Origin: Celeribacter indicus
GTDB lineage: Bacteria; Pseudomonadota; Alphaproteobacteria; Rhodobacterales; Rhodobacteraceae
Assembly: GCF_000819565.1 (NCBI RefSeq)
Contig: NZ_CP004393.1
Coordinates: 1,240,001-1,304,000, forward strand
Direction: 5' to 3'
Length of the DNA stretch: 64,000 bases
Shown piece by piece: positions 1-64,000 of this stretch. Each line of letters opens with the position of its first letter. The first letter of the stretch is position 1. The position numbers were made by a program, and so were the translations under genes. The notes under the pieces are model-generated. The model was given only the letters and a program-made list of their open reading frames with translations. It was not told the DNA's origin and made no database searches.

Positions 1-2
1 AG

Positions 3-617
3 ACGTTCCCGGCCGTGCGCCAGCCCTTTGCCGTGCCGCCGGACTGGTCGGTGCTGGTCGATCTCGGCGTCTCCGGGGCCTCCGATCCCGACGCGATGCT
101 CGCGGCGGTGTTCGAGGCGGCGCTGGAGGCGGGTCTCGTCAGCGACGGCGTGATCGCCCAGAGCGAGGCACAGCGCCAGGCCTTCTGGGCCGTGCGCGAG
201 AGCATTCCGCTCGCCAACAAGGCGGTGGGCGCGATTTCCTCGCATGACATCTCGGTGCCGATTTCGCGGATCCCGGAGTTCATTCCCGAGGGGCAGCGGC
301 GGTTGCAGGCGCTCGGCGAGATCCGGGTGAACTGTTTCGGGCATCTGGGCGACGGCAACCTGCATTACAACGCCTTTCCGGCACAGGGCCGCGACAGGTC
401 GGACTACGACGCGATTCGCGGCGAGGTCGCGCGCGTGGTCCATGACCTCGTCGCCGAATATGACGGTTCCTTCTCCGCCGAGCACGGGGTCGGGCGGCTC
501 AAGGTCGGGGACCTCGAACGCTATGGCGACCCCACGGCGCTCGCGGCGATGCGCGCGATCAAGAAGGCGCTCGATCCCAAGGGCATCATGAATCCCGGTG
601 CGGTCCTGCGCGGCTGA
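3..617 (+). CDS. FAD-linked oxidase / D-2-hydroxyacid dehydrogenase, C-terminal part (5' truncated by window edge)
   Basis: This is the C-terminal ~200 residues of a GlcD-type FAD-binding oxidase; the reading frame is open to the first base of the window, so the start lies outside. The FAD-oxidase C-terminal domain is visible through the motif GHLGDGNLHYN (bases ~349-381) and SAEHGVGRLK (~475-504). These motifs are typical of the domain that covers the flavin in glycolate, D-lactate and D-2-hydroxyglutarate dehydrogenases. Family membership is clear; the substrate cannot be told from this half. The gene stops at 617 and is convergent with apt. Confidence 0.88.
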   Translation, partial: TFPAVRQPFAVPPDWSVLVDLGVSGASDPDAMLAAVFEAALEAGLVSDGVIAQSEAQRQAFWAVRESIPLANKAVGAISSHDISVPISRIPEFIPEGQRRLQALGEIRVNCFGHLGDGNLHYNAFPAQGRDRSDYDAIRGEVARVVHDLVAEYDGSFSAEHGVGRLKVGDLERYGDPTALAAMRAIKKALDPKGIMNPGAVLRG

Positions 618-650
618 GGCGGCGGGAGAGGCATTGCTGCGGAAAGGGAA

Positions 651-684
651 GGCCGCCCGACGTTGGGGGGGTGGTCGGGCGGCC
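651..684. terminator. Hairpin between convergent oxidase and apt genes
   Basis: An 11-bp perfect inverted repeat (GGCCGCCCGAC at 651-661 and its complement at 674-684) with a 12-nt loop lies between two convergent genes. On the minus strand it is followed by TTCCCTTTCC, so it would work best as a terminator for apt. A second short hairpin (arms 717-723 and 731-737) sits closer to apt. Confidence 0.55.
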
Positions 685-800
685 GATGTGAAAGGTTTCA
701 CATGTGGTGCAAACAGCGTCCCGGCTCCTTCGGGACGGGTTCACTTTCGCCCGACTTCGTTACCAAACCGTTTACGTCGCGAAAATAGATGCAATTCTTT

Positions 801-1337
801 TCACGCCCCGTCGAACCGGCAAAGGGCGTGAATGTCGTAGCCCAGTTCCTCGAGCTTCCTGCGGCCGCCGAGATCCGGCAGATCGACGATGAAGGCGCAA
901 CCGACGATCTCTCCGCCGAGCCGTTCGACGAGCCGGATCCCCGCCGCCGCCGTGCCGCCCGTCGCGAGCAGGTCATCGACCATGAGCACTTTCTCCCCGG
1001 CCTCGATCGCATCGTGATGGATCTCGACCACGGCCTCGCCGTATTCGAGCTGATAGTCCTCCGAGATCACCGCGCCGGGAAGCTTGCCCTTCTTGCGGAT
1101 CGGGACGAAGCCGATGGACAACTGGTGCGCGATCGCCCCGCCGAGGATGAAGCCGCGCGCCTCGAGCCCCACGACCTTGTCGATGCGCTGGCCGACATAG
1201 GGATCGAGAAGCTGGTCGACGGCGAGGCGCATCCCGCGCGGATCGGCGAAAAGCGTGGTGACGTCGCGAAACAGGATGCCCTCGTGCGGGAAGTCGACGA
1301 TGGTGCGGATATAGTCGCGGACGGTCTTCGTCTGCAT
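801..1337 (-). CDS. apt: Adenine phosphoribosyltransferase
   Basis: Converts adenine plus PRPP to AMP and pyrophosphate in cytoplasmic purine salvage. The 178-residue length is normal for the family. The PRPP-binding loop [13 protein letters not shown] is at residues 117-129, and the N-terminal [11 protein letters not shown] segment is typical of Apt. The start lies 4 bp downstream of the mtnP stop, so the two are very likely one transcript. This fits the chemistry, because MtnP releases the adenine that Apt uses. Confidence 0.97.
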
Positions 1338-1341
1338 CGGA

Positions 1342-2214
1342 TCACCCTTTCAGCACACGACCCGCCACGGTCGAGAGTTTCGAGACCAGTGCGGGGTCGC
1401 GCTTTTCCGGGGCGGTCATGATCGCATGTTCGAGCGCGCGGTCGCAGCCGTGGGGGCAGGGGGCATGGGTCGCGCCGAGAAGGCCGGGCAGGGCGGCGAC
1501 GAGCGCCTTCGCATTGGCGGTGTTCGCCCTGAGCGTCGCGAGGATATCGGTGATCTCCACCGCGCCGTGACCGGGATGCCAGCTGTCGTAATCCGTCACC
1601 ATCGCCACGGAGGCATAACAGATCTCCGCCTCCCGCGCGAGTTTTGCCTCGGGCATGTTGGTCATGCCGATCACGTCGCAGCCCCAGTCGCGATACATCC
1701 TGCTTTCGGCCACCGAGGAGAATTGCGGACCTTCCATCGCCAGATAGGTGCCGCCCCGGTGGACGGAGACGCCGGTCCCGCGCGCCGCCTCGAAGGCGAT
1801 GTCCGACAGGCGGTCGCAGACCGGATGCGCGACAGAGACATGCGCCACGCAGCCGCTCGTGAAAAAGGATTTCTCCCGCGCGAAGGTGCGGTCGATGAAC
1901 TGGTCGACGATGACGAAATCGCCCGGCGCCATCTCCTCGCGGAACGAGCCGACGGCGGAGACGGACACGAGATCGGTGACGTCGAGCTGTTTCAGCGCGT
2001 CGATATTGGCGCGGTAGTTGACGCTCGAGGGGCCATGGACATGGCCGCGCCCGTGGCGGGGCAGAAAGGCCATCCTCACCCCCGACAGCACGCCGGTGAG
2101 AACCGCGTCGGAGGGCGCGCCCCAGGGGGTCTCCACGCTCTGCCATCGTGCCTCCTCGAGACCCTCGATCTCGTAGACTCCTGATCCGCCCATCACGCCG
2201 ATCACGCGTTCCAT
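1342..2214 (-). CDS. mtnP: S-methyl-5'-thioadenosine phosphorylase
   Basis: Phosphorolyses methylthioadenosine to adenine and methylthioribose-1-phosphate, the by-product salvage step of polyamine synthesis. The 290-residue protein begins [18 protein letters not shown], with the family's N-terminal GGSG phosphate-binding loop. It carries [20 protein letters not shown] (PNP/MTAP signature) and [18 protein letters not shown] chose the ATG at 2214, because a 23-residue upstream extension is Arg-rich and unlike the family. It is first in an mtnP-apt pair. Confidence 0.95.
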
Positions 2215-2370
2215 GCCTTGCCTCCGCCGTCTCCGTTGCGCGGGGCGAGTTTGCGGTGCCGCGCCGCGGCACGCAAGCGGCAAAAGCGACGCGGCGGGGC
2301 TTTCCCGGCTCTTGCCAAAGCTCCGGGGACCTCTTTACATGCCGCCCACCTTGCATGGGGCGGAGGAGCG

Positions 2371-3495
2371 ATGCGGATCGAGTTCGACAGGGGGCCCGGC
2401 GGGCGCGGTGCGGTCTTCGACGGCGCGCGGGAAATCGTGCGCGCGGAGCGGCCGGAGCAGGTCGAGGCGGCCTTTGCGCGGCTCGCGGCGGCGCAGTCGG
2501 GCGGCGCCTGGCTCGCCGGCTATTTCACCTATGAGCTCGGCTATTGCTTCGAGCCGCGGCTCCTGCCGTGCCTTCCGCGGGAGCGGCACTGGCCGCTTCT
2601 GGAGGTCGGGCTCTATGACGCGCCGGGCGGGCCCGTGCGGCGGCGCGCGGCGGCGCACGGCGGCACGTCCCTCCGCCCGGCGTGGAGCGCCGACGACTAT
2701 GCCCGCGCCTTCGACAGGGTCGCGCGGTATATCCGTGCCGGCGACATCTATCAGGCCAACCTGACCTTTCCGCTCTCCCTCGCCACCGCACTTTCGCCCC
2801 GCGCGCTCTATGACCGCCTTGCCGCCCGGCAGCCGGTCGGGCATGGCGTGCTGATCGAGTGCGGCAACGGCGACGCGATCCTGTCGCGCTCGCCCGAACT
2901 CTTCTACGAGACCGACGGGCAGGGCGGCATTTCCGTGCGGCCGATGAAGGGCACCGTGCCGCGCGGGCGCACGGAGGCCGACGACAGGGCCGCGCGGGAC
3001 TGGCTCGCCGCCTCGGAAAAGAACCAGGCCGAGAACCTGATGATCGTCGATCTGCTGCGCAACGACCTGTCGCGGATTTCGGAGGTCGGATCGGTGAAGG
3101 TGCCCGATCTCTTCACCATCGAAACCTATGCGACGGTGCATCAGATGACTTCGACCGTGACCGCGCGGCTGTTGCCCGGCCTCCGCCTCGGGGATATCTT
3201 CCGCGCACTCTTTCCCTGCGGCTCCATCACCGGCGCGCCGAAGATCCGCGCGATGCAGATCCTCCGCGACCTCGAGGCGGGACCACGCGGCGTCTATTGC
3301 GGCTCGATCGGCTGGGCCGCGCCCGACGGGCGTTCCGAATTCAACGTGGCGATCCGCACGCTGGAAAAGGCGGGGGAGATCCTTCGCCTGCATGTCGGCG
3401 GCGGGGTGGTTTACGACAGCGACGCGCGGGGCGAATATGACGAGGCGCTTCTGAAGGCGCGGTTTGCCGAACTGGAGGAGGGCGGCCATGGCTGA
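2371..3495 (+). CDS. pabB: Aminodeoxychorismate synthase component I
   Basis: Forms 4-amino-4-deoxychorismate from chorismate and ammonia for folate synthesis. The 374-residue protein has the chorismate-binding signature GSITGAPKIRAMQIL at about residues 284-298, plus the KGTVPRG and NLMIVDLLRNDL motifs of this superfamily. The start at 2371 follows GGAGGAGCG, a good ribosome site; longer upstream in-frame sequence is Arg/Ala-rich and looks non-coding. The end overlaps the next gene by 8 bp, so the two are translationally coupled. The compact length and the class IV aminotransferase partner favour PabB over TrpE. Confidence 0.93.
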   Translation: MRIEFDRGPGGRGAVFDGAREIVRAERPEQVEAAFARLAAAQSGGAWLAGYFTYELGYCFEPRLLPCLPRERHWPLLEVGLYDAPGGPVRRRAAAHGGTSLRPAWSADDYARAFDRVARYIRAGDIYQANLTFPLSLATALSPRALYDRLAARQPVGHGVLIECGNGDAILSRSPELFYETDGQGGISVRPMKGTVPRGRTEADDRAARDWLAASEKNQAENLMIVDLLRNDLSRISEVGSVKVPDLFTIETYATVHQMTSTVTARLLPGLRLGDIFRALFPCGSITGAPKIRAMQILRDLEAGPRGVYCGSIGWAAPDGRSEFNVAIRTLEKAGEILRLHVGGGVVYDSDARGEYDEALLKARFAELEEGGHG

Positions 3496-4105
3496 CGGGT
3501 TCCGCATCATCGAGACGCTGGGATACGCCCCCGCCGGGGGCGCAGAGCGTGCCGCGCGGCATGTCGCGCGGATGGGCCGGACGGCGGCGGCGCTCGGCAT
3601 CGCCTTCGACGCGGGGCGCGCGGCGGCGCTTCTGGACGGGTTCTCCCACGAGGCGCCGCGCCGCCTGCGCCTCACGCTTGCCCGCGACGGGGCGCTGGAG
3701 CTGGAGGACGGGCCGCTCGCGCCGGCAAAGCCGCTCTGGCGTGTCGCGCTGCATGAGGCGCGGCTGTCGAGCGCCGATCCCTGGCTGCGGGTGAAGACGA
3801 CCGAACGCAGCCTCTATGACGAGGCGCGCGCCAACCTGCCGGAGGGGATCGACGAATGGCTCTTTCTCAACGAGCGCGGCGAGCTCTGCGAGGGCACGAT
3901 CACCAATGTCTTTCTCGAGATCGAGGGGCAGTGGCTCACGCCCGCGCTCTCGAGCGGCCTGCTGCCCGGCATCCTGCGCGAGACCCTGATCGGGACGGGC
4001 GACGTCACCGAGGGCGTGCTCACCGCCGCGGACCTGCATGCGGCGCGGCGCATCCGGGTCGGCAATGCCCTGCGCGGGCTGATCGGAGCGGAGCTGGTCG
4101 CCTGA
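3488..4105 (+). CDS. pabC: Class IV aminotransferase, probable 4-amino-4-deoxychorismate lyase
   Basis: Probably releases pyruvate from aminodeoxychorismate to give p-aminobenzoate, using PLP. The 205-residue protein carries the fold-type IV pattern: the PLP lysine region VKTTERSLYDEAR near residue 103, then NERGELCEGTITNVF, and LLPGILRETL. It starts inside the end of pabB (8-bp overlap), which supports the PabC role over branched-chain or D-amino-acid aminotransferase. It is shorter than E. coli PabC (~269), mainly in the N-terminal domain. Confidence 0.87.
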   Translation: MADGFRIIETLGYAPAGGAERAARHVARMGRTAAALGIAFDAGRAAALLDGFSHEAPRRLRLTLARDGALELEDGPLAPAKPLWRVALHEARLSSADPWLRVKTTERSLYDEARANLPEGIDEWLFLNERGELCEGTITNVFLEIEGQWLTPALSSGLLPGILRETLIGTGDVTEGVLTAADLHAARRIRVGNALRGLIGAELVA

Positions 4106-4247
4106 GGGCGCGGCCGCGGGCCTGTGGCGCTCCTGCCACGCGGCCTGGCCCCGCCATGGCATTTTGCCTTTCGGTCGGCGCCCATCCGCGTTAAGAGGGG
4201 CGGCAAACGCACCCTTCCTGACATCCGCCCGACATCTGGGGACTCCC

Positions 4248-5858
4248 GTGATCCAATCCGCGCTCGCAAGTTTTGCGAAAACCCTCTCCATCAGCTCCTC
4301 GCCCTCCTACCCGCTGACCCCCGCGCAGGCGAAGACCGATCTGCTCTCCGGCCTGACCGTCGCGCTGGCGCTCGTGCCGGAGGCGGTCGCCTTCGCCTTC
4401 GTCGCCGGGGTCAACCCGCTGGTCGGGCTTTACGCGGCCTTCCTCATGGGCCTCGTCACCGCCGTGTTCGGCGGACGGCCGGGGATGATCTCGGGGGCGA
4501 CCGGGGCGATCGCCGTGGTGCTCGTGAGCCTCGTGGCCGATCACGGCGTCGAATACCTCTTTGCCACGGTGGTGCTGATGGGCGTGCTGCAACTGCTCGC
4601 AGGTGTCTTCCGCCTCGGCAAGTTCATCCGCCTCGTGCCGCATCCGGTGATGCTCGGCTTCGTCAACGGGCTGGCCATCGTCATCTTCCTCGCCCAGCTC
4701 ACCCAGTTCAAGGTGCCGGGCACCGACAGCTACATGACCGGCCTGTCTCTGGCCATCATGCTGGGGCTCGTCGGGCTGACGATGGCGGTGATCCATTTCC
4801 TGCCGAAGCTGACGACGGTGCTGCCCGCGCCGCTCGCCGGGATTCTCGTGACCGCCGCCGTGGTGATCGCCTTCGGCATCGACGTGCCGCGCGTCGGCGA
4901 CATGGCGACGATCAAGGGGGGGCTGCCGGAGTTCCACATTCCCGCCGTGCCGATGTTCGAAAGCCCCGAGCAATTCCTGACCGTGCTCGGCATCATCTTT
5001 CCCTATGCGCTCATCGCCGCCGCCGTGGGGCTGATCGAGAGCCTCCTCACGCTCAACCTCGTCGGCGAGATCAAGGGCGAGCGCGGCGGGGTCTCGCAGG
5101 AATGCCTCGCGCAGGGCGCCGCGAATGTCGTCACCGGATTCTTCGGCGGCATGGGCGGCTGCGCGATGATCGGGCAGTCGATGATCAACGTGAAATCCGG
5201 CGGGCGGACCCGCCTTGCGGGCATTGCCGCCGCGCTGTTCCTCCTGCTCTTCATCGTCGCGGCGAGCCCGCTCATCGAACAGATCCCGCTCGCCGCGCTC
5301 GTCGGCGTGATGTTCATGGTGGTGATCGGCACCTTCGCGTGGAATTCCTTCACCGTCATGCGCAAGGTGCCGCGGGTCGATGCCTTCGTGATCGTGCTCG
5401 TCACCGTGGTGACCGTGCTCGAGGATCTCGCCGTCGCGGTGGTCGTGGGCGTCATCGTCTCGGCGCTCGCCTATGCCTGGCAGAACGCGCGGCGCATCCA
5501 TGCGAAGTCCTACGAAACCCCGGAGGGCGCAAAGGTCTATCAGGTGCAGGGGCCGCTCTTCTTCGGCTCGGCCGAGGGCTTCCTCGAACTCTTCGACCCG
5601 GCGCAGGATCCCGCGCTGGTGATCGTCGATTTCTCCGACAGCCGCGTGGCCGACCAGTCGGCGCTGAACGCGATCGAGAGCCTTGCCGCGAAATACGAGG
5701 CGGCGGGCAAGCGCATCCAGCTCCGGCACCTGTCGCGCGACTGCCACCGCCTGCTGAAGGCGGCGGGCCATCTGATGATCGACAGCGATGACGACCCCGA
5801 TTACGAGATCGCCACGGACTACCAGGTCCGCACCGGCGTGCTCGGCGCCGGTCACTGA
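4248..5858 (+). CDS. SulP-family inorganic anion transporter with STAS domain
   Basis: Inner-membrane anion transporter of the SLC26/SulP family (sulfate, bicarbonate or similar). Residues ~25-420 form a run of hydrophobic segments starting DLLSGLTVALALVPEAVAF, the family's first conserved helix. The C-terminus (~430-520) is a STAS domain with VIVDFSDSRVADQSALNAIE. I prefer the GTG at 4248, which gives MIQSALASFAKTL; an ATG at 4164 would add a 28-residue Arg-rich leader. The substrate is not readable from sequence. SulP genes are common in marine alphaproteobacteria, where some act as bicarbonate carriers. Confidence 0.92.
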   Translation: MIQSALASFAKTLSISSSPSYPLTPAQAKTDLLSGLTVALALVPEAVAFAFVAGVNPLVGLYAAFLMGLVTAVFGGRPGMISGATGAIAVVLVSLVADHGVEYLFATVVLMGVLQLLAGVFRLGKFIRLVPHPVMLGFVNGLAIVIFLAQLTQFKVPGTDSYMTGLSLAIMLGLVGLTMAVIHFLPKLTTVLPAPLAGILVTAAVVIAFGIDVPRVGDMATIKGGLPEFHIPAVPMFESPEQFLTVLGIIFPYALIAAAVGLIESLLTLNLVGEIKGERGGVSQECLAQGAANVVTGFFGGMGGCAMIGQSMINVKSGGRTRLAGIAAALFLLLFIVAASPLIEQIPLAALVGVMFMVVIGTFAWNSFTVMRKVPRVDAFVIVLVTVVTVLEDLAVAVVVGVIVSALAYAWQNARRIHAKSYETPEGAKVYQVQGPLFFGSAEGFLELFDPAQDPALVIVDFSDSRVADQSALNAIESLAAKYEAAGKRIQLRHLSRDCHRLLKAAGHLMIDSDDDPDYEIATDYQVRTGVLGAGH

Positions 5859-5910
5859 GGCGACAGGTTCGAAAATGACAGGAAGTTGGCGCCCCGGCGC
5901 CCCCCTGCCG

Positions 5911-5936
5911 TTTCCTTTGCTGCAAAAATACTCATG
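5911..5936. repeat. Short dispersed repeat, copy 1
   Basis: A TTTCCTTTGCTGCAAAAATACTCATG-type element lies between the convergent SulP and flavin-reductase genes. The same sequence, with 3-4 changes, appears twice as an inverted pair at 23852-23911, also between genes. It is AT-rich against a GC-rich background. It is a conserved intergenic repeat rather than coding sequence, possibly a transcription-end or RNA-processing signal; the function is inferred only. Confidence 0.6.
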
Positions 5937-5958
5937 CCACGGCCGGGCCCCGGCGTGG

Positions 5959-6543
5959 TCAGTCGTCCGGTCGCGCCAGTTCGAAGATCTCCGTCACCTC
6001 GGTGTAGTCGCGATAGCCGAGGCGGGCGAGCATCCGCGCGTGCACCACGTCGAACCGGCCGTCGATCACGCAATCCGGGCGGATATGGATGCCCACCACC
6101 TCGCCGAAGACGACGTGGTTGTCCTTCCCCGCGAGCCGCAGGATCTGCGTCATGCGGCATTCGAGCGAGGCGGGCGCGTCCTCCACCCGCGAACAGGCGA
6201 TTTCCCGGCAGGGCGCGCGCAGGGCGCCGGAATGGGTGAATTCGTCCTCCGCCCGGCCGAGTGTGGCGGAGGAGGCGTTCATCACCGCGATCTGGTTCGC
6301 TCCCACGAGGTTGACGCAGAAGACGCCGGTCTGTTCGATATTGGCAAGGCTGTCCTTCCGGCCCGTCGAGGCGAACATCACCTGCGGCGGGACATAGGCG
6401 ACGGCGTTGAAGAAGGAATAGGGCGCGAGATTTTCGACCCCGCGGGCCGAGCGCGTCGAAATCCAGCCGATCGGCCGCGGCGACACGATTGCGTTGAAGG
6501 GGTTGTGCGGCAGACCGTGGCCGTCCTCCGGGCGGTAATACAT
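5959..6543 (-). CDS. Flavin reductase family protein (FMN-binding split barrel)
   Basis: A 194-residue protein of the flavin reductase/DIM6-NTAB family. Such proteins bind FMN and serve as NAD(P)H:flavin reductases or small flavoproteins. The N-terminus MYYRPEDGHGLPHNPFNAIVSPRPIGWISTR is the classic start of this family (PRPIGWIST contacts the flavin phosphate), followed by NLAPYSFFNAVAY. Length is normal. Neither partner oxygenase nor substrate can be inferred, since the neighbours are unrelated. Confidence 0.88.
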   Translation of the reverse strand: MYYRPEDGHGLPHNPFNAIVSPRPIGWISTRSARGVENLAPYSFFNAVAYVPPQVMFASTGRKDSLANIEQTGVFCVNLVGANQIAVMNASSATLGRAEDEFTHSGALRAPCREIACSRVEDAPASLECRMTQILRLAGKDNHVVFGEVVGIHIRPDCVIDGRFDVVHARMLARLGYRDYTEVTEIFELARPDD

Positions 6544-6716
6544 TGCGCGCTCCTTTCCTTGACCTGTCTCAGGATTAGACCGTCCCGGCGTCGGGGGAAA
6601 CCGCTTTTGCGGGCGCAGGACCGGCGGATGCCGGACCCGGCGCGCGGCATGGACGCCGCCCCGGACAAGTGATAGCAGGTGAGCGACCGGCGGGCGGACA
6701 GGGACAAGGGACGGGC

Positions 6717-7208
6717 GTGTATCGGCTGGAAGTGGAAAGCGAGGCGGACTGGTGGGAGGTCGAGGCCCTCTATGACACCTGTTTCGCGCCCGGACGCGAG
6801 CTTCTCTCCTCCTACCGCCTGCGCGACGGTGTGCCGAAGGTCGCCGATCTCTGCCTCGTCGCCCGCGACCAGGACGGCGTGCTCGCCGCCGCGATCCGCT
6901 ACTGGCCGATCCGCGTCGGGGCGGGGGAACACCGCGCGCTCCTGCTCGGTCCCGTGGCGGTCCACCCGACGCGCCAGGGCGAGGGGCTCGGCGGAATGCT
7001 GATCAACGAGAGCATGGCGGAGGCGGTGAAGCTCGGCTGGGAGCGTGTGATGCTGGTGGGCGACGAGCCCTATTATTCGCGCTTCGGGTTCGAAAAGCTC
7101 GATCACGTCGAAATGCCGCCCCCCACCAACCCCGACCGGGTGCTCGGCGTCGCCCTGCGCCCCGGCGCCTGGGACGGTGTCGAAGGGCTTGTCCACAAGG
7201 ACGTCTGA
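6717..7208 (+). CDS. GNAT-family N-acetyltransferase
   Basis: About 163 residues with an acetyl-CoA binding pattern: LLLGPVAVHPTRQGEGLGGMLI (motif A, QGEGLG pyrophosphate loop) and VMLVGDEPYYSRFGFEK, the usual end of YhbS-like GNATs. The GTG at 6717 gives MYRLEVESEADWWEVEALYD and has purine-rich GGGACAAGGG upstream; another GTG at 6669 would add 16 low-complexity residues. The acceptor is unknown. It is followed closely by the EcsC gene and may be co-transcribed with it. Confidence 0.85.
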   Translation: MYRLEVESEADWWEVEALYDTCFAPGRELLSSYRLRDGVPKVADLCLVARDQDGVLAAAIRYWPIRVGAGEHRALLLGPVAVHPTRQGEGLGGMLINESMAEAVKLGWERVMLVGDEPYYSRFGFEKLDHVEMPPPTNPDRVLGVALRPGAWDGVEGLVHKDV

Positions 7209-7224
7209 CACCACATTACCGGGC

Positions 7225-7998
7225 ATGACACCCAGACGACCGCCCGCGCTCACCGATGGAACCCATGCCGTGCTCCAGGCGCCCACGCCGGAGGCGGTGC
7301 GTGCGATCGCGCGGCGGCTGAAGCGGGCGAACAATCCCGGCATGCAGCTTCTGAACCTCGTCGGCGGAACGGCGGACGGGCTTTTCGGCCGGTTGCCCGC
7401 GCCGGTGCGCGGCCGGCTCGAGGGGGCGACGATGTCCGCGCTCGAGATGGCCTTCGACGGCGCGGCGCGCGGGCGGCGGGCTGTGAAGGGCGGGACATGG
7501 CTGTCGCGGGCGGTGACTTCCGGTCTCGGGGCCGCGGGCGGGGCGGGCGGGCTGCCGACGGCGCTCGCGGAACTGCCGGTGACGACGACGGTGCTCCTGC
7601 ACGCGATCCAGGGCGTTGCGGAGGACTACGGCTTCGATCCCTCCCGCGACGACGTGCGCAAGGCCTGCATCCAGGTCTTTGCCGCCGCCGGCCCGCTCGA
7701 GAGCGACGACGGGGCCGATCTCGGCTTTCTCGCGGCGCGCACGACGCTGACCGGCGCGACCCTCCAGGGCATCATCGCGCGGGTCGCGCCGCGCCTTTCG
7801 GTCGTGCTGGGGCAGAAGCTCGCGACCCAGACCGTGCCGGTTTTGGGTGCGGTGGCGGGGGCGGCGACGAATTACGCCTTCACCGCCTATTATCAGGACA
7901 TGGCGCATGTGAGCTTCGCGATGATGCGTCTCGCGGAGGACAGCGACCGCAGCTTCGACGAGCTCAAGGAAATGCTGCGCGCGGAGCTGGCGCGTTAG
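7225..7998 (+). CDS. EcsC family protein
   Basis: A 257-residue protein matching the EcsC family, whose biochemical role is not settled. Recognisable parts are LPTALAELPVTTTVLLHAIQGVAEDYGFDP, with DVRKACIQVFA after it, and VPVLGAVAGAATNYAFTAYYQDMAHVSFAMMRL near the C-terminus. Two weakly hydrophobic, Gly/Ala-rich stretches suggest membrane association. The ATG at 7225 lies 16 bp past the acetyltransferase stop and follows ATTACCGGGC. Confidence 0.8.
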   Translation: MTPRRPPALTDGTHAVLQAPTPEAVRAIARRLKRANNPGMQLLNLVGGTADGLFGRLPAPVRGRLEGATMSALEMAFDGAARGRRAVKGGTWLSRAVTSGLGAAGGAGGLPTALAELPVTTTVLLHAIQGVAEDYGFDPSRDDVRKACIQVFAAAGPLESDDGADLGFLAARTTLTGATLQGIIARVAPRLSVVLGQKLATQTVPVLGAVAGAATNYAFTAYYQDMAHVSFAMMRLAEDSDRSFDELKEMLRAELAR

Positions 7999-8026
7999 TC
8001 CCGGCGTTCCGGGGGCCGGATCCCGC

Positions 8027-10279
8027 TCACACGATGATCCCCGACCGGCCGAGATGGGCCGCGAGATCGGCGCGCACGGATTGCGCGCCCTGGGCGGCCG
8101 CGTCCTCGATCACCTTGCGCACCTCGTCGAGGTCGAGCCGCCGCAGCACGGATTTCACCGGGCCGATGGAGGCCGGGCGCATCGACAGGGTGCGCACGCC
8201 CATGGCGGCCAGCGCCACCGCCTCGAGTGGCCGCCCGGCATCCTCGCCGCAGAAGGAGATCGGTGTGCCGAAGGTTTCGCAGCGTTCCACGATCTGACGG
8301 ATGAAGCTCAGGAACGAATAGTTGAGCGTGTCGTAGCGCCGCCGCACCCGCTCGTTCTCCCGATCCGCGGCAAAGAAGAACTGCTTGAGATCGTTGCCGC
8401 CGATGGAGAGGAAATCGGTTTCCTCGAAGAACCGGTCGGGCGCGAAGGCGAGCGACGGGGTTTCGAGCATCGCGCCGATTTCGACGCGGGAGGGCACCGT
8501 GTGGTGGAGCTTGCGCTCGTTCTCGAGCACGTCGTCGAAGATGGCGCGCGCCTCGCGGAACTCCTCGAACTGCGCGACGAAGGGAAACATGATCGTCAGC
8601 GGCCGCCCGGCGGCGGCGCGGATCAGCGCCTGGAGCTGCATCCGCATCACCCCGCGCTTGTCGAGGCCGACGCGGATCGCGCGCCAGCCCATCGCCGGGT
8701 TCGGTTCGTCCTGCGGCTTCATGTAGGGCAGAACCTTGTCCGAGCCGATGTCGAGCGTGCGGAAGACGACGCGCTTGCCGCGCGCCGCGTCCATCACGCG
8801 GGCATAGAGCGAGGCAAGCTCGCCCCGGCGCGGCACCTTGTTGCGGATGAGGAACTGGAGCTCGGTGCGAAACAGGCCGACGCCTTCGGCGCCCGAGCTC
8901 GTGAGCGAGGGCAGGTCGGCCATCAGCCCGGCATTCATGTGCAGTCCGATGCGCCGGCCGCAGAGCGTTTCGGCGGGCAGGTCCCTCAGCCCGGCATAGC
9001 GTTTCAGCGCCTCGGCCTGCATCGCGATCTTGTCGCGGAAGGCGGAGGCGACGGTCTCCTCCGGCCGCAGGTGCACGATGCCCTGGTCGCCGTCCACGAG
9101 GATCGCGTCGCCGTTCAGCGCCTCGGTCGTGATCCCCTCGGCATGGATGACGAGCGGGATCGCCCAGGCGCGCGCGACCACCGCGGCATGCGAGCCGACC
9201 GAGCCCTGTTCGAGGACGATGCCCTTGAGATCCTTGCCGTAGTCCAGAAGCTCCCCCGGACCGATGTTGCGCGCCACGAGGATGGGATTGTCCGGCATTT
9301 CCGCGCCGGTCTCCTTGCCCTGTCCGGTGAGGATGCGCAGGAGCCGGTTCGACAGGTCGTCGAGATCGTGGAGCCGTTCGCGCATGTAGGGATCGGGTAC
9401 GGTGGCGAGGCGCGTGCGCGCGGTGGACTGTTCCTTTTCCACCGCTGCCTCGGCGGAGAGCCCGCGGTCGATGTCCTCCTCCATCCGGCGGCGCCAGCCG
9501 CGGGAATTGGCGAACATCCGGTAGGCTTCCAGAACCTCGTTCTGGTCCTTGTCGGCGGGCCCGACATTGGCAAGCATGTCGTCCACCGACAGGCGCAGCC
9601 GGTCGATCGCCTCGCCCAGCCGGGCCTTCTCGCTCTCGGGATCGTCAGCCACGGGATTGGTGACGACGACGCGGGGTTCGTGCAGGTAGACCCGGCCTTC
9701 GGCCACGCCCTCCTGCCCGGTTGCGCCGCGGAAGAGCACCTGATTCTGATGCAGGGCGCGCATTCCGCTCTCTTCGGAGACGAAGGCGCCGAGTTCGGTC
9801 ATCTCCGCGAGCACCATCGCCACGACCTCGAGCGCATAGACCTCGTCGTCGGTATAGGCGCGGGCCTGTTTCGACTGGACCACCAGCACGCCGAGGATTT
9901 CCCCGAGGCGCTGGATCGGCAGGCCGAGGAAGCTCGAATAGATCTCCTCCCCCGTCTCCGGCATGTAGCGAAAGCCGCGTTCGGAGGGGGCGTCGGCGGT
10001 ATTGACCATCCGCCGGGTGCGCGCGACGCGGCCCACGAGGCCCTCGCCGATGCGCATGCGGGTCTTGTGCACGGCCTCCGCCTTGAGGCCCTCGGTCGCG
10101 CAAAGCTCGAGCGTCTCGGAATCGCGGAAGAGGTAGATCGAGCACACCTGGGTGTGCATGCTGTCGGCGATGAGATGGGTGATGCGGTCCAGCCGCGCCT
10201 GACTGGCGCTGTCTTCGGCCAGTGTATCCCTGAGCCGTCCAAGCAGCTTGCGCGACTCGCTCTCCAGATTATGAGGCAT
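8027..10279 (-). CDS. ptsP: Phosphoenolpyruvate-protein phosphotransferase, nitrogen type (EI-Ntr)
   Basis: First enzyme of the nitrogen PTS: transfers phosphate from PEP to an active histidine and then to NPr. It is a 750-residue cytoplasmic protein. Residues ~1-170 form the GAF sensor domain (typical of PtsP, absent from sugar EI). The phospho-histidine domain follows, with GSVGSHAAVVARA (His about residue 364). The C-terminal PEP-binding barrel has GVGLFRTELQFL, MGWRAIRVGLD and SIGGNDLKQFFFAADREN. In alphaproteobacteria this pathway regulates potassium, nitrogen and carbon metabolism rather than sugar uptake. Confidence 0.96.
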   Translation of the reverse strand: MPHNLESESRKLLGRLRDTLAEDSASQARLDRITHLIADSMHTQVCSIYLFRDSETLELCATEGLKAEAVHKTRMRIGEGLVGRVARTRRMVNTADAPSERGFRYMPETGEEIYSSFLGLPIQRLGEILGVLVVQSKQARAYTDDEVYALEVVAMVLAEMTELGAFVSEESGMRALHQNQVLFRGATGQEGVAEGRVYLHEPRVVVTNPVADDPESEKARLGEAIDRLRLSVDDMLANVGPADKDQNEVLEAYRMFANSRGWRRRMEEDIDRGLSAEAAVEKEQSTARTRLATVPDPYMRERLHDLDDLSNRLLRILTGQGKETGAEMPDNPILVARNIGPGELLDYGKDLKGIVLEQGSVGSHAAVVARAWAIPLVIHAEGITTEALNGDAILVDGDQGIVHLRPEETVASAFRDKIAMQAEALKRYAGLRDLPAETLCGRRIGLHMNAGLMADLPSLTSSGAEGVGLFRTELQFLIRNKVPRRGELASLYARVMDAARGKRVVFRTLDIGSDKVLPYMKPQDEPNPAMGWRAIRVGLDKRGVMRMQLQALIRAAAGRPLTIMFPFVAQFEEFREARAIFDDVLENERKLHHTVPSRVEIGAMLETPSLAFAPDRFFEETDFLSIGGNDLKQFFFAADRENERVRRRYDTLNYSFLSFIRQIVERCETFGTPISFCGEDAGRPLEAVALAAMGVRTLSMRPASIGPVKSVLRRLDLDEVRKVIEDAAAQGAQSVRADLAAHLGRSGIIV

Positions 10280-10679
10280 GGATCCTGCCGTCCCTTTCGC
10301 GCCCGTTCGCGGGCGTCGCTTCTTTAGACCATAGATGTGGGGCTTCGCCAGAGAAAATCAACTTGCGGGGAGGGCGCAGGCAAAGTCTTGCGTGTAAAAA
10401 GTGCAGAAATATCCGTAGTTTGATGCTGCATGTGCAAAAACAGCATGCCGCAGGCGCAGCCTCGGCAGCCGCGCTGCGGGACGGGGCGCCACGGCCGGAA
10501 AAAGGCGCCTGCGCCATGCGCGGCGGTCCGTCGTGCCGGTGGCGGAAACCGGGCGATCACCCCGCGGGCCCGATCCGGTGTCGCCGGGGCGGCGCAGGGC
10601 GTTGCGGATTGGGCAGGCGCGGGGCAGGGAGGCGCCCCGGCGCCGGAGTGGCGCGACCGGGGCGGCGGGGACGAAGGGC
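10280..10679. other. Intergenic region between lysC and ptsP
   Basis: About 400 bp with no supported gene. Its lysC-proximal part has a strong GC hairpin (CGCCCCGGCGCC at 10633-10644 against 10650-10664, small bulge) but no T-run. The ptsP-proximal part is less GC-rich (10320-10450) and probably holds the ptsP promoter. It includes a small inverted repeat ATGCTG/CAGCAT at 10423-10428 and 10441-10446 around TGCAAAAA. Confidence 0.5.
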
Positions 10680-11915
10680 TCAGGCCTTCTCGAGTTCGAA
10701 GGCGTCGTGCAGCGCCTGGACCGCGAGTTCGGCATACCGGCGGTCGATGAGCACGGAGATCTTGATCTCGGAGGTGGCGATGACCTTGATGTTGATGCCC
10801 TCGTCGGAGAGCACCCGGAACATCTTGGCCGCGACGCCGGATTGCGACCGCATGCCGATGCCGACGAGGGAGATCTTCGCCACCGTCTCGTCCGAGATCA
10901 GCTCCTCGAACCTGAGATCGCCGCGTTCCCTGGCGGAATTGAGCGCGGCCTCGGCGCGTTTCACCTGGTCGACCGGACAGGAGAAGGTCATGTCGGTCGC
11001 CCCGGCATCGGAGATGTTCTGCACGATCATGTCGACATTCACGCCCGAATCCGCGAGCGGACCGAAGATGGCGGCGGCGATGCCGGGACGGTCCTCGACG
11101 GAGACGAGGGTCATCTTGGCTTCTTCGCGGGAGGCGGCGATACCGGAGACGGGTTTGTTTTCCATGATTTCCTCCTCGGCACAGATGAGCGTGCCGGCAT
11201 TGGGGTCATATTCCTCGAAAGACGACAGCACGCGCAGCTTCACCTTGTAGCGCATGGCGAGCTCGACGGAGCGGGTCTGGAGCACCTTCGCGCCGAGCGA
11301 GGCGAGTTCGAGCATCTCCTCGAAGGAGATCTTCTCCATCTTGCGCGCCTTGCTCTCGACCCGCGGATCGGTGGTATAGACCCCGTCCACGTCGGTATAG
11401 ATGTCGCAGCGTTCGGCATCGAAGGCGGCGGCGAAGGCCACGGCGGTCGTGTCGGAGCCGCCACGGCCGAGCGTGGTGATGCGGCCCTCGGGCGAGACGC
11501 CCTGGAAACCGGCGACGACGGCGACCTTCATGCCCTCGGCGAACTTGGCGAGGATGTTCTCGTCGGGGATCTCCTCGATCCGCGCGGCGCCATGGGCCGA
11601 GTTGGTCCTGAGCGGCACCTGCCAGCCTTGCCAGCTCCGTGCGGGGATGTCCATTTCCTGAAGCGTCAGCGCCATGAGCCCGGCGGTCACGTTCTCGCCC
11701 GAGGAGACGACCGCATCATATTCGCGCGCGTCGTACATGGGGGAGGTCTCCCCGACATAGCCCACGAGCCGGTTGGTCTCGCCCGCCATGGCGGAGACGA
11801 TCACGATCACGTCGTAACCGTTGGCGACCTCGCGTCCCACGCGCTTTGCGGCGCGGCGGATGCGGTCGAGCGTGGCGACGGAGGTGCCGCCGAATTTCAT
11901 CACGAGAATTGGCAT
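10680..11915 (-). CDS. lysC: Aspartate kinase
   Basis: Phosphorylates aspartate at the head of lysine, threonine and methionine synthesis. The 411-residue, monofunctional form begins MPILVMKFGGTSVA (KFGGTS nucleotide/substrate loop). It has GRGGSDTTAVAFAAAF and the DVDGVYTTDPR signature. The C-terminal ~140 residues form two ACT domains that would bind lysine/threonine for feedback control. Length and architecture are normal for alphaproteobacteria. It lies upstream of ptsP on the same strand, 400 bp away. Confidence 0.96.
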   Translation of the reverse strand: MPILVMKFGGTSVATLDRIRRAAKRVGREVANGYDVIVIVSAMAGETNRLVGYVGETSPMYDAREYDAVVSSGENVTAGLMALTLQEMDIPARSWQGWQVPLRTNSAHGAARIEEIPDENILAKFAEGMKVAVVAGFQGVSPEGRITTLGRGGSDTTAVAFAAAFDAERCDIYTDVDGVYTTDPRVESKARKMEKISFEEMLELASLGAKVLQTRSVELAMRYKVKLRVLSSFEEYDPNAGTLICAEEEIMENKPVSGIAASREEAKMTLVSVEDRPGIAAAIFGPLADSGVNVDMIVQNISDAGATDMTFSCPVDQVKRAEAALNSARERGDLRFEELISDETVAKISLVGIGMRSQSGVAAKMFRVLSDEGINIKVIATSEIKISVLIDRRYAELAVQALHDAFELEKA

Positions 11916-12027
11916 GAGCCGCCCTCTTCCCCTCTGCGATTGGTCACGGTTTCCTAAGTGTCCGGTGCAGAAAGCGCAAGAGCGTGCTGGCGGGCGACCT
12001 GTCGAATTTTGCCCGCCAAAACCCGCC

Positions 12028-12675
12028 TCAGAACGGGTGCGCGCGCCCGTCCCATGTCTCGAAACAGCCGGTGGTCGCGAGGGACAGGGCCTGGACGCGA
12101 TCCGAGAGGCCCCGCGCGGCCTCCCCGGCGGTGATCTCCGCGCTCGCGCCGCCCATGTCCGTCTTCACCCAGCCGGGGTGATAGATGCCGACCGCGATGC
12201 CCTCCGGCCGCAGGTCGGTGGCGAGGTTGCGCCCGAGATTGAGCGCGGCGGCCTTCGAGGCGCGGTAGATATAGGAGCCGCCCGGCGCGCGGGTGTGCGA
12301 GGCCATCTGCGAGGAGATGATCGCGATCTTGCCCCCGGCGGCGCGCAGGGCGGGGAGCAGGGCCTGGACCGTGAGAAAGACGCCGGTGACGTTGACCGCG
12401 AACTCCTGCGCCCACATCGCCGCCGGATAGCCGGTCTCGAGGCTTTGCCCCTTGTCGAGATAGAGCCCGGCATTGCAGACGAGAAGGTCGAGGGCGCGCG
12501 CGCCGCGGGTGTCGGCGAGCCGTTGCGGCGCGGCGGGGTCGGTCAGGTCGAGCGCGTGGAGCCCCTCCGCCCCGGCGGTGGAGGTGCCTTCCACCGCGTA
12601 TCCGCGTTCCGTCAGCTCGCGTTTCAGCGCTGCGCCGATGCCGCGCGAGGCGCCGGTGATCAGGGCGTCGGGCAT
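12028..12675 (-). CDS. SDR family oxidoreductase
   Basis: A 215-residue classical short-chain dehydrogenase/reductase. The nucleotide-binding TGASRGIG is at residues ~8-15, the NAG motif (LVCNAGLYLDKG) near 80, and the active-site Tyr-Lys in YIYRASKAAALNLGR. The substrate is unknown; C-factor-like SDRs are a possible relative. Its start is 1 bp past the stop of the DUF1178 gene, so they may be co-transcribed. Confidence 0.88.
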   Translation of the reverse strand: MPDALITGASRGIGAALKRELTERGYAVEGTSTAGAEGLHALDLTDPAAPQRLADTRGARALDLLVCNAGLYLDKGQSLETGYPAAMWAQEFAVNVTGVFLTVQALLPALRAAGGKIAIISSQMASHTRAPGGSYIYRASKAAALNLGRNLATDLRPEGIAVGIYHPGWVKTDMGGASAEITAGEAARGLSDRVQALSLATTGCFETWDGRAHPF

Positions 12676-12676
12676 G

Positions 12677-13123
12677 TCAGTTCATCTTTCGCCGCGGTGT
12701 GAAGGGGAGGGGCAGGACGGGAACGCCGTCCTCGATCAGCTTGCGCGCCTCGTCGGGTTTCGTCTCGCCGTAGATCGCGCGCGGCGGGGCCGCGCCCTCG
12801 TGCATCCGGCGCGCCTCGGCGGCGAATTCGAGGCCGACGTAATCCGAATTGGCCTCCACCTCCGCCCGGAGCTTCGCGATGGCCTGTTCGATCTGTTCGG
12901 GAGTGGGGGCGGTCTGCGCCGGCACGGGCGGCGGCGGTCCGGCGGGCGCTTCCTCCCGCGCGGTGCACACCTGCGGCGCCATCATCGCCTTTCCCACCCG
13001 CGTCTCGCCGCAGTCCGGGCAGCCGACGAGCCCGCGCGCCGTCTGCGCCTCGTAATCCTCGGCGGAGCGGAACCAGCTTTCGAAGCGGTGGTCATTGGCG
13101 CATTTGAGCGTGTAGCGGATCAT
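12677..13123 (-). CDS. DUF1178 family protein
   Basis: A 148-residue protein of unknown function. The N-terminus MIRYTLKCANDHRFESWFRS followed by GCPDCGETRVGKAMMAP is the DUF1178 pattern. C8 and the CPDC pair suggest a small zinc ribbon. The middle is a Pro-rich linker, and the C-terminal half (KLRAEVEANSDYVGLEFAAEARRMHEG) is conserved in the family. It is adjacent to the SDR gene (1-bp gap). Confidence 0.88.
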   Translation of the reverse strand: MIRYTLKCANDHRFESWFRSAEDYEAQTARGLVGCPDCGETRVGKAMMAPQVCTAREEAPAGPPPPVPAQTAPTPEQIEQAIAKLRAEVEANSDYVGLEFAAEARRMHEGAAPPRAIYGETKPDEARKLIEDGVPVLPLPFTPRRKMN

Positions 13124-13233
13124 GGCGGCCGGTCGGTGGTTGTGTCAGGGGGTGCGCGGGACACGCGGAATGCCGCGCATCCCACAGACATAGGGACGGG
13201 ACGGAAGTTTTGCAATCGCGTGCCGGGGCCGGC

Positions 13234-14553
13234 CTAGCGCAGCGCCTCAAGTCCGGGAACCTCCGCGAGCACGCTCCAGAAAGCCTCCTGCTGCACCGCG
13301 CTGTCGCGCAGCGCGGCGAGGGCGGCGCGCCCTGCCTCGGCCATGGTCCGGGCCTCCTCCGGCCGGGTGACCAGCACGTCCAGGGCCGCGGCGAGATCGT
13401 CGAGGCCATGGACCGGGCGCGCGCCGCCCGCGGCATCGAGGGCGCGATAGGCGGCCTGGTGGTTGGCGACATGCGGCCCGTGAAGGACCGCCGCGCCGAA
13501 CTGCACGGGTTCGAACGGCGTATGCCCGCCGCGTGCGACGAGCGAGCCGCCGACGAAGCAGATCCCCGCCAGCCGATACCAGAGCGGCATCTCGCCCAGC
13601 GTGTCCGCGAGGTAGACCGGCGCGCGCTCCGGCGCCTCGCCGCGCCCGCGGCGGGCGAAGGCGAGGCCGGAGCGGCGCAGCTCCTCCGCCACGGCCTCGG
13701 CGCGGGCCGGATGGCGCGGGGCGAGGATCAGCCGCGCCTGCGGATCGGATTTCAGCACCCTGTCGAAGGCCTCGAGCACGATCCGCTCCTCGCCGGCATG
13801 GGTCGAGGCCGCGAGAATCGTCCTGTCGCGGAGGAAGACGCCGGAGAGCCCGCGCGCCTCCGCCTCTCCGGCGCCGGTCCCGTTGCCGATTTCCACCGTG
13901 CTCTTGAGGTTCATCCGTGGCAGGAGCGCGCGGGCGGGCAGGCCGAGTTGCAGCAGCCGCTGTTCGGAGGCGGTGTCCTGCGCGGCGAGGCGGGTGATCG
14001 CGGCGACGGTCTGTCGCGTCGTCGCGCCGAGGACCGGCATCATGCGCAGCCAGCGCCGCGCCGTGCGCTCCGACATCCGCGCGCCCGCGACCACGACGGG
14101 AATGCCGCGCCGGGCGAGGAGCGCGAAGCGGTTGGGCCAGATCTCGTTCTCGATGGAGACGAGCGCGGCGGGGGTGGTCGCGTCGAGGAAGCGGTCGAGC
14201 ACCGGACGCAGGTCGAGCGGTGCGAGGCGCACGGAGACCCGCGGCAGGCCCCAGCCGCGCACCATCCGGCGCGCCGACACGGTGTTCGCGGTGACGAGGA
14301 TCTCGAGCGATGGCGCGCGGGCGAGCGCCTCCTCGATGAGGGCGCGCGCGGCGGTGAGTTCGCCGTTGGAGGCGCCATGCACCCACAGAAGCGGCCCCGC
14401 GCCCGAGGGTCGCGTGACGAGCCCGGCGCCCAGCCGTTCGCCGAGATCCGGGAGCCGCTCGCGTCCGCGCAGGATCTGGCGGAGGAAGACGAGGGCGAAG
14501 ACCGGCGAAAGGGCGGTCAGGAGAAGGCGGTAGAGCAGCACGGAACCTCGCAA
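13234..14553 (-). CDS. waaA: 3-deoxy-D-manno-octulosonic acid (Kdo) transferase
   Basis: Adds Kdo from CMP-Kdo to the lipid A precursor at the inner membrane. The 439-residue GT30 protein has an N-terminal membrane anchor (LLYRLLLTALSPVFALVFL), the domain WVHGASNGELTAARALIEEAL, EIWPNRFALLARRGIPVVV, and the donor-binding part LGEMPLWYRLAGICFVGGSL with GGHTPFEPVQFGAAVLHGP. Length and order are normal. The E in the GELTAAR region is the expected catalytic acid. Confidence 0.94.
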   Translation of the reverse strand: MRGSVLLYRLLLTALSPVFALVFLRQILRGRERLPDLGERLGAGLVTRPSGAGPLLWVHGASNGELTAARALIEEALARAPSLEILVTANTVSARRMVRGWGLPRVSVRLAPLDLRPVLDRFLDATTPAALVSIENEIWPNRFALLARRGIPVVVAGARMSERTARRWLRMMPVLGATTRQTVAAITRLAAQDTASEQRLLQLGLPARALLPRMNLKSTVEIGNGTGAGEAEARGLSGVFLRDRTILAASTHAGEERIVLEAFDRVLKSDPQARLILAPRHPARAEAVAEELRRSGLAFARRGRGEAPERAPVYLADTLGEMPLWYRLAGICFVGGSLVARGGHTPFEPVQFGAAVLHGPHVANHQAAYRALDAAGGARPVHGLDDLAAALDVLVTRPEEARTMAEAGRAALAALRDSAVQQEAFWSVLAEVPGLEALR

Positions 14554-14639
14554 GCGGCGCTGTCGGGTGTCTTCGGGACTTACGCGGGCCGCGGGGGGCT
14601 TGGCAAGGGCCGGGCAAGCGACCGGAATTTACGTTAGAA

Positions 14640-14653
14640 TTGATCTAAGTCAT
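14640..14653 (+). promoter_or_regulatory. FNR/CRP-type box upstream of the cytochrome c peroxidase
   Basis: TTGATCTAAGTCAT matches 8 of 10 defined bases of the FNR consensus TTGAT-N4-ATCAA. It lies 85 bp before the start codon in an AT-rich intergenic stretch. Cytochrome c peroxidase genes of related bacteria (Paracoccus, Rhodobacter) are known to be controlled by FNR-type regulators, which supports the reading. Confidence 0.5.
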
Positions 14654-14737
14654 ACTCTGTTAACCTTTGGGCAGCTAATGTCGAAGCCGACGCGCGAAAC
14701 GTCTGCTCTGAATCTGCTCTGAATGAGGGAGAAAACA

Positions 14738-15790
14738 ATGAAATTTGGTCCTAGCCAGTTTGTTCTGACGGGGGCGGTCTTGCTTGCCGCAGGCGGCGCG
14801 ATGGCCCAGGAACTTCGCGAGGACGCCCTGGACATTTTCCGTCCACTGCCGTCGACCGTGCCTGCGGTTGCGGACAACCCGATCACTCCGGAGAAGATTG
14901 ATCTGGGCAAGGCGTTGTTCTTCGATCCGCGCCTGTCGGCGTCCGGCGTGTTCTCGTGTTATTCGTGCCACAACCTCACCACCGGCGGGGACGACAACAT
15001 GGAGACCTCGGTCGGCCACGGCTGGCAGAAGGGTCCGCGCAACTCGCCGACCGTGCTGAACGCCGTGCTCAACGCCGCGCAGTTCTGGGACGGCCGCGCC
15101 ACCGACCTGAAGGATCAGGCGAAAGGCCCGGTCCAGGCCGGTGTGGAGATGGCCAATACGCCCGACAACGTGGTGGCGACCCTGTCCTCCATGGGGCAGT
15201 ATGTCGAATGGTTCACCGATGCCTTCCCGGAGGACGCGGACCCGGTCAGCTTCGACAACATGGCGAAGGCGATCGAGGCCTTCGAGGCGACGCTGCTGAC
15301 GCCTGCGCCCTTCGACGCATGGCTCAACGGCAACGATGCGGCGCTCGACGAGACCGAGCTCGCGGGGCTCCAGCTCTTCATGGACAAGGGCTGCATCGCC
15401 TGCCACAACGGCGTCAACGTCGGCGGCCATGACTACTATCCCTTCGGCCTGATCGAGAAACCGGGCGCGGATGTCCTGCCCGAAGGCGACAAGGGCCGCT
15501 TCGCGGTGACCGACACGGTCGATGACGAATACGTCTTCCGCGCCGCGCCGCTGCGCAACGTCGCCGTGACGGCGCCCTATTTCCACTCCGGCAAGGTCTG
15601 GGATCTCAAGACGGCGGTGCAGATCATGGCCGAAAGCCAGCTCGGCGAAGCCGTGACCGACGAAGAAGCCGATCAGATCGTCGCCTTCCTCGGCGCGCTG
15701 ACGGGCGAGATGCCGCAGGTCATCACCCCGGTGCTGCCGGCGGAAAGCGGAACCACGCCGCGTCCGACGCAGGACATCATCATCGAATGA
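14738..15790 (+). CDS. Di-haem cytochrome c peroxidase (CcpA/MauG family)
   Basis: Reduces H2O2 to water in the periplasm with electrons from cytochrome c. A signal peptide (MKFGPSQFVLTGAVLLAAGGAMAQ) starts the 350-residue protein. There are two haem c sites: CYSCH at ~74-78 and CIACH at ~218-222. Further family marks are GKALFFDPRLS, FWDGRATDLKDQA and APLRNVAVTAPYFHSG. The start at 14738 follows GAGGGAGAA. The gene is monocistronic with a likely anaerobic or low-oxygen control site upstream. MauG proper is unlikely, since no mau genes are near. Confidence 0.93.
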   Translation: MKFGPSQFVLTGAVLLAAGGAMAQELREDALDIFRPLPSTVPAVADNPITPEKIDLGKALFFDPRLSASGVFSCYSCHNLTTGGDDNMETSVGHGWQKGPRNSPTVLNAVLNAAQFWDGRATDLKDQAKGPVQAGVEMANTPDNVVATLSSMGQYVEWFTDAFPEDADPVSFDNMAKAIEAFEATLLTPAPFDAWLNGNDAALDETELAGLQLFMDKGCIACHNGVNVGGHDYYPFGLIEKPGADVLPEGDKGRFAVTDTVDDEYVFRAAPLRNVAVTAPYFHSGKVWDLKTAVQIMAESQLGEAVTDEEADQIVAFLGALTGEMPQVITPVLPAESGTTPRPTQDIIIE

Positions 15791-15867
15791 ACTGCCGGCT
15801 CGGGTAATCACGGATCGCCGCCGCGCGCGGCGACCTTCCGGCCCCTTCCTCCCACCGGAGGGAGGGG

Positions 15868-16212
15868 CTATCTCGTGTCGTGGGGCTGCGACATGCGCGC
15901 ACGGGCGCGTTCGAGGAAGGCCTGAAGGAGTTTCGACCCGATGCGGTCCACGATCTCCGAGAGGTGATCCTCCCCGTCGTCCTCATACTGGATACATTCG
16001 TCGATCAGCCTGTCGATCAGCGCGCTTTCCTTCTCGCTCAGCGCGGGAAAGGTCTCGACCGTACCTCCGCCGGGCAGGCACAGACGGTTTGCGGGCGCGG
16101 GAAGCGTGGACGCCTGTATGAGCGACAGGCCGAGCCTCCGTGGCGATCCCTCGATCGTCAGGCGACGCAGGCGCGCGGGTTTCTTCTCTCGGTCTGGCGG
16201 GGTCGGTGGCAT
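15868..16212 (-). CDS. Hypothetical protein, 114 residues
   Basis: Not recognised. From the ATG at 16212 the reading frame gives a basic, Pro-rich N-terminus (PPTPPDREKKPARLRRLTIE), then an amphipathic C-terminal half (SEKESALIDRLIDECIQYED followed by HLSEIVDRIGSKLLQAFLERAR) that looks like real helical protein with balanced acidic and hydrophobic residues. Further in-frame extension to 16833 is Arg/Pro-rich and unlikely. It is convergent with the peroxidase. It could be a regulatory small protein; function unknown. Confidence 0.45.
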   Translation of the reverse strand: MPPTPPDREKKPARLRRLTIEGSPRRLGLSLIQASTLPAPANRLCLPGGGTVETFPALSEKESALIDRLIDECIQYEDDGEDHLSEIVDRIGSKLLQAFLERARARMSQPHDTR

Positions 16213-16781
16213 GGATCGGGCTTTGCAGGGCTGGCTCCACGGCGGTCCGGGCAGCGCTTCGGGTATCAGCCTAGCAGATAGAGTGTGCAAGGACAGAAAC
16301 CAAGCCCTCACCCGCTGGCGTTTCGGGCAGGAGCGGCTTTGCGGCGGTGGTGCCGGGCAATGCCGGTTTCTTGGGCGGTGGACGCCCGGCACGCGCGTCG
16401 GGGCGACGTTGCGCGCCTCGAGCTGGAGGGCGGAGACCGGCAAGATCGGCGGCGCCGTGGCGGGTGTCCGTGCCGCAGGCCGCGCGCGCCGCACCCGTCG
16501 CGGAAACCGGCCATCGGGAACGAAGACCTCGGACCGGGTTGAGCGGAGGATGTCGGGACCGGAGACCGCGCATGGACCGCGCACCGAGGACCGCGCGGGT
16601 CCGACCCCGACGCGACGGCACGCGGGCCGCACCCGTCGCGGGGAAGGCCGGTCGCGGCCCGCATCTCCACAGGGAGCGCGCCATGGCGACGGCTCCCCCG
16701 TCAGGCGCGTGAGCGGATCCCGCGGACGCCCATCGGAGCGGGCGGGGCGCGGGCCGGAGGCGAGAGGGCCGCCCGACGCCT
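16213..16781. other. GC-rich non-coding stretch with short repeats
   Basis: About 570 bp without a supported gene; translations in all frames are Arg/Pro/Gly-rich. It contains a 16-bp direct repeat, GCCGCACCCGTCGCGG, at 16488-16503 and 16626-16641, and several shorter repeats of CCGCGCAxxGACCGCGC type near 16565-16595. This looks like decayed or structured spacer DNA. Confidence 0.4.
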
Positions 16782-17102
16782 TCACCCGCGGGACAGGATG
16801 TTCCGACAGGCCGTCTCGTCGCCGCCGCAGCAATCCTCGAGCAGGAATGTCACCAGATCGTTCACGGTCTCCAGATCGGGCGCGTAGAGCACTTCTCTCT
16901 GCTGGCGTTGCGCCGTCACGAGCCCCGCGCGTTTCAGGATGGACAGATGGCCCGAGACCGTCGAAGGCTTCAGATCCAGCAGGCGCCCCACCTCCATCGC
17001 CGGCGTCCCGCCGGGGCCGCGCCGCACCAGCAGGCGGAAAATGGCGAGCCGTGTGCCGTGGGCGAGGGCGCCGAAGGCGTCGATGGCGAGGTCCTGTTTC
17101 AT
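16782..17102 (-). CDS. arsR: ArsR-family arsenic-responsive repressor
   Basis: A 106-residue winged-helix repressor, divergent from acr3. From MKQDLAIDAFGALAHGTRLAIFRLL the helix-turn-helix follows at LLDLKPSTVSGHLSILKRAGLV. The C-terminus LLEDCCGGDETAC supplies Cys-Cys and a further Cys, the vicinal thiol arrangement seen at the C-terminus of one ArsR subgroup in alphaproteobacteria. It would leave DNA when As(III) binds. I chose the start at 17102, after which the family alignment begins; an ATG at 17138 adds 12 residues. Confidence 0.9.
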   Translation of the reverse strand: MKQDLAIDAFGALAHGTRLAIFRLLVRRGPGGTPAMEVGRLLDLKPSTVSGHLSILKRAGLVTAQRQQREVLYAPDLETVNDLVTFLLEDCCGGDETACRNILSRG

Positions 17103-17228
17103 GTTTCGAGAATATCCGAAGGTCACGAATCTTGACAAGGCCGCCAGCCGGACGCTATTCCGAATTCAATTCGTGAATCCACGTAATGACGAATTCATGC
17201 GGGGCACATGTTCCCGGAGCGAGGCCAG
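17103..17228. promoter_or_regulatory. Divergent ars promoter/operator region
   Basis: AT-rich 126 bp between arsR and acr3. It holds TTGACA at 17133-17138, and repeated CGAATT/AATTCG blocks: CACGAATC (17125-17132), CCGAATTC, AATTCGTGAATC and GACGAATTC (17159-17196). The last group forms an imperfect palindrome (GAATTCAATTCGTGAAT and ATGACGAATTC). Such repeats are expected ArsR sites; the exact boundaries are inferred. Confidence 0.5.
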
Positions 17229-18287
17229 ATGACCCCCGTCCCCGACACCATCTCCGATCCGGCGCCGATGGGGCGCTTCGAGCGTCTGCTCACGCTCTGG
17301 GTGGCCCTCGCCATGCTCGCGGGGCTTCTCGGCGGGGCCTGGCTGCCGGGCCTCGTGCAGGGAATCGCCGGTGCCGAGATCGCGTCGATCAACCTCGTGG
17401 TGGCGGTGCTGATCTGGGCGATGGTCTATCCGATGATGGTCAGCGTCGATTTCGGTGCCGTGATCGGCGTGGCGCGGCAGCCGAAGGGGCTGCTCGTGAC
17501 GCTGGCGGTGAACTGGCTGGTGAAGCCCTTCACCATGGCCCTGCTGGCGGTGCTGTTCTTCGACCATGTCTTCGCGGCCTGGATCGCGCCCGAGGACGCT
17601 GCGCAATATGTCGCGGGTCTCATCCTCCTGGGGGCGGCGCCCTGCACGGCGATGGTCTTCGTCTGGTCGCAGCTCACGCGCGGCGATGCCGCCTATACGC
17701 TGGTGCAGGTGTCGGTGAACGACCTGATCATGATCATAGCCTTCGCGCCGATCGTGGCGCTGCTGCTCGGCGTGACGGAGATCGCGGTCCCCTGGGACAC
17801 GCTCGTTCTGGCGACCGTGCTCTATGTCGTCCTGCCGCTTCTGGCGGGCCTGCTGACCCGGCGGCTGCTTGGCTCGGCCGGGGCGATCGACGCCTTCACC
17901 GCCCGCGTCAAGCCGCTCTCGATGATCGCGCTGGTCGCGACCGTGGCCATCCTGTTCGGGTTGCAGGGGGAGGTGATCCTCGCCCGCCCGACCGTCATCG
18001 CGCTCATCGCCGTGCCGATCCTGATCCAGAGCTACGGCATCTTCGCGCTGGCCTATGGCGCGGCCTGGCTGCTGAAGGTGCCGCACCGGATCGCCGCCCC
18101 CTGCGCCCTGATCGGGACGTCGAACTTCTTTGAGCTGGCGGTGGCGGTCGCCATCAGCCTGTTCGGCCTGAATTCGGGCGCGGCGCTCGCCACCGTGGTC
18201 GGCGTGCTGGTGGAAGTGCCGGTCATGCTGTCGCTGGTGGCCCTTGCCAACCGGACCCGATCCCGCTTTGCGGAGGAGAGGGCATGA
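17229..18287 (+). CDS. acr3: ACR3-family arsenite efflux transporter
   Basis: Exports arsenite across the inner membrane. The 352-residue protein has about ten hydrophobic segments. The ACR3 hallmark is [20 protein letters not shown], containing the conserved cysteine required for transport, and [14 protein letters not shown] follows. [19 protein letters not shown] is the second conserved block. The ATG at 17229 follows GGAGCGAGGCC. Its stop overlaps the arsC start (ATGA), so the two are coupled. Confidence 0.95.
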
Positions 18288-18718
18288 TCGTCCTCCATCA
18301 CAATCCCGACTGCGGCACGTCGCGCAACGTGCTCGACATCATTCGAAGATCCGGGACGGAGCCGGTGGTGATCGACTATCTGAAGGAGGGCTGGACCCGT
18401 CCGCAACTGCTGGCGCTCTTCGCCGCCGCCGATCTCACCCCGCAGGGCGCCCTGCGCCGGACGGGCTCCCCCGCCGCGGAGCTGGGACTGCTCGGGGAAG
18501 ATGTCTCCGACGAGGCGATCCTCGCGGCGATGCTGACCCATCCGATCCTCGTGAACCGTCCGATCGTGGCGAGTCCCAGAGGCGTGCGGCTCTGTCGCCC
18601 GTCCGAGCGTGTCCTGGACCTGCTCGAGCGGCTGCCCACCGGCCCGCTCTTCAAGGAGGACGGCGAGATGATCCTGAACGCGAAGGGCGAGCGCCCCGGA
18701 GGAGACGGTTCCGACTGA
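18284..18718 (+). CDS. arsC: Arsenate reductase, glutaredoxin-coupled (ArsC)
   Basis: Reduces arsenate to arsenite, the substrate of the upstream Acr3 pump. The 144-residue thioredoxin-fold protein has the catalytic Cys10 in [15 protein letters not shown]. The downstream substrate-contact region [24 protein letters not shown] contains the two arginines expected of this family. It overlaps acr3 by 4 bp. Together with arsR it forms a complete arsenate/arsenite resistance module. Confidence 0.95.
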
Positions 18719-18802
18719 CCGCCGCGCGGGGCCCCACCGCGACGGGGTGATGCGACCGGCGCAGGCCGGATCGCGGCTGTCCCGAGGTCTCCCCTTTAAG
18801 AA

Positions 18803-18840
18803 AAACGGCGTTCGGAAGGGGAAACGGCATTCGGAGGGGA
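18803..18840. repeat. 19-bp tandem repeat, two units
   Basis: AAACGGCGTTCGGAAGGGG is followed directly by AAACGGCATTCGGAGGGGA (3 differences). It lies in the ~200-bp gap between arsC and tRNA-Cys, otherwise empty of genes. Confidence 0.5.
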
Positions 18841-18921
18841 CTGGATCGCGGAGAGGACGGTCAGGGGCAAGACCCGGCAGCGCCGCCTATCGGGCGCGGT
18901 GACGCAAATGCTTGAAAAATT

Positions 18922-18995
18922 TGGAGGCGAGTACCGGAATCGAACCGGTGTACACGGATTTGCAATCCGCTGCGTCACCACTCCGCCAACTCGCC
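18922..18995 (-). tRNA. tRNA-Cys (anticodon GCA), CCA encoded
   Basis: On the minus strand the 74-nt sequence folds as a cloverleaf. Acceptor arms are GGCGAGT and ACTCGCC, with discriminator T and an encoded CCA. The anticodon loop TTGCAAA has stem GCGGA/TCCGT, giving GCA. The T arm is CCGGTTCGATTCCGG. All expected features of a cysteine tRNA are present. Confidence 0.97.
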
Positions 18996-19140
18996 GAAAT
19001 GGTGAGCCGGTGTCTATACCATGGCGGAACTCTGTGCAAGACGCGTTTTCCGGCCTTGCGGCGGCGCATGACATGTTGCTCCTCAAACGGGGTTGTGGCA
19101 AAACGGCCCGTGAATGACAATGAACGGAAGAGTTCAGCCC

Positions 19141-19794
19141 ATGCCCGATTTCGCCCAGCTCCGCACCACCATGGTCGACACGCAGGTGCGTCCCTCCGAT
19201 GTCACCAAATTCCCGATCATCGAGGCGATGCTGACCGTCCCGCGCGAGAATTTCGTGCCGCCGGCGAAGCGGGACGGGGCCTATGTGGGCGAGCATATCG
19301 ATCTGGGAGCGCGCCGGGTGGTGCTCGATCCGCGGGTCTTCTCCAAGATGCTCGACACGCTCGACATCCGCAGCGACGAGCTCGTGCTCGACTTGGGCTG
19401 CGGGCTCGGCTATTCCGCCGCCGTGATTGCGCGCATGGCGCAGGCCGTCGTCGCGGTCGAGGAGGACGAGGCGATGGCCGCGGAGGCCGTCACCGCGCTG
19501 GCCGAGAACGGATCGGACACGGTGATCGTGGAGACCGGCCCGATCGCGGAGGGCGCGCCGCAGCACGGACCCTATGACGTCGTCCTCATCGAGGGCGGGA
19601 TCGAGGAGCTTCCCGAGGCGATTGAGGCACAGATCAAGGAAAAAGGACGCATCTGTGCGATTTTCCTCAATGGCGCCCTTGGAGTTGTGCGTATCGGATA
19701 TAAAATCGACGGTGTAATCAGCTGGCGCATGGTGTTCAATGCCACCGCGCCGGTTCTTCCGGGATTTGAAAAACGCGCGGCCTTCGCGCTGTGA
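19141..19794 (+). CDS. Protein-L-isoaspartate O-methyltransferase family protein
   Basis: A 217-residue SAM-dependent methyltransferase of the PCMT family. MPDFAQLRTTMVDTQVRPSDV is the start typical of the alphaproteobacterial branch. The SAM-binding motif I is LVLDLGCGLGYSAAVIARMA, and acidic motif II is VVAVEEDEAM. The branch is often found just upstream of tolC, as here, and may not repair isoaspartate. The ATG at 19141 is preferred over one at 19114. Confidence 0.87.
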   Translation: MPDFAQLRTTMVDTQVRPSDVTKFPIIEAMLTVPRENFVPPAKRDGAYVGEHIDLGARRVVLDPRVFSKMLDTLDIRSDELVLDLGCGLGYSAAVIARMAQAVVAVEEDEAMAAEAVTALAENGSDTVIVETGPIAEGAPQHGPYDVVLIEGGIEELPEAIEAQIKEKGRICAIFLNGALGVVRIGYKIDGVISWRMVFNATAPVLPGFEKRAAFAL

Positions 19795-19858
19795 GGCAGA
19801 ACGTGTGAGTGGCCGGGCCGGCCCCGGCGTTCGAAAGACAAAAGGGGCAGGAAAGCCA

Positions 19859-21256
19859 ATGAGCATCAAGACAAGATTCAGGAAAGCGCTTCTCGCCGGT
19901 GCCGCCGCGGCGGCGCTCGCCGCGGCACCGCTCGCGGCAATGGCGGAGACGCTCGCGGACGCGATGGCCTCCGCCTACAGGACCTCGGGGCTTCTCGAAC
20001 AGAACCGCGCGACGCTGCGCGCCACTGACGAGGGCGTGGCACAGGCGCTCGCGGCGATGCGCCCCTCCTTCAGCTACAACCTGGAAGGCGGGAAATCCTT
20101 CGTCGGCAACAGCGTCTACGAGGACTGGTCGAGCACGCTCTCCTTCGTCGCCTCGATGGAGCTGTTCACCTTCGGGCGCAACAGGCTGAACATCGATCTC
20201 CAGAAGGAAGTGGTGCTCGCCACCCGCGCGAGCCTCGTCAATGTCGAGCAGCAGGTGCTCGCCACGGCGGTCTCCGCCTATATGGATGTCCGCGAGGCGC
20301 AGGCGCTCGTCAACCTGCGCGACAGCGCGGTGCGGCTCAACGAGGAGAACCTCGGCGCCGCGCGCGACCGCTTCGACGTGGGCGAAATCACCCGCACCGA
20401 GGTTTCCGCCTACGAGGCGCAGCTCGCCTCCGTGCGGGCCAACCTCGCGGCGGCGCGCGGCGATCTCTCCGCTGCGCGGGAACGCTACCGGGTCGCGATC
20501 GGGCATTATCCCACCGACCTGTCGAGCCCTCCGGCCATCGCCCTGCCTGCGCGCTCGCTCGAGGACGCGGTGCAGACCGCGCATCAGCGTCACCCGGCGA
20601 TCATCGCGCTCCAGCATCAGGCGGCGGCCCAGGATCTCGCGGTGGAAATCGCAGAACGCAACATGCTCCCGACGCTCGAAGGTTCCCTGCGCCACGGTTA
20701 CGATCCGGAGGATTTCGACTTCGACGACAGCACGACCTCGCTCTCCGTCGGCCTCTCCGGCCCGATCTACCAGGGCGGGACGATTGCCTCGGTCGTGCGC
20801 GAAACCATCGCCAATCGCGACGCCTCGCGCGCGGAACTGCTCCAGACCTCGCGCGAGGTGGAGCAGGCGGTGCGCACGAACTGGGCGCTCCTGACGGTCT
20901 ATGCCGCGTCGGAGGAGGCGTCCGACGCCTATGTCCGCGCGCAGCGGATCGCCTATGAGGGTGTGCGCGAGGAGGCGGATCTCGGCGCCTCGACCACGCT
21001 CGACGTGCTCGACGCGGAACAGGACCTGCTCGATGCGCAGGTCTCCGCGATCCAGGCGCGGATCGCGCGCGAGACCCAGATCTATGCGGTGCTCCAGTCG
21101 CTCGGTCTGCTGACCGTTGAACAGCTCAACCTGAACGTGCCGGTCTACGACCCCTCCGCCTATTACAATGCGGTGAAGAATGCGCCCCTGCGCCGGGTCA
21201 GCCCGCAGGGCGAGAAACTCGACCGCGTGCTCGAGGGCCTCTTGCGCGGCGAATGA
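19859..21256 (+). CDS. tolC: TolC-family outer-membrane channel protein
   Basis: Outer-membrane duct for tripartite export (type I secretion or drug efflux). The 465-residue protein has a signal peptide ending APLAAMAET, followed by two OEP repeats. Typical segments are FDVGEITRTEVSAYEAQLA in the first repeat and DLGASTTLDVLDAEQDLLDA in the second. The spacing of two ~200-residue halves fits the TolC fold. It follows the PCMT-like gene by 64 bp; the partner pump is not in the window. Confidence 0.93.
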   Translation: MSIKTRFRKALLAGAAAAALAAAPLAAMAETLADAMASAYRTSGLLEQNRATLRATDEGVAQALAAMRPSFSYNLEGGKSFVGNSVYEDWSSTLSFVASMELFTFGRNRLNIDLQKEVVLATRASLVNVEQQVLATAVSAYMDVREAQALVNLRDSAVRLNEENLGAARDRFDVGEITRTEVSAYEAQLASVRANLAAARGDLSAARERYRVAIGHYPTDLSSPPAIALPARSLEDAVQTAHQRHPAIIALQHQAAAQDLAVEIAERNMLPTLEGSLRHGYDPEDFDFDDSTTSLSVGLSGPIYQGGTIASVVRETIANRDASRAELLQTSREVEQAVRTNWALLTVYAASEEASDAYVRAQRIAYEGVREEADLGASTTLDVLDAEQDLLDAQVSAIQARIARETQIYAVLQSLGLLTVEQLNLNVPVYDPSAYYNAVKNAPLRRVSPQGEKLDRVLEGLLRGE

Positions 21257-21262
21257 GACAGC

Positions 21263-21297
21263 GCCCCTGTCCCGGCCCACCGGTCCGGGACAGGGGC
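21263..21297 (+). terminator. Hairpin after tolC
   Basis: A 13-bp perfect inverted repeat (GCCCCTGTCCCGG at 21263-21275, complement at 21285-21297) with a 9-nt loop sits 7 bp past the tolC stop. Only a short pyrimidine run (ATCTCTCC) follows, so it may be a weak terminator or an mRNA-stabilising hairpin. Confidence 0.55.
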
Positions 21298-21377
21298 ATC
21301 TCTCCGTCCGAATCGACAACCTGTTGTGTGTGAGCCCGAAGCTGGCTACCATCAGGGGAGTGTGTGAGGGAGTCGGG

Positions 21378-22373
21378 ATGTCTGATCCGATGACGAATAT
21401 GGACGCCGAGGACGTGCTGGCCTCGATCCGCCGGCTGGTGGCGGAGACGCATGCCGCGCCCGCCCGTCCGCCCGAACGCTCCGCCGCGCGGGACAGGCCG
21501 TCGGCGCTCGTGCTCACCCCCGCCTTCCGCGTCGCAGATCCCGAACCGGCGCGCGCGGCGGAAACCGACCCGTCCGAAGCCGGTCACCGACCGGCGGAGG
21601 GGCAGGATCTTTCCCCCGCCGATCCCGAATCCGACGTCCCGGACACATCCGGACCGCTCGTCCTTTCGCTCGACCAGGCCGTGCGCCTGCCCGACAGGGA
21701 GGAGGCGCCGCAGCCTTCCGCCGCCGCCGGGCCGGAACCGGTGGCCCCCGCCGCGCCGCAGCCCGCCACGGAGGAGGACTGGGCGGCGAAGCTCGACGAC
21801 ACGCCCGCGCCCGATGCCGCGCTGCATGCCGCCCGCCTCACGCTCGAACAGCGTATCGCCGAGCTCGAGGCGGCCGTCGGCGCACAGCCCCACGACTGGG
21901 AGCCGGACGGGTCCGAGGATCTCGAGGCCGAAATCCCGCGCGAGATGCCGCGCGCCTTCACCGAGGCCGGCGCCCGCGTGCTCCGCTTCCGCGCCCTGCA
22001 GGAGGATCCGCTCTCCATGCCCTTTCCCAAAGAGCCTTTCGACGACATCGCCGATGCCGAGGTGATCGAGGAGGGGGTGGCCTCCGCCGGTCCCGCCGCC
22101 GCCGATCTGCCGCCGTTTCGGGAGGAGGGGCCGCAGGACCCCGCCGCGGCGGAGGCGGTCGCCCCCGATCCCGATCCGAGCCTCGAGGAGGAACTGGCGC
22201 TCGCCGGCTATGCCGAGGACGACATGATGGACGAAGAGGCGCTGCGCGAACTCGTGGCGCAGGTGATCCGGGAGGAGCTCCAGGGCGACCTCGGCCGCCG
22301 CATCACCCGCAACCTCCGGCGCCTCGTGCGCCGGGAGGTGCAGCGCGCGCTCACCCTGCGGGAATTCGAATAG
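21378..22373 (+). CDS. Acidic, Pro/Ala-rich protein with PopZ-like ends
   Basis: A 331-residue protein. The N-terminus MTNMDAEDVLASIRRLVAE and the C-terminus DEEALRELVAQVIREELQGD followed by RITRNLRRLVRREVQRALTL are well-formed helices. Between them lies ~230 residues of acidic, Pro-rich, probably disordered sequence. Short N-terminal helix, acidic linker and C-terminal oligomerising helices recall the PopZ/DUF2497 polar organising proteins of alphaproteobacteria. This is a resemblance in layout, not a proven match. The start has GGGAGTCGGG upstream. Confidence 0.6.
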   Translation: MSDPMTNMDAEDVLASIRRLVAETHAAPARPPERSAARDRPSALVLTPAFRVADPEPARAAETDPSEAGHRPAEGQDLSPADPESDVPDTSGPLVLSLDQAVRLPDREEAPQPSAAAGPEPVAPAAPQPATEEDWAAKLDDTPAPDAALHAARLTLEQRIAELEAAVGAQPHDWEPDGSEDLEAEIPREMPRAFTEAGARVLRFRALQEDPLSMPFPKEPFDDIADAEVIEEGVASAGPAAADLPPFREEGPQDPAAAEAVAPDPDPSLEEELALAGYAEDDMMDEEALRELVAQVIREELQGDLGRRITRNLRRLVRREVQRALTLREFE

Positions 22374-23825
22374 TCAGACCTCCGCGGCGAGGCCGAGGAG
22401 CGTCTCGAGATCGAGATGCGCCTCGACATGATCCGCAAGCGCCTCGAGCGCGGCATCGACCCCGTCCTCGAAGGCGGTGACGCCATGGGCTAATCCGAAT
22501 TGCCCCAGCCAGGCGGCGCGGAAGGTGTCCGAGGCGAAGAGCCCGTGCAGGTAACAGCCCCTCACGCGCCCGTCGGCACTCCCGGCGCCCTCCGGCCGTC
22601 CCTCGACCGTCAGCCAGGCGCGGGCGCAATCCGGCCCCTCGGTGCGCCCGATATGGATCTCATAGGCCGTCACCGCTGTCCCGGAGGCGCGATCGGTCGC
22701 CTCCACCTCGGCCAGCCGCTTGTCGCCCTGCATCACCGTGGTGACGTCGAGCAGGCCGAGCCCCGCGTGCCGGCCGGCATGGCCCTCGATGCCGTCGGGG
22801 TCGTCGATCCAGCGCCCGAGCATCTGGTAGCCGCCGCAGATGCCCAGGACATGCCCGCCGCGCCGGACATGGGCCATCAGGTCGATGTCCCAGCCCTGCG
22901 CGCGCAGGAAGGCGAGATCTCCGATCGTGGACTTGCTGCCGGGCAGGAGCACGAGATCGGCGTCGCCGGGCAGGGCGCGGCCCGGCTCCACGATCTCCAC
23001 CCGCACCTCCGGCTCCGCGGCGAGCGGATCGAGATCGTCGAAATTGGCGATGCGCGAGAGCTTCGGCACCGCGATCCGGATCGCCCCCGTGCCGCGCGAG
23101 GAGATGTCGAGCACGTCTTCCGCCGGCAGCCTGTGCGCCTGGTCGAACCAGGGCAGGGTGCCGAGATCGGTCCAGCCGGTGCGCTCCGCGATGGCCTGCG
23201 CCCCCGCCGCGAACAGGCCGATGTCGCCGCGGAACTTGTTGACCGCGAAGGCCCGGATCCGGTCGCGGTCCGGTGGCGGCAGCACGGCATGCGTGCCCAC
23301 GATCTGCGCGATCACGCCGCCGCGGTCGATGTCGCCCACCAGCACGACCGGCAGGCCCGCCGCCTCGGCAAAGCCCATGTTGGCGATGTCGCCCGCGCGC
23401 AGGTTGATCTCTGCCGGGCTTCCTGCGCCTTCGACCACCACCAGATCGGCCGCCGCAGAAAGCCGGTGGAAACTCTCGAGAACCTTCGGCAGCAGGCGCG
23501 CCTTCGCCTGTCCGTAATCGCGCGCCCTCAGCGTCCCGGCCCGCCGGCCCTGGACGATCACCTGCGCGCCGGCGTCGCTTTCGGGCTTCAGCAGCACCGG
23601 GTTCATGTCGCTGTGGGGGCGCAGCCCGCTCGCGCGCGCCTGAAGCGCCTGCGCGCGTCCGATCTCTCCCCCGTCCTCCGTCACGGCGGCGTTGTTGGAC
23701 ATGTTCTGCGGCTTGAACGGCGCGACCCTCAGCCCGCGCCGGGCGAAGGCGCGCAGGAGGCCGGCGACGAGCATGGACTTGCCCACATTGGAGCCCGTCC
23801 CCTGGATCATGATCGCCCTTGCCAC
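22374..23825 (-). CDS. cobQ: Cobyric acid synthase
   Basis: Amidates adenosylcobyrinic acid a,c-diamide at four carboxylates using glutamine and ATP in B12 synthesis. The 483-residue protein has an N-terminal dethiobiotin-synthetase-like P-loop ([19 protein letters not shown]), [21 protein letters not shown], and a C-terminal glutamine amidotransferase domain with [13 protein letters not shown] (catalytic Cys) and [11 protein letters not shown]. No cobalamin riboswitch is evident upstream. Its stop abuts the PopZ-like gene, with which it is convergent. Confidence 0.96.
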
Positions 23826-23851
23826 GCCAATCGCCTCCCTGCTGTCCGGGA

Positions 23852-23911
23852 CATGAGTATTTGAGCAGCAAAGGAGAAGGAAGCGGTTTCCTTTGCTGCG
23901 GAAATACTCAG
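23852..23911. repeat. Inverted pair of the short dispersed repeat
   Basis: CATGAGTATTTGAGCAGCAAAGGA (from 23852) and its near-complement TTTCCTTTGCTGCGGAAATACTC (from 23887) face each other with a 7-nt A/G-rich spacer. The pair can form a long hairpin. Copy 2 runs over the last codons of the cupin gene (stop at 23908). The sequence is the same family as 5911-5936. Confidence 0.6.
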
Positions 23912-24399
23912 TCTTCGCCGGGGCCGCGGCGCCGGATGTCGGTGTAGGGCGTGCCGTCGAGATGGTGGTAGAATGCCTCGCTCGAGGTCTCCGCCATCAG
24001 GTCGCGGCCGGGATAGAACACCCGCTCGCCGGGATCGCGCGTGCCGATCTCGAGCAGGACCACGTCCTCCTCGGTCTCGTTGCGCAGGCAATGGCCGGTC
24101 TCCTCGCCCGCCGGAAAGCCGGCGCAGTCGCCGGGGGAGAGGCTTTCCGTGCTGTCGCCGACGACCAGTGTCGGATGGCCGGAGACGACATAGACGAACT
24201 CGTCCTCGCGCATGTGCCAGTGCGGCAGGGCGGAGCTGGTTCCGGGCGGCAGGGTGGTCAGGTTCACGCCGAACTGGGTCAGTCCGGCCTGGTTCCCGAG
24301 CGCGCGCTTGACGCGGGCGCGGGTGTCTTCGTGGAGCGGCGGGGGATAGAGCGTGCCGACTTTCGGCACGATGGCGGCGATGTCGATCTTTCCGGTCAT
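23908..24399 (-). CDS. Cupin-domain protein
   Basis: A 163-residue single-cupin protein. Cupin motif 1 is [18 protein letters not shown] (His-His-Glu metal ligands), and motif 2 is the [12 protein letters not shown] region. The substrate is unknown; relatives include transcriptional-regulator-like and sugar-binding cupins. The ATG at 24399 follows AAAGGAGCC on the minus strand. The end overlaps a dispersed repeat that may shape the transcript 3' end. Confidence 0.82.
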
Positions 24400-24507
24400 G
24401 GCAAGGCTCCTTTCCCCCGAGTATGCCACAAAACCGGCGCCGCAAAAGAAAAGACGCGCCAGCGGTCAGCGGGGCGCGTCTTTCTCGACAACCGGTGCGG
24501 GCGGGAC

Positions 24508-24828
24508 CTAGGCGGCCTCGGCCGCCTCCTGCGCATGGCGGCGTTCGCTTTCCTCGCGCGACAGCGCGACGGAAGTGCGGATGCCCTTGGAAACGAATTC
24601 CATCAGTCCGGAGACGACCCGTTCGCACGGATCGATCCCGGCGCAGGACAGAACCTCGCGCCCGTCACGGGAGCGGGCCCAGCGTGCGATTTGTTCGGGT
24701 CCGTTGCCGTATTTCTTGTCATCGGCGATCGCATCGTCGAGCGCGGCGAGAACGACAGCCGCAAAAAGTTTGCGGGCGCGTTGGCCTTGCTCGTAGTTGA
24801 ATGCGGTACCGTCCACGAATTCAGCCAT
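24508..24828 (-). CDS. Small conserved Rhodobacterales protein, DUF6280-like
   Basis: A 106-residue soluble protein beginning MAEFVDGTAFNYEQGQRARK. The sequence (LFAAVVLAALDDAIADDKKY then NGPEQIARWARSRDGREVL and SCAGIDPCERVV) matches from memory a small family conserved across Rhodobacterales and annotated DUF6280. The function is not known. It is mostly helical, with a short Glu/Ala-rich tail. It is divergent from efp, with a palindrome-bearing 226-bp gap between. Confidence 0.72.
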   Translation of the reverse strand: MAEFVDGTAFNYEQGQRARKLFAAVVLAALDDAIADDKKYGNGPEQIARWARSRDGREVLSCAGIDPCERVVSGLMEFVSKGIRTSVALSREESERRHAQEAAEAA

Positions 24829-24885
24829 GATTTATCCTTGTTTTCTTGCTCTTGTCTTCCTGGCGTGCGGGCCCTTATGACAAAT

Positions 24886-24931
24886 CCATGGCGATTCGGA
24901 TACGCCATGGACGCATACCACGTATGCGTCC
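24886..24931. promoter_or_regulatory. Two adjoining perfect palindromes between DUF6280-like gene and efp
   Basis: CCATGGCG (24886-24893) pairs with CGCCATGG (24903-24910). Sharing two bases with it, GGACGCATAC (24909-24918) pairs perfectly with GTATGCGTCC (24922-24931) across a 3-nt loop, followed by TTT. The position between divergent starts fits an operator pair, or an attenuator-like hairpin in the efp leader. Confidence 0.5.
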
Positions 24932-25054
24932 TTTGAATGGCTTCTCTGCCCGTTGCGCCTGTCTTTGCCTGCCCCGCTGCGCCTTGTCAGCCAGCGACCG
25001 GGCAGATATAGGATGGCGCGATCCCACTTCAACCAATTGTCACGGTTTAGTCAG

Positions 25055-25618
25055 ATGCCCAAGATCAACGGTAACGAAATCCGCCCCGGCAACGTGCTGG
25101 AGCATGACGGGGGCCTCTGGGCCGCCGTGAAGGTCGACCATGTGAAGCCCGGCAAGGGCGGGGCCTTTGCCCAGGTCGAGCTCAAGAACCTGCGCGACGG
25201 GCGCAAGCTCAACGAGCGCTTCCGCTCCGCCGACAAGGTCGAGCGCGTGCGTCTCGAGCAGAAGGACATGCAGTTCCTCTATGAGGATGCCGGGCAGCTC
25301 ATCTTCATGGACACGGACACCTATGATCAGGTGCAGCTCGAGGCCGATATCCTCGGTGAACGCCGCCCGTTCCTCCAGGACGGCATGACCATCCTGGTGG
25401 AATTCTACGACGCGGAGGCGCTGAACGCGACCCTGCCGCAGAAGGTGACCTGCAAGATCGTGGAGACCGAACCGGTCGTGAAGGGCCAGACCGCGGCGAA
25501 TTCCTTCAAGCCGGCGATCCTCGACAATGGCGTGCGCGTGATGGTGCCGCCTTTTGTCGGCACGGACGAGGAGATCATCGTCAATACCGAGACGATGGAA
25601 TACGCCGAACGCGCCTGA
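25055..25618 (+). CDS. efp: Elongation factor P
   Basis: Relieves ribosome stalling at polyproline. The 187-residue protein has normal three-domain length. It begins [20 protein letters not shown]. The tip of the first domain is VKPGKGGAF, with Lys34 at the site that is modified in other species; no modification gene is visible here. The C-terminus [20 protein letters not shown] is typical. The ATG at 25055 is preferred; an upstream ATG would add 34 Arg-rich residues. Confidence 0.96.
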
Positions 25619-25674
25619 GCCGGACGGGCCGGCGAGGCGAGGAGGGGCGCGTCATCGGGCGCCCCGCGCGACAG

Positions 25675-25697
25675 GCCGCCCTTCGGGGCGGCTTTTT
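25675..25697 (+). terminator. Rho-independent terminator of efp
   Basis: A 7-bp perfect stem (GCCGCCC/GGGCGGC) with a TTCG tetraloop is followed directly by TTTTT, 57 bp past the efp stop. This is a textbook intrinsic terminator. Confidence 0.88.
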
Positions 25698-25729
25698 CGT
25701 TGCCGGGCGGGCGGGACGTTGCGCGGGGC

Positions 25730-26527
25730 TCAGGCGCAGGCGTCGAGGCAGCGTTCCACCAGGCCGCGATAGCCCTCTCCGAAGAGCCGCAGGTGCACGA
25801 GCGCGGGGAAAAGCTGATAGAGGGGCAGGCGCGCGCGCCACTCGGGCGCCGGTTCGCCATAGCCGTCCCAGAAGGCGGCGGGGGGTGTGCCGAAGAGGTG
25901 CAGCATCGCGAGGTCGACCTCGCCATGGCCGCGATAGCAGGCCGGGTCGATGAAATAGGCGCCGCCGGTCGAGAAATGGACATTTCCCGTCCAGAGATCG
26001 CCATGCAGCAGGCCCGTCGCCGCTTTCGGCAGGAGTTCCGGCAGCCTCTGCGCCAGCGCCTCCAGCCTGTCGGCGAGATCGGGAAACTCGGGGGCGAAGG
26101 GCAGGAGCCGCCGTTCGGCCCAGAAACCGGGCCAGTCCGGCGCGGGGGCATTGGACAGCCAGACCGTGCCGAAGGCATAGTCCTCCGGCCAGCCGTTGTT
26201 GGTGGCCGGCAGGGCATGGAGCCGCCGCAGGGCGTGGCCGAGATCGCGCCAGCCCGTGTCGGAGGACGGGGCCTTCGGCAGGTAATCCATCACGAAGAGC
26301 GTTTCGCTGATCGCGCGCACCCGCGGCACGGGGGCGCCCGCCGCCGCGAGGGCCCGCAGCATCCGCGCCTCGGTGCCGGCATGGGGACCGGACTTGGCGA
26401 CGCAGGGAGGCGCATCGGACGTCTCGAACAGGACCACCGCAGACAGGTCGCCGCCCTCGAGGGGGCGCAGGCTCTGGGCCTCGATCCCGAGGGCGCGCAG
26501 ATCCTGCCTCAGCCGATCCTCCGTCAT
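25730..26527 (-). CDS. Fructosamine kinase family protein
   Basis: A 265-residue kinase of the fructosamine-3-kinase fold, expected to phosphorylate ketoamine-glycated amines, which leads to their breakdown. Visible marks are the catalytic loop GLLHGDLWTGNVHF and the metal-binding region FIDPACYRGHGEVDLAML. SAVVLFETSDAPPCVAK gives the ATP-binding lysine. The ATG overlaps the BKACE stop (ATGA at 26524-26527), so they are coupled. Hydroxylysine or ribulosamine substrates are equally possible. Confidence 0.9.
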   Translation of the reverse strand: MTEDRLRQDLRALGIEAQSLRPLEGGDLSAVVLFETSDAPPCVAKSGPHAGTEARMLRALAAAGAPVPRVRAISETLFVMDYLPKAPSSDTGWRDLGHALRRLHALPATNNGWPEDYAFGTVWLSNAPAPDWPGFWAERRLLPFAPEFPDLADRLEALAQRLPELLPKAATGLLHGDLWTGNVHFSTGGAYFIDPACYRGHGEVDLAMLHLFGTPPAAFWDGYGEPAPEWRARLPLYQLFPALVHLRLFGEGYRGLVERCLDACA

Positions 26528-27357
26528 GCGGGACGAAGGCCGAGGAGCGCGCGGGCCTCGGCGGGGGTGGCGATGGGACGGTCGTATTGCGCGACGATTT
26601 CGGCGGCGCGTCTCACCAGCGCGGCGTTCGACGGCGCGAGGGTGGTGCGGTCGAGGCGGATATTGTCCTCGAGCCCGGTGCGCAGGTGTCCACCCGCTTC
26701 GGCGGCCCAATGGTTGAGCTCGGCCTGATGCCGGCCGATCCCGGCGGCGCACCAGGGCGCGTCGGGGCCGAACAGGTGTTTCACCGTGTCCACATAGATG
26801 TCGAAAACCCGCTTGTCGGCGGGCATCGCGTTCTGCACGCCCATGACGAACTGGACATAGGGCGGCGAGCTCAGTTCGCCCCGGTCTGCCATCGCCTTCG
26901 CCTGATAGATATGCGACAGGTCGAAGGCCTCGATCTCCGGCCTGATGCCGTAGCTGCGCATTTCCGAGGCGAGCCATGTCACGAGGTCGGGTGGATTCTC
27001 GTAGACCCGCGTGGGGAAATTGTTCGAGCCGACCGAGAGCGAGGCCATGTCGGGGCGAAGCGGCAGCATGCCGCCGCGGGTCCGTCCGGCACCCGACCGG
27101 CCGCCGGTCGACAGTTGCACGATCATGCCGGGGCAATGGCTCTCGATCCCCTCCATCAGCCGCGCGAACCGCTCCGGATCGGAGCTCGGTCTGCCCTCGT
27201 CGTCGCGGACATGGCAATGGGCGATCGTCGCACCGGCCTCGAAAGCCTCCTGCGTGCTTTCGATCTGTTCCGCGACGGTGATCGGCACGGCGGGATTGTC
27301 CGCCTTCGTCGGCAGGGAGCCGGTGATGGCGACGCAGATGATGCAGGGTGAAGTCAT
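26524..27357 (-). CDS. BKACE family enzyme (3-keto-5-aminohexanoate cleavage-like)
   Basis: A 277-residue zinc enzyme of the beta-keto acid cleavage family, which transfers an acetyl-CoA acetyl group onto a keto acid and releases acetoacetate. The metal ligands sit in AGATIAHCHVRDDEGRPSSD (His-x-His). GGRSGAGRTRGGMLPL and YVQFVMGVQNAMPADK are further conserved parts. Members accept various beta-keto acids, such as dehydrocarnitine and 3-keto-5-aminohexanoate; the substrate here is open. It lies between ygfZ and the fructosamine kinase gene, 6 bp and -4 bp away. Confidence 0.9.
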   Translation of the reverse strand: MTSPCIICVAITGSLPTKADNPAVPITVAEQIESTQEAFEAGATIAHCHVRDDEGRPSSDPERFARLMEGIESHCPGMIVQLSTGGRSGAGRTRGGMLPLRPDMASLSVGSNNFPTRVYENPPDLVTWLASEMRSYGIRPEIEAFDLSHIYQAKAMADRGELSSPPYVQFVMGVQNAMPADKRVFDIYVDTVKHLFGPDAPWCAAGIGRHQAELNHWAAEAGGHLRTGLEDNIRLDRTTLAPSNAALVRRAAEIVAQYDRPIATPAEARALLGLRPA

Positions 27358-27363
27358 GGTCCG

Positions 27364-28116
27364 TCAGTCTCCGGCGGTGATACGGGCATCTCCAGCATGG
27401 AGCACGCCGCGCGCGCGGTCAAACCGCAGAAACGCGATGGCTTTTTCCCCCGACCGGGTAAAGAGCGTCCCGGCCGGCTTGCCATCCTCCGTCACGATTT
27501 CCGTGCCGACGGGCGCCTCGCCGGCGATCCCGACCGTCCGGAGACCCTTTCTCAGGTCGGTCTTGTGTTTCATCCGGGCCGTGACTTCCTGTCCGACATA
27601 GCAGCCCTTCCTGAAATCCACGCCGTGCAGCCGCTCGAATCCGGCCTCGAGGATGTAGGTGTCGGGCGTCAGTTCGATCCCCGTCTCCGGGATACAGTTG
27701 GCGACCCGGATCGCGTCCCAGTCGACGTCCTGGGAGGGACGCCCGTCATAGGCCCGCCAGCCCATCTCCGGAGCGCGGGGATCGGCCACGGCGCCTTCGC
27801 CGGGCTCCCAGATCCCGCGGGAGACCTTGCGGTCGGTCTTCGTCAGCCCGACCCTGGAGCGCAGCTTGTAGAGCGTCAGCCGCTTCAGGAGCCCGTCGGC
27901 CTCCTCCGCTGCGACGTCGAGCAGGATCTTGTCTCCCTCCGGCACGAGGAAGAAATCCACGACGAACTTGCCCTGCGGCGTGAGCATCGCGGCATAGACG
28001 GGGCCGTCGGCGAGCCGGGCGGCATCGTTGGTGATGACGCCCTGGAGGAACTTGATCCGGTCCTCGCCGGTGATCTCGATGATTGTTCTTTCCGCCACAG
28101 ATCCCTCCATTTTCAT
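27364..28116 (-). CDS. ygfZ: YgfZ/GcvT-like folate-binding protein
   Basis: A 250-residue tetrahydrofolate-binding protein that supports iron-sulfur cluster enzymes. The family signature K-G-C-Y-x-G-Q-E is present as RKGCYVGQEVTARMKH, containing the conserved Cys. The N-terminus IIEITGEDRIKFLQGVITND matches the family. ATG 28116 and ATG 28110 are both possible starts. It is 6 bp upstream of the BKACE gene. Confidence 0.92.
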   Translation of the reverse strand: MKMEGSVAERTIIEITGEDRIKFLQGVITNDAARLADGPVYAAMLTPQGKFVVDFFLVPEGDKILLDVAAEEADGLLKRLTLYKLRSRVGLTKTDRKVSRGIWEPGEGAVADPRAPEMGWRAYDGRPSQDVDWDAIRVANCIPETGIELTPDTYILEAGFERLHGVDFRKGCYVGQEVTARMKHKTDLRKGLRTVGIAGEAPVGTEIVTEDGKPAGTLFTRSGEKAIAFLRFDRARGVLHAGDARITAGD

Positions 28117-28202
28117 GCGCCCGGCTTCGCGCCCTCACCGGCTTCATATATGAAGGCGCCAGACGCTTCAAAACACAACCCGGTCAAAACCTCCGAAACC
28201 CC

Positions 28203-28892
28203 ATGCGTGCGCCCATCTCCGTCGTCATTCCGACCCTCGATGTCACCCCGAAGCTCCGGGCGACGCTGCTCACGCTCATGGAGGGGCTCGACGCCGGTCT
28301 CGTGCGCGAACTGATCCTGAGCGACGGGGGATCCGGCGACGGGGTGGCGGAGATGGCGGATTTCGTCGGTGCCGAGCTCGTGACCGGCCCGGCGGGGCGG
28401 GGCGGCCAGCTGCGGCGCGGGGCGGAGGCGGCGCAGGGCGACTGGCTCCTGTTCCTGCACGGGGACAGCTGGCTGCCGGAGGGATGGGCGGAGGAGGCGA
28501 TCCGCCACCTCGCGCATCGCCACGACCGCGCGCTCGTCTTCTCGCTCGGCTTCCGCGAGGCGGAGGGGGTCTGGCCGCGCCTCACCGCCGGCTGGGCCAA
28601 CCTGCGCACCAGGCTCTTCGACCTGCCCTATGGCGACCAGGCGCTCCTGATCTCGCGCGAGCTCTACGAGGAGGCCGGCGGCTATCGCGACCTGCCGCTG
28701 ATGGAGGACGTGGATCTCGCCCGGCGGCTTGCAGGGCGGATCGTACTCAGCGCCTTGTGCGTCCGAACAGACCCAGCACGCTACCGACAGCGCGGCTGGT
28801 TGCGGCAAGGAGCGCGGAACCTTCTGCGTCTTCTGCGGTTCCGTCCCGGCGCGGACCCGCAGTCGCCTTCCCGCGCCTGCCGCCGTCCGTGA
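28203..28892 (+). CDS. Glycosyltransferase, TIGR04283 (arsenosugar/rSAM-associated transferase 2) family
   Basis: A 229-residue GT2-like enzyme. ISVVIPTLDVTPKLRATL starts the nucleotide-binding fold; AGRGGQLRRGAEAAQGDWLL and FLHGDSWLPEGW carry the DxD-like region; PLMEDVDLARRL is the ED motif. TIGR04283 proteins are named for arsenosugar biosynthesis in some bacteria. The C-terminus RYRQRGWLRQGARNLLRLLR, then GADPQ...RA, still resembles the family, so the 3' end is genuine. It nevertheless overlaps the convergent ABC exporter gene by 146 bp. Confidence 0.82.
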   Translation: MRAPISVVIPTLDVTPKLRATLLTLMEGLDAGLVRELILSDGGSGDGVAEMADFVGAELVTGPAGRGGQLRRGAEAAQGDWLLFLHGDSWLPEGWAEEAIRHLAHRHDRALVFSLGFREAEGVWPRLTAGWANLRTRLFDLPYGDQALLISRELYEEAGGYRDLPLMEDVDLARRLAGRIVLSALCVRTDPARYRQRGWLRQGARNLLRLLRFRPGADPQSPSRACRRP

Positions 28893-30675
28893 CCGTCCGC
28901 CCGTCGGAATACTGGAGCCGGTAGAGATCGGCATAGAGGCCGCCACGGGCCAGAAGCTCCTCATGCGTGCCCTCGTCGACCACGCGGCCCTTGTCCATCA
29001 CAACGATCTTGTCGGCATTCTTGATGGTCGAAAGCCGGTGCGCGATCACCAGGGTGGTGCGACCCTCAGAGAGCGTTTCAAGCGCCTCCTGCACGATCTT
29101 TTCCGATTGCGCATCGAGTGCGGAGGTCGCCTCGTCCAGCAACAGGATCGGGCGATTGCGCAGCACGGCGCGGGCGATGGCGACGCGTTGCCGCTGGCCG
29201 CCCGACAGGCCCGATCCGCGCGGGCCGACGGGGGTGTCGAGGCCGTGGTCGAGCTGGCCTGCGAAATCTGCGACATGGGCGGCCTTCAGGGCGGCCTGAA
29301 GCGTGGCCTCATCCGCTTCCGCACCCATCAGGATGTTGTCACGCAGGCTTTCGTCGAACAGCAGCGCGTCCTGTGACACCACGGAATAGAGCCCGCGCAG
29401 ACCGGCCAGATCGAGCGCAGTCGTGGCCACGCCACCGATGGTGATCTTGCCCTTCACCGGATCGGCCAATCGGGTCATCAGGTTGAACACCGTGGATTTG
29501 CCCGCCCCGGAGGCGCCGACAAGCGCTGTCGTCTTGCCGGCCTCTGCGGTGAAATTGGTGCCACGCAACACCGGGCTGTCGGCATAGGCGAAGTCAACCG
29601 CCTCAAACCGGATATCGGCCTGGCTGGGCGGGACAGGCAGAGGGACAGGTTTGGCCGGGGTGGTGATCTGCGGCCGTTCCGCGAAAATCGCATAGATGCG
29701 ATCGAGCGAGGCGCGCGCCGCCTGCCAGATGCCGGACACGTTGCCCAGACGCCGCAGCGGTTCGAACACCAGCGCCATCGCGGTGAAGAAGGACATGAAT
29801 TCACCGACGGTCTTCGTGCCCTCGATGATCTGATGTCCCCCGTAAAGCAGCACGCCGAAAAAGCCGAGACCGGCCACGATGTCGATCAGCGCGGGAATGG
29901 CCGCCTGTCCCGCCGCCGCCTTGATCTGGGCGTGGAGCATGTCCGCCATCTCGGACCTGAACCGCCCGGCTTCACGTTTTTCCGTGCCTGCGAGCTTGAT
30001 CGTGGTTGCGCCGTGGAAAATCTCGTCGAGCCGGGTGGAGACCCGCGCGGAGGCGCTCCGGGCGACGCGCGTGGTGCGCCGCACGAGGTTCTGCAACAGG
30101 ACGAGCGGTACGGCCAGAAGCGGTGCACCGGCCACCGCGACGAGGGTCCAGCGCCAGTCGACGGAAACCGCCACCGCCAGAAGCGACACGAGCGAGATCG
30201 CATCGCGCGCCACCACCGAGAGCACCGTGCCCCAGACGGTTGCGGCGGCGCTGCTGTCGCCGCGGGTGCGCTCGATCAGCGTGCCGGGGGAATTGTCCTG
30301 AAAGAATTTGCCATCGAGTGTCAGCATATGCGCGACGAGACTGCCCTGAAGCGAGGCGGCGACTTTCTGGCTGATATGCGCCATGATCACACGCTGCCCG
30401 AACGAGGCGAGCGCACGCAGGGTGAACACGCCGAAAACCGACAGCGCCACCCAGAGGACGGCATCCGATTGCCCCGCGACCAGCACCCTGTCGAACATCG
30501 GCTTGATCAGATAGGACAGCAGGCCGAGCATCGACCCTTCGATGGACATGAACAGGACGGCGATGAGGACGAGGCCGAGATGGCGGCGCAGGTAGTCCCG
30601 CCACAGCCAGAGGATCAGCGTTGCCGAGGATTTCTCCGGGATGTCCTGCTCGAAGCCGTGGGGAGGTCTGGTCAT
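28747..30675 (-). CDS. MsbA-like ABC exporter (fused membrane and ATPase domains)
   Basis: A 642-residue half-transporter that would work as a dimer, moving lipids, polysaccharide precursors or drugs. Residues ~25-320 contain six membrane helices. The ATPase has Walker A GASGAGKSTVFNLM, signature LSGGQRQRVAIARA and Walker B ILLLDEATSALDA. The last ~48 residues after YRLQYSDGRTVTD are Gly/Arg/Ala-rich, read antisense to the glycosyltransferase, and look like run-on past a lost stop. The gene and its partner phosphatase look less GC-rich than their neighbours. The phosphatase gene is overlapped by ATGA. Confidence 0.92.
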   Translation of the reverse strand: MTRPPHGFEQDIPEKSSATLILWLWRDYLRRHLGLVLIAVLFMSIEGSMLGLLSYLIKPMFDRVLVAGQSDAVLWVALSVFGVFTLRALASFGQRVIMAHISQKVAASLQGSLVAHMLTLDGKFFQDNSPGTLIERTRGDSSAAATVWGTVLSVVARDAISLVSLLAVAVSVDWRWTLVAVAGAPLLAVPLVLLQNLVRRTTRVARSASARVSTRLDEIFHGATTIKLAGTEKREAGRFRSEMADMLHAQIKAAAGQAAIPALIDIVAGLGFFGVLLYGGHQIIEGTKTVGEFMSFFTAMALVFEPLRRLGNVSGIWQAARASLDRIYAIFAERPQITTPAKPVPLPVPPSQADIRFEAVDFAYADSPVLRGTNFTAEAGKTTALVGASGAGKSTVFNLMTRLADPVKGKITIGGVATTALDLAGLRGLYSVVSQDALLFDESLRDNILMGAEADEATLQAALKAAHVADFAGQLDHGLDTPVGPRGSGLSGGQRQRVAIARAVLRNRPILLLDEATSALDAQSEKIVQEALETLSEGRTTLVIAHRLSTIKNADKIVVMDKGRVVDEGTHEELLARGGLYADLYRLQYSDGRTVTDGGRRGKATAGPRRDGTAEDAEGSALLAATSRAVGSVLGLFGRTRR

Positions 30676-31358
30676 GACGTGGTGCGGGCCTGTTTGAACT
30701 GTTGCGCCTTTTCCCGGTCGTAGCGGGTCAGGAACCAGTCCCGGATCGGGATCGGCCCATAGGTTTTCAGATCCTGTTCATAGCTGTCGAGGATGTAGTC
30801 CAGAACGCCGCTGTCCAGGGATCTGAAATGCATGAATCTGGGGGAAAGCATCTTTTTCGCATCCTGGATGCTCGCCGCTTCGGAATGCAGGAGATAGAGG
30901 GCAGAGGCCATTCCCGTCCGATCCGCGCCGGATTTGCAATGAATGAGAAACGGTTTTTCCAGCGTGTCCATCAGGTCGATGAGATGAACGTAGTCTTCGC
31001 CCCGCCTCGCCGTGCGGGCCCCGGTCTTGCGGGACGTGACCAGCTTGATCCCATGCGCTTCGCAGGCCTGGCGTTCCAGCAGGTTGAACGAGACATTGCT
31101 GTCGCCCCGGAGCGACAGGATGGTCTTGATCCCCATCTTTTCATAGCGCGCGATACGTCCGGGCGACGGTTGGTTCGACCGCCAGACACCCGGTGCGATC
31201 TCGTAGAGATTGCTCCAGATCGTGCGCAGAAAGGCGTGATCGAACAGATGCGCATGCCAGATCGCCCGGCGCCGGTCGCGTGGCGTCGAAAGGTCGTCCC
31301 CGAAACTGATGCGCTTGAGGGTACTCAACTTTCTTTTCAACGCTCCGAACATGGACAT
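30672..31358 (-). CDS. Tyrosine phosphatase family protein (dual-specificity-like)
   Basis: A 228-residue cysteine phosphatase. The P-loop is HCKSGADRTG (HCx5R), with the general-acid region in the preceding DLMDTLEKPF segment. RSNQPSPGRIARYEKMGIKTILSLRG is typical of DSP-like phosphatases. It is first in a phosphatase-ABC exporter pair (4-bp overlap), so it may regulate or process a cell-surface lipid or polysaccharide pathway. The start at 31358 gives MSMFGALKRKLSTLKRISFG. GC looks lower than in flanking genes. Confidence 0.85.
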   Translation of the reverse strand: MSMFGALKRKLSTLKRISFGDDLSTPRDRRRAIWHAHLFDHAFLRTIWSNLYEIAPGVWRSNQPSPGRIARYEKMGIKTILSLRGDSNVSFNLLERQACEAHGIKLVTSRKTGARTARRGEDYVHLIDLMDTLEKPFLIHCKSGADRTGMASALYLLHSEAASIQDAKKMLSPRFMHFRSLDSGVLDYILDSYEQDLKTYGPIPIRDWFLTRYDREKAQQFKQARTTS

Positions 31359-31545
31359 CTTCTCGCTGTCATCGGGCCTCTTTATCGCGCTTTGGCGTGC
31401 CCAGCAAGCCGGGCGGACCCCGCCGGAGCCCCCGTGCCCGAGCGGCTTGCCGGGGCCGCGCATCGCAATATGACGCCGGGGCGGCATTGACCGGCGCGGG
31501 GCGCGGGAGTACCGGTTGAAGATCGCGACAGATCGAGGACTTCCC

Positions 31546-32790
31546 ATGACGCTCGCCAACGGCCGCCATTATCTCGCCATTCCCGGCCCCTCCGTGATCC
31601 CCGATCCGGTCCTTCAGGCAATGCACCGCCCGGCGCCGAACATCTATACCGGCGAATTGCTCGATCTGACGCACAGCCTCGTCCCCGACCTGAACCGCAT
31701 CGCCGGCACGACGGGCAACCTCGCGATGTATATCACCAACGGCCACGGGCTCTGGGAAGCGTCGCTCACCAACATGATCTCGCGCGGCGACAGGGTGCTC
31801 GTCTGCGTCACCGGCAATTTCGGCCATGGCTGGGCCGGCGTGGCACAGGCGCTGGGCGCGCAGGTCGAGGTGATCGACTTCGGCACCCGCGCGCCGGTCG
31901 ACGCCGCGCGGCTCGAGGAGGCGCTGCGCGCCGACACCGGCCACGAAATCCGCGCGGTGCTGGGCGTCCATGTCGACACCGCGACCTCGGTGCGCAACGA
32001 CATCGCCGCGATGCGCCGCGCCATCGACGCGGCGGGCCACCCGGCGGTCTTCGCGGTGGATTGCATCGCCTCCCTCGGCTGCGACCGGTTCGAGATGGAT
32101 GCCTGGGGCGTCGACGTGATGCTCACCGCTTCGCAGAAGGGGCTGATGACGCCGCCGGGCATGGGCTTCGTATGGTTCTCGGAAAAGGCGCGGGCGGCGG
32201 GCGAAACCGCAAACATGCGCACGCCCTATTGGGACTGGACCATGCGCGCCAGGGCGGAGCAGCTCTATCAGTTCTTCGACGGCACACCCCCGACCCATCA
32301 CCTCTACGGGCTGCGCCAGGCTGTGACGATGATCCTCGAGGAGGGGCTCGAAAACGTCTGGTCGCGCCACGCCACGCTTGCGGGCGCCTATTGGGCCGCC
32401 ATCGACACCTGGGGGCAGGAGGGGCGGCTTTCCTTCAACATCGCCGATCCCGCGCATCGCTCCAATGCGGTCACGACGCTGTCGCTCGGCGGCAATGACG
32501 GCACGCGGCTGCGCGACTGGCTGACCGGGCACCTCGGCATCACGCTCGGTATCTCGCTCGGCTTCGGCGAGATGGGATCGGCGGAGGCGGACGGTTATTT
32601 CCGCATCGGCCATATGGGCCATGTGAACGCGCATATGGTGCTGGGCATCGTCGGGGCGATGGAAACCGCCTTTGCCGCGCTCGACATTCCGCATCGGACG
32701 GGCGGGTCGGTGGCGGCGGCGCAGTTCCTCGCGACGGCCGCGGCCGGGGAGACGGTGCCTGTGGCCGCCCCCGCGAGCTGCTGCGCCTAA
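31546..32790 (+). CDS. Class V aminotransferase (alanine/serine-glyoxylate type)
   Basis: A 414-residue PLP enzyme of the serine/alanine-glyoxylate aminotransferase group. It begins MTLANGRHYLAIPGPSVIPD. Recognisable parts are TNGHGLWEASLTNMISRGDRVL, HVDTATSVRND, VDCIASLGC and the PLP lysine in ASQKGLMTPPGMGFVW. It may take part in glyoxylate/serine metabolism; the donor pair is not certain. The stop codon TAA overlaps the convergent neighbour's TAG by two bases. Confidence 0.87.
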   Translation: MTLANGRHYLAIPGPSVIPDPVLQAMHRPAPNIYTGELLDLTHSLVPDLNRIAGTTGNLAMYITNGHGLWEASLTNMISRGDRVLVCVTGNFGHGWAGVAQALGAQVEVIDFGTRAPVDAARLEEALRADTGHEIRAVLGVHVDTATSVRNDIAAMRRAIDAAGHPAVFAVDCIASLGCDRFEMDAWGVDVMLTASQKGLMTPPGMGFVWFSEKARAAGETANMRTPYWDWTMRARAEQLYQFFDGTPPTHHLYGLRQAVTMILEEGLENVWSRHATLAGAYWAAIDTWGQEGRLSFNIADPAHRSNAVTTLSLGGNDGTRLRDWLTGHLGITLGISLGFGEMGSAEADGYFRIGHMGHVNAHMVLGIVGAMETAFAALDIPHRTGGSVAAAQFLATAAAGETVPVAAPASCCA

Positions 32791-33896
32791 CCCGCCCCGA
32801 GGTCGCGGAGCGCGAGGGGCAGGCGCTCGGCCAGAACGTCGAGCTCCGCCTCCGTCCCGACCGAGATGCGGATGCAGCGGTCGAGCGGGGCGACGCCCGG
32901 CATCCGCACGAAGACCCCGCGCGCGGTCAGCGCCGCCAGAAGCGCACGGGCATGGTCTCCGTCCCGGCCGCAATCCACGGTGACGAAATTGGTTGCGGAG
33001 GGCAGGGGCGTCAGCCCGTTCTGTTGTGCGATCCGTGCAATCCGGTCCCGCCCCCGCGCGACCTGCTCCACGACGTCGGCAAGCCAGGGCTCGTCCCCGA
33101 GCGCGGCCAGCGCCCCGGCCTGGGCGATGCGGTTCACGCCGAAATGGTTGCGGATCTTGTCGAAGCTCCCGGCGATCTCCGGGTGCGCAATCCCATAGGC
33201 GATGCGCGCGCCTGCCATCCCGTAAGCCTTTGAGAAGGTGCGGAACCGGATCACGCGCCGGTCGGTCGTGTCGATCTCCGGGCGGCTGGATGCGGGCGCG
33301 AATTCGGTATAGGCCTCGTCGAGCACCATGAGACAGCCCTCGGGCACGCTGTCGATCATCGCCTGCACCGCCGCGGCATCATGGACGCTGCCCATGGGAT
33401 TGTTCGGATTGGACAGGTAGACGAGCTTCGCCCCGACCTCCGCTGCCCTCGCGACCAGCGCCTCGGGATCCTCGAAATCGCCGCGATAGGGCACCTTGTG
33501 CAGCACCCCGCCCACGCCCGCGACATGGTAGTTGAAGGTCGGATAGGATCCGTCGGAGGTCACCACCGCATCGCCCTCGGCCACATAGAGCCGCACCAGC
33601 GTGCCGAGCAGCCCGTCGATGCCCTCGCCCACGGTCACCGCCTCCGGCGCGATCCCGTGCCGTGCGGCGATCGCCCCGCGCAGCGCGGGCATGTCCGCGA
33701 CGCCGTATTTCCAGATATCCTCCACCGCCTCCGCCATCGCCGCGCGCGCCTTCGGCGAGGGGCCAAAGGGCAGTTCGTTCGCGCCGAGCCGGGCGTCGAA
33801 GGTCACGCCGCGCTCGGCCTCGAGGCGTTCGGGGGCGACGAAGGGCACGGTCGAGGGCAGGGACCGGACCAGCGGGGTCTGACGGGGATCGCTCAT
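32787..33896 (-). CDS. Class I/II aminotransferase, histidinol-phosphate aminotransferase-like
   Basis: A 369-residue PLP-dependent aminotransferase resembling HisC. Marks are LGANELPFGPSPKARAAM, SDGSYPTFNYH, YLSNPNNPMGS, MVLDEAYTEFA and RTFSKAYGMAGARIAYGIAH, with the PLP Lys in FSKAYG. No his genes are nearby, so it may be a paralogue acting on another amino acid. The start at 33896 gives MSDPRQTPLVRSLPS. It is 74 bp from the valS stop. Confidence 0.85.
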   Translation of the reverse strand: MSDPRQTPLVRSLPSTVPFVAPERLEAERGVTFDARLGANELPFGPSPKARAAMAEAVEDIWKYGVADMPALRGAIAARHGIAPEAVTVGEGIDGLLGTLVRLYVAEGDAVVTSDGSYPTFNYHVAGVGGVLHKVPYRGDFEDPEALVARAAEVGAKLVYLSNPNNPMGSVHDAAAVQAMIDSVPEGCLMVLDEAYTEFAPASSRPEIDTTDRRVIRFRTFSKAYGMAGARIAYGIAHPEIAGSFDKIRNHFGVNRIAQAGALAALGDEPWLADVVEQVARGRDRIARIAQQNGLTPLPSATNFVTVDCGRDGDHARALLAALTARGVFVRMPGVAPLDRCIRISVGTEAELDVLAERLPLALRDLGAG

Positions 33897-33924
33897 GCGC
33901 AACGGTTTTCCGGGTCTGTGGATC

Positions 33925-33952
33925 GGAAAAGACCCGCGCGGCGGCGGGTCTT
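33925..33952 (-). terminator. Intrinsic terminator of valS
   Basis: On the minus strand a 9-bp stem (AAGACCCGC at 33929-33937 and its complement at 33944-33952) is followed by TTTTCC, 18 bp past the valS stop. It separates valS from the aminotransferase gene transcribed in the same direction. Confidence 0.75.
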
Positions 33953-33969
33953 CATGTCTTCGGATCGGC

Positions 33970-36900
33970 TCAGCCGAGATCGGCGAGGCGGGCGAGGGCG
34001 GAGCGGATCTTCGCCTCCTCCTCTTCGCGGGCGGCGAGGGTCTCGCGCGCCTCCTCGACGACCTCCTCGGGTGCGGAGGCCACGAAATTCGGGTTGTTCA
34101 GCCGGCCGCGCAGCCCGCCGAGCTCCTTTTCGAGCTTGCCGAGCGTCTTTTCGAGCCGGGCCTTCTCCTCCGCGATGTCGATCACCCCTTCGAGCGGCAG
34201 GGCGAAGGTGCCCCCCGGCACGGAGATCGTAATCGCGCCCTTGGGCATCGGTCCCTCGGTCACGCCGTCGAGCCGCGCGAGCTTCAGGATCAGCGCCTCG
34301 CTGTTGGCAAAGGCCCTGCGCCCCGCGGCGTCGAGGTCGACCTGCACCATCGGGATCTTCAGCCCCGCCGGCACATGCACTTCGGCGCGGGAGGAGCGGA
34401 TCGCCTCGACGAGGTCGATGACCCAGTTCATTTCCCGGTCGGCCTCCGCGTCGATCAGCTCGTCCGACAGCTCGGGCCAGGGCGACACGGCGAGCATCGG
34501 GCGCGCGCCATGGACGGTGCCCCACAGCTCCTCGGTGATGAAGGGCATGATCGGATGCAGCATGGCGAGCGCCTGGTCGAGCACCCAGCCCATCGTCTGC
34601 CGCGTCTCCGCCTTCGTCGCCGCATCCCCGTCGTAGAGGAGCGGTTTCGACAGTTCCACATACCAGTCGCAGAGCTTGCCCCAGACAAAGGCATAAAGGG
34701 CATTGGCCGCGTCGTTGAAGCGGTAGTCGGCAAAGGCGGTGTCGACCTCGCGCAGCACCTTCACGGTCTCTCCGACGATCCACTTGTTGACCGTCGCCGT
34801 CGGGGTCGGCACGACGCCCGGCGTGTAGCTTTCGAAGACCTCGTTCATCTCCGCAAAGCGCGCGGCGTTCCAGATCTTCGTGCCGAAGTTGCGATAGCCC
34901 TTGATCCGGTCCACCGACAGTTTCAGCACCCCGCCGATGGAGGCCATCGCGGCATTGGTGAAGCGCAGCGCATCGGCGCCGTATTCGTCGATGATCTCGA
35001 GCGGGTCGATGACGTTGCCGGTCGTCTTCGACATCTTCTTGCCCTTCTCGTCGCGGACGAGCTGGTGCAGGTAGACGGTCCTGAACGGCACCTCGTCGAC
35101 CACGGCGAGCTGCATCATCATCATCCGGGCGACCCAGAAGAACAGGATGTCGAATCCGGTCACGAGCACGTCGGTCGGGAAATACTTCTTCGTGCTTTCG
35201 TCCCAGTTCGGCCAGCCGAGCGTGCCGATGGGCCAGAGGCCGGAGGAGAACCAGGTATCGAGCACGTCGGGATCGCGCCAGACCGGGTAGACGAGCTTTG
35301 TCGGGTCCTGCGTGAGATTGTATTCAGCAAGGCTCGCGGCGAAGCGGTCATAGGCCTCGTCCCGGTCCGCGACCTCGATCACGCGGGCGTGGTTGAGCGG
35401 GGTCGGGACGTCGTCGATCTCGACGAAGAACTTCTCCTTCACCGCCTCGAAATCCGGTGCGCAGTGATAGACGTCGCCGAGATGCAGCATCCCGCCCTCG
35501 GTCAGGAGGCGCATGATCTCCACCTCGTCCAGCGCCCCGTCGCCCTCGTCGTCGCGGAAATTCGGCGCGCCGAGATCGAGCCCGTACCAGACCGGGATCT
35601 GATGCCCCCACCAGAGCTGGCGGGAGATGCACCAGGGTTCGATATTCTCGAGCCAGTGGAAATAGGTCTTCTCGCCGCTCTCGGGCATGATCTTCGTGCG
35701 CCCGTCGCGCACGGCGTCGAGCGCCTTGCCGACGATCCTTTCGGCGTCCACGTACCACTGATCGGTGAGCATCGGCTCGATCACCACCTTCGAACGGTCG
35801 CCGAAGGGCTGCATGATCGGTTTGTTTTCCACATAGGGGATCGCGAGCGTTTCCTCGGTGCCGTCCTCGTCCTTCACCGTCTGCGGCTGCGTGACGGCGA
35901 GGCCCTCGGCGTTGATCTGCTCGACGATGCGGTCGCGCGCCTCGTAGCGGTCGAGACCGCGCAACTGGTCGGGCACGAGGTTGATCGTGTCGACTTCCGC
36001 CTCGGTGAAGGGCTTGCCCGCGAGGATCTCGGCGGCAAGGATCGCGCTGTCCTCGTAGGACAGCCCGTCCTCGCGCATCCGCGCCTGCGTGTCCATCAGC
36101 CGGTAGAGCGGCAGGCCCGCGCGTTTCGCCACCTGATAGTCGTTGAAATCATGCGCGCCGGTGATCTTCACCGCGCCGGAGCCGAAGTCCGGATCGGGAT
36201 AGTCGTCGGTGATGATCGGGATCAACCGGCGGTGTTGCTTCGGGCCCACCGGAATCTCGCAGAGCTTGCCGACGATGGGGGCATAGCGCGCGTCGTCCGG
36301 GTGGACCGCCACCGCGCCGTCGCCGAGCATGGTCTCCGGCCGGGTCGTGGCGATGGAGATATAGTCGCGCTCCTCGGAGAACAGGACGTTCCCCTCCTCG
36401 TCCTTCTCGACATAGGTATAGGTCTCGCCGCCGGCGAGCGGGTATTTGAAATGCCACATATGGCCCGCGACTTCGAGGTTCTCGACTTCGAGGTCCGAAA
36501 TCGCCGTCTCGAAATGCGGGTCCCAGTTCACGAGCCGCTTGCCGCGATAGATCAGCCCCTTGTCGTACATGTCGACGAAGACCTTGATCACCGCGTCGTG
36601 GAAATTGCCCTCCTCGCCGGCGGGGGCGCCCGGCGCGCCGGACATGGTGAAGGCGTTGCGCGACCAGTCGCAGGAGGAGCCGAGGCGCTTGAGCTGGTTG
36701 ACGATCGTGGAGCCGTATCTGCCCTTCCACTCCCAGACCTTCTCGAGAAAGGCCTCGCGGCCGAGCTCGGTGCGGGAGGGTTGCTGCGTCTTCGCGAGCT
36801 CCTTCTCGACCATGAGCTGCGTGGCGATCCCCGCGTGGTCCTGACCCGGTTGCCAGAGCGTGTCGAACCCGCGCATCCGGTGCCAGCGCACGAGGATATC

Positions 36901-37086
36901 CTGGATGGTGTTGTTGAAGGCATGGCCGACATGCAGCGCGCCGGTCACGTTGGGCGGCGGGATCATGATGGTGAAGGTCTCGTCGCGCGTCCTGCCCGCG
37001 CCCGCCCTGAAGGCACCGGCCTCTTCCCAGGCCTCATAGATGCGTGCCTCGGCGGCCTGCGCGTCGAAAGTCTTTTCCATGGCCAT
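33970..37086 (-). CDS. valS: Valyl-tRNA synthetase
   Basis: Charges tRNA-Val in the cytoplasm. The 1038-residue class I synthetase has the HIGH-type motif in [20 protein letters not shown], a CP1 editing domain in the middle, and the KMSKS loop as [16 protein letters not shown]. The C-terminal ~70 residues form the coiled coil typical of ValS ([19 protein letters not shown]). ATG 37086 or 37080 may be the start. Length is slightly above that of E. coli ValS (951), through family-typical insertions. Confidence 0.97.
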
Positions 37087-37229
37087 GATCGTCTCACCCG
37101 CTCGGATATTTCGGTCCCGGCCTACTTATCGCGCCAGACCTGTGAGGGGAAGGGTGAAAGCCGCCGCGCGGCGCGGGCGGCCTCTTTGGCGATCCCGGCG
37201 CGGAGCCCGCGCGCGGCCTTGCCGCCCCG

Positions 37230-37661
37230 TCAGATCGCGCGGTCGAATTTCGTCGCGAGATGGATGAGGCTCTCCAGATCCTGCACCCCCGTGATCGCCC
37301 CGATCCGGTCGAGCGTCGTGTCGATCTCCTCCGTCGTCTCGCAGGCGATCTGCGCGATCAGGTCCACGCGCCCCGTCGAGGTGGCGACCATCTCGACCTC
37401 CGGGATTGCCTTCAGCTTCGTCACCACGGAGGCCGAGCTGCGCGGTTCGACCTGGAGCAGCACCGTCGCGCGGATGCGCCGCGCGAGCGCCACGTCGCCG
37501 AGCTTGATCGTGTATCCGGCGATGGTGCCGTTCGTCTCCATCCTCTCGAGCCGTGCCTGCACGGTGGAGCGCGCGACCTTGAACCGCCGCGCCAGACGGG
37601 AGACCGAGGTCGATGAATCGGCTGCCAGCGCCGTCAGGATTTTCTGGTCGAGATCGTCCAT
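37230..37661 (-). CDS. Lrp/AsnC-family transcriptional regulator
   Basis: A 143-residue feast/famine regulator. The helix-turn-helix is at the N-terminus (MDDLDQKILTALAADSSTSV, then RLARRFKVARSTVQARLERM). The C-terminal RAM domain (EMVATSTGRVDLIAQIACET) would bind an amino-acid effector. It is divergent from a lysine/ornithine decarboxylase gene, the likely target. The ATG at 37661 fits the family start. Confidence 0.92.
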   Translation of the reverse strand: MDDLDQKILTALAADSSTSVSRLARRFKVARSTVQARLERMETNGTIAGYTIKLGDVALARRIRATVLLQVEPRSSASVVTKLKAIPEVEMVATSTGRVDLIAQIACETTEEIDTTLDRIGAITGVQDLESLIHLATKFDRAI

Positions 37662-37753
37662 CGTGGACCCTCCGAAACGCGGATTTTCCGCCCATGCCGC
37701 CATGTCCGGCGGTTTGATCAAATTTCATCGTCAATTTGTATGGTGCTGTTGTC

Positions 37754-37801
37754 GAAATGACCAGCATTCTGTATGAATTTACCGTTTCATTCGGTCATTT
37801 C
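37754..37801. promoter_or_regulatory. Inverted repeat in the Lrp-decarboxylase intergenic region
   Basis: GAAATGACC at 37754-37762 is mirrored by GGTCATTTC at 37793-37801, with 30 nt of AT-rich spacer containing TTTCATTCGG. A second, imperfect AAATTT palindrome is at 37720-37737. The half-sites' centres are 39 bp apart, close to four helical turns, suited to an Lrp-type octamer. Confidence 0.5.
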
Positions 37802-37969
37802 AACACGCATATAGCGCATACAAACAACAGGAACACAGGGCGCCCGCCGACGCACGAGATCACCGGCGCGAACGCACCTGGCCTGGTTCGGATAACCGCG
37901 TAAGCGCAATCCCAACCGGACAATTCCCGGGCAAGATGTGGCTGCGCCTTGTTGGTAAAGGACAGACCA

Positions 37970-39112
37970 ATGGGGCTCTCGAAGACGATCTGGGCGACGC
38001 CCGGCGAATACCTGCGCAATCATGCACCCGACCACCCGGTGCTGTTCTTCTCCCCCGCCATCCTGCAAGCGACCGCGCGCCGGTTCATCAAGGGGTTTCC
38101 GGGACTTGTCACCTATGCGGTGAAATCCAACCCGGATGAGGAAGTGCTCGCCAACCTCGTCGCCGCCGGCATCCGCGGCTTCGACGTCGCCTCGCCCGTC
38201 GAGATGGACACGATCGCCCGCATCGCGCCCGGCGCGGCCATGCATTACAACAACCCTGTGCGCTCCCGCACGGAGATCCTCCATGCGGTGAAGCTCGGCG
38301 TGAGATCCTATTCGGTCGACAGCCATTCCGAACTCGTGAAGCTCGGCGAACTCGTGCCCGCCGACGGTGTGGAGATCTCCGTGCGCTTCAAGCTGCCGGT
38401 GGAAGGCGCCGCCTATAACTTCGGCGCGAAATTCGGCGCGACCGTGGAGAAGGCCGTCGAACTCCTGACGCTCGCCTCCCAGCTCGGCTTCACGCCCTCG
38501 CTCACCTTCCATCCGGGCACGCAATGCACCGACCCGCATGCCTGGGACAAATACATCCGCGCCGCTGCCGGGATCGCCCGCGATGCCGGTGTGAAACTCG
38601 CCCGCCTCAATGTCGGCGGCGGCTTCCCCTCGCACCGGCTGAGCGACATCGCGCCGCAGCTCGAGACGACCTTCGACCTGATCGGCCGCGTCGCGCGCGA
38701 AGCCTTCGGCGAGGACGTGCCCGCGCTCGTCTGCGAGCCGGGCCGCGGCCTCGTGGCCGAAAGCTACTCGCTCGCGACCCGCGTCAAGGCGATCCGCGAC
38801 GACGCCCATGTCTTCCTCAACGACGGCGTCTATGGCGGCCTGTCGGAGCTGCACCTCGTCGGCGTGATCGACCGTATCGGCGTCTTCGGCCCGCATGGCG
38901 TGGCGCGCGGCGGCGAGCCGGTGTTCCGCACCGTCTTCGGCCCGACCTGCGACAGCCTCGACAAGCTCCCCTCCGAACTGGCCTTCCCGGCGGAGATGGA
39001 GGAGGAGGACCACGTCATCTTCTACGGCCTCGGCGCCTATTCCGTCGCGACCGCCACCAAGTTCAACGGCTTCGGCCAGATCACGGTCGAGACTGTCCAA
39101 TCGCACCGCTGA
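37970..39112 (+). CDS. Type III PLP decarboxylase (ornithine/lysine/arginine family)
   Basis: A 380-residue alanine-racemase-fold decarboxylase that makes putrescine or cadaverine from a basic amino acid. The PLP lysine lies in TYAVKSNPDEEVLANL. GFDVASPVEMDTI, NPVRSRTEI, HPGTQCTDPHAWD, LNVGGGFPSHR and CEPGRGLVAES are the family blocks; the last bears the Gly-Arg phosphate site. The ATG at 37970 follows AAAGGACAG. Ornithine is most likely, but eukaryote-like ODCs of this type can use lysine too. A strong terminator follows. Confidence 0.9.
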   Translation: MGLSKTIWATPGEYLRNHAPDHPVLFFSPAILQATARRFIKGFPGLVTYAVKSNPDEEVLANLVAAGIRGFDVASPVEMDTIARIAPGAAMHYNNPVRSRTEILHAVKLGVRSYSVDSHSELVKLGELVPADGVEISVRFKLPVEGAAYNFGAKFGATVEKAVELLTLASQLGFTPSLTFHPGTQCTDPHAWDKYIRAAAGIARDAGVKLARLNVGGGFPSHRLSDIAPQLETTFDLIGRVAREAFGEDVPALVCEPGRGLVAESYSLATRVKAIRDDAHVFLNDGVYGGLSELHLVGVIDRIGVFGPHGVARGGEPVFRTVFGPTCDSLDKLPSELAFPAEMEEEDHVIFYGLGAYSVATATKFNGFGQITVETVQSHR

Positions 39113-39137
39113 TCTGACGTCACCCGTTTGACTCGGA

Positions 39138-39178
39138 ACCCCTCGCCGTTACTGTCGCGGCGAGGGGTCTTTTTATTT
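39138..39178 (+). terminator. Rho-independent terminator of the decarboxylase
   Basis: An 11-bp perfect stem (ACCCCTCGCCG at 39138-39148, complement at 39158-39168), 9-nt loop, then CTTTTTATTT. It lies 26 bp past the stop. Confidence 0.9.
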
Positions 39179-39215
39179 GGGCTCAGAGTTTTAACGAAAC
39201 GGTCAGGCGCGCATC

Positions 39216-40250
39216 ATGGCGGAGCGAAACGGGATTTTCGGGCAACTGGGCCTCTTGTTCAAATTCCGGCAGAAGGTCCGCACCTCCGGCGGGCATCACA
39301 CGCGCGGTCCGCTCACCCATGTGATCATCCTCGACGGCACGCTCTCCTCGCTCCTTCCCGGTTACGAGACCAATGCCGGGCTGGCCTACAAGCTCTGCGC
39401 GGAGGCGGCGCAGGGGGCGAACATGCTTGTGCGCTACGAGGCCGGGATCCAGTGGCGCGGCTGGCAGGACACGATGGCGGTGATCGAGGGGCGCGGCCTC
39501 AACAACCTGATCCAGCGGATCTATGGTGCGCTCGCCTCGCGCTACCGGCCCGGCGACAGGATCTATCTCTTCGGCTATTCGCGCGGCGCCTATGCGGTGC
39601 GGTCGCTGTCGGGCTTCATCGACCTCGTCGGCCTGCTGCGGCCGGAGGCCGCGACGGAGCGCAACATCCGCACCGCGTTTCGCCATTATCAGGTGAACCC
39701 CTCCTCCCGCGCTGCCCGCGCCTTTGCCGCGGCGCATTGCCATGATAAGGTGCCGATCGAATTCCTCGGCGTCTGGGACACGGTCGCCGCCGTCGGCCTG
39801 CACATGCCCGTCGTCTGGCGCTATTCGAGCGTGTTCCATGAGTTCCACAACTTCATGCCCGCCCGGAACGTCAAGGCCGTCTATCACGCGCTGGCCTATC
39901 ACGAGAGCCGTGACGCCTATCTCCCGGTCCTGTTCGAAAGCAACCCGGACCTGCCGCAGCAAAAGCTCGTGCAAATGTGGTTTCCCGGCACCCATGGCGA
40001 CGTGGGCGGGATGCTGTCGGGCTACAGCCCGGAGCGGCGGCTGTCGAACACGACGCTCGTGTGGATGCTCGACAAGGCGGAGGCGGCGGGCCTGCCGCTG
40101 CCGCCGGACTGGCGGATGCGTTACCTCGTCGATCCGCACGCGCCCTCGATCGGCCAGAACCGGGGCTGGGGAAAGTTCTTCCTCCTGCGCCACCGGCGGC
40201 TGGTGGGAACGGATCCTTCCGAGATCCTTCACCCTGCTTTGAAAGCCTGA
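39216..40250 (+). CDS. DUF2235 alpha/beta-hydrolase-like protein
   Basis: A 344-residue protein of the DUF2235 family, related to Tle1-type phospholipases. The nucleophile elbow is YLFGYSRGAYAVRSLSGFI (G-x-S-x-G). HVIILDGTLSSLLPGYETN is the N-terminal strand with the oxyanion-like DGT, and MWFPGTHGDVGG carries the Asp/His-containing block. No secretion genes are near, so a housekeeping or membrane lipid role is as likely as an effector role. It ends 14 bp from the metF stop. Confidence 0.85.
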   Translation: MAERNGIFGQLGLLFKFRQKVRTSGGHHTRGPLTHVIILDGTLSSLLPGYETNAGLAYKLCAEAAQGANMLVRYEAGIQWRGWQDTMAVIEGRGLNNLIQRIYGALASRYRPGDRIYLFGYSRGAYAVRSLSGFIDLVGLLRPEAATERNIRTAFRHYQVNPSSRAARAFAAAHCHDKVPIEFLGVWDTVAAVGLHMPVVWRYSSVFHEFHNFMPARNVKAVYHALAYHESRDAYLPVLFESNPDLPQQKLVQMWFPGTHGDVGGMLSGYSPERRLSNTTLVWMLDKAEAAGLPLPPDWRMRYLVDPHAPSIGQNRGWGKFFLLRHRRLVGTDPSEILHPALKA

Positions 40251-40263
40251 CCCCCTCGGGGCC

Positions 40264-41109
40264 TCAGCCGGTGACGCCGAGGCGGGCGCAGACCGCCTTC
40301 GTCAGAGTCGGCCGGTTCAGCGTGTAGAAATGCAGATCGCCCACCCCGCCGGCGATCAGCGTCTCGCAGAGTTCGGTGCACAGATCGACCGACAGCGCCT
40401 CGCGGTCCACGGCGCTCTGCGCGGCCTCGAAGGCCGTGGCATAGCGGTCGGGCAGGGGGGTGCCGCAGGAGGCGGCGAATTTCTGCACCCCCGTCCAGCT
40501 CGTGATCGGCAGGATGCCGGGAATGATCGTGCCGGTGATCCCCGCCTTGGCGCAGCGGTCGCGGAAGCGGAAGTAGGTGTCGGGATCGAAGAAGAACTGG
40601 GTGATCGCCGAATCCGCCCCTGCCTCGAACTTGCGCCTGAGCCAGGTGATGTCGCTGTCGGGGCCGGTGGCGTCCGGGTGCGGATCGGGATAGGCGCCGA
40701 CGCGGATGCGGAAATCGCCGGTTCCGGCCAGCGCCTCGACCAGCTCCGCGGAATTGGCGAAGCCGCCCGGCGCGGGCGTGAACCGGCCCTGTCCCTTCGG
40801 CGGATCGCCCCGCAGGGCGACGATCTCGTTGACGCCGACGGCCTTGTAGCTCCTGGCGATGGCAAGCGTCTCTTCCTTCGTCGCATTCACGCAGGTCAGA
40901 TGCGCGGCGACGTTCCAGCCATATTCCTTGTTGAGCAGCGCCACCGCGTCATGGGTCAGCTCCCGCGTCGTGCCGCCCGCGCCATAGGTCACGGAGACGA
41001 AGGACGGGTCGAGCCCCTGAAGCGCCTCGACCGTTTCGAACAGGCTGAAACAGGCCTGGATGTTCTTCGGCGGGAAGAATTCGAAGGAGATGGCGGGGGC
41101 GCGGGTCAT
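40264..41109 (-). CDS. metF: Methylenetetrahydrofolate reductase
   Basis: Reduces methylene-THF to methyl-THF with FAD, supplying the methyl group for methionine. The 281-residue protein begins MTRAPAISFEFFPPKNIQ (family start). VSVTYGAGGTTRELTHD, AHLTCVNATKEE, NEIVALRGDPPKG and AITQFFFDPDTYFRF are MTHFR blocks. It is divergent from a MetR-like gene, with a palindrome between. Confidence 0.95.
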   Translation of the reverse strand: MTRAPAISFEFFPPKNIQACFSLFETVEALQGLDPSFVSVTYGAGGTTRELTHDAVALLNKEYGWNVAAHLTCVNATKEETLAIARSYKAVGVNEIVALRGDPPKGQGRFTPAPGGFANSAELVEALAGTGDFRIRVGAYPDPHPDATGPDSDITWLRRKFEAGADSAITQFFFDPDTYFRFRDRCAKAGITGTIIPGILPITSWTGVQKFAASCGTPLPDRYATAFEAAQSAVDREALSVDLCTELCETLIAGGVGDLHFYTLNRPTLTKAVCARLGVTG

Positions 41110-41156
41110 ATGGTCTTTCCTCTGGTCTGGCGGCCCTTGTGTCAGACCTCGGCCTG

Positions 41157-41178
41157 TGAGACAAATTCATAATTCTCA
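41157..41178. promoter_or_regulatory. Inverted repeat between metF and metR
   Basis: TGAGA at 41157-41161 and TCTCA at 41174-41178 frame CAAATTCATAAT. The AT-rich, LysR-type T-N11-A dyad sits midway between the divergent starts. It is a natural MetR site and probably overlaps both promoters. Confidence 0.5.
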
Positions 41179-41186
41179 AGATCAAC

Positions 41187-42107
41187 ATGAGTGCTGCTCA
41201 AATGCACCTGGAATTTCGCCATCTGCGCACGATCAAGGCCATCCATGAGGAGGGCGGTCTCGCGCGTGCCGCCGACCGGCTCAACATCACGCAATCGGCG
41301 CTCTCCCATCAGGTGAAGGGGCTGGAGGACCAGGCCGGGGTAGAGCTTTTCGTGCGCCGCTCCAAGCCGCTGAAACTGTCGGCGGCGGGGATGAAGCTGC
41401 TCGCGCTCGCCGAGGACGTGCTGCCGAAGATAGAGGCGCTCGAGGCCGAATTCCGCGGGATCGAGGAGGGCACGCAGGGGCGCCTGCATATCGCGATGGA
41501 ATGCCATGCCTGTTTCGACTGGCTCTTCCCGGTGCTCCACCAGTTCCGCAAGGCCTGGCCCGAGGTGGATGTGGACATCCGCCTGCGCCTCGCCTTCGGC
41601 GCGCTGCCCGCGCTCGAGCGCGAGGCGGTCGACCTGGTGATCTCCTCGGATCCCGAAGACATCCCCGGCGTCATCTTCGTGCCGCTTTTCGATTATGCGC
41701 CGATGTGCATCATGTCGGCGAAATCGCCGCTCGCCGCGAAACCCTTTGTCGAGGCCGCGGATTTCGCGGAGCAGACCCTCATCACCTATCCGGTGGACCG
41801 CGCCCGGCTGGACGTGTTCAAGGAACTCCTCACGCCCGCGGGCATCGAACCCGCCGCCCAGCGTCAGGTGGAGCTGACCGACGTGATCCTGATGCTCGTC
41901 GCCGCCGGGCGCGGGATCGCCGTGCTGCCCGACTGGGTCATGCGCGACATCCGCACCCATCCCGATTACGCCGTCCGCCCGCTCACCGCCACGGGGCGGA
42001 CACGCCGCATGTATGCGGCCGTGCGCGAGGCGGACGCGACGAAACCGTACATGGCGCATGTGATCCGTATCGCGAAGAGCGAGGCGGTGAAGTTCCAGCG
42101 CGGCTGA
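41187..42107 (+). CDS. metR: LysR-family regulator, MetR-like
   Basis: A 306-residue LTTR. The HTH at residues ~10-60 is HLRTIKAIHEEGGLARAADR, then LNITQSALSHQVKGLEDQ. The effector domain begins near residue 95 (GRLHIAMECHACFDWLFPVL, a MetR-like block). MetR uses homocysteine to activate met genes; the divergent metF gene supports this name. ATG 41187 or 41202 could be the start. Confidence 0.88.
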   Translation: MSAAQMHLEFRHLRTIKAIHEEGGLARAADRLNITQSALSHQVKGLEDQAGVELFVRRSKPLKLSAAGMKLLALAEDVLPKIEALEAEFRGIEEGTQGRLHIAMECHACFDWLFPVLHQFRKAWPEVDVDIRLRLAFGALPALEREAVDLVISSDPEDIPGVIFVPLFDYAPMCIMSAKSPLAAKPFVEAADFAEQTLITYPVDRARLDVFKELLTPAGIEPAAQRQVELTDVILMLVAAGRGIAVLPDWVMRDIRTHPDYAVRPLTATGRTRRMYAAVREADATKPYMAHVIRIAKSEAVKFQRG

Positions 42108-42118
42108 GCCGGGCAGCG

Positions 42119-42472
42119 TCAGCTCCCTTCGAAGACCGGGGAAAAGCCGCCGTAGATCATGCGCTTGCCGTCGAAGGGCATCTCGCCCATCTCCGTCCAG
42201 CGCTCGTCGCTCTCCATGCTCGCCACACAGGAGTCGCAGCTCGTCTTGTCGGGCCACAGGATCCAGGAGAACACCACCGTCTCGTCCTCCTCGAGCTTCA
42301 CCGCCATCGGAAAGGAGGTCACCTCCCCCTCGGGCACCTCGTCGCCCCAGCATTCGTAACAGGCGCTCGCGCCGTACTCCCTGAAGATGGGCCATGCCTT
42401 TCGGGCGGAGGCGATATAGGCCTCCTTGTCGGCATTGCGCACCGGCACCAGAAACCCCTGAACGTAACTCAT
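42119..42472 (-). CDS. DUF1428 family protein
   Basis: A 117-residue protein with the family start MSYVQGFLVPVRNADKEAYI. WGDEVPEGEVTSFPMAVK and EMPFDGKRMIYGGFSPVFE are typical. DUF1428 proteins have a dimeric alpha-beta-barrel (ABM-like) fold with unknown function. The start at 42472 is clear from the family; the upstream in-frame part is Arg-rich. Confidence 0.88.
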   Translation of the reverse strand: MSYVQGFLVPVRNADKEAYIASARKAWPIFREYGASACYECWGDEVPEGEVTSFPMAVKLEEDETVVFSWILWPDKTSCDSCVASMESDERWTEMGEMPFDGKRMIYGGFSPVFEGS

Positions 42473-42659
42473 CGCGCGTCCTCCTCGTGGCTGTCCGTGC
42501 CGACGAGCCTGCGCCTTTTCCGCGATCCTGGCAAAGAAAACCGTCGTCCGCCGCGGCATCGGGCGATTTCCCGCCATCAAGGCGCTTCACAAGCCCGCCC
42601 TCGCGTCGTATACGCGCCCCCTGAACATCCCATCCCATCGCCACCCCGGAGACCGGACC

Positions 42660-43448
42660 ATGCAAGGCAGTGCCAACCTCAACGTGATGATCAAGGCCGC
42701 GCGCGCCGCCGGCCGCTCGCTCGTCAAGGACTTCCGCGAGGTCGAGAACCTTCAGGTCTCCTCGAAAGGGGCCGGCGATTTCGTGTCGCGCGCCGATATC
42801 CGTGCCGAGGAGATCATCCGCGAGATCCTCATGGAGGCGCGGCCGAACTACGGCTGGGTGGGCGAGGAAAGCAAGCCCGTCGAGGGCAAGGACCCGACCC
42901 GGCGCTGGATCGTCGACCCGCTCGACGGCACCACCAACTTCCTGCACGGCCTGCCGCACTGGTCGGTCTCCATCGCGCTCGAGCACAGGGGCGAGGTCGT
43001 CTCCGGCGTCGTCTTCGATCCGGCCAAGGGGGAACTGTTCTGGGCGGAGAAGGGCGCGGGCGCGTGGATGAACGACGGCCGGATCCGTGTCTCCGGCCGC
43101 ACGAAGATGATCGAGGCGGTCTTTGCCACCGGCCTGCCCTTCGGCGGGCGCGGCGACCTGCCGGAGACGCTGCGCGACCTCGCCCGGCTCCTGCCCGCCA
43201 CCGCCGGCGTGCGCCGCTGGGGCTCCGCCGCGCTCGACCTCGCCTATGTCGCCGCCGGACGTTACGACGGCTACTGGGAACGCCGGCTGAACGCCTGGGA
43301 TATGGCGGCGGGCCTTCTGATCGTGCGCGAGGCCGGCGGTTTCGTCGAAGGCATCCGCCCCGAGGAAAACCCGCTCGAGGCGGGGGAGATCGTCTGCGGC
43401 AACGAGGCGCTGTTCGAACGCTTCGCCGGGATCATCCGCTCCGCCTGA
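42660..43448 (+). CDS. suhB: Inositol monophosphatase family protein
   Basis: A 262-residue Mg-dependent phosphatase. The metal-binding motifs are GEES (WVGEESKPVE), WIVDPLDGTTNFLHGLPHWS and WDMAAGLLIVREAGG. DFVSRADIRAEEIIRE begins the fold. SuhB-type proteins dephosphorylate inositol-1-phosphate and also help rRNA transcription in enterobacteria; the role here is by family only. Confidence 0.93.
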   Translation: MQGSANLNVMIKAARAAGRSLVKDFREVENLQVSSKGAGDFVSRADIRAEEIIREILMEARPNYGWVGEESKPVEGKDPTRRWIVDPLDGTTNFLHGLPHWSVSIALEHRGEVVSGVVFDPAKGELFWAEKGAGAWMNDGRIRVSGRTKMIEAVFATGLPFGGRGDLPETLRDLARLLPATAGVRRWGSAALDLAYVAAGRYDGYWERRLNAWDMAAGLLIVREAGGFVEGIRPEENPLEAGEIVCGNEALFERFAGIIRSA

Positions 43449-43528
43449 GATCTCATCACAATCCCTTGATCTCGCCGTATTTCCAACATTTTCCCTGCGG
43501 AGAATGGACGGCGACTCTCGGAGGAACG

Positions 43529-43738
43529 ATGGGGATTGAGATGAACAGTGCTGCAAGGTCTGGCCGCCGCTTCGCGGCCCGCGAGGACGGGGCGGTGACG
43601 GTGGACTGGGTTGTGCTCGTCTCCGCCATGGTCGGGGTTGCGATCATGGTGCTCGCGCTCGTCTGGCAGGGGTCGGCAGCCTTCGCCTTTCGGGTGAATT
43701 CGGAAATCGAGAAGATCGAGGTCGCGACGAGCGACTGA
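43529..43738 (+). CDS. Small single-pass membrane protein, Flp-pilin-like
   Basis: A 69-residue protein with ATG 43529 behind GGAGGAA, a strong ribosome site. RFAAREDGAVTVDWVVLVSA is followed by a single hydrophobic helix (MVGVAIMVLALVW) and a short acidic-basic tail. The E-x-G-AVTV(D/E)W lead into a helix is the pattern of Flp/TadE-like prepilins in Rhodobacterales, although the usual Glu+5 cleavage context is only partly met. No tad genes are near. Confidence 0.65.
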   Translation: MGIEMNSAARSGRRFAAREDGAVTVDWVVLVSAMVGVAIMVLALVWQGSAAFAFRVNSEIEKIEVATSD

Positions 43739-43768
43739 GCGCGTCCCCTCCGCCGCGCGCCGATCGTC

Positions 43769-44515
43769 CTAGCGCCTGCGGCGCACCGCCGGGACCGAGG
43801 TTTCGGTGAAGCGATAGCGCGCCTGCGGATGCGGCGGCCGCCCGCGGGACCGGCGCCAGAAGCCGCGTCCGCCGAGGCGCCGCCAGACCGGCAGGCTCAG
43901 CGCCACGCCCGCCACGAACCCGCCGAGATGCGCGAGATAGGCGACCCCGCCGGCCTCGAGGTCGGCCTCGACGCCGCCGAGGAGCTGAAAGGCGAACCAG
44001 ACGCCGAGCATCACCCAGGCGGGCAGGGGGATCACCTTGAAGAAGATGATGAAGATGAAGAGCACGTCGACCCGCGCCCGCGGGAACAGCAGGAGATAGC
44101 CGCCCATCACCCCCGCGATCGCGCCCGAGGCGCCGACCATCGGGACACGCGCGAAGGGCGCGGCGAGATATTGCGCGAGCCCTGCGGCGAGCCCGCAGAG
44201 CAGGTAGAAGCCGAGGTAGCGCAGATGCCCGAACTCGTCCTCGAGATTGTCGCCGAAGATCCACAGGAACAGCATGTTGCCGAGGAGGTGCAGGAGACCG
44301 CCATGCATGAACATGGAGGTGAAGAAGGTATAGAACCCGTCCCCTGCGGAAATCCGCGCCGGGATCAGCGAGAATTCCGCATAGATCGGAAGCAGCGCCC
44401 GCTCGTCGCCATAGCTCGGCAGCACCGCGAGGAAGACCGCGACATTCACCGCGATCAGCGCATAGGTGATCAGGGCCGGCCGTCTCGAGGGGTTGTGGTC
44501 GCGGATCGGGAACAT
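43769..44515 (-). CDS. Rhomboid family intramembrane serine protease
   Basis: A 248-residue membrane protein with six hydrophobic segments. The catalytic Ser is in MVGASGAIAGVMGG, the His in VAYLAHLGGFVAGVAL, and the oxyanion block in MFMHGGLLHLLGNMLFLWIF. The C-terminus is Arg-rich and cytoplasmic. The substrate is unknown; the neighbouring Flp-like small protein is convergent, not co-transcribed. Confidence 0.92.
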   Translation of the reverse strand: MFPIRDHNPSRRPALITYALIAVNVAVFLAVLPSYGDERALLPIYAEFSLIPARISAGDGFYTFFTSMFMHGGLLHLLGNMLFLWIFGDNLEDEFGHLRYLGFYLLCGLAAGLAQYLAAPFARVPMVGASGAIAGVMGGYLLLFPRARVDVLFIFIIFFKVIPLPAWVMLGVWFAFQLLGGVEADLEAGGVAYLAHLGGFVAGVALSLPVWRRLGGRGFWRRSRGRPPHPQARYRFTETSVPAVRRRR

Positions 44516-44617
44516 GAGGCATTTCTGACGAAAGCCCCGCTAAGGTCAAGCCCGCGCGGCAGGAATCCCCCTTTAACTCGGCGGGTGCGCTGAGTATGGT
44601 CCCGCCCACCGGCGCAT

Positions 44618-44701
44618 GCCCGCGTGGTGGAATGGTAGACACAGGGGACTTAAAATCCCTAGGCTTATGCCGTGCCGGTTCGAGTCCGGCCGCGGGCACC
44701 A
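44618..44701 (+). tRNA. tRNA-Leu (anticodon TAA), CCA encoded; integration site
   Basis: The 84-nt class II tRNA has acceptor arms GCCCGCG/CGCGGGC, discriminator A and encoded CCA. The anticodon loop CTTAAAA within GGGGA/TCCCT gives TAA. The long variable arm (AGGCTTATGCCGT) is typical of leucine tRNAs, and the T arm is CCGGTTCGAGTCCGG. The anticodon-to-3' part is duplicated 16.3 kb away. The gene stays intact because the element brought that part. Confidence 0.97.
44648..44701. repeat. attL: left attachment site within tRNA-Leu
   Basis: Fifty-four bases, from the anticodon region to the encoded CCA end, are identical to 60996-61049. Sequence similarity ends abruptly on both sides. This is the usual attL position for an integrase that uses the 3' end of a tRNA gene. 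Confidence 0.93.
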
Positions 44702-44784
44702 CATTGACAAGTAAACATTTTCTGAAATCTGTTTGGTGCCGACGCTGCCATAATTTGCTACTGCGCCCACTTGTTACTCCCACT

Positions 44785-45819
44785 CTACTCATTCCTATGC
44801 GCAGCTTTCGACAAAATCTTCCGGCTCGCGCGCCTCCGATAGTAGGCTACCATTTCGGGACTCTGGTTCGTTACCGCCTGAATTTGCGCGTCGGTACAGC
44901 CTGCCTCGGCAAGCCGCACGATCGCCAGTTTTCGGAGCCCGTGGAGGCTGTATTTTTTTGCGTCTTCGCCCAGGCTCTTGCGCCATTTCTGGAACGCCGA
45001 CGCGATGCCGTCATAAGTCAGGGGTTCGGTCAAATTCCTTGCGAGGATATGGGCGCCCGATTTCGTCACGGTCTCAAGGTACGCTCGCAGCGGCACTGGA
45101 CAGTAGACGGTGAACATCTCGTCGCCCTTCTCGTCGTATACGTCCATCCAGTCGCCGTCGACCTGCGCCCATTTCATCGCGATTGCCGCGCCCGGTCTCT
45201 GACCTGTGCCGAGGATCAGCTCGGCGGTCGTTTGGACATTCCGCGGAGCGGTCGAGAGCTTGCTGACCATCCATTCAGGCCAAGGCTCGTATTCCCGTTG
45301 CCGGCCGAAAAGCCCGATCTTTGCGGCGGGATTGTCGTCCAGTGGCCAATCAAGGTCATTTTTTGCGTAGTTCCAGAGGCGACGGATTGTCTGGAGATAT
45401 TTATCAGCCTGGCGAGGCGTTCCAGACAGCTTATCGTGCGCCGCCCGGACCGCGGCGCGCGTGGTGCGGCGCACGTCCTTGTCGCCGTTCTTTTCCAGAA
45501 TATGGTCCATCGTTTTGCGATAGAACAGCTTTGTTCCCCTCGACAGTTTCCCCTGAACGCGCGGATCCGTGCGCCAAGCCTTCACGAGCGCATTCCAGGA
45601 GTATCTTGGCTCCACCTGTTGCTTCTCATGGCGCCCTGCTTCGCAGGCCCAATAAAGGCGGTCGAGTTCTTGCGCATCCCCTTGCCAATTGAGCTTGACG
45701 GTTCTCTCCCGGCGCTTGCCGCCGTCTGCCCAAGTGACCCGGTGGTATGGATCCCATGCCTTGCCGCTCCACTTCCAGTGCAGTCTCGGCTTCGCGATCC
45801 GCGGTTTCGAAGGCCTCAC
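44785..45819 (-). CDS. int: Tyrosine-type site-specific integrase
   Basis: A 344-residue phage integrase. The catalytic domain carries Arg I in LILGTGQRPGAAIAMKW, the HxxR box in LHGLRKLAIVRLAEAG and the nucleophile Tyr in MVAYYRRRASRKI. The N-terminal half (RLHWKWSGKAWDPYHRVTW) is the SAM-like arm-binding type. The predicted start is a GTG at 45819, which lies only ~20 bp from the broken tape-measure reading frame, so the native promoter seems to be lost. It should still recombine the flanking att sites if expressed. Confidence 0.93.
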   Translation of the reverse strand: MRPSKPRIAKPRLHWKWSGKAWDPYHRVTWADGGKRRERTVKLNWQGDAQELDRLYWACEAGRHEKQQVEPRYSWNALVKAWRTDPRVQGKLSRGTKLFYRKTMDHILEKNGDKDVRRTTRAAVRAAHDKLSGTPRQADKYLQTIRRLWNYAKNDLDWPLDDNPAAKIGLFGRQREYEPWPEWMVSKLSTAPRNVQTTAELILGTGQRPGAAIAMKWAQVDGDWMDVYDEKGDEMFTVYCPVPLRAYLETVTKSGAHILARNLTEPLTYDGIASAFQKWRKSLGEDAKKYSLHGLRKLAIVRLAEAGCTDAQIQAVTNQSPEMVAYYRRRASRKILSKAAHRNE

Positions 45820-45841
45820 AACGTGAACCCGTCATCTTGGG

Positions 45842-47251
45842 GTCACCGAACAGCAGAAAGCGCAGATCAAGGCGATGGCGGAGGCCGGGGATGTCGCCGG
45901 AGCACAGGCGCTCATCCTCGACGAGCTCAACCGCCAATATGCCGGACAGGCCGAAGCGCTGCGCAACCTGCCTGCCGGTCAGATCAAGGCGGCGGGCATG
46001 GCCATCGGCGATGCGACGGAGAAGGTCGGCGACGTGGTTCTGCCGGTGGTCGCGCAGATCGCGACGCATGTCGAGGATCTGGCGGTTCGCTTTCAGGCTC
46101 TTGATCCGGAAATGCAGAAGGCGATCGTCACCGGCGGCGCGCTCGCCGCAGCTGTCGGACCGCTCGCCCTGGGCTTCGGCGCGCTGGTCGCGGCCGTGGG
46201 CGTGATCGCCTCGCCGATCGGGCTGGCGGTGGCGGGCTTCACCGCGCTCGCCGGCGGGGTGGCCTATGTGGCGCTGAACTGGGACCGGCTCGTCGAGAGC
46301 TGGTCCGGCGCAGAAGGGATCTTCGGGCGGCTCAACTTTCTGGTGGCGCTGCCGGTGATCAAGCTCGTCGAGCTCGGCCGCAAGACCACGGCCGTGATCC
46401 GCCAGCTCGGCGGCTTCGGCAAGACGATGGTGTTTCTCTCCGATCTCTCGGGCGAGGTATGGGAGCGGATCGGCATGCTGGCTGCGGGCTTTGGCGCGCG
46501 GTTCGAGGCGATCGTCGGAAAGGTCAAGGCGATCTGGGCCCAGGGCGTCGCCTATCTCGCGCAGAAATGGGCGGAGTTCGTCGGAACGATCGCGCCCGCG
46601 TTCAACGCCGTGGCCGAAAAGGTCGGATCCGATCTGCGGCTGGACGCGCTGGGGGCTGCGAGCTGGGCCTCGGGGCTCGAGAATGCGGCCGCGAATGCGG
46701 GCACGCTGGCCGCCAATGCCGACCTCGCGGCGGATGCGCTGATTGCGGTGGCCAAATCCCCCCTCGCCACGCTCGAGCGGCTCAACACCACTGTGGGCGA
46801 GGTGGCCGAAACCGTCGAGGAGGATCTGGGCGAAGCCGGTGCGCTGGCCGTGAAGGAGACCACCGAGGTCACAAAGGACCTCGAGGACGTATTGAATGAT
46901 GCCGGATCGGCCGGCGGGTCTGCGGGCGGGAAAATCGCCTCCGGTCTCGCCGAGGCGATCCCGGTGGCAGAACGGCTTGCGGACACGATCGCGGAGATCG
47001 GCCGGCAGACCTTCGACAGGATGGGCGACAATCTTGCGCACGCGCTGGCCGGAGGCAATGTCGCAAGCGGCGTGCGCGGTGTGTGGAACGACTATGTCGG
47101 CGGGGCGAGCGATATCTTTGCCTCGACGCTCAGGGATGCCTTCACCGGCGGCGGCTTTGCCTCGATCGGCGCGAGCCTCTCGGGCGCCTGGGGCGGGATG
47201 ACCACGGCGCTCTCGGGGCTCTCCTCGGTCAGCTCGCTCGGCGCACTCGCC
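45842..47251 (+). pseudogene. Phage tail tape-measure protein, 5'-truncated and split by an IS (first part)
   Basis: About 470 codons of a tail-length tape-measure protein. The frame is read as VTEQQKAQIKAMAEAGDVAG in mid-protein, with a stop at 45824-45826, so the N-terminus and start codon are missing. Hydrophobic blocks (TGGALAAAVGPLALGFGALV and ASPIGLAVAGFTALAGGVAY) and long Ala-rich helices are typical. The IS256 element enters after GALA. Joining codon 47249-47251 to 48662 restores the frame exactly. Confidence 0.85.
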
Positions 47252-48652
47252 GAGCTATGCTTGAATTTGGGTGACGCGCATCATCAGGCGGCGCGGTTTT
47301 CGGTATCGTTTGTGTGTTCGATACCGTCTGTGAACTTGATTCCTTCGATAACCTTTGGCAACTGATTTCTGCCCTTGAGGCGCAGCCATTTTTTCGATGC
47401 TGCCTGAATGAGGGTGAAGACCATCAGTTTTGCGGTCTTTTGTGACAGCGCCCCTTTGGTCCTCACCGTTCGGTGCCGAACAGTGGCGAACACGCTTTCA
47501 ATCGGGTTCGAGGTGCGCAGATGGCCCCAATGCTCAGCTGGGAAGTCGAAGAATGCAAGCATCGCCTCTTCGTCCTTTGTCAGGCAGGCAACACCTTTTG
47601 GGTATTTGACGCCATACTTTTCGGAGAAAACTGCCAACGCAGCATCGGCTTCTGCGCGCGTTCCGGCGTGCTGGATGTCGTCCAGATCTGACTTGACCGC
47701 CAGGGCCATCTGCTTGGGAAAACAGTTCTGGACGTTCTTTACCTTATGCACCCAACACCGTTGGTGCTTTGTGCCTGGAAACGTTTTGTCCAGTGCGTTC
47801 CAGAACCCCATGGCTCCATCCCCAACCGCAATTTCCGGTGCGACGGACAGCCCGCGGCCTTTGATGTCGGTCAGCAACTCATGCCAGCTCTGCGCGCTCT
47901 CCCGCAGGCCGACCTGAAAGCCGATCAGCTCTTTCTTGCCCTCCGGTGTCGCGCCGATGATCACCAGCATGCATTCGGCATTTTCCTCCATCCGCGCCTG
48001 AAGATAGACGCCGTCCGCCCAGATGTAGACATAGTGGCGGGCAGACAGATCCCGCCGTGCCCAGGCATCATATTGAACCTGCCATCCGGCAGTCAGACGC
48101 GAGATGACGCTTGGCGAGAGGTTGGGTGCATCCGGCCCCATGATGGCCGACAGCGCGTCCTGGAAATCGCCCGTCGATATGCCCTTCAGATAAAGAACAG
48201 GCAGCAGCGCGTCCAAGCTGATCGAGCGGCGCGCCCATTTCGGCAGAATGTTCGAGGTAAAGCGGATTTTTTCTGCCCCATCACAGGACGCCATCCGGTC
48301 GCGCACCTTGGGCCGCTGGACATCCAGAGCACCGATCCCCGTCTGAATCTTCCGTTCAGGGCCAAATCCATGCCGCACAATCCGCTGGCGGCCATCCTCC
48401 AAGTGCTCAGCGGCAAAACTGGCGACAAACGCATCAGCTTCGGCTTTCAGCGCCTCCGCCAGCATCCGGCGCGCACCTTCCCGTGCAATTTCTGTCAATG
48501 GATCCGCTATCGATTCCGATTGGCGAAAGGGCAGGATCGTTGTATCGTTCTTCATAGGCGTATTGCTCCTCGTGAGGTTCTGGCCGGCTTCAACACCCGC
48601 CACAATACGCCGCACTTCAAATCACACCATCACCCAAATTCCCGCATAGCTC
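47252..48652. mobile_element. IS256-family insertion sequence (1401 bp)
   Basis: Terminal inverted repeats GAGCTATGCTTGAATTTGGG and GAGCTATGCGGGAATTTGGG (23 bp with 2 mismatches, reading inward) bound a single transposase gene. The 9-bp target duplication GCACTCGCC is present at 47243-47251 and 48653-48661. Element length and 8-9 bp duplications match IS256. Its GC is well below that of its host gene, so arrival looks recent. Confidence 0.92.
47284..48555 (-). CDS. IS256-family transposase (mutator type)
   Basis: A 423-residue DDE transposase. From MKNDTTILPFRQSESIADPL it runs through the DDE core: YIWADGVYLQARMEENAECM (first Asp), PEIAVGDGAMGFWNALDKTF (second Asp), CWVHKVKNVQNCFPKQ, and the Glu-bearing helix in RTSNPIESVFATVRHRT. 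All blocks are intact with no stop or frameshift, so it may be active. It is antisense to the disrupted tape-measure gene. The start at 48555 is favoured over 48615. Confidence 0.95.
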   Translation of the reverse strand: MKNDTTILPFRQSESIADPLTEIAREGARRMLAEALKAEADAFVASFAAEHLEDGRQRIVRHGFGPERKIQTGIGALDVQRPKVRDRMASCDGAEKIRFTSNILPKWARRSISLDALLPVLYLKGISTGDFQDALSAIMGPDAPNLSPSVISRLTAGWQVQYDAWARRDLSARHYVYIWADGVYLQARMEENAECMLVIIGATPEGKKELIGFQVGLRESAQSWHELLTDIKGRGLSVAPEIAVGDGAMGFWNALDKTFPGTKHQRCWVHKVKNVQNCFPKQMALAVKSDLDDIQHAGTRAEADAALAVFSEKYGVKYPKGVACLTKDEEAMLAFFDFPAEHWGHLRTSNPIESVFATVRHRTVRTKGALSQKTAKLMVFTLIQAASKKWLRLKGRNQLPKVIEGIKFTDGIEHTNDTENRAA

Positions 48653-48661
48653 GCACTCGCC

Positions 48662-49726
48662 ACGGGCATCGGCGGCGCGCTCTCGGCGGCCATGCCGCTG
48701 GTCGGCGCGGCCACGGCTCTCGTCGGTCTCGTCAAGGGCTTCAGCTCCAAGAAGCTCACCGGGGCCGGGCTCGAGTTCAGCTGGACCGGCGACGCGCTCG
48801 CCGGCGGCACCTATGAGACCTGGAAGAAGAAAAGCTGGTGGGGCCTGAAATCCTCCACCAGCACCAAGCTCAAGGCCTTCGATGAGGAGACCAATGCCGC
48901 GCTGACGGAGCAGGCGGAAGCGGTGCAAAAGGCGGTCGCTGCGGCCTACAAGGCCGCCGGCGTCGCCGTCGAGGACGGCTTCATCGAAGGCTTCCGCTAC
49001 AGCTTCGGCAAGATCTCGACGAAAGGTCTCTCCGAAGACGAGATCGAGCAGAAGGTCGCGGAGGCGTTCGCGGGCTATGGCGATGCGATCTCGGAGGCCA
49101 TCGGCGGGGTCGGCCTCGAGGTCGCGGCGACCTTTGCCCAGGTCAAGGGGGTGCTCGAGCTGGCGGGGCAGGGGTTCCGCGGCACGTTCGAGGAGATGGC
49201 CGTGGCCGCCGGGGCGGTGGCCGATCTCGTTGGGGGGCCGTCCGGGCTGGCCTCCTCGGTCGACAGCTTCGTTGCGACGTATTTCAGCGCAGCTGAGCGC
49301 TTCGAGATGGTCACCGATCAGGTGCAGTCGGTGTTCGACGATCTCGGGCTGGCGGTGCCGGGGACGCTCAAGGGCTTCCGCGAGCTCGTGATGTCGCTGG
49401 ATCTGATGACGGAAAGCGGGCGGGAGGCCTATGCCGCCCTTCTGGGCGTGTCGGATGCCTTCGCCTCCGTCAAGGCCGGGCTCGACCAGAGCTTCGACAC
49501 CTCGGGCGGCTGGTTCGTCGATGAATTCGAGGCCCGGCTCGCCCAGGTCGCGGACATGCGCGGATACGGTCGCGTCACCGAAGCCGCACAGACTGCGGGC
49601 ACGACCCAGCCCGGCCGGACTTCTCTTGGCGGCGAGGACGGGGCGGCGGTGCAGCTCCTGCAAACCATGGTGGGGATCTTCAAGGACTGGGACGAGAGCG
49701 GCTATCCCAGAGAAAGGGACTTCTGA
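48662..49726 (+). pseudogene. Tape-measure protein, C-terminal part beyond the IS
   Basis: About 354 codons in the same frame as the first part once the IS and one target copy are removed (TGIGGALSAAMPLVGAATAL). It ends with LLQTMVGIFKDWDESGYPRE. It contains an Ala/Gly helix, a Lys/Trp-rich segment (YETWKKKSWWGLKSSTSTKL) and a long helical tail. A start at 48692 (ATG) could give a truncated peptide, but no ribosome site is clear. The stop overlaps the next ATG by one base, so tail-gene coupling is kept. Confidence 0.83.
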
Positions 49727-50616
49727 TGCTTGTCTGTGAACCGCTCGGGATTGATCTCGACAGGGTCTCCGTCTCCCTGCCCGAGGACGATGCGCCGCCG
49801 TGGGAGGCGGAGACCTCCTACGGGCTCGGGGCGCAGGTCCTGCGCGGGCACCGGGTGTTTCAGAGCATGGTCGAGGACAATCTCGGGATCGATCCGCTGA
49901 CGGTGGATCCGACGAAACTCTCGGCGGACTGGCTCGAGGTGGAATATTCCAACGCCTATCGCTGCTTTGACGGGGTGATCGCGCGTCCGACCGTGGCGGA
50001 CGGCGCGCTTGCGCTGTCGGTGCGTGTCACCGAGGAGTTCGACATGTTCGCGCTCTTCGGGGTCCGTGCCGCGCGGCTGTCGCTGCGGCTGTACGATGCG
50101 GCGGACCGGCTCGTGGGCGTGCGCACCGCCGTTCTCGGCGGGCGTGTCGTCTCGAGCTGGTGGGACTGGTTCACGGTCACGCCGGCACCGCGGCGCAACA
50201 AGATCGCCTTCGACGGGCTGCCGGTCTCGGCGCGCCGCGCCGATCTCACCCTCGAGGGCGGCGGCATCCGGCTGGGCGAGGTGTTCCTTGGCAGGTCCTT
50301 CTATGTCGGAGAGGCGCAGCCGCAATCCTCCGGGCGCGCGGTGACCGCCTCGCGCTACGAGGTCAACGACTTCGGGCGCACCATCTGGGTGCAGCGTCCG
50401 ACGCGATCGGAGATGAGCTATGTGGTTGCCGCCGATCGCGCGGAGTTCGAGTCGATCGAGCCGCGCATGAGCGAGCTGGCGGGCTCGCTCGTGGTCACGG
50501 TCGGTGCGTTCGCGATTCCGTCCACCATTCACTTCGGCATCCTCGGCACCATCGACTGGGTCGAGGACAGCCCCGACGATTACCTGTTCAGCTTTACGAC
50601 GAAAGGTCTGTCCTGA
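49726..50616 (+). CDS. Phage tail/structural protein of unknown role
   Basis: A 296-residue protein with no exact family recognised. It starts at the tape-measure stop (A of TGA is A of ATG) and ends overlapping the next start in the same way, so it is an integral member of the tail operon. The segment PPWEAETSYGLGAQVLRGHR recalls short carbohydrate-binding modules in tail proteins. Beta-rich middle (SARRADLTLEGGGIRLGEVF) and C-terminus. A distal tail or baseplate role is likely from its position. Confidence 0.7.
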   Translation: MLVCEPLGIDLDRVSVSLPEDDAPPWEAETSYGLGAQVLRGHRVFQSMVEDNLGIDPLTVDPTKLSADWLEVEYSNAYRCFDGVIARPTVADGALALSVRVTEEFDMFALFGVRAARLSLRLYDAADRLVGVRTAVLGGRVVSSWWDWFTVTPAPRRNKIAFDGLPVSARRADLTLEGGGIRLGEVFLGRSFYVGEAQPQSSGRAVTASRYEVNDFGRTIWVQRPTRSEMSYVVAADRAEFESIEPRMSELAGSLVVTVGAFAIPSTIHFGILGTIDWVEDSPDDYLFSFTTKGLS

Positions 50617-51281
50617 TGAGCTTCACCGAGATCACGCCTTATGGCGGGCAGTTTCCATCGAGCGATGATCCCGCCTCCTTCGATCTGCGCGCACGCGAAC
50701 TGATGTCCTGGCTGGTGGCGAACTTCGCGCCCGAGGTGGCGGCGCTCTCGGTCGAGCTCGCCACCGCGCTCGATGGCGCCTCGAGCGTGCTCGAGGCCAT
50801 CGCGGGCGGCGCGATGCTTCCGATCGGCGGCGAGATCTTCTGGACCGGCACGACCCTGCCGGACGGGTTCCTCGAGGAAAACGGCGGCGCCCATGAGCGC
50901 GCGCTCTATCCGCGGCTCTGGGCGCATGCGCAGGCGAGCGGGATGTTCGATCCCACGGGGGACGATCCGGCGATGTTCGGCCCCGGCGACGGCAGCACCA
51001 CATTCACCCTTCCGGATGCCCGCGCCGAGTTCCTGCGGGTCTGGGATCACGGCCGGGGGGTGGATGCGGGGCGCGCGCTCGGCTCATCTCAGGCGGAGGC
51101 GCTCGGAGCGCACACGCATGATCTGACGGTGCGCAGCTGGCAGCGAAACACGGATGGCGGCACGACCGACCGCTTTGATCTCAACTCCGGCGGAGGGTCG
51201 ACCGTCACCACATCCGAAACAGGCGGCGAGGAAACCCGTCCGCGCAACGTCGCGCGCATGCTCATCATTCGCGCGAGGTAG
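50616..51281 (+). CDS. Phage tail-collar domain protein
   Basis: A 221-residue protein with a tail-collar fold. IGGEIFWTGTTLPDGFLEEN, LWAHAQASGMF, DGSTTFTLPDARAEFLRVWD and the C-terminal EETRPRNVARMLIIRAR match this domain, usually found near the base of short tail fibres. HTHDLTV is a likely metal-ligand repeat. The start overlaps the previous stop (TGATG). A hairpin follows at 51311. Confidence 0.85.
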   Translation: MSFTEITPYGGQFPSSDDPASFDLRARELMSWLVANFAPEVAALSVELATALDGASSVLEAIAGGAMLPIGGEIFWTGTTLPDGFLEENGGAHERALYPRLWAHAQASGMFDPTGDDPAMFGPGDGSTTFTLPDARAEFLRVWDHGRGVDAGRALGSSQAEALGAHTHDLTVRSWQRNTDGGTTDRFDLNSGGGSTVTTSETGGEETRPRNVARMLIIRAR

Positions 51282-51310
51282 CGCGCCACACCGTCTTTAC
51301 ATCCAATGCT

Positions 51311-51336
51311 GCCGCCTCCGGGCGGCGTTTCCTTTT
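51311..51336 (+). terminator. Hairpin in the tail-gene cluster
   Basis: GCCGCC-TCCG-GGCGGC (51311-51326) is followed by GTTTCCTTTT. It lies 30 bp past the collar gene and may partly end transcription before the receptor-binding gene. Confidence 0.6.
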
Positions 51337-51356
51337 ATGCGCCTCGGGAGATATCA

Positions 51357-53381
51357 ATGGCGATCACCAAAACCACTGTCGTGGGCCCGGCTGTGCTGCC
51401 CAACGACACCCGTCCCAAAAACGGCAACATCATCTTCACGCTGTCCGCCTGGGACATCGAGGACGGTCAGGCGGTCGTTATTCCCGGCTCCATCGTCGTG
51501 CCGCTTCTGAGCAATGGGGATTTCTCGGTCGGGCTGTTCTCCACCACGGCGGGCACGCGCGGCGTCGTCTATTCCGTGGCGGTGGAGCATGAGCCGTTCA
51601 CCGGGCGCAAGGTGCGCACGGACCTCGGCCAGATCGCGCTCTCGGGTCCCGGCCCGGTGCGGCTCGAGGCGCTGCTCCAGCAGCCCGCCGCGCCGCCGAC
51701 GGCGCCGGACGTGCTCGCCCAGGTGCTTGCGGCACGCGCAGCGGCCGAGGCTGCGGCGGCTCTTACCGTCGACGCCGGACAGGACGCCGACCGGGCGGAG
51801 GATGCCGCGGCCGTGTCGGAGGGCGCGGCCGCCACGGCGCAGATCGCCGCGGCGAGCACCGGCGCCTTTGCCGAGGCCACGCTCGCGGCGGCGATTTCCG
51901 CAGGCCTCGCGGCGACCGCGCAGGGGCAGGCATTCCATGCCGCCGGGGCGGATGTGGATTACATCGGCCTCTACCGCCATGACGCAGGGTCGGTGGCGAG
52001 CGAGCTGGCGCGCTATCCCACCGCGCCGGCGGTGTCGGCCGCGCAGGTGCAGGCGGATGGCGCCTTCGCGCTCGCCCGCACGCTCGCGGTGCGGCCCGCC
52101 CTCGAGGGCGCGGAGATCCTCGCGGACTTCGGGCGCGGGGCCTATGCGGTCGGGGATCGGGCGGGGCTGAAGCGCGCGGTGCGGTTCGGGGATCTGTTCC
52201 AGTTCTCGCGCGCGAGCACGGCGACGTATTACGACGCGGAGGGCGTGCTGAGGACGGCGGCGGTGGGTGTGCCGCGGTTCGACCATGACCCGGTGACGGG
52301 CGCGGCGCGGGGCGTGCTCATCGAGCCGAGCGCGACGAATTTCGAGGTAAACAGCGGGCGGATCGCCGAGAGATGGACCGTCTCCTCGGGAATCCAGCTC
52401 GCCTATGGTGCGGACGCGCCCATGGCAGGCGAGAAATGGACCGTGGTGACCACGGACGGCACCTTTGCCCAGCGGACATTCGGGAATGCCATGAGCGTCG
52501 CCCCTGGGGCGACAGCGACGGGATCCATATTCATCGACGCCGGGCAATCTGACGACATGGACGGAGAGTTCACGTTTTATGTGGGACTGTCCTCATCGTA
52601 TCGGGCACAGGCACATATCAAAATCGAGGGGGACGTTGTGTCTGTCTCCTCTGCTCCGACCGATATTTACGAACAACTCTCGACTGGCGTCGAGCGGGTT
52701 GGCCGTGGCGTCTATCGAGTGTGGATCACGGTTCGAAATGTGTCCTCTGCGGCTTCGCCCACAGTCGTCGGCCTGTGGGAGCGGGTGGCCGAGGGCGCAG
52801 GCGTGAAATCCATCGCAGTATGGGGGGCGCAGATCGAGGCCGGTCGGCTTGCGACCTCCTACATCCCGACCACCGGCGCGCCGGTCACGCGTGCCGCGGA
52901 TGATCTGATCATCCGGGCCTCGGCCTTCCCGTTCGGGATCATGCCCGAGGCGGTCTCGCTGTATTTGCGAGGAGACATGTCCTACGCGGACACTGACAGC
53001 CTCTATGAGATGACCATGTTCCGATGGGAGACATCGGCCACAAATTCACTGCTGCACCGCCTGTCCACGCTCGGGAGCGCCACCGGACAGCTCGGTGTGC
53101 GGCAGATTTCGAATGGTGGGGCTGCCCCGGTCGTGGCGTCGGTACCAGATCTGTATGGACCCGGTCGTGGCCGGCGTTTTGCGATGGCGTCCCGGCATGG
53201 TCGGAGCCTCATCAACGGCGCCGTCAATGGCACGGTCCTGACCGAGGCAAACGAAAGCGACCTGCCAAATCTGATTGGCGGCGCGCTCCGCTTCTCCACG
53301 TCCGGCGTGCTGCGCATCGCGCAATTCGCGCTCTGGCCGCGCGATATCGGCGACACCATGCTTGGGGAGATCACCGCATGA
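51357..53381 (+). CDS. Large tail-fibre/receptor-binding-type protein
   Basis: A 674-residue structural protein. An N-terminal beta module (MAITKTTVVGPAVLPNDTRP) leads to an Ala-rich coiled stalk (~115-200, AAAEAAAALTVDAGQDADRA). Next comes FQFSRASTATYYDAEGVLRT with RGVLIEPSATNFEVNSGRI, then a carbohydrate-binding-like module ending WGAQIEAGRLATSYIPTTGA, a frequent phage pattern. A LamG-like C-terminal part ends the protein. DNA from ~52340 to 53260 looks less GC-rich than the rest, consistent with mosaic exchange of the host-binding end. ATG 51357 follows GGGAGATATC. Confidence 0.75.
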   Translation: MAITKTTVVGPAVLPNDTRPKNGNIIFTLSAWDIEDGQAVVIPGSIVVPLLSNGDFSVGLFSTTAGTRGVVYSVAVEHEPFTGRKVRTDLGQIALSGPGPVRLEALLQQPAAPPTAPDVLAQVLAARAAAEAAAALTVDAGQDADRAEDAAAVSEGAAATAQIAAASTGAFAEATLAAAISAGLAATAQGQAFHAAGADVDYIGLYRHDAGSVASELARYPTAPAVSAAQVQADGAFALARTLAVRPALEGAEILADFGRGAYAVGDRAGLKRAVRFGDLFQFSRASTATYYDAEGVLRTAAVGVPRFDHDPVTGAARGVLIEPSATNFEVNSGRIAERWTVSSGIQLAYGADAPMAGEKWTVVTTDGTFAQRTFGNAMSVAPGATATGSIFIDAGQSDDMDGEFTFYVGLSSSYRAQAHIKIEGDVVSVSSAPTDIYEQLSTGVERVGRGVYRVWITVRNVSSAASPTVVGLWERVAEGAGVKSIAVWGAQIEAGRLATSYIPTTGAPVTRAADDLIIRASAFPFGIMPEAVSLYLRGDMSYADTDSLYEMTMFRWETSATNSLLHRLSTLGSATGQLGVRQISNGGAAPVVASVPDLYGPGRGRRFAMASRHGRSLINGAVNGTVLTEANESDLPNLIGGALRFSTSGVLRIAQFALWPRDIGDTMLGEITA

Positions 53382-53794
53382 ACATGATCGACGCAATCCT
53401 CTACATCGCCTCGCTCGACGATGCCGGCGCCTGGTATCGCGATCACCGGCCGGACCTGCTCGCGCGCGACGAGGCGGGCGAGATCGCCGTGCCGGAGGTC
53501 GTCGCCGGGATCGCCCGGACGCCGACGCATATCTCCGGCGATCTCGGCCTGTCCTATGTGCGCGTGACCGCGGGTCAGCTCGCCGAGCTGGTCGCCTGCC
53601 CGCAGATCACCGTGCTCGCCCGGAGGCCCTACGCGCCGGGCGTGCAGGATCAGGTCTACGCCGACCTCGCCGCCGATCCCGAGGCCTCCGCGCTCTATGA
53701 CAGCGTCTATTCCCGCGCGCCCTACGAGGTCGAGGACGGGGAGGGCGGCACCGTCACCGTCACCCCGCCCGCCCGCTTCGGGCAGATGGGGTAA
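53378..53794 (+). CDS. Phage protein of unknown function, 138 residues
   Basis: Starts inside the stop of the preceding gene (ATGA) and ends before a terminator. MIDAILYIASLDDAGAWYRD, then PEVVAGIARTPTHISGDLGL and a C-terminal acidic tail (VEDGEGGTVTVTPPARFGQM). No family is recognised. Position after a fibre gene hints at a fibre chaperone or tail assembly role, which is inferred only. Confidence 0.65.
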   Translation: MNMIDAILYIASLDDAGAWYRDHRPDLLARDEAGEIAVPEVVAGIARTPTHISGDLGLSYVRVTAGQLAELVACPQITVLARRPYAPGVQDQVYADLAADPEASALYDSVYSRAPYEVEDGEGGTVTVTPPARFGQMG

Positions 53795-53829
53795 CCGGCC
53801 CTCTCCAAATCATTCACCTGCAACTGAGA

Positions 53830-53852
53830 GCCGCCCTCCGGGGCGGCTTTTT
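53830..53852 (+). terminator. Intrinsic terminator before the lysis genes
   Basis: GCCGCCC-TCCG-GGGCGGC with TTTTT immediately after, 36 bp past the 138-residue gene and 19 bp before the endolysin start. It separates tail from lysis transcription, unless antiterminated. Confidence 0.85.
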
Positions 53853-53870
53853 CCATGACTCGAGGACACA

Positions 53871-54572
53871 ATGAGCAAGCTTGAACAAATCGCATCGACC
53901 AAGGCCTCCCTGGCGATCTCCGGAGGGTCGATCGCCTGGCCGCTGGTGGCGCCGTCGCCCGACCAGTACGCCAATTTCCTGAACCTGATCGTGATCCCCA
54001 CGATCGGCGCGGCGATTGCCCTGGTCACGCTGCTGATCAAGGGCCGCGAATGGCTGCGCGGCCGCACCGCCGCCTTCCACCGCGACGAGAGCGGCGCCAT
54101 CGGCAAGCGCGGCGTCGCCGGCGTCACGGCCGCCGCCGTCTTCGCGATCGCCGTGCCCTTTGGCATGAAATGGGAGGGCACGGTGCTCACGCCCTACTGG
54201 GACCGCTTCGCGAAGATCTGGACGGTCTGCACCGGACAGACCGGGGTCGAGATGCGCACCTACACCCTGCCGGAGTGCATGGAGATGCACGAGACGCGCA
54301 TTGCGGAGGGATATGCCCGGATGATCAGGGCCTATCCGAAGCTCCAGACCGCACCCGTCGAGGTGCAGGCGATGGCGGTGGATCTGGAATACAACGCAGG
54401 CCTGGGCACGATCCGGGCGGCGCGCAACACCAACGCCGCGTTGCGCGACGGCCGCTGGCGCGACTTCTGCAACATCCTCCCGCAATGGAACAAGAGCGGC
54501 GGGCGCTTCGTGCAGGGGTTGTTCAACCGCCGCAAGGAAGCGCAGCAGATCTGTCTGGCGGGGGTGGAATGA
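53871..54572 (+). CDS. Membrane-anchored GH24 endolysin (holin-like N-terminus)
   Basis: A 233-residue muramidase that would cut peptidoglycan glycan strands. The N-terminal ~75 residues contain a hydrophobic helix (FLNLIVIPTIGAAIALVTLL), then basic residues (KGREWLRG). A second Ala/Val-rich helix (GVAGVTAAAVFAIAVPFGM) precedes the GH24 domain. The active Glu is in KWEGTVLTPYWDR, with Asp 9 residues on, then TVCTGQTG. The C-terminal RNTNAALRDGRWRDFCNILP with NKSGGRFVQGLFNRRKEA fits GH24. No separate holin gene was found, so the N-terminus may combine anchoring with holin-like activity, or act as a signal-arrest element. Confidence 0.85.
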   Translation: MSKLEQIASTKASLAISGGSIAWPLVAPSPDQYANFLNLIVIPTIGAAIALVTLLIKGREWLRGRTAAFHRDESGAIGKRGVAGVTAAAVFAIAVPFGMKWEGTVLTPYWDRFAKIWTVCTGQTGVEMRTYTLPECMEMHETRIAEGYARMIRAYPKLQTAPVEVQAMAVDLEYNAGLGTIRAARNTNAALRDGRWRDFCNILPQWNKSGGRFVQGLFNRRKEAQQICLAGVE

Positions 54573-54871
54573 TCGGCGGGCGGTGGGCGGTGCGCCTGGC
54601 GCTCGCCGCGGCGCTGGCGGCCGCGCTGCTCGGTCTGTGGGGGTGGGCGCAGGCCACGCGGGCCAAGGCGCTCGAGGCCAGGCTGGAGGCGGCCGAGGCC
54701 GCGATCGCAGGCTATGAGGAGGCGGCGCGGATCCGGCGCAAGACCGACCGCGTCCTCGAGCAGCTCCGCGGTGAGGCTGCGCAGCTCGACACCTATCTCG
54801 ACACCATGGAGGGCGGCGATGCGCCTTTATCTGATTTTCTGTCTGACGCTGCTCGCCGGCTGTGGCCATGA
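54569..54871 (+). CDS. Rz-like inner-membrane spanin subunit
   Basis: A 100-residue protein with a single N-terminal helix (AVRLALAAALAAALLGLWGW) and an Ala/Glu/Arg-rich coiled coil (KALEARLEAAEAAIAGYEEA). This is the i-spanin layout for outer-membrane disruption at lysis. It overlaps the endolysin stop (ATGA). Its 3' end contains the Rz1-like gene in another frame, the classic nested Rz/Rz1 arrangement. The identification rests on layout and context; sequence identity is low. Confidence 0.75.
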   Translation: MIGGRWAVRLALAAALAAALLGLWGWAQATRAKALEARLEAAEAAIAGYEEAARIRRKTDRVLEQLRGEAAQLDTYLDTMEGGDAPLSDFLSDAARRLWP

Positions 54872-55031
54872 GCCGGCCCTCTCGCTCCTGGATCTCTCAC
54901 CGTGTCCGGGATGGCAGGGAGCTCCGCCGCTGACCGAGGCGCAGTTCGCCCGCGCCGCTGCAGCCGAGCGGGCAGGGCGGCTCTGTGCCAATGCGAAGCT
55001 CGAGGGGGTGGGCGAGGCCGCGCGTCGATGA
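54819..55031 (+). CDS. Rz1-like outer-membrane lipoprotein spanin
   Basis: A 70-residue lipoprotein, in a different frame, starting inside the Rz-like gene. The signal MRLYLIFCLTLLAGC ends in a lipobox (LLAGC; Cys15 lipidated). The mature part is short and Pro-containing (CPGWQGAPPLTEAQFARAAA). It ends LEGVGEAARR, where a change in sequence character follows at ~55030. It would pair with the Rz-like protein across the periplasm. Confidence 0.72.
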   Translation: MRLYLIFCLTLLAGCGHEPALSLLDLSPCPGWQGAPPLTEAQFARAAAAERAGRLCANAKLEGVGEAARR

Positions 55032-55362
55032 TCTGGTCGACGTAGCGCAAACGGCACAGGAGTTTGAGGTGGGCGATCCCGCTCATCCCATGGCAACGGG
55101 CGAGTTTCAGACGGCAAGCGGCGCATACCGCGAAGCTCTTGCGCCGCATTGTCCGGGCTTTGATCTGGACTACCGAGTGCGAATTGAGACGAGGCGAATT
55201 CGCAGCGAGCTTCAGCGGTTGCTGCCAGTCGAGGTGCTGGAAGGGGGTGAACGCAGCAAAATTGACATAGGAGCGCAATGAACCACCTGCTGTCTACGCC
55301 GCGCGCCATGTCCCGACGGACTGTCCCGGCAGCGCGCTTGCAGACTAAAAAGGAGCATCTTC
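55032..55362. other. Spacer between the lysis genes and the DUF805 pair
   Basis: About 330 bp without a confident gene. The minus strand of 55040-55160 can encode a Cys-bearing helical peptide (MRRKSFAVCAACRLKLARCH), perhaps the remains of a disrupted gene, but the frame runs on through Rz/Rz1. The spacer may mark a junction between phage genes and acquired cargo. Confidence 0.4.
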
Positions 55363-55632
55363 ATGGAAGCTCAGGTAATCGCTTTCCTCATCCTGTGTCC
55401 CTTCGCACTGGCCTTTGTCTATGCGGCCGTTCACGAGATCCGACGCTACAAATCCGAAGGCCGCGCGACCTATGGCCTCGTTTACAACGAGGAGACCGGG
55501 ACCACCCACGTCACCGGAATTGCCGAGGGCGAGGAGGGGTATGATCCCGAGAGCTACGACCCGAACGATTACAGCGATCCGGACATCAGCGATGGGTCCG
55601 ACGATGACAGATCGAGGGATACCTCCAAATGA
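55363..55632 (+). CDS. Small membrane protein with long acidic tail
   Basis: An 89-residue protein. MEAQVIAFLILCPFALAFVY forms one N-terminal helix; then a basic hinge (HEIRRYKSEGRATYG); then an acidic tail (GYDPESYDPNDYSDPDISDG) repeating the xYD/DP pattern. No family is recognised. It overlaps the DUF805 gene by 4 bp (ATGA), so the two proteins probably work together. GC and codon use look lower than in the tail genes. The start has AAAGGAGCATC upstream. Confidence 0.62.
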   Translation: MEAQVIAFLILCPFALAFVYAAVHEIRRYKSEGRATYGLVYNEETGTTHVTGIAEGEEGYDPESYDPNDYSDPDISDGSDDDRSRDTSK

Positions 55633-56108
55633 CTTTTCCGGATGCGATCACGCAGTGTTTTCGCAAATACGCAGCTTTCGGAGGCCGGGCGTCCCGCTCC
55701 GAATATTGGTGGTATACCCTGTTCATCTTGCTCGTCATGGTGGCGCTGAATGTGATCGTCATGCTTCTTTTCCGCCAGGCACGCCTGGCGCAGCTGCTTA
55801 CGCAGGTGTTTTCGCTCGCAACCTTTCTGCCCACGCTGGCTGTGAGCTGGCGGCGGATGCATGACAGCGGGCGTCCGGGCTATCTGGTGATGGTCTGGGC
55901 GCTTGGCACGTTTCTGGGCCTGCTGGTGATTGCAGTCACTGCGGCGATAATGGTGCCAGATACGAGCAATCCAGAGGCTGTCCAGACCTTGCGCACAATT
56001 GGTGTCGCCACTTTCGCCTTTTGCCTTGTCGTGACGGCCATCATGATCTGGTGGATGACACGGCGGAGCGATCCGGCGGTCAATCGTTTTGGTCCTCCAT
56101 CCACGTAA
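55629..56108 (+). CDS. DUF805 membrane protein
   Basis: A 159-residue inner-membrane protein with the DUF805 start CFRKYAAFGGRASRSEYWWY, followed by four hydrophobic helices and SWRRMHDSGRPGYLVMVWAL, the signature loop. DUF805 function is not established. It is coupled to the small acidic protein by a 4-bp overlap. It is a common passenger on prophages and islands. Confidence 0.86.
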   Translation: MTFPDAITQCFRKYAAFGGRASRSEYWWYTLFILLVMVALNVIVMLLFRQARLAQLLTQVFSLATFLPTLAVSWRRMHDSGRPGYLVMVWALGTFLGLLVIAVTAAIMVPDTSNPEAVQTLRTIGVATFAFCLVVTAIMIWWMTRRSDPAVNRFGPPST

Positions 56109-56267
56109 TCAGGCGGTCTCGTGCGGCGTGCGGCGCTGGTGGGGAGGTGAGGGACGGGGGGCGGCTTACGCTCGTGCTGCCGGGAAGGGCGGGAAGCCGA
56201 CATTCGCTGCGTCCTGGACGAACGGCAGCGGTGCGCAGGAAATGGACATCGACAATGTGGCGACCAG

Positions 56268-56459
56268 AGATCGTTTTGGAAGGCGCATCAGGTTCACGCC
56301 ATGGAGACGCGTGAGGCAAACTACAAGTGGCGCAACCGCATCGAGATCATGTTCGTCCGCCTCAAGGACTGGAAGCGCGTTCCGGCCCGATATGAACGAT
56401 GTCCAAAGGTCTTCCTTTCGGCCATCGCCCTCGCAGCTCTCGTCATTTACTGGTCATGA
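56268..56459 (+). pseudogene. IS5-type transposase, C-terminal remnant
   Basis: From 56268 the frame reads RSFWKAHQVHA, then METREANYKWRNRIEIMFVR with LKDWKRVPARYERCPKVFLS and AIALAALVIYWS at the stop (56457-56459). The R-x-R-IE-x-MF-x-RLKDW-R-x-x-x-RY pattern is the C-terminal DDE glutamate region of IS5-family transposases. The rest of the element is missing, so it is a dead fragment. Confidence 0.75.
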
Positions 56460-56647
56460 ACCTTTGTAAGTCGCGCTCCCCCGGTCACCGTCCGCTATGG
56501 GCTGACACCGGTCACCCGACGCGCCTGGCACCAAGGTCGGCTCAGGGCCGGGAGCGACTGCGGGACCTTCTAGGCGGCTATCTCCTGCCGCCGCGCTGCC
56601 GCATGTCCGCTCCGAGTCCATTCGAACCGATCGCGGGCCAGCGGACG

Positions 56648-57856
56648 TCAAGCTTCGCTCCGTTCCGGGCGGTTTTCGCGAAGCCGGAGCGCGATCAGCC
56701 CGACCAGTGGACACCACGCAGTCATGTCGAAGGTCGTGGCGATGCTCGTGACATCCGCTAGCCAGCCGAAGGCGGCCGATGCCAACCCGCCGACCCCGAA
56801 GGCCGTGCCGTAGAACAATCCCGAAACCACGCCGATGCGCGACGGCGCCAATCCCTGGGCATGCACCACGATGGCCGGGAAGGCCGAGGCGATGATCGCA
56901 GACGCCAAGATGGCCGCTGCCACGGCGGGGAAAAGACCCAGGTGCGGGAAGGCCAAAGCAAAGGGCACCGCGCCCCAGAACGAGAACGCGATCACCCGGC
57001 GCGTGCCGATCCGGTCGCTGACGGTCCCCCCGATCAGGCCTCCGCCCGCCGTGGCCGCGTGGAAGCAGAAGAGCACGACGAGGCCGGATGCGACCGGAAC
57101 GTCGAATTCCGTCTCGAGGTAGAAGACGAGGTAGCTTCCGAAACAGGCGAGGTAGACGTATTTCGCGCAGACAAGCGCGAACAAGACGCCCAACTGCCCC
57201 GTCGGCGCGGCCTCCGACATCGGAGCCGTTTGCGCGATGGTCGTCACGGGCGCCATGTTACCCGTCTCGGAAGGCGAGGCGTCGGCGCTCCACAGAAACA
57301 CCGCCAAAAGCACGCCCACGGCCGCAAGCGCCGAAAACCAGGCGATCGAGCCCTGTCCATTGGGCAGCACGACCAAGGCCGTCACCAAGGGACCTGCCAT
57401 CGACCCCAGGCTTCCGCCAAGCTGGAAGAGCGACTGCCCCCAGCCGAGCTTCTCCCGCGCCCAGCGACGGGCCAGCCGGGCGGCTTCGGGGTGGAAGATG
57501 GCCGAGCCGAAGCCAAGGAGCACGCTGGCGATCAGCAGCCATGCATAGCTGTCCGCCATTCCGAGTGTGAAGATGCCCGACCCGCTCAGGCTCATGCCCA
57601 GCATGAGGCTCCAGCGCGGCGCATGGCGGTCGGTGAAGGCACCGACCAGCGGCTGAAAAACCGACGCCGTGAACTGGTAGACAAGGGTCAGAAGGCCGAG
57701 CTGGGAAAAGTCCAAGGCAAGGTCCGTGTGGATCAATGGGTAGCTTGCGATCAGAAGCGCCTGGAGCAGATCGTTTAGAAAATGGGACGTGGACACGGCA
57801 AGCAAGGGCAGCTGCCGTGCCCGTGGCGATAGATATCTCGCGGCCTGATCGGACAT
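56648..57856 (-). CDS. MFS transporter, Fsr (fosmidomycin resistance)-like
   Basis: A 402-residue exporter with 12 hydrophobic segments. AVSTSHFLNDLLQALLIASY is the Fsr-family first helix, FTDRHAPRWSLMLGMSLSGS the loop 2-3 motif, and LGFGSAIFHPEAARLARRWA is very typical of Fsr homologues. QFTASVFQPLVGAFTD also fits. The substrate is not shown by sequence. It is divergent from the AraC regulator (98-bp gap), its likely controller. Confidence 0.88.
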   Translation of the reverse strand: MSDQAARYLSPRARQLPLLAVSTSHFLNDLLQALLIASYPLIHTDLALDFSQLGLLTLVYQFTASVFQPLVGAFTDRHAPRWSLMLGMSLSGSGIFTLGMADSYAWLLIASVLLGFGSAIFHPEAARLARRWAREKLGWGQSLFQLGGSLGSMAGPLVTALVVLPNGQGSIAWFSALAAVGVLLAVFLWSADASPSETGNMAPVTTIAQTAPMSEAAPTGQLGVLFALVCAKYVYLACFGSYLVFYLETEFDVPVASGLVVLFCFHAATAGGGLIGGTVSDRIGTRRVIAFSFWGAVPFALAFPHLGLFPAVAAAILASAIIASAFPAIVVHAQGLAPSRIGVVSGLFYGTAFGVGGLASAAFGWLADVTSIATTFDMTAWCPLVGLIALRLRENRPERSEA

Positions 57857-57954
57857 TCTTTGCTTTCAACTCTATTTTGTGTCCGCTCATGTTTCTCCTT
57901 CCGGCCTCACTCTGATATCGATACCGGGACAGATTCTATCGAGACTGGGCCATT

Positions 57955-58713
57955 ATGTTGAATTCCGTCGGTACAGAAGACATCATTGGCCTCGGGCGCC
58001 GATATCCGGCCGGCAGCCATTTGGAGCCGCATCGGCACGACCGCTCTCAACTGCTGTACGGGCTGACGGGGACCGTCGTCGTCACTGGCACTGCGGGACG
58101 TTGGATGATGCCGCCGGACAGCGCGTTGTGGATTCCCGCCCAGGTGCTGCACGAGGTCGACATGGTCGGAGAGGTTCACATGCGAAGCCTCTATCTCAGG
58201 CCCGACTTGCCTCTTCAGATGCCGCGGAATTGCGCCGTCCTCTCGGTCAGCCCGCTTCCGAGAGCGCTTCTCGACGAGATCGCCGGCGGCGCGGCGGAGG
58301 CGACGCAAAAGCGCAAAATGTTGGAGAAATTGGTCCTCGTCGAGATCGCGAGCCGTCCGATCCTGCCTCTTTCGTTACCCCTTCCCGAGGCGGGGCCTAT
58401 GCGCGACCTCTGCCAGGCATTCAGTGCCGCCCCGGATGCTCATGCCAAGCTGGACGAGTGGTGCGTCGCCCTGAACGTGAGCCGGCGGACATTCACCCGT
58501 GCCTTCCGGACCGCGATCGGCCTCAGCTTCGTCGAATGGCGAACCCGCGCCTGCGTCCTGGCGGCGATCAGCCACCTTGCCGAAGGTCAGACGGTCACCC
58601 GCATCGCCTTCGACCTCGGCTACGACAGCTCAGCGTCTTTCACGGCCATGTTCCGGCGCTCCACTGGCAGCCCACCCTCCCGGTATCGACATGGCCCAGA
58701 TGATCCCGAGTAA
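57955..58713 (+). CDS. AraC-family regulator with N-terminal cupin
   Basis: A 252-residue regulator. The cupin sensor is SHLEPHRHDRSQLLYGLTGT. The C-terminal pair of HTH motifs is VALNVSRRTFTRAFRTAIGL and TRIAFDLGYDSSASFTAMFR, followed by STGSPPSRYR. This layout matches regulators that sit divergently beside MFS pumps. An effector small molecule is implied but unknown. Confidence 0.9.
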   Translation: MLNSVGTEDIIGLGRRYPAGSHLEPHRHDRSQLLYGLTGTVVVTGTAGRWMMPPDSALWIPAQVLHEVDMVGEVHMRSLYLRPDLPLQMPRNCAVLSVSPLPRALLDEIAGGAAEATQKRKMLEKLVLVEIASRPILPLSLPLPEAGPMRDLCQAFSAAPDAHAKLDEWCVALNVSRRTFTRAFRTAIGLSFVEWRTRACVLAAISHLAEGQTVTRIAFDLGYDSSASFTAMFRRSTGSPPSRYRHGPDDPE

Positions 58714-58989
58714 CGAGAAGGGTGGATGACCGTTCTGTCCCGCAAAGTGTGAGTTCGAAGCTGCCTCGATCTCGCGACCGCAGCGAACGGCCGGTTCGGC
58801 GCGCAGCGCTGCGGCATCCGGAGAAACGGTGAACAGCGGCTTTGGGCCGGTCGCTTCCTTTGCGCAGCAAGCGGGGCATGAGCGAGGTGCTAAATGCGCT
58901 TCTGCTATGAATAGCTATCCTGTGAATTAGGATTTGCAATCCGCCGCGGCCTCGGCCCGTAAGCCCCGGCGAAAATTCTTCCGCTTCCT

Positions 58990-60426
58990 TCATCTTTCCC
59001 ATGTTGTTTCCATCGTCGCGAAAGTGACCTCGCGCGGTGGCTGCGCAGGGGCGCGATAGGGTATTCCCGCCGCATGAAACTGTATGGCATGCCGCTCTAT
59101 CAGTTCAGAAATGCCCAGCGAGGAGAGAAGCGATCTCGCCTCTGGATCATTTCCGACATTCATCATGACAAGCGTGCCTGAAACATTGGGTTCTGCCGAT
59201 TCAAGCGGAGGCTTCACGCGCCAGTGGGGGCGGATCCGCGCGAGGTTTCCCGTATAAAAATAGTTGCTCCCCAGAAGCGTGATGTCGTGAGCCGCCGGGG
59301 ATGCCTGTTCGATGATCCTCGCGAGATGTTCCATGTCCAGTGCATTACCCGTTGTCCCGCTCAGCCTGTTGGCTGCCATGCCGGTGAGTGTCAGCGCGGC
59401 GATCGCAGCCGACACCAGAAGGATGGCCGTTTCCGAGCGCGGCCTGGCCTTTTCCATGCTCCAGATAAACATGGCGACGCTGACGGGGACATACGATGGC
59501 AGAAGCCAGCGTGCCTGGAAGGACTGCGTCTTGAATAGGAAGGCGAGGAAACCGCAGAGCAATATCCCCAGAAGGCCGGCGCCGAACAACCATCTCGTTG
59601 CCTTTTCCACGTCATATGACCGCTTTTGAGCGGGGCGGTCGGTCATGAATTTGAACGACAGGATGGCGACGGGAAAAACCAGGGCCAGGAAACTCTGTTC
59701 CAAAAACGGATAAAGCCCTGCGAAGCTGCTGGTCGCTTCCGAATAGAGCTTATGACTGGCCGCAAGTGAAAGGTCGGGATGGGTGATGGACCAGGAATAG
59801 GGGGCGGCCAAAAGAACCGCTGCAACAGCAGCAGAAATGAACAGGTTGCGGCACCATATCGCGGATCGGTAGTCCCTGATGCAGAGCGCGCTCAACCCGA
59901 GCGTGATCGAAAATATCCAGAAATTATACTTGCTGAGCCCACCTGCGGCAATGGCGACGCCGAGGGCCGCCCAGTGCCACTTCCGAGGATCGTCGATGAG
60001 TCTCGCGAGTAGGTTCAAATAGACCGACATTGTCGCCAGTAAGGCGATGCTGTGTGTCCCCGCGCGCTGGCTTTCCCAGAAGATGTTGGGCAAGAGGAAC
60101 GCGCCCAGTGTTCCGAACAGGGCGATCCGGTTCGGGACGAGACGTTTCATACCGTCGAACAGCGCGATGTAGAATGTGCCAAGGAAAAGGCTTTTGACAA
60201 TTACCAGCGCAAAGGTATTCGTTCCGAAAAGCGCGAAACTTATGGTCTGCGCCCAGTTGTAGAGAGGGAGTTGCGGGCCATAGCCGAGATGGAATTCCCC
60301 CGCCATGAGGATCATTTCTGCCTCGTCGCGCTCCAGATTGCCGCCGACGATACTCCGTATTGCCGTGTGCGCGACGAAATAAAGAATAACCAGACTGTTA
60401 AAGTGCTTGACGACATAATCTGTCAT
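58990..60426 (-). CDS. GT39-type membrane glycosyltransferase
   Basis: A 478-residue polytopic protein (about 11-12 helices) of the protein mannosyltransferase/ArnT group, which moves a sugar from a polyprenyl-phosphate donor to a cell-surface acceptor. NLERDEAEMILMAGEFHLGY carries the conserved Asp-Glu, and GPQLPLYNWAQ the acceptor loop; WESQRAGTHSIALL follows. The periplasmic C-terminal domain ends RAPAQPPREVTFATMETTWE. DNA looks markedly less GC-rich than the chromosome, so it is foreign. Prophage-borne surface sugar transferases can change host receptor properties; this role here is inferred. Confidence 0.85.
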   Translation of the reverse strand: MTDYVVKHFNSLVILYFVAHTAIRSIVGGNLERDEAEMILMAGEFHLGYGPQLPLYNWAQTISFALFGTNTFALVIVKSLFLGTFYIALFDGMKRLVPNRIALFGTLGAFLLPNIFWESQRAGTHSIALLATMSVYLNLLARLIDDPRKWHWAALGVAIAAGGLSKYNFWIFSITLGLSALCIRDYRSAIWCRNLFISAAVAAVLLAAPYSWSITHPDLSLAASHKLYSEATSSFAGLYPFLEQSFLALVFPVAILSFKFMTDRPAQKRSYDVEKATRWLFGAGLLGILLCGFLAFLFKTQSFQARWLLPSYVPVSVAMFIWSMEKARPRSETAILLVSAAIAALTLTGMAANRLSGTTGNALDMEHLARIIEQASPAAHDITLLGSNYFYTGNLARIRPHWRVKPPLESAEPNVSGTLVMMNVGNDPEARSLLSSLGISELIERHAIQFHAAGIPYRAPAQPPREVTFATMETTWER

Positions 60427-60995
60427 TGGGCTTCCCAGAATAATGCGGGCTCAGACAAATCGTCCGATGCTGGCAAAATGAAAATCGCTGGTTGGCAAAT
60501 TTTGGTGCTGCCTTGCAAGCAGCCTCGCCATAAATGAAAATTGTTTCCCTTGTGCTGGGGTCCCGCACACACATACGTGCTACGCAGGCCGTTCTCAATT
60601 CTCCTGAAATCTTCCGCGCAAGTTCGCTGCCGCCGCCGTCATTGAATTTTTCGAGTGTTAGATAAATCGAAACAAAAACGCAATGGCCAGCCAGCGCGGT
60701 TCGGACATCTGCCGTCCTGCCGCCTCATCTCTCTCCGCTGGGCGGCTCGGAGAGCAGCCTGTTGTGGGCATTGATCACTGTCACCCGTTCCACCGCTTCC
60801 GTCACGGAGAGCACACGCCGTGCTGGCGGGCGGGTGCGCCCGACGTCGCTCGCCGCGATTGAACCAAGCATAGGCAAGAGGTCGATGCCGATCCCAACCC
60901 TTTAGGGGCAAGGTGCTCCCAAATCCTCATTTGTTCCCGTTTTGTCCATGGGCGTGATCATATTTATAGTATTGATTTTAATAAATAAATTTAAA
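60427..60995. other. Right end of the element before attR
   Basis: About 570 bp without a confident gene. It falls from mixed composition to very AT-rich (60950-60995, TTTATTAATAAAT type), as is common next to attachment sites. One small minus-strand frame (60725-60871, 48 codons; MLGSIAASDVGRT...VERVTVINAHNRLLSE) looks partly protein-like but has no clear ribosome site. Confidence 0.45.
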
Positions 60996-61049
60996 ACTTA
61001 AAATCCCTAGGCTTATGCCGTGCCGGTTCGAGTCCGGCCGCGGGCACCA
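60996..61049. repeat. attR: duplicate of the tRNA-Leu 3' end
   Basis: Exactly repeats 44648-44701, including the encoded CCA. It has no 5' half of a tRNA and cannot be expressed as one. The host sequence resumes with GTTCTTTTCC, the T-run that probably ended the original tRNA transcript. Confidence 0.93.
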
Positions 61050-61474
61050 GTTCTTTTCCGGCTCGCGGCGCGGGCCGCGGTTCCGGCGATCTGCGCCGAT
61101 GCCGGATCCTTGCGATGCAACTTGTGCTCGGGGAGTGCCCCGATCCGTTCCCGCGGGGCACCCGGATCAGGCCGGGGAGGCGAGACGCTCCGCCGGCAGG
61201 GCCCGGTGGATCAGGACGAGGCATCCCGTCCGCGACCGGACGCGATGTGCGCTGTCCGGTGCATTGCACGCCATGTCGCCACATGGATTTCGTGGCCTTC
61301 GCTCTGCGCGCGGTCCAGCACCAGGAGCGTCTCCTCCCGGATGGCGGGGTGCGGCGTGGACGCGCCCGGTCGGGCAGCAGCGCCCGTTGGCCTTGCGTTC
61401 GCGTGCCGCGCCACGGCCTGCGGATCCCGACGCCCTTCCTGCCCCCGGAAGGCCGGAGAACACGGGTCAGGGCC
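61050..61474. other. Intergenic region right of attR
   Basis: GC-rich ~425 bp with no supported gene; all translations are Arg/Pro/Gly-rich. Presumably it was the original downstream flank of tRNA-Leu. Confidence 0.4.
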
Positions 61475-61930
61475 TCACGCCGAGACCAGTTTCAGGACGT
61501 CCTCCGAGGTGCTGACGCAGCCGAAGACGCCGCCCTGCATCTGGATCATGCGCAGCGCGGCCTCGTGGTTGGCGCGATCGGTCGCGCCGCAGCAATCTTC
61601 CAGCAGGACACATTCGAAGCCACGGTCGTTGGCTTCGCGCATCGTGGTATGGACACAGACATCCGTGGTGATCCCGGCCAGCATCAGGTTCTCGACACCG
61701 CGGGTCCGCAGGATAAGTTCGAGATCGGTGGCGTAGAAGCTGCCCTTGCCGGGTTTGTCGATGACCACCTCCCCCGGCAGGGGAGTCAGTTCGCCGATGA
61801 TTTCCCAGCCCGGTTCGCCACGGACGAAACCGCCGCAAAAGGCGCCGGATTTTCGTTGCGTGTCTCGACGGTTGTCTCGTCGGGTGTTTTCGCGCAGGGT
61901 CGGCAGAGAGGGGTCGGTTTGGAGGTTCGT
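61475..61930 (-). pseudogene. Isochorismatase-like cysteine hydrolase, 5'-truncated
   Basis: The C-terminal ~110 residues are clear isochorismatase-fold sequence: [20 protein letters not shown], then [20 protein letters not shown] (Lys of the triad) and [20 protein letters not shown] (catalytic Cys in TDVCV). The N-terminal half with the first catalytic Asp is absent. Upstream the frame becomes Arg/Asn-rich and runs into the start of the manC-like gene. A GTG at 61768 could give ~97 residues, but the enzyme would lack an active-site residue. Confidence 0.78.
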
Positions 61931-61932
61931 AC

Positions 61933-63375
61933 ATGCTTTATCCGGTCATTCTCTGCGGCGGGTCCGGGACGCGGCTCTGGCCGTTGTCGCGCAGGAGTTA
62001 TCCGAAACAATTCGTTCCCCTCGTCGGCGAGGAGACCCTGTTCCAGGCCTCGGCGAAGCGGCTTTCGGGGTCGGAAACGCCCGGTTTCGCCGCGCCCGTC
62101 GTGCTGACCGCGTCCGATTTCCGCTTCATCGTCACCGAACAGCTCCAGGCGATCGGCATCGACCCCGGCGCGATCCTCATCGAGCCGGAGGGGCGAAACA
62201 CCGCGCCCGCCGTGCTTGCCGCCACGCTCCATCTCCATGCGCAGGATCCCGAGGCGATCCTGCTCGTCGCGCCGTCGGACCATGTCGTGCCGGACCGGGA
62301 GGCCTTCCATGCCGCGATTTCCCGCGGGCTCGAGGCGGTCGCGGAAGGCAAGCTCGTGACCTTCGGGATCACGCCCGGCCATGCCGAAACCGGCTATGGC
62401 TATCTCGAACTGGCGGCGCGGCCCGACGGGTCGGGCGGGGCCATCGACCTTGCGCAATTCGTCGAGAAACCGGATCTCGCCGCCGCCGAACAGATGCTCG
62501 CGGCGGGGAATTTCCTGTGGAATGCCGGGATCTTCCTGTTCCGGGCCGCCGATATCCTCGCGGCCTTCCGCAGCCATGCGCCCGACCTGCTCGCGCCGGT
62601 CGAGGCCGCGGTCGGGGAGGCGGAGGCCGATCTCGGCTTCCTGCGGCTCGCGCCGGGGCCGTGGAGCGAGGCGCGGGACATCTCCCTCGATTACGCGGTG
62701 ATGGAGCGGGCCGACAATCTCGCCGTCGTGCCCTTCGACGGGGGCTGGTCCGATCTCGGGGGCTGGGACGCGGTGTGGCGTGCGGCGGGGCCGGACGCGG
62801 CGGGGGTCGTGACCGCGGGGGAGGCGGTGGCGATCGACTGCGCCGATACCTTGTTGCGGTCCGACAGCGAAAGGCTGGAGATCGTCGGGATCGGGCTCCG
62901 CAACGTGATGGCGATCGCGATGAACGACGCGGTGCTCGTCGCCGACATGAGCCGGGCGCAGGACGTGAAACAGGCGGTGAGCGCGCTCAAGGCGAAGGGC
63001 AGCCTCCAGGCGACCCATTTCCCGAAGGACCACCGCCCCTGGGGCTGGTTCGAGAGCCTCGTCGTGGGATCGCGCTTCCAGGTGAAGCGCATCCATGTCC
63101 ATCCCGGCGCCTCGCTCAGCCTCCAGAGCCATTTCCACCGATCCGAACACTGGATCGTGGTGTCCGGCACGGCGCGGGTGACGGTCGATGACGAGGTGCG
63201 GCTCGTGACGGAGAACCAGTCGGTCTACGTGCCCCTGGGCGCGGTGCACCGGATGGAAAATCCGGGCAAGGTGCCGATGGTGCTGATCGAGGTGCAGACG
63301 GGGTCCTATGTGGGGGAGGACGACATCATCCGCTATCAGGATGTCTATGCCCGCGGACAGGGGGCAAAGGGCTGA
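61933..63375 (+). CDS. manC: Mannose-1-phosphate guanylyltransferase / mannose-6-phosphate isomerase
   Basis: A 480-residue bifunctional enzyme making GDP-mannose for surface polysaccharides. The N-terminal transferase domain starts [20 protein letters not shown] with SYPKQFVPL (nucleotide loop). [19 protein letters not shown] and [14 protein letters not shown] follow. The C-terminal cupin isomerase domain (~345-470) has RPWGWFESL and [20 protein letters not shown] (metal ligands). A GGAGG site precedes the ATG. This is the CpsB/AlgA type with both domains intact. Confidence 0.94.
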
Positions 63376-63656
63376 TCGCCGGGAAGCCGAGCTTGCGACA
63401 GTGATCTTTCCTCCACGCCAGCGGGGGCTCGATCCTGTCGTGGAGGGAGCGCCTGCGGTCCGCGCCGGATCCGAAGGCGGATCCTTCCGCCTGGCGCAGC
63501 GCAGGGCGGCTCGGGCGGAATGGGCGAAACAGGCGTCTCAAGGCGACGGATGACCGCGGCGGCTGCGTTTGCAGCGCGTCGATCCGTCGGATCCTTCCGC
63601 CTGACGCGGGAAGGGGCACGCGATGCATTGCGGCGTGGCCCCCCGGTGGAGGGCCC
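63376..63656. repeat. Intergenic region with a 16-bp direct repeat
   Basis: CGGATCCTTCCGCCTG occurs at 63478-63493 and 63588-63603. The first copy is joined to GGCGGATCCTTCCGCC, which can fold back on itself. No gene is seen in the ~280 bp. The repeats may be part of an intergenic repeat family or terminators for the convergent genes. Confidence 0.45.

Positions 63657-64000
<344 letters not shown>

What the first reader, a model, noticed from the sequence alone, without database searches (positions are those of the whole stretch)
44618..61049. 16.4-kb element in tRNA-Leu(TAA) with an exact 54-bp att duplication
The sequence shows that the 3' 54 bp of tRNA-Leu at 44648-44701 recur exactly at 60996-61049, with an integrase next to the left copy. 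Everything between is foreign to the flanking chromosome: phage tail and lysis genes, IS elements, a pump with regulator, and a GT39 enzyme. Tyrosine integrases are known to use tRNA 3' ends. The element is short of head genes, so it has turned from phage to island, perhaps still mobile through its intact integrase.
Basis: partly seen in the sequence, partly recalled or inferred. Interest (0 to 1): 0.8.

Follow-up and report, generated by a model that had tools for sequence, protein, structure and literature searches.

The report
Broken prophage locked in tRNA-Leu
A virus that once inserted itself into a leucine tRNA gene of a marine bacterium has lost most of its genes, apparently including the one needed to cut itself out, and now carries a few passenger genes; this is an ordinary kind of element, unusually well documented because a more complete relative sits in the same tRNA gene of a sister species.

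Summary
The last 54 bp of tRNA-Leu(UAA) (44648-44701) recur exactly at 60996-61049, with a full-length tyrosine integrase beside the left copy. Comparison shows what it is. Against it, about 21 kb is missing here, from an excisionase-like gene into the tape-measure gene. Only what looks like its last 8 codons remain, fused to the tape-measure remnant. That ORF abuts the integrase in 19 of 20 related loci. So this is a defective prophage, probably locked in place rather than mobile, further broken by an IS256-family insertion (9-bp target duplication). Cargo (MFS pump with AraC regulator, GT39 enzyme) lies at the attR end. The predicted empty site fails for the right flank: metG follows this tRNA in 13 of 13 other Celeribacter loci checked, but lies 2.3 Mb away here, so the right flank is rearranged. 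Novelty is low; the candidate excisionase family is the most useful by-product.

The parts
44618..44701 (+). tRNA-Leu(UAA), complete; carries attL in its 3' part
   Evidence: ARAGORN
44648..44701 (+). attL-side core repeat (54 bp, anticodon to CCA)
   Evidence: exact repeat; longest repeat 54 versus at most 17 in 50 shuffles
44785..45819 (-). tyrosine integrase, 344 aa, GTG start; stop codon 83 bp from the tRNA 3' end, convergent
   Evidence: Pfam PF00589, phrog_1; motif positions aligned; sister of the G014 integrase, support 100/98; gap 83 bp, 73-111 bp in 18 relatives
45816..45842 (-). putative last 8 codons and stop (PQDDGFTL*) of a deleted excisionase-like gene, stop overlapping the integrase start
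   Evidence: compared with PKDQDFEL* of the G014 ORF (4 of 8 identical, same overlap with the integrase start)
45843..47251 (+). tape-measure gene, internal part (about the first 180 residues missing), up to the IS
   Evidence: phrog_1272 and others; 65% identical to G014 TMP; junction by DNA alignment
47252..48652 (-). IS256-family insertion sequence with 443-aa transposase (47284-48615); 9-bp target duplication at 47243-47251 and 48653-48661
   Evidence: NF033543; inverted repeats; flanks read; 4 full-length copies at 100% (rounded) in the genome
48653..49726 (+). tape-measure gene, C-terminal part
   Evidence: phrog_25966; 73% identical to G014
49726..50616 (+). phage protein of unknown function next to tape measure
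   Evidence: phrog_6278; 66% identical in G014 prophage and viral contig L173
50610..51281 (+). tail collar/fibre protein
   Evidence: PF07484, phrog_523
51306..53381 (+). tail protein, 691 aa
   Evidence: phrog_5939
53378..53794 (+). hypothetical protein (138 aa)
   Evidence: no Pfam or PHROG match
53871..54572 (+). endolysin, phage lysozyme
   Evidence: PF00959, phrog_7
54569..54871 (+). Rz-like spanin
   Evidence: phrog_214, E 0.00089; 56% identical over 80 residues in G014
55363..56108 (+). two small genes: hypothetical (55363-55632) and DUF805 membrane protein (55629-56108)
   Evidence: PF05656 for the second
56321..56460 (+). C-terminal remnant of an IS5-like transposase
   Evidence: multicopy match in many Rhodobacteraceae genomes and matching ORF in L205; family name recalled
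56648..57856 (-). MFS transporter, FSR-like
   Evidence: PF07690; 83% identical to an Aureimonas altamirensis MFS, further relatives named FSR family
57955..58713 (+). AraC-family regulator, divergent from the pump
   Evidence: PF12833, PF02311
58990..60426 (-). GT39 / ArnT-like membrane glycosyltransferase
   Evidence: PF13231; nearest relative 61-62% in C. ethanolicus
60996..61049 (+). attR: displaced 3' end of the tRNA gene (no 5' part)

Best explanation
It is a defective temperate siphovirus-type prophage integrated at tRNA-Leu(UAA). A tyrosine integrase recombined the phage attP with the anticodon side of the tRNA gene; the phage DNA restored the tRNA, and the original 3' end was displaced to attR (class shown by comparison; individual steps inferred). 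Later one deletion, or several, of about 21 kb (measured on the relative) removed everything from the excisionase-like gene upstream of the integrase through repressor, packaging, head and early tail genes into the tape-measure gene. That left integrase, tail-tip and lysis genes and both att sites. An IS256-family element hopped into the tape-measure gene. Cargo genes at the attR end (MFS pump with AraC regulator, GT39) are retained. Because the integrase is intact but its conserved excisionase-like partner is gone, the element is predicted to be locked in place (inferred) and to behave as a stable genomic island.
For: Exact 54-bp tRNA repeat. In G014 the same tRNA-Leu(TAA), in the same rhomboid/IMPase/LysR context, carries an integrase 68.6% identical, sister on the tree at 100/98. 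On the same contig follow repressor, terminase small and large, portal, protease, capsid, connectors, tail proteins and TMP, and homologues of this element's TMP pieces, 49726 gene, collar start, lysozyme and Rz gene in the same order. A tRNA 3' copy lies near metG in G014 (L150), and the sequence after it aligns with that after the uninterrupted tRNA in G001 and G004. At the deletion junction the integrase-side sequence reads as the end of the excisionase-like ORF and the other side as TMP from about residue 180. The excisionase-like ORF abuts the integrase in 19 of 20 homologous loci and gave no match in 44000-61100. IS target duplication read.
Against: The excisionase assignment is weak by profile (phrog_66 E 0.0024 for the G014 copy; at E <= 0.01, 11 of 16 members match, best 9.9e-05; Pfam HTH_17 in 10 of 16 at E <= 0.1, none for the G014 copy); no test of function exists. 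The 8-codon tail matches in only 4 of 8 residues, so the junction is not exact to the base. The G014 prophage spans two contigs, so its attR is joined by inference. Shared proteins are 41-73% identical, so the deletion is inferred from a relative, not a direct ancestor. The right flank matches no empty site. The G014 empty-site alignment holds for 2 of 13 other genus loci only; the rest show no similarity just behind the tRNA. The cargo has no counterpart in the held part of the G014 prophage, so it could be a later addition.
Confidence: 0.9

Rival explanations
1. A still mobile genomic island: the intact integrase and intact att sites let it excise and re-insert on its own.
For: Integrase ORF full length with the motif positions of its relatives; att repeats exact. 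Defective prophages can excise: KplE1 (10.2 kb, E. coli argW) excises when TorI, its directionality factor, is expressed from a plasmid (PMC2951348, passages seen).
Against: The excisionase-like ORF found beside the integrase in 19 of 20 relatives is deleted and no homologue was found in the genome (negative without control). The region upstream of the integrase is tape-measure sequence from about 45843 on, so any native promoter further up is gone. KplE1 carries its own torI (recalled).
Confidence: 0.1
2. A composite: the phage remnant ends near 54.9 kb and the cargo (DUF805, pump/regulator, GT39) came in separately, by IS activity or as a second tandem element whose inner att was lost.
For: The G014 prophage has a nuclease and a cold-shock gene at its right end instead. 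An IS5-like remnant sits between. The pump is 83% identical to one from Aureimonas. GT39's nearest homologue is beside tRNA-Cys in G014. G+C falls to 0.53-0.65 in 55-61 kb.
Against: Cargo genes of differing origin at the attR end of a prophage are usual (recalled). Only one att pair was found.
Confidence: 0.35
3. The right-hand repeat no longer marks the original element end: the rearrangement that moved metG 2.3 Mb away also cut or joined DNA next to it.
For: metG is near this tRNA in 13 of 13 other loci checked and beyond the prophage in G014, but at C1:3624654 here; an isochorismatase gene lacking its 5' part stands about 425 bp right of attR.
Against: The repeat has the extent expected of a displaced tRNA 3' end; in G014 the copy begins one base earlier at the same anticodon-side place.
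Confidence: 0.08
4. A gene transfer agent or tailocin module rather than a prophage remnant.
For: Tail and lysis genes without head genes; the lysozyme has a weak, below cut-off match to a GTA endolysin model (24.8 versus 315 bits).
Against: Integrase plus att pair; tape measure truncated and split by an IS; the fuller relative encodes terminase, portal and capsid in the same element.
Confidence: 0.01

Closest known systems
   Same: same tRNA gene and chromosomal left context; sister integrase (68.6%); homologous tape measure, 49726 gene, collar start, lysozyme and Rz gene in the same order
   Different: G014 keeps excisionase-like ORF, repressor, packaging, head and connector genes; different right-end cargo; right flank is metG
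tDNA genomic islands as defined by Islander (PMC4383910; passages seen)
   Same: regenerated tRNA plus displaced 3' fragment mark the ends; tyrosine integrase; anticodon-side (A) type att, judged from the G014 relative
   Different: nothing essential
KplE1 (CPS-53), defective prophage in argW of E. coli K-12 (PMC2951348; passages seen)
   Same: defective remnant with integrase beside the tRNA and duplicated core
   Different: KplE1 has its excisionase TorI; this element has lost the corresponding ORF
Integrases of Microcystis phages Mae-JY02, Mel-JY03 and Pseudanabaena phage Pan4
   Same: 57-59% identical integrase over 99% of its length
   Different: none of the three is among the 9 phage records matched by the 49726 tail-module protein, which suggests module exchange; the rest of their genomes was not compared

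Membership tests
Genomic island in a tRNA gene (tDNA island) | intact regenerated tRNA at one end and a displaced fragment of it at the other | tested here: met
Genomic island in a tRNA gene (tDNA island) | tyrosine integrase gene inside the interval | tested here: met
Genomic island in a tRNA gene (tDNA island) | empty site in relatives joins the two flanks (supporting, not required by the Islander principle) | tested here: not met
   this genome's right flank is not found at the tRNA in any of 13 relatives, where metG follows; for the related G014 prophage the comparison holds against G001 and G004, 2 of 13
Temperate siphovirus-type prophage, complete | terminase, portal, capsid, repressor present | tested here: not met
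   no such match among the ORFs of 44785-54871 scanned; present in G014
Defective prophage (remnant) | phage late genes in phage order, with deletion and insertion damage, inside att sites | tested here: met
Excisable defective prophage (KplE1 type) | integrase plus its directionality factor | tested here: not met
   excisionase-like ORF reduced to about 8 codons; none found elsewhere in the genome (no positive control); the ORF's role is itself inferred
Excisable defective prophage (KplE1 type) | excision observed | not testable with these tools
   needs PCR or reads
Integrase clade that uses class II tRNA genes | integrase 3' end faces the 3' end of a Leu or Tyr tRNA | tested here: met
   this locus and 18 of 20 relatives, gaps 73-111 bp in 18 of 18
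Gene transfer agent | conserved head-to-tail gene cluster without integrase and att (definition recalled) | tested here: not met

The most novel reading that the evidence does not exclude
The small (63-73 residues in the 16 aligned) helix-turn-helix-like ORF that overlaps the start of these integrases is an unrecognised excision-directing factor of a Rhodobacteraceae integrase clade that works on class II tRNA genes (Leu UAA, CAA, UAG; Tyr GUA), and deleting it together with the lysis-lysogeny switch is a route by which such prophages become permanently fixed islands.
Probability: 0.55. Interest if true: 0.4.

Novelty: new member of a known kind. Interest (0 to 1): 0.27.

Why it matters
As an element it is ordinary. 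It is useful because the steps from phage to fixed island can be read against a fuller relative in the same tRNA gene: loss of the excision gene and everything up to the tape measure, an IS hit, cargo retained. It also points to a small, conserved ORF family as the likely excisionase of these integrases. [quoted passage not shown] whether those prophages carry it was not tested here.

Tried and rejected
Empty-site search for 44701 joined to 61050: none of the 14 Celeribacter loci fetched (of 19 other genus genomes; G002, G006, G008, G009 and G010 were not fetched at this place) has the right flank beside the tRNA. The manC and fab-block neighbourhoods were compared instead and show that this part of the chromosome is rearranged, not how. 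A single inversion with breakpoints at the tRNA/metG and acetyl-CoA hydrolase ends was considered; polA, about 13-14 kb from fabI in G007, lies at 757 kb here, neither near metG (3624 kb) nor near the fab block (1310 kb), so that alone does not explain it if the G007 order is ancestral; not pursued.

tblastx of the relatives' right flanks against this locus was swamped by chance high-G+C matches and was replaced by protein searches.

Gene transfer agent, tailocin and defence-island readings were rejected; PADLOC gave no match for the 9 element proteins submitted, of 15 in the element (the tenth protein submitted lies elsewhere in the genome and had weak PDC-M37B matches).

Phage records: the 691-aa tail protein, the 49726 protein and the integrase match phage records at below 60% identity only, so no phage record found is the parent.

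Structure prediction of the excisionase-like family was submitted and had not finished in five collecting calls; no fold evidence is claimed. A profile search of PDB sequences gave only two hits, at E 0.35 and 0.46, not used. From alignment A1 three of the 19 homologues (L161, L167, L172) were left out because the ORF finder gave them long 5' extensions.

The first attempts at some calls failed on coordinates and were repeated correctly (11, 12, 13, 70); the fourth item was left out.
Full report
Source. The window is G000:C1:1240001-1304000 of a 4,969,388-bp genome in 6 contigs. The best named match to the rhomboid gene left of the tRNA is Celeribacter ethanolicus NH195 (75%), and the genus is therefore Celeribacter by inference. 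The six contigs and the size fit my recollection of C. indicus P73, but no call names it. G014 is taken to be C. ethanolicus NH195, because its contig C21 has the same length (62,811) as the named contig, and a GT39 protein on a 62,811-bp contig is listed as C. ethanolicus.

Observation. tRNA-Leu(TAA) is at 44618-44701, and its last 54 bp recur exactly at 60996-61049. The tRNA has three matches in the genome at E <= 0.001: itself, this copy, and another tRNA-Leu at 82%. The longest exact repeat in the 17-kb stretch is 54; in 50 single-base shuffles the longest was 17. The integrase (44785-45819, -) has its stop 83 bp from the tRNA 3' end.

Integrase clade. Homologues at E <= 1e-40 were found in 25 of 394 family genomes including this one (drawn evenly, nearly one per genus; G014 is not among the matches listed). 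Loci were returned for 19 of the 24 others. With the G014 locus (L145) that makes 20 related loci, of which 18 have a class II tRNA beside the integrase: Leu TAA in 2, CAA in 12, TAG in 3, Tyr GTA in 1. The other two (L154, L169) have none in the stretch held; in G087 (L154) a tRNA-Leu(CAA) lies about 4.8 kb further on. In 18 of 18 the integrase and tRNA converge with a gap of 73-111 bp. On a tree of 21 integrases G000 and G014 are sisters (100/98). The target label, 'none' counted as a label, needs 6 changes where 4 is the minimum, and 0 of 200 shuffles were as low. The Leu TAA users as such are not shown to be one clade (2 changes; 48 of 500 shuffles as low). The R, K, HxxR and Y positions are conserved; the second histidine is lacking in this branch and present in L169-L172 (motif names recalled).

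The fuller relative. In G014 the left context (LysR, IMPase, rhomboid, tRNA-Leu) is syntenic with the window back to about 19 kb. Behind the tRNA come the sister integrase, a 71-aa ORF overlapping its start, a repressor with HTH and S24 domains, terminase small and large subunits, portal, head protease, capsid, connectors, tail proteins and a 1000-aa tape measure. Then follow homologues of the window's tail and lysis genes in the same order, and the contig ends about 1.5 kb after the lysozyme gene. Contig C2 has near its end a 58-bp copy of the tRNA 3' part, about 970 bp from metG (L150). The sequence behind it aligns over about 585 of 600 bp tested with the sequence behind the uninterrupted tRNA in G001 and G004; the other 11 relatives show no similarity there. 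That is an empty-site comparison for this prophage family. The tRNA and the displaced copy in G014 differ by one T-stem pair (A-T against G-C) and share a 30-bp core around the anticodon. This places the crossover on the anticodon side, the 'A' class of Islander (PMC4383910, passages seen). In the window the copies are identical and say nothing on this.

What is missing here. In G014 about 20.8 kb lie between the integrase start and the place in the tape measure where the window's homology begins (coordinates). In the window these are about 23 bp apart. Reading 45842-45816 on the minus strand gives PQDDGFTL*, set against the last residues PKDQDFEL* of the G014 ORF (4 of 8 identical), with the stop overlapping the integrase start in both; on the other side tape-measure homology starts at about residue 180. 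The excisionase-like ORF was found abutting the integrase in 19 of 20 loci (not in L168) and nowhere in 44000-61100. It is a coherent family (16 of the 19 aligned, invariant A15 A16 F26 V30 G33 P36 W48). Support for the function is moderate: PHROG 'excisionase and transcriptional regulator' phrog_66 in 11 of 16 at E <= 0.01 (best 9.9e-05), Pfam HTH_17 in 10 of 16 at E <= 0.1 (best 2.6e-05), no PDB sequence match below E 0.35, and its position. The genome search for a second copy was empty, without a positive control.

Further damage. The IS256-family element at 47252-48652 has 24-bp inverted repeats and a 9-bp direct repeat GCACTCGCC on both sides (read). It is one of four full-length copies at 100% (rounded) in the genome, two on the chromosome and two on contig C4, so it is probably recent. 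A 140-bp piece at 56321-56460 matches a multicopy transposase C-terminus.

Cargo. The MFS pump is 83% identical to an Aureimonas altamirensis protein; many of the 120 relatives listed (of 3101) are named FSR family. It stands back to back with an AraC regulator. GT39 is 62% identical to a gene of G014 that lies between tRNA-Cys and the orthologue of window 19051-19791, about 29 kb left of the tRNA-Leu; next best in the genus is 41%. None of the cargo proteins matched the held part of the G014 prophage at E <= 1e-5.

Right flank. In 13 of 13 other Celeribacter loci checked (L136-L144, L146-L149) metG lies to the right of this tRNA, from 0.1 to 8.4 kb away, and it lies beyond the prophage in G014. 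Here the metG block is at C1:3616-3627 kb, 2.3 Mb off in contig coordinates; about 2 kb past metG, behind an EamA transporter gene, stand a TniB-like ATPase gene and a gene with a weak rve match (20.8 bits, below its cut-off). Right of attR stand an isochorismatase gene lacking its 5' part, manC, and then a block (acetyl-CoA hydrolase to fabI and beyond) that is syntenic in other genomes at other places. So the left boundary is secure, and the right boundary rests on the repeat itself.

Literature. Rhodobacteraceae prophages in tRNA genes including Leu are known (PMC8224337, passages seen). PMC6699656 was seen in passages only and treats C. indicus genome-wide. Searches in print listed papers; in the listings and passages I saw no description of this locus; supplements were not available. 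Williams 2002 on sublocation is known to me from its citation and recall only.

Verdict. A defective, probably locked prophage in tRNA-Leu(UAA): a new member of a known kind.

Noticed in passing
L190 (G000:C1:3616001-3636000) 11053-17863: About 2 kb past the displaced metG, behind an EamA transporter gene, stand a TniB-like ATPase gene, a 765-aa protein with a weak rve match and another AAA ATPase; possibly linked to the rearrangement that separated metG from tRNA-Leu.
   Followed up: partly
window 61475-61768: Isochorismatase gene lacking its 5' part, between attR and manC.
   Followed up: partly
G014:C21:891-3824 (L229): A second tyrosine integrase stands beside tRNA-Cys(GCA), with a GT39 gene on the other side of that tRNA; in the window the tRNA-Cys at 18922-18995 has no GT39 beside it, while the tRNA-Leu element does.
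   Followed up: partly
G014 tRNA-Leu (L145 8447-8533) and L150 9967-10024: The two att copies differ by a compensated T-stem pair, so the phage probably supplied a variant but pairing 3' part of the tRNA.
   Followed up: partly
H30-H32 (phage records PP395635, ON968455, PP395636): Integrases of three phages recorded on freshwater cyanobacteria are 57-59% identical to this integrase; the other 14 phage records matched are below 30%.
   Followed up: no
G006:C7:44786-44844: Another partial tRNA-Leu 3' copy (78%) in a 2.0-Mb, 85% complete genome of the genus; possibly the trace of another element.
   Followed up: no
L137 (G015), about 8.4 kb between tRNA-Leu and metG: Extra DNA at the same tRNA in another species, so this site may be a hot spot in the genus.
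   Followed up: no
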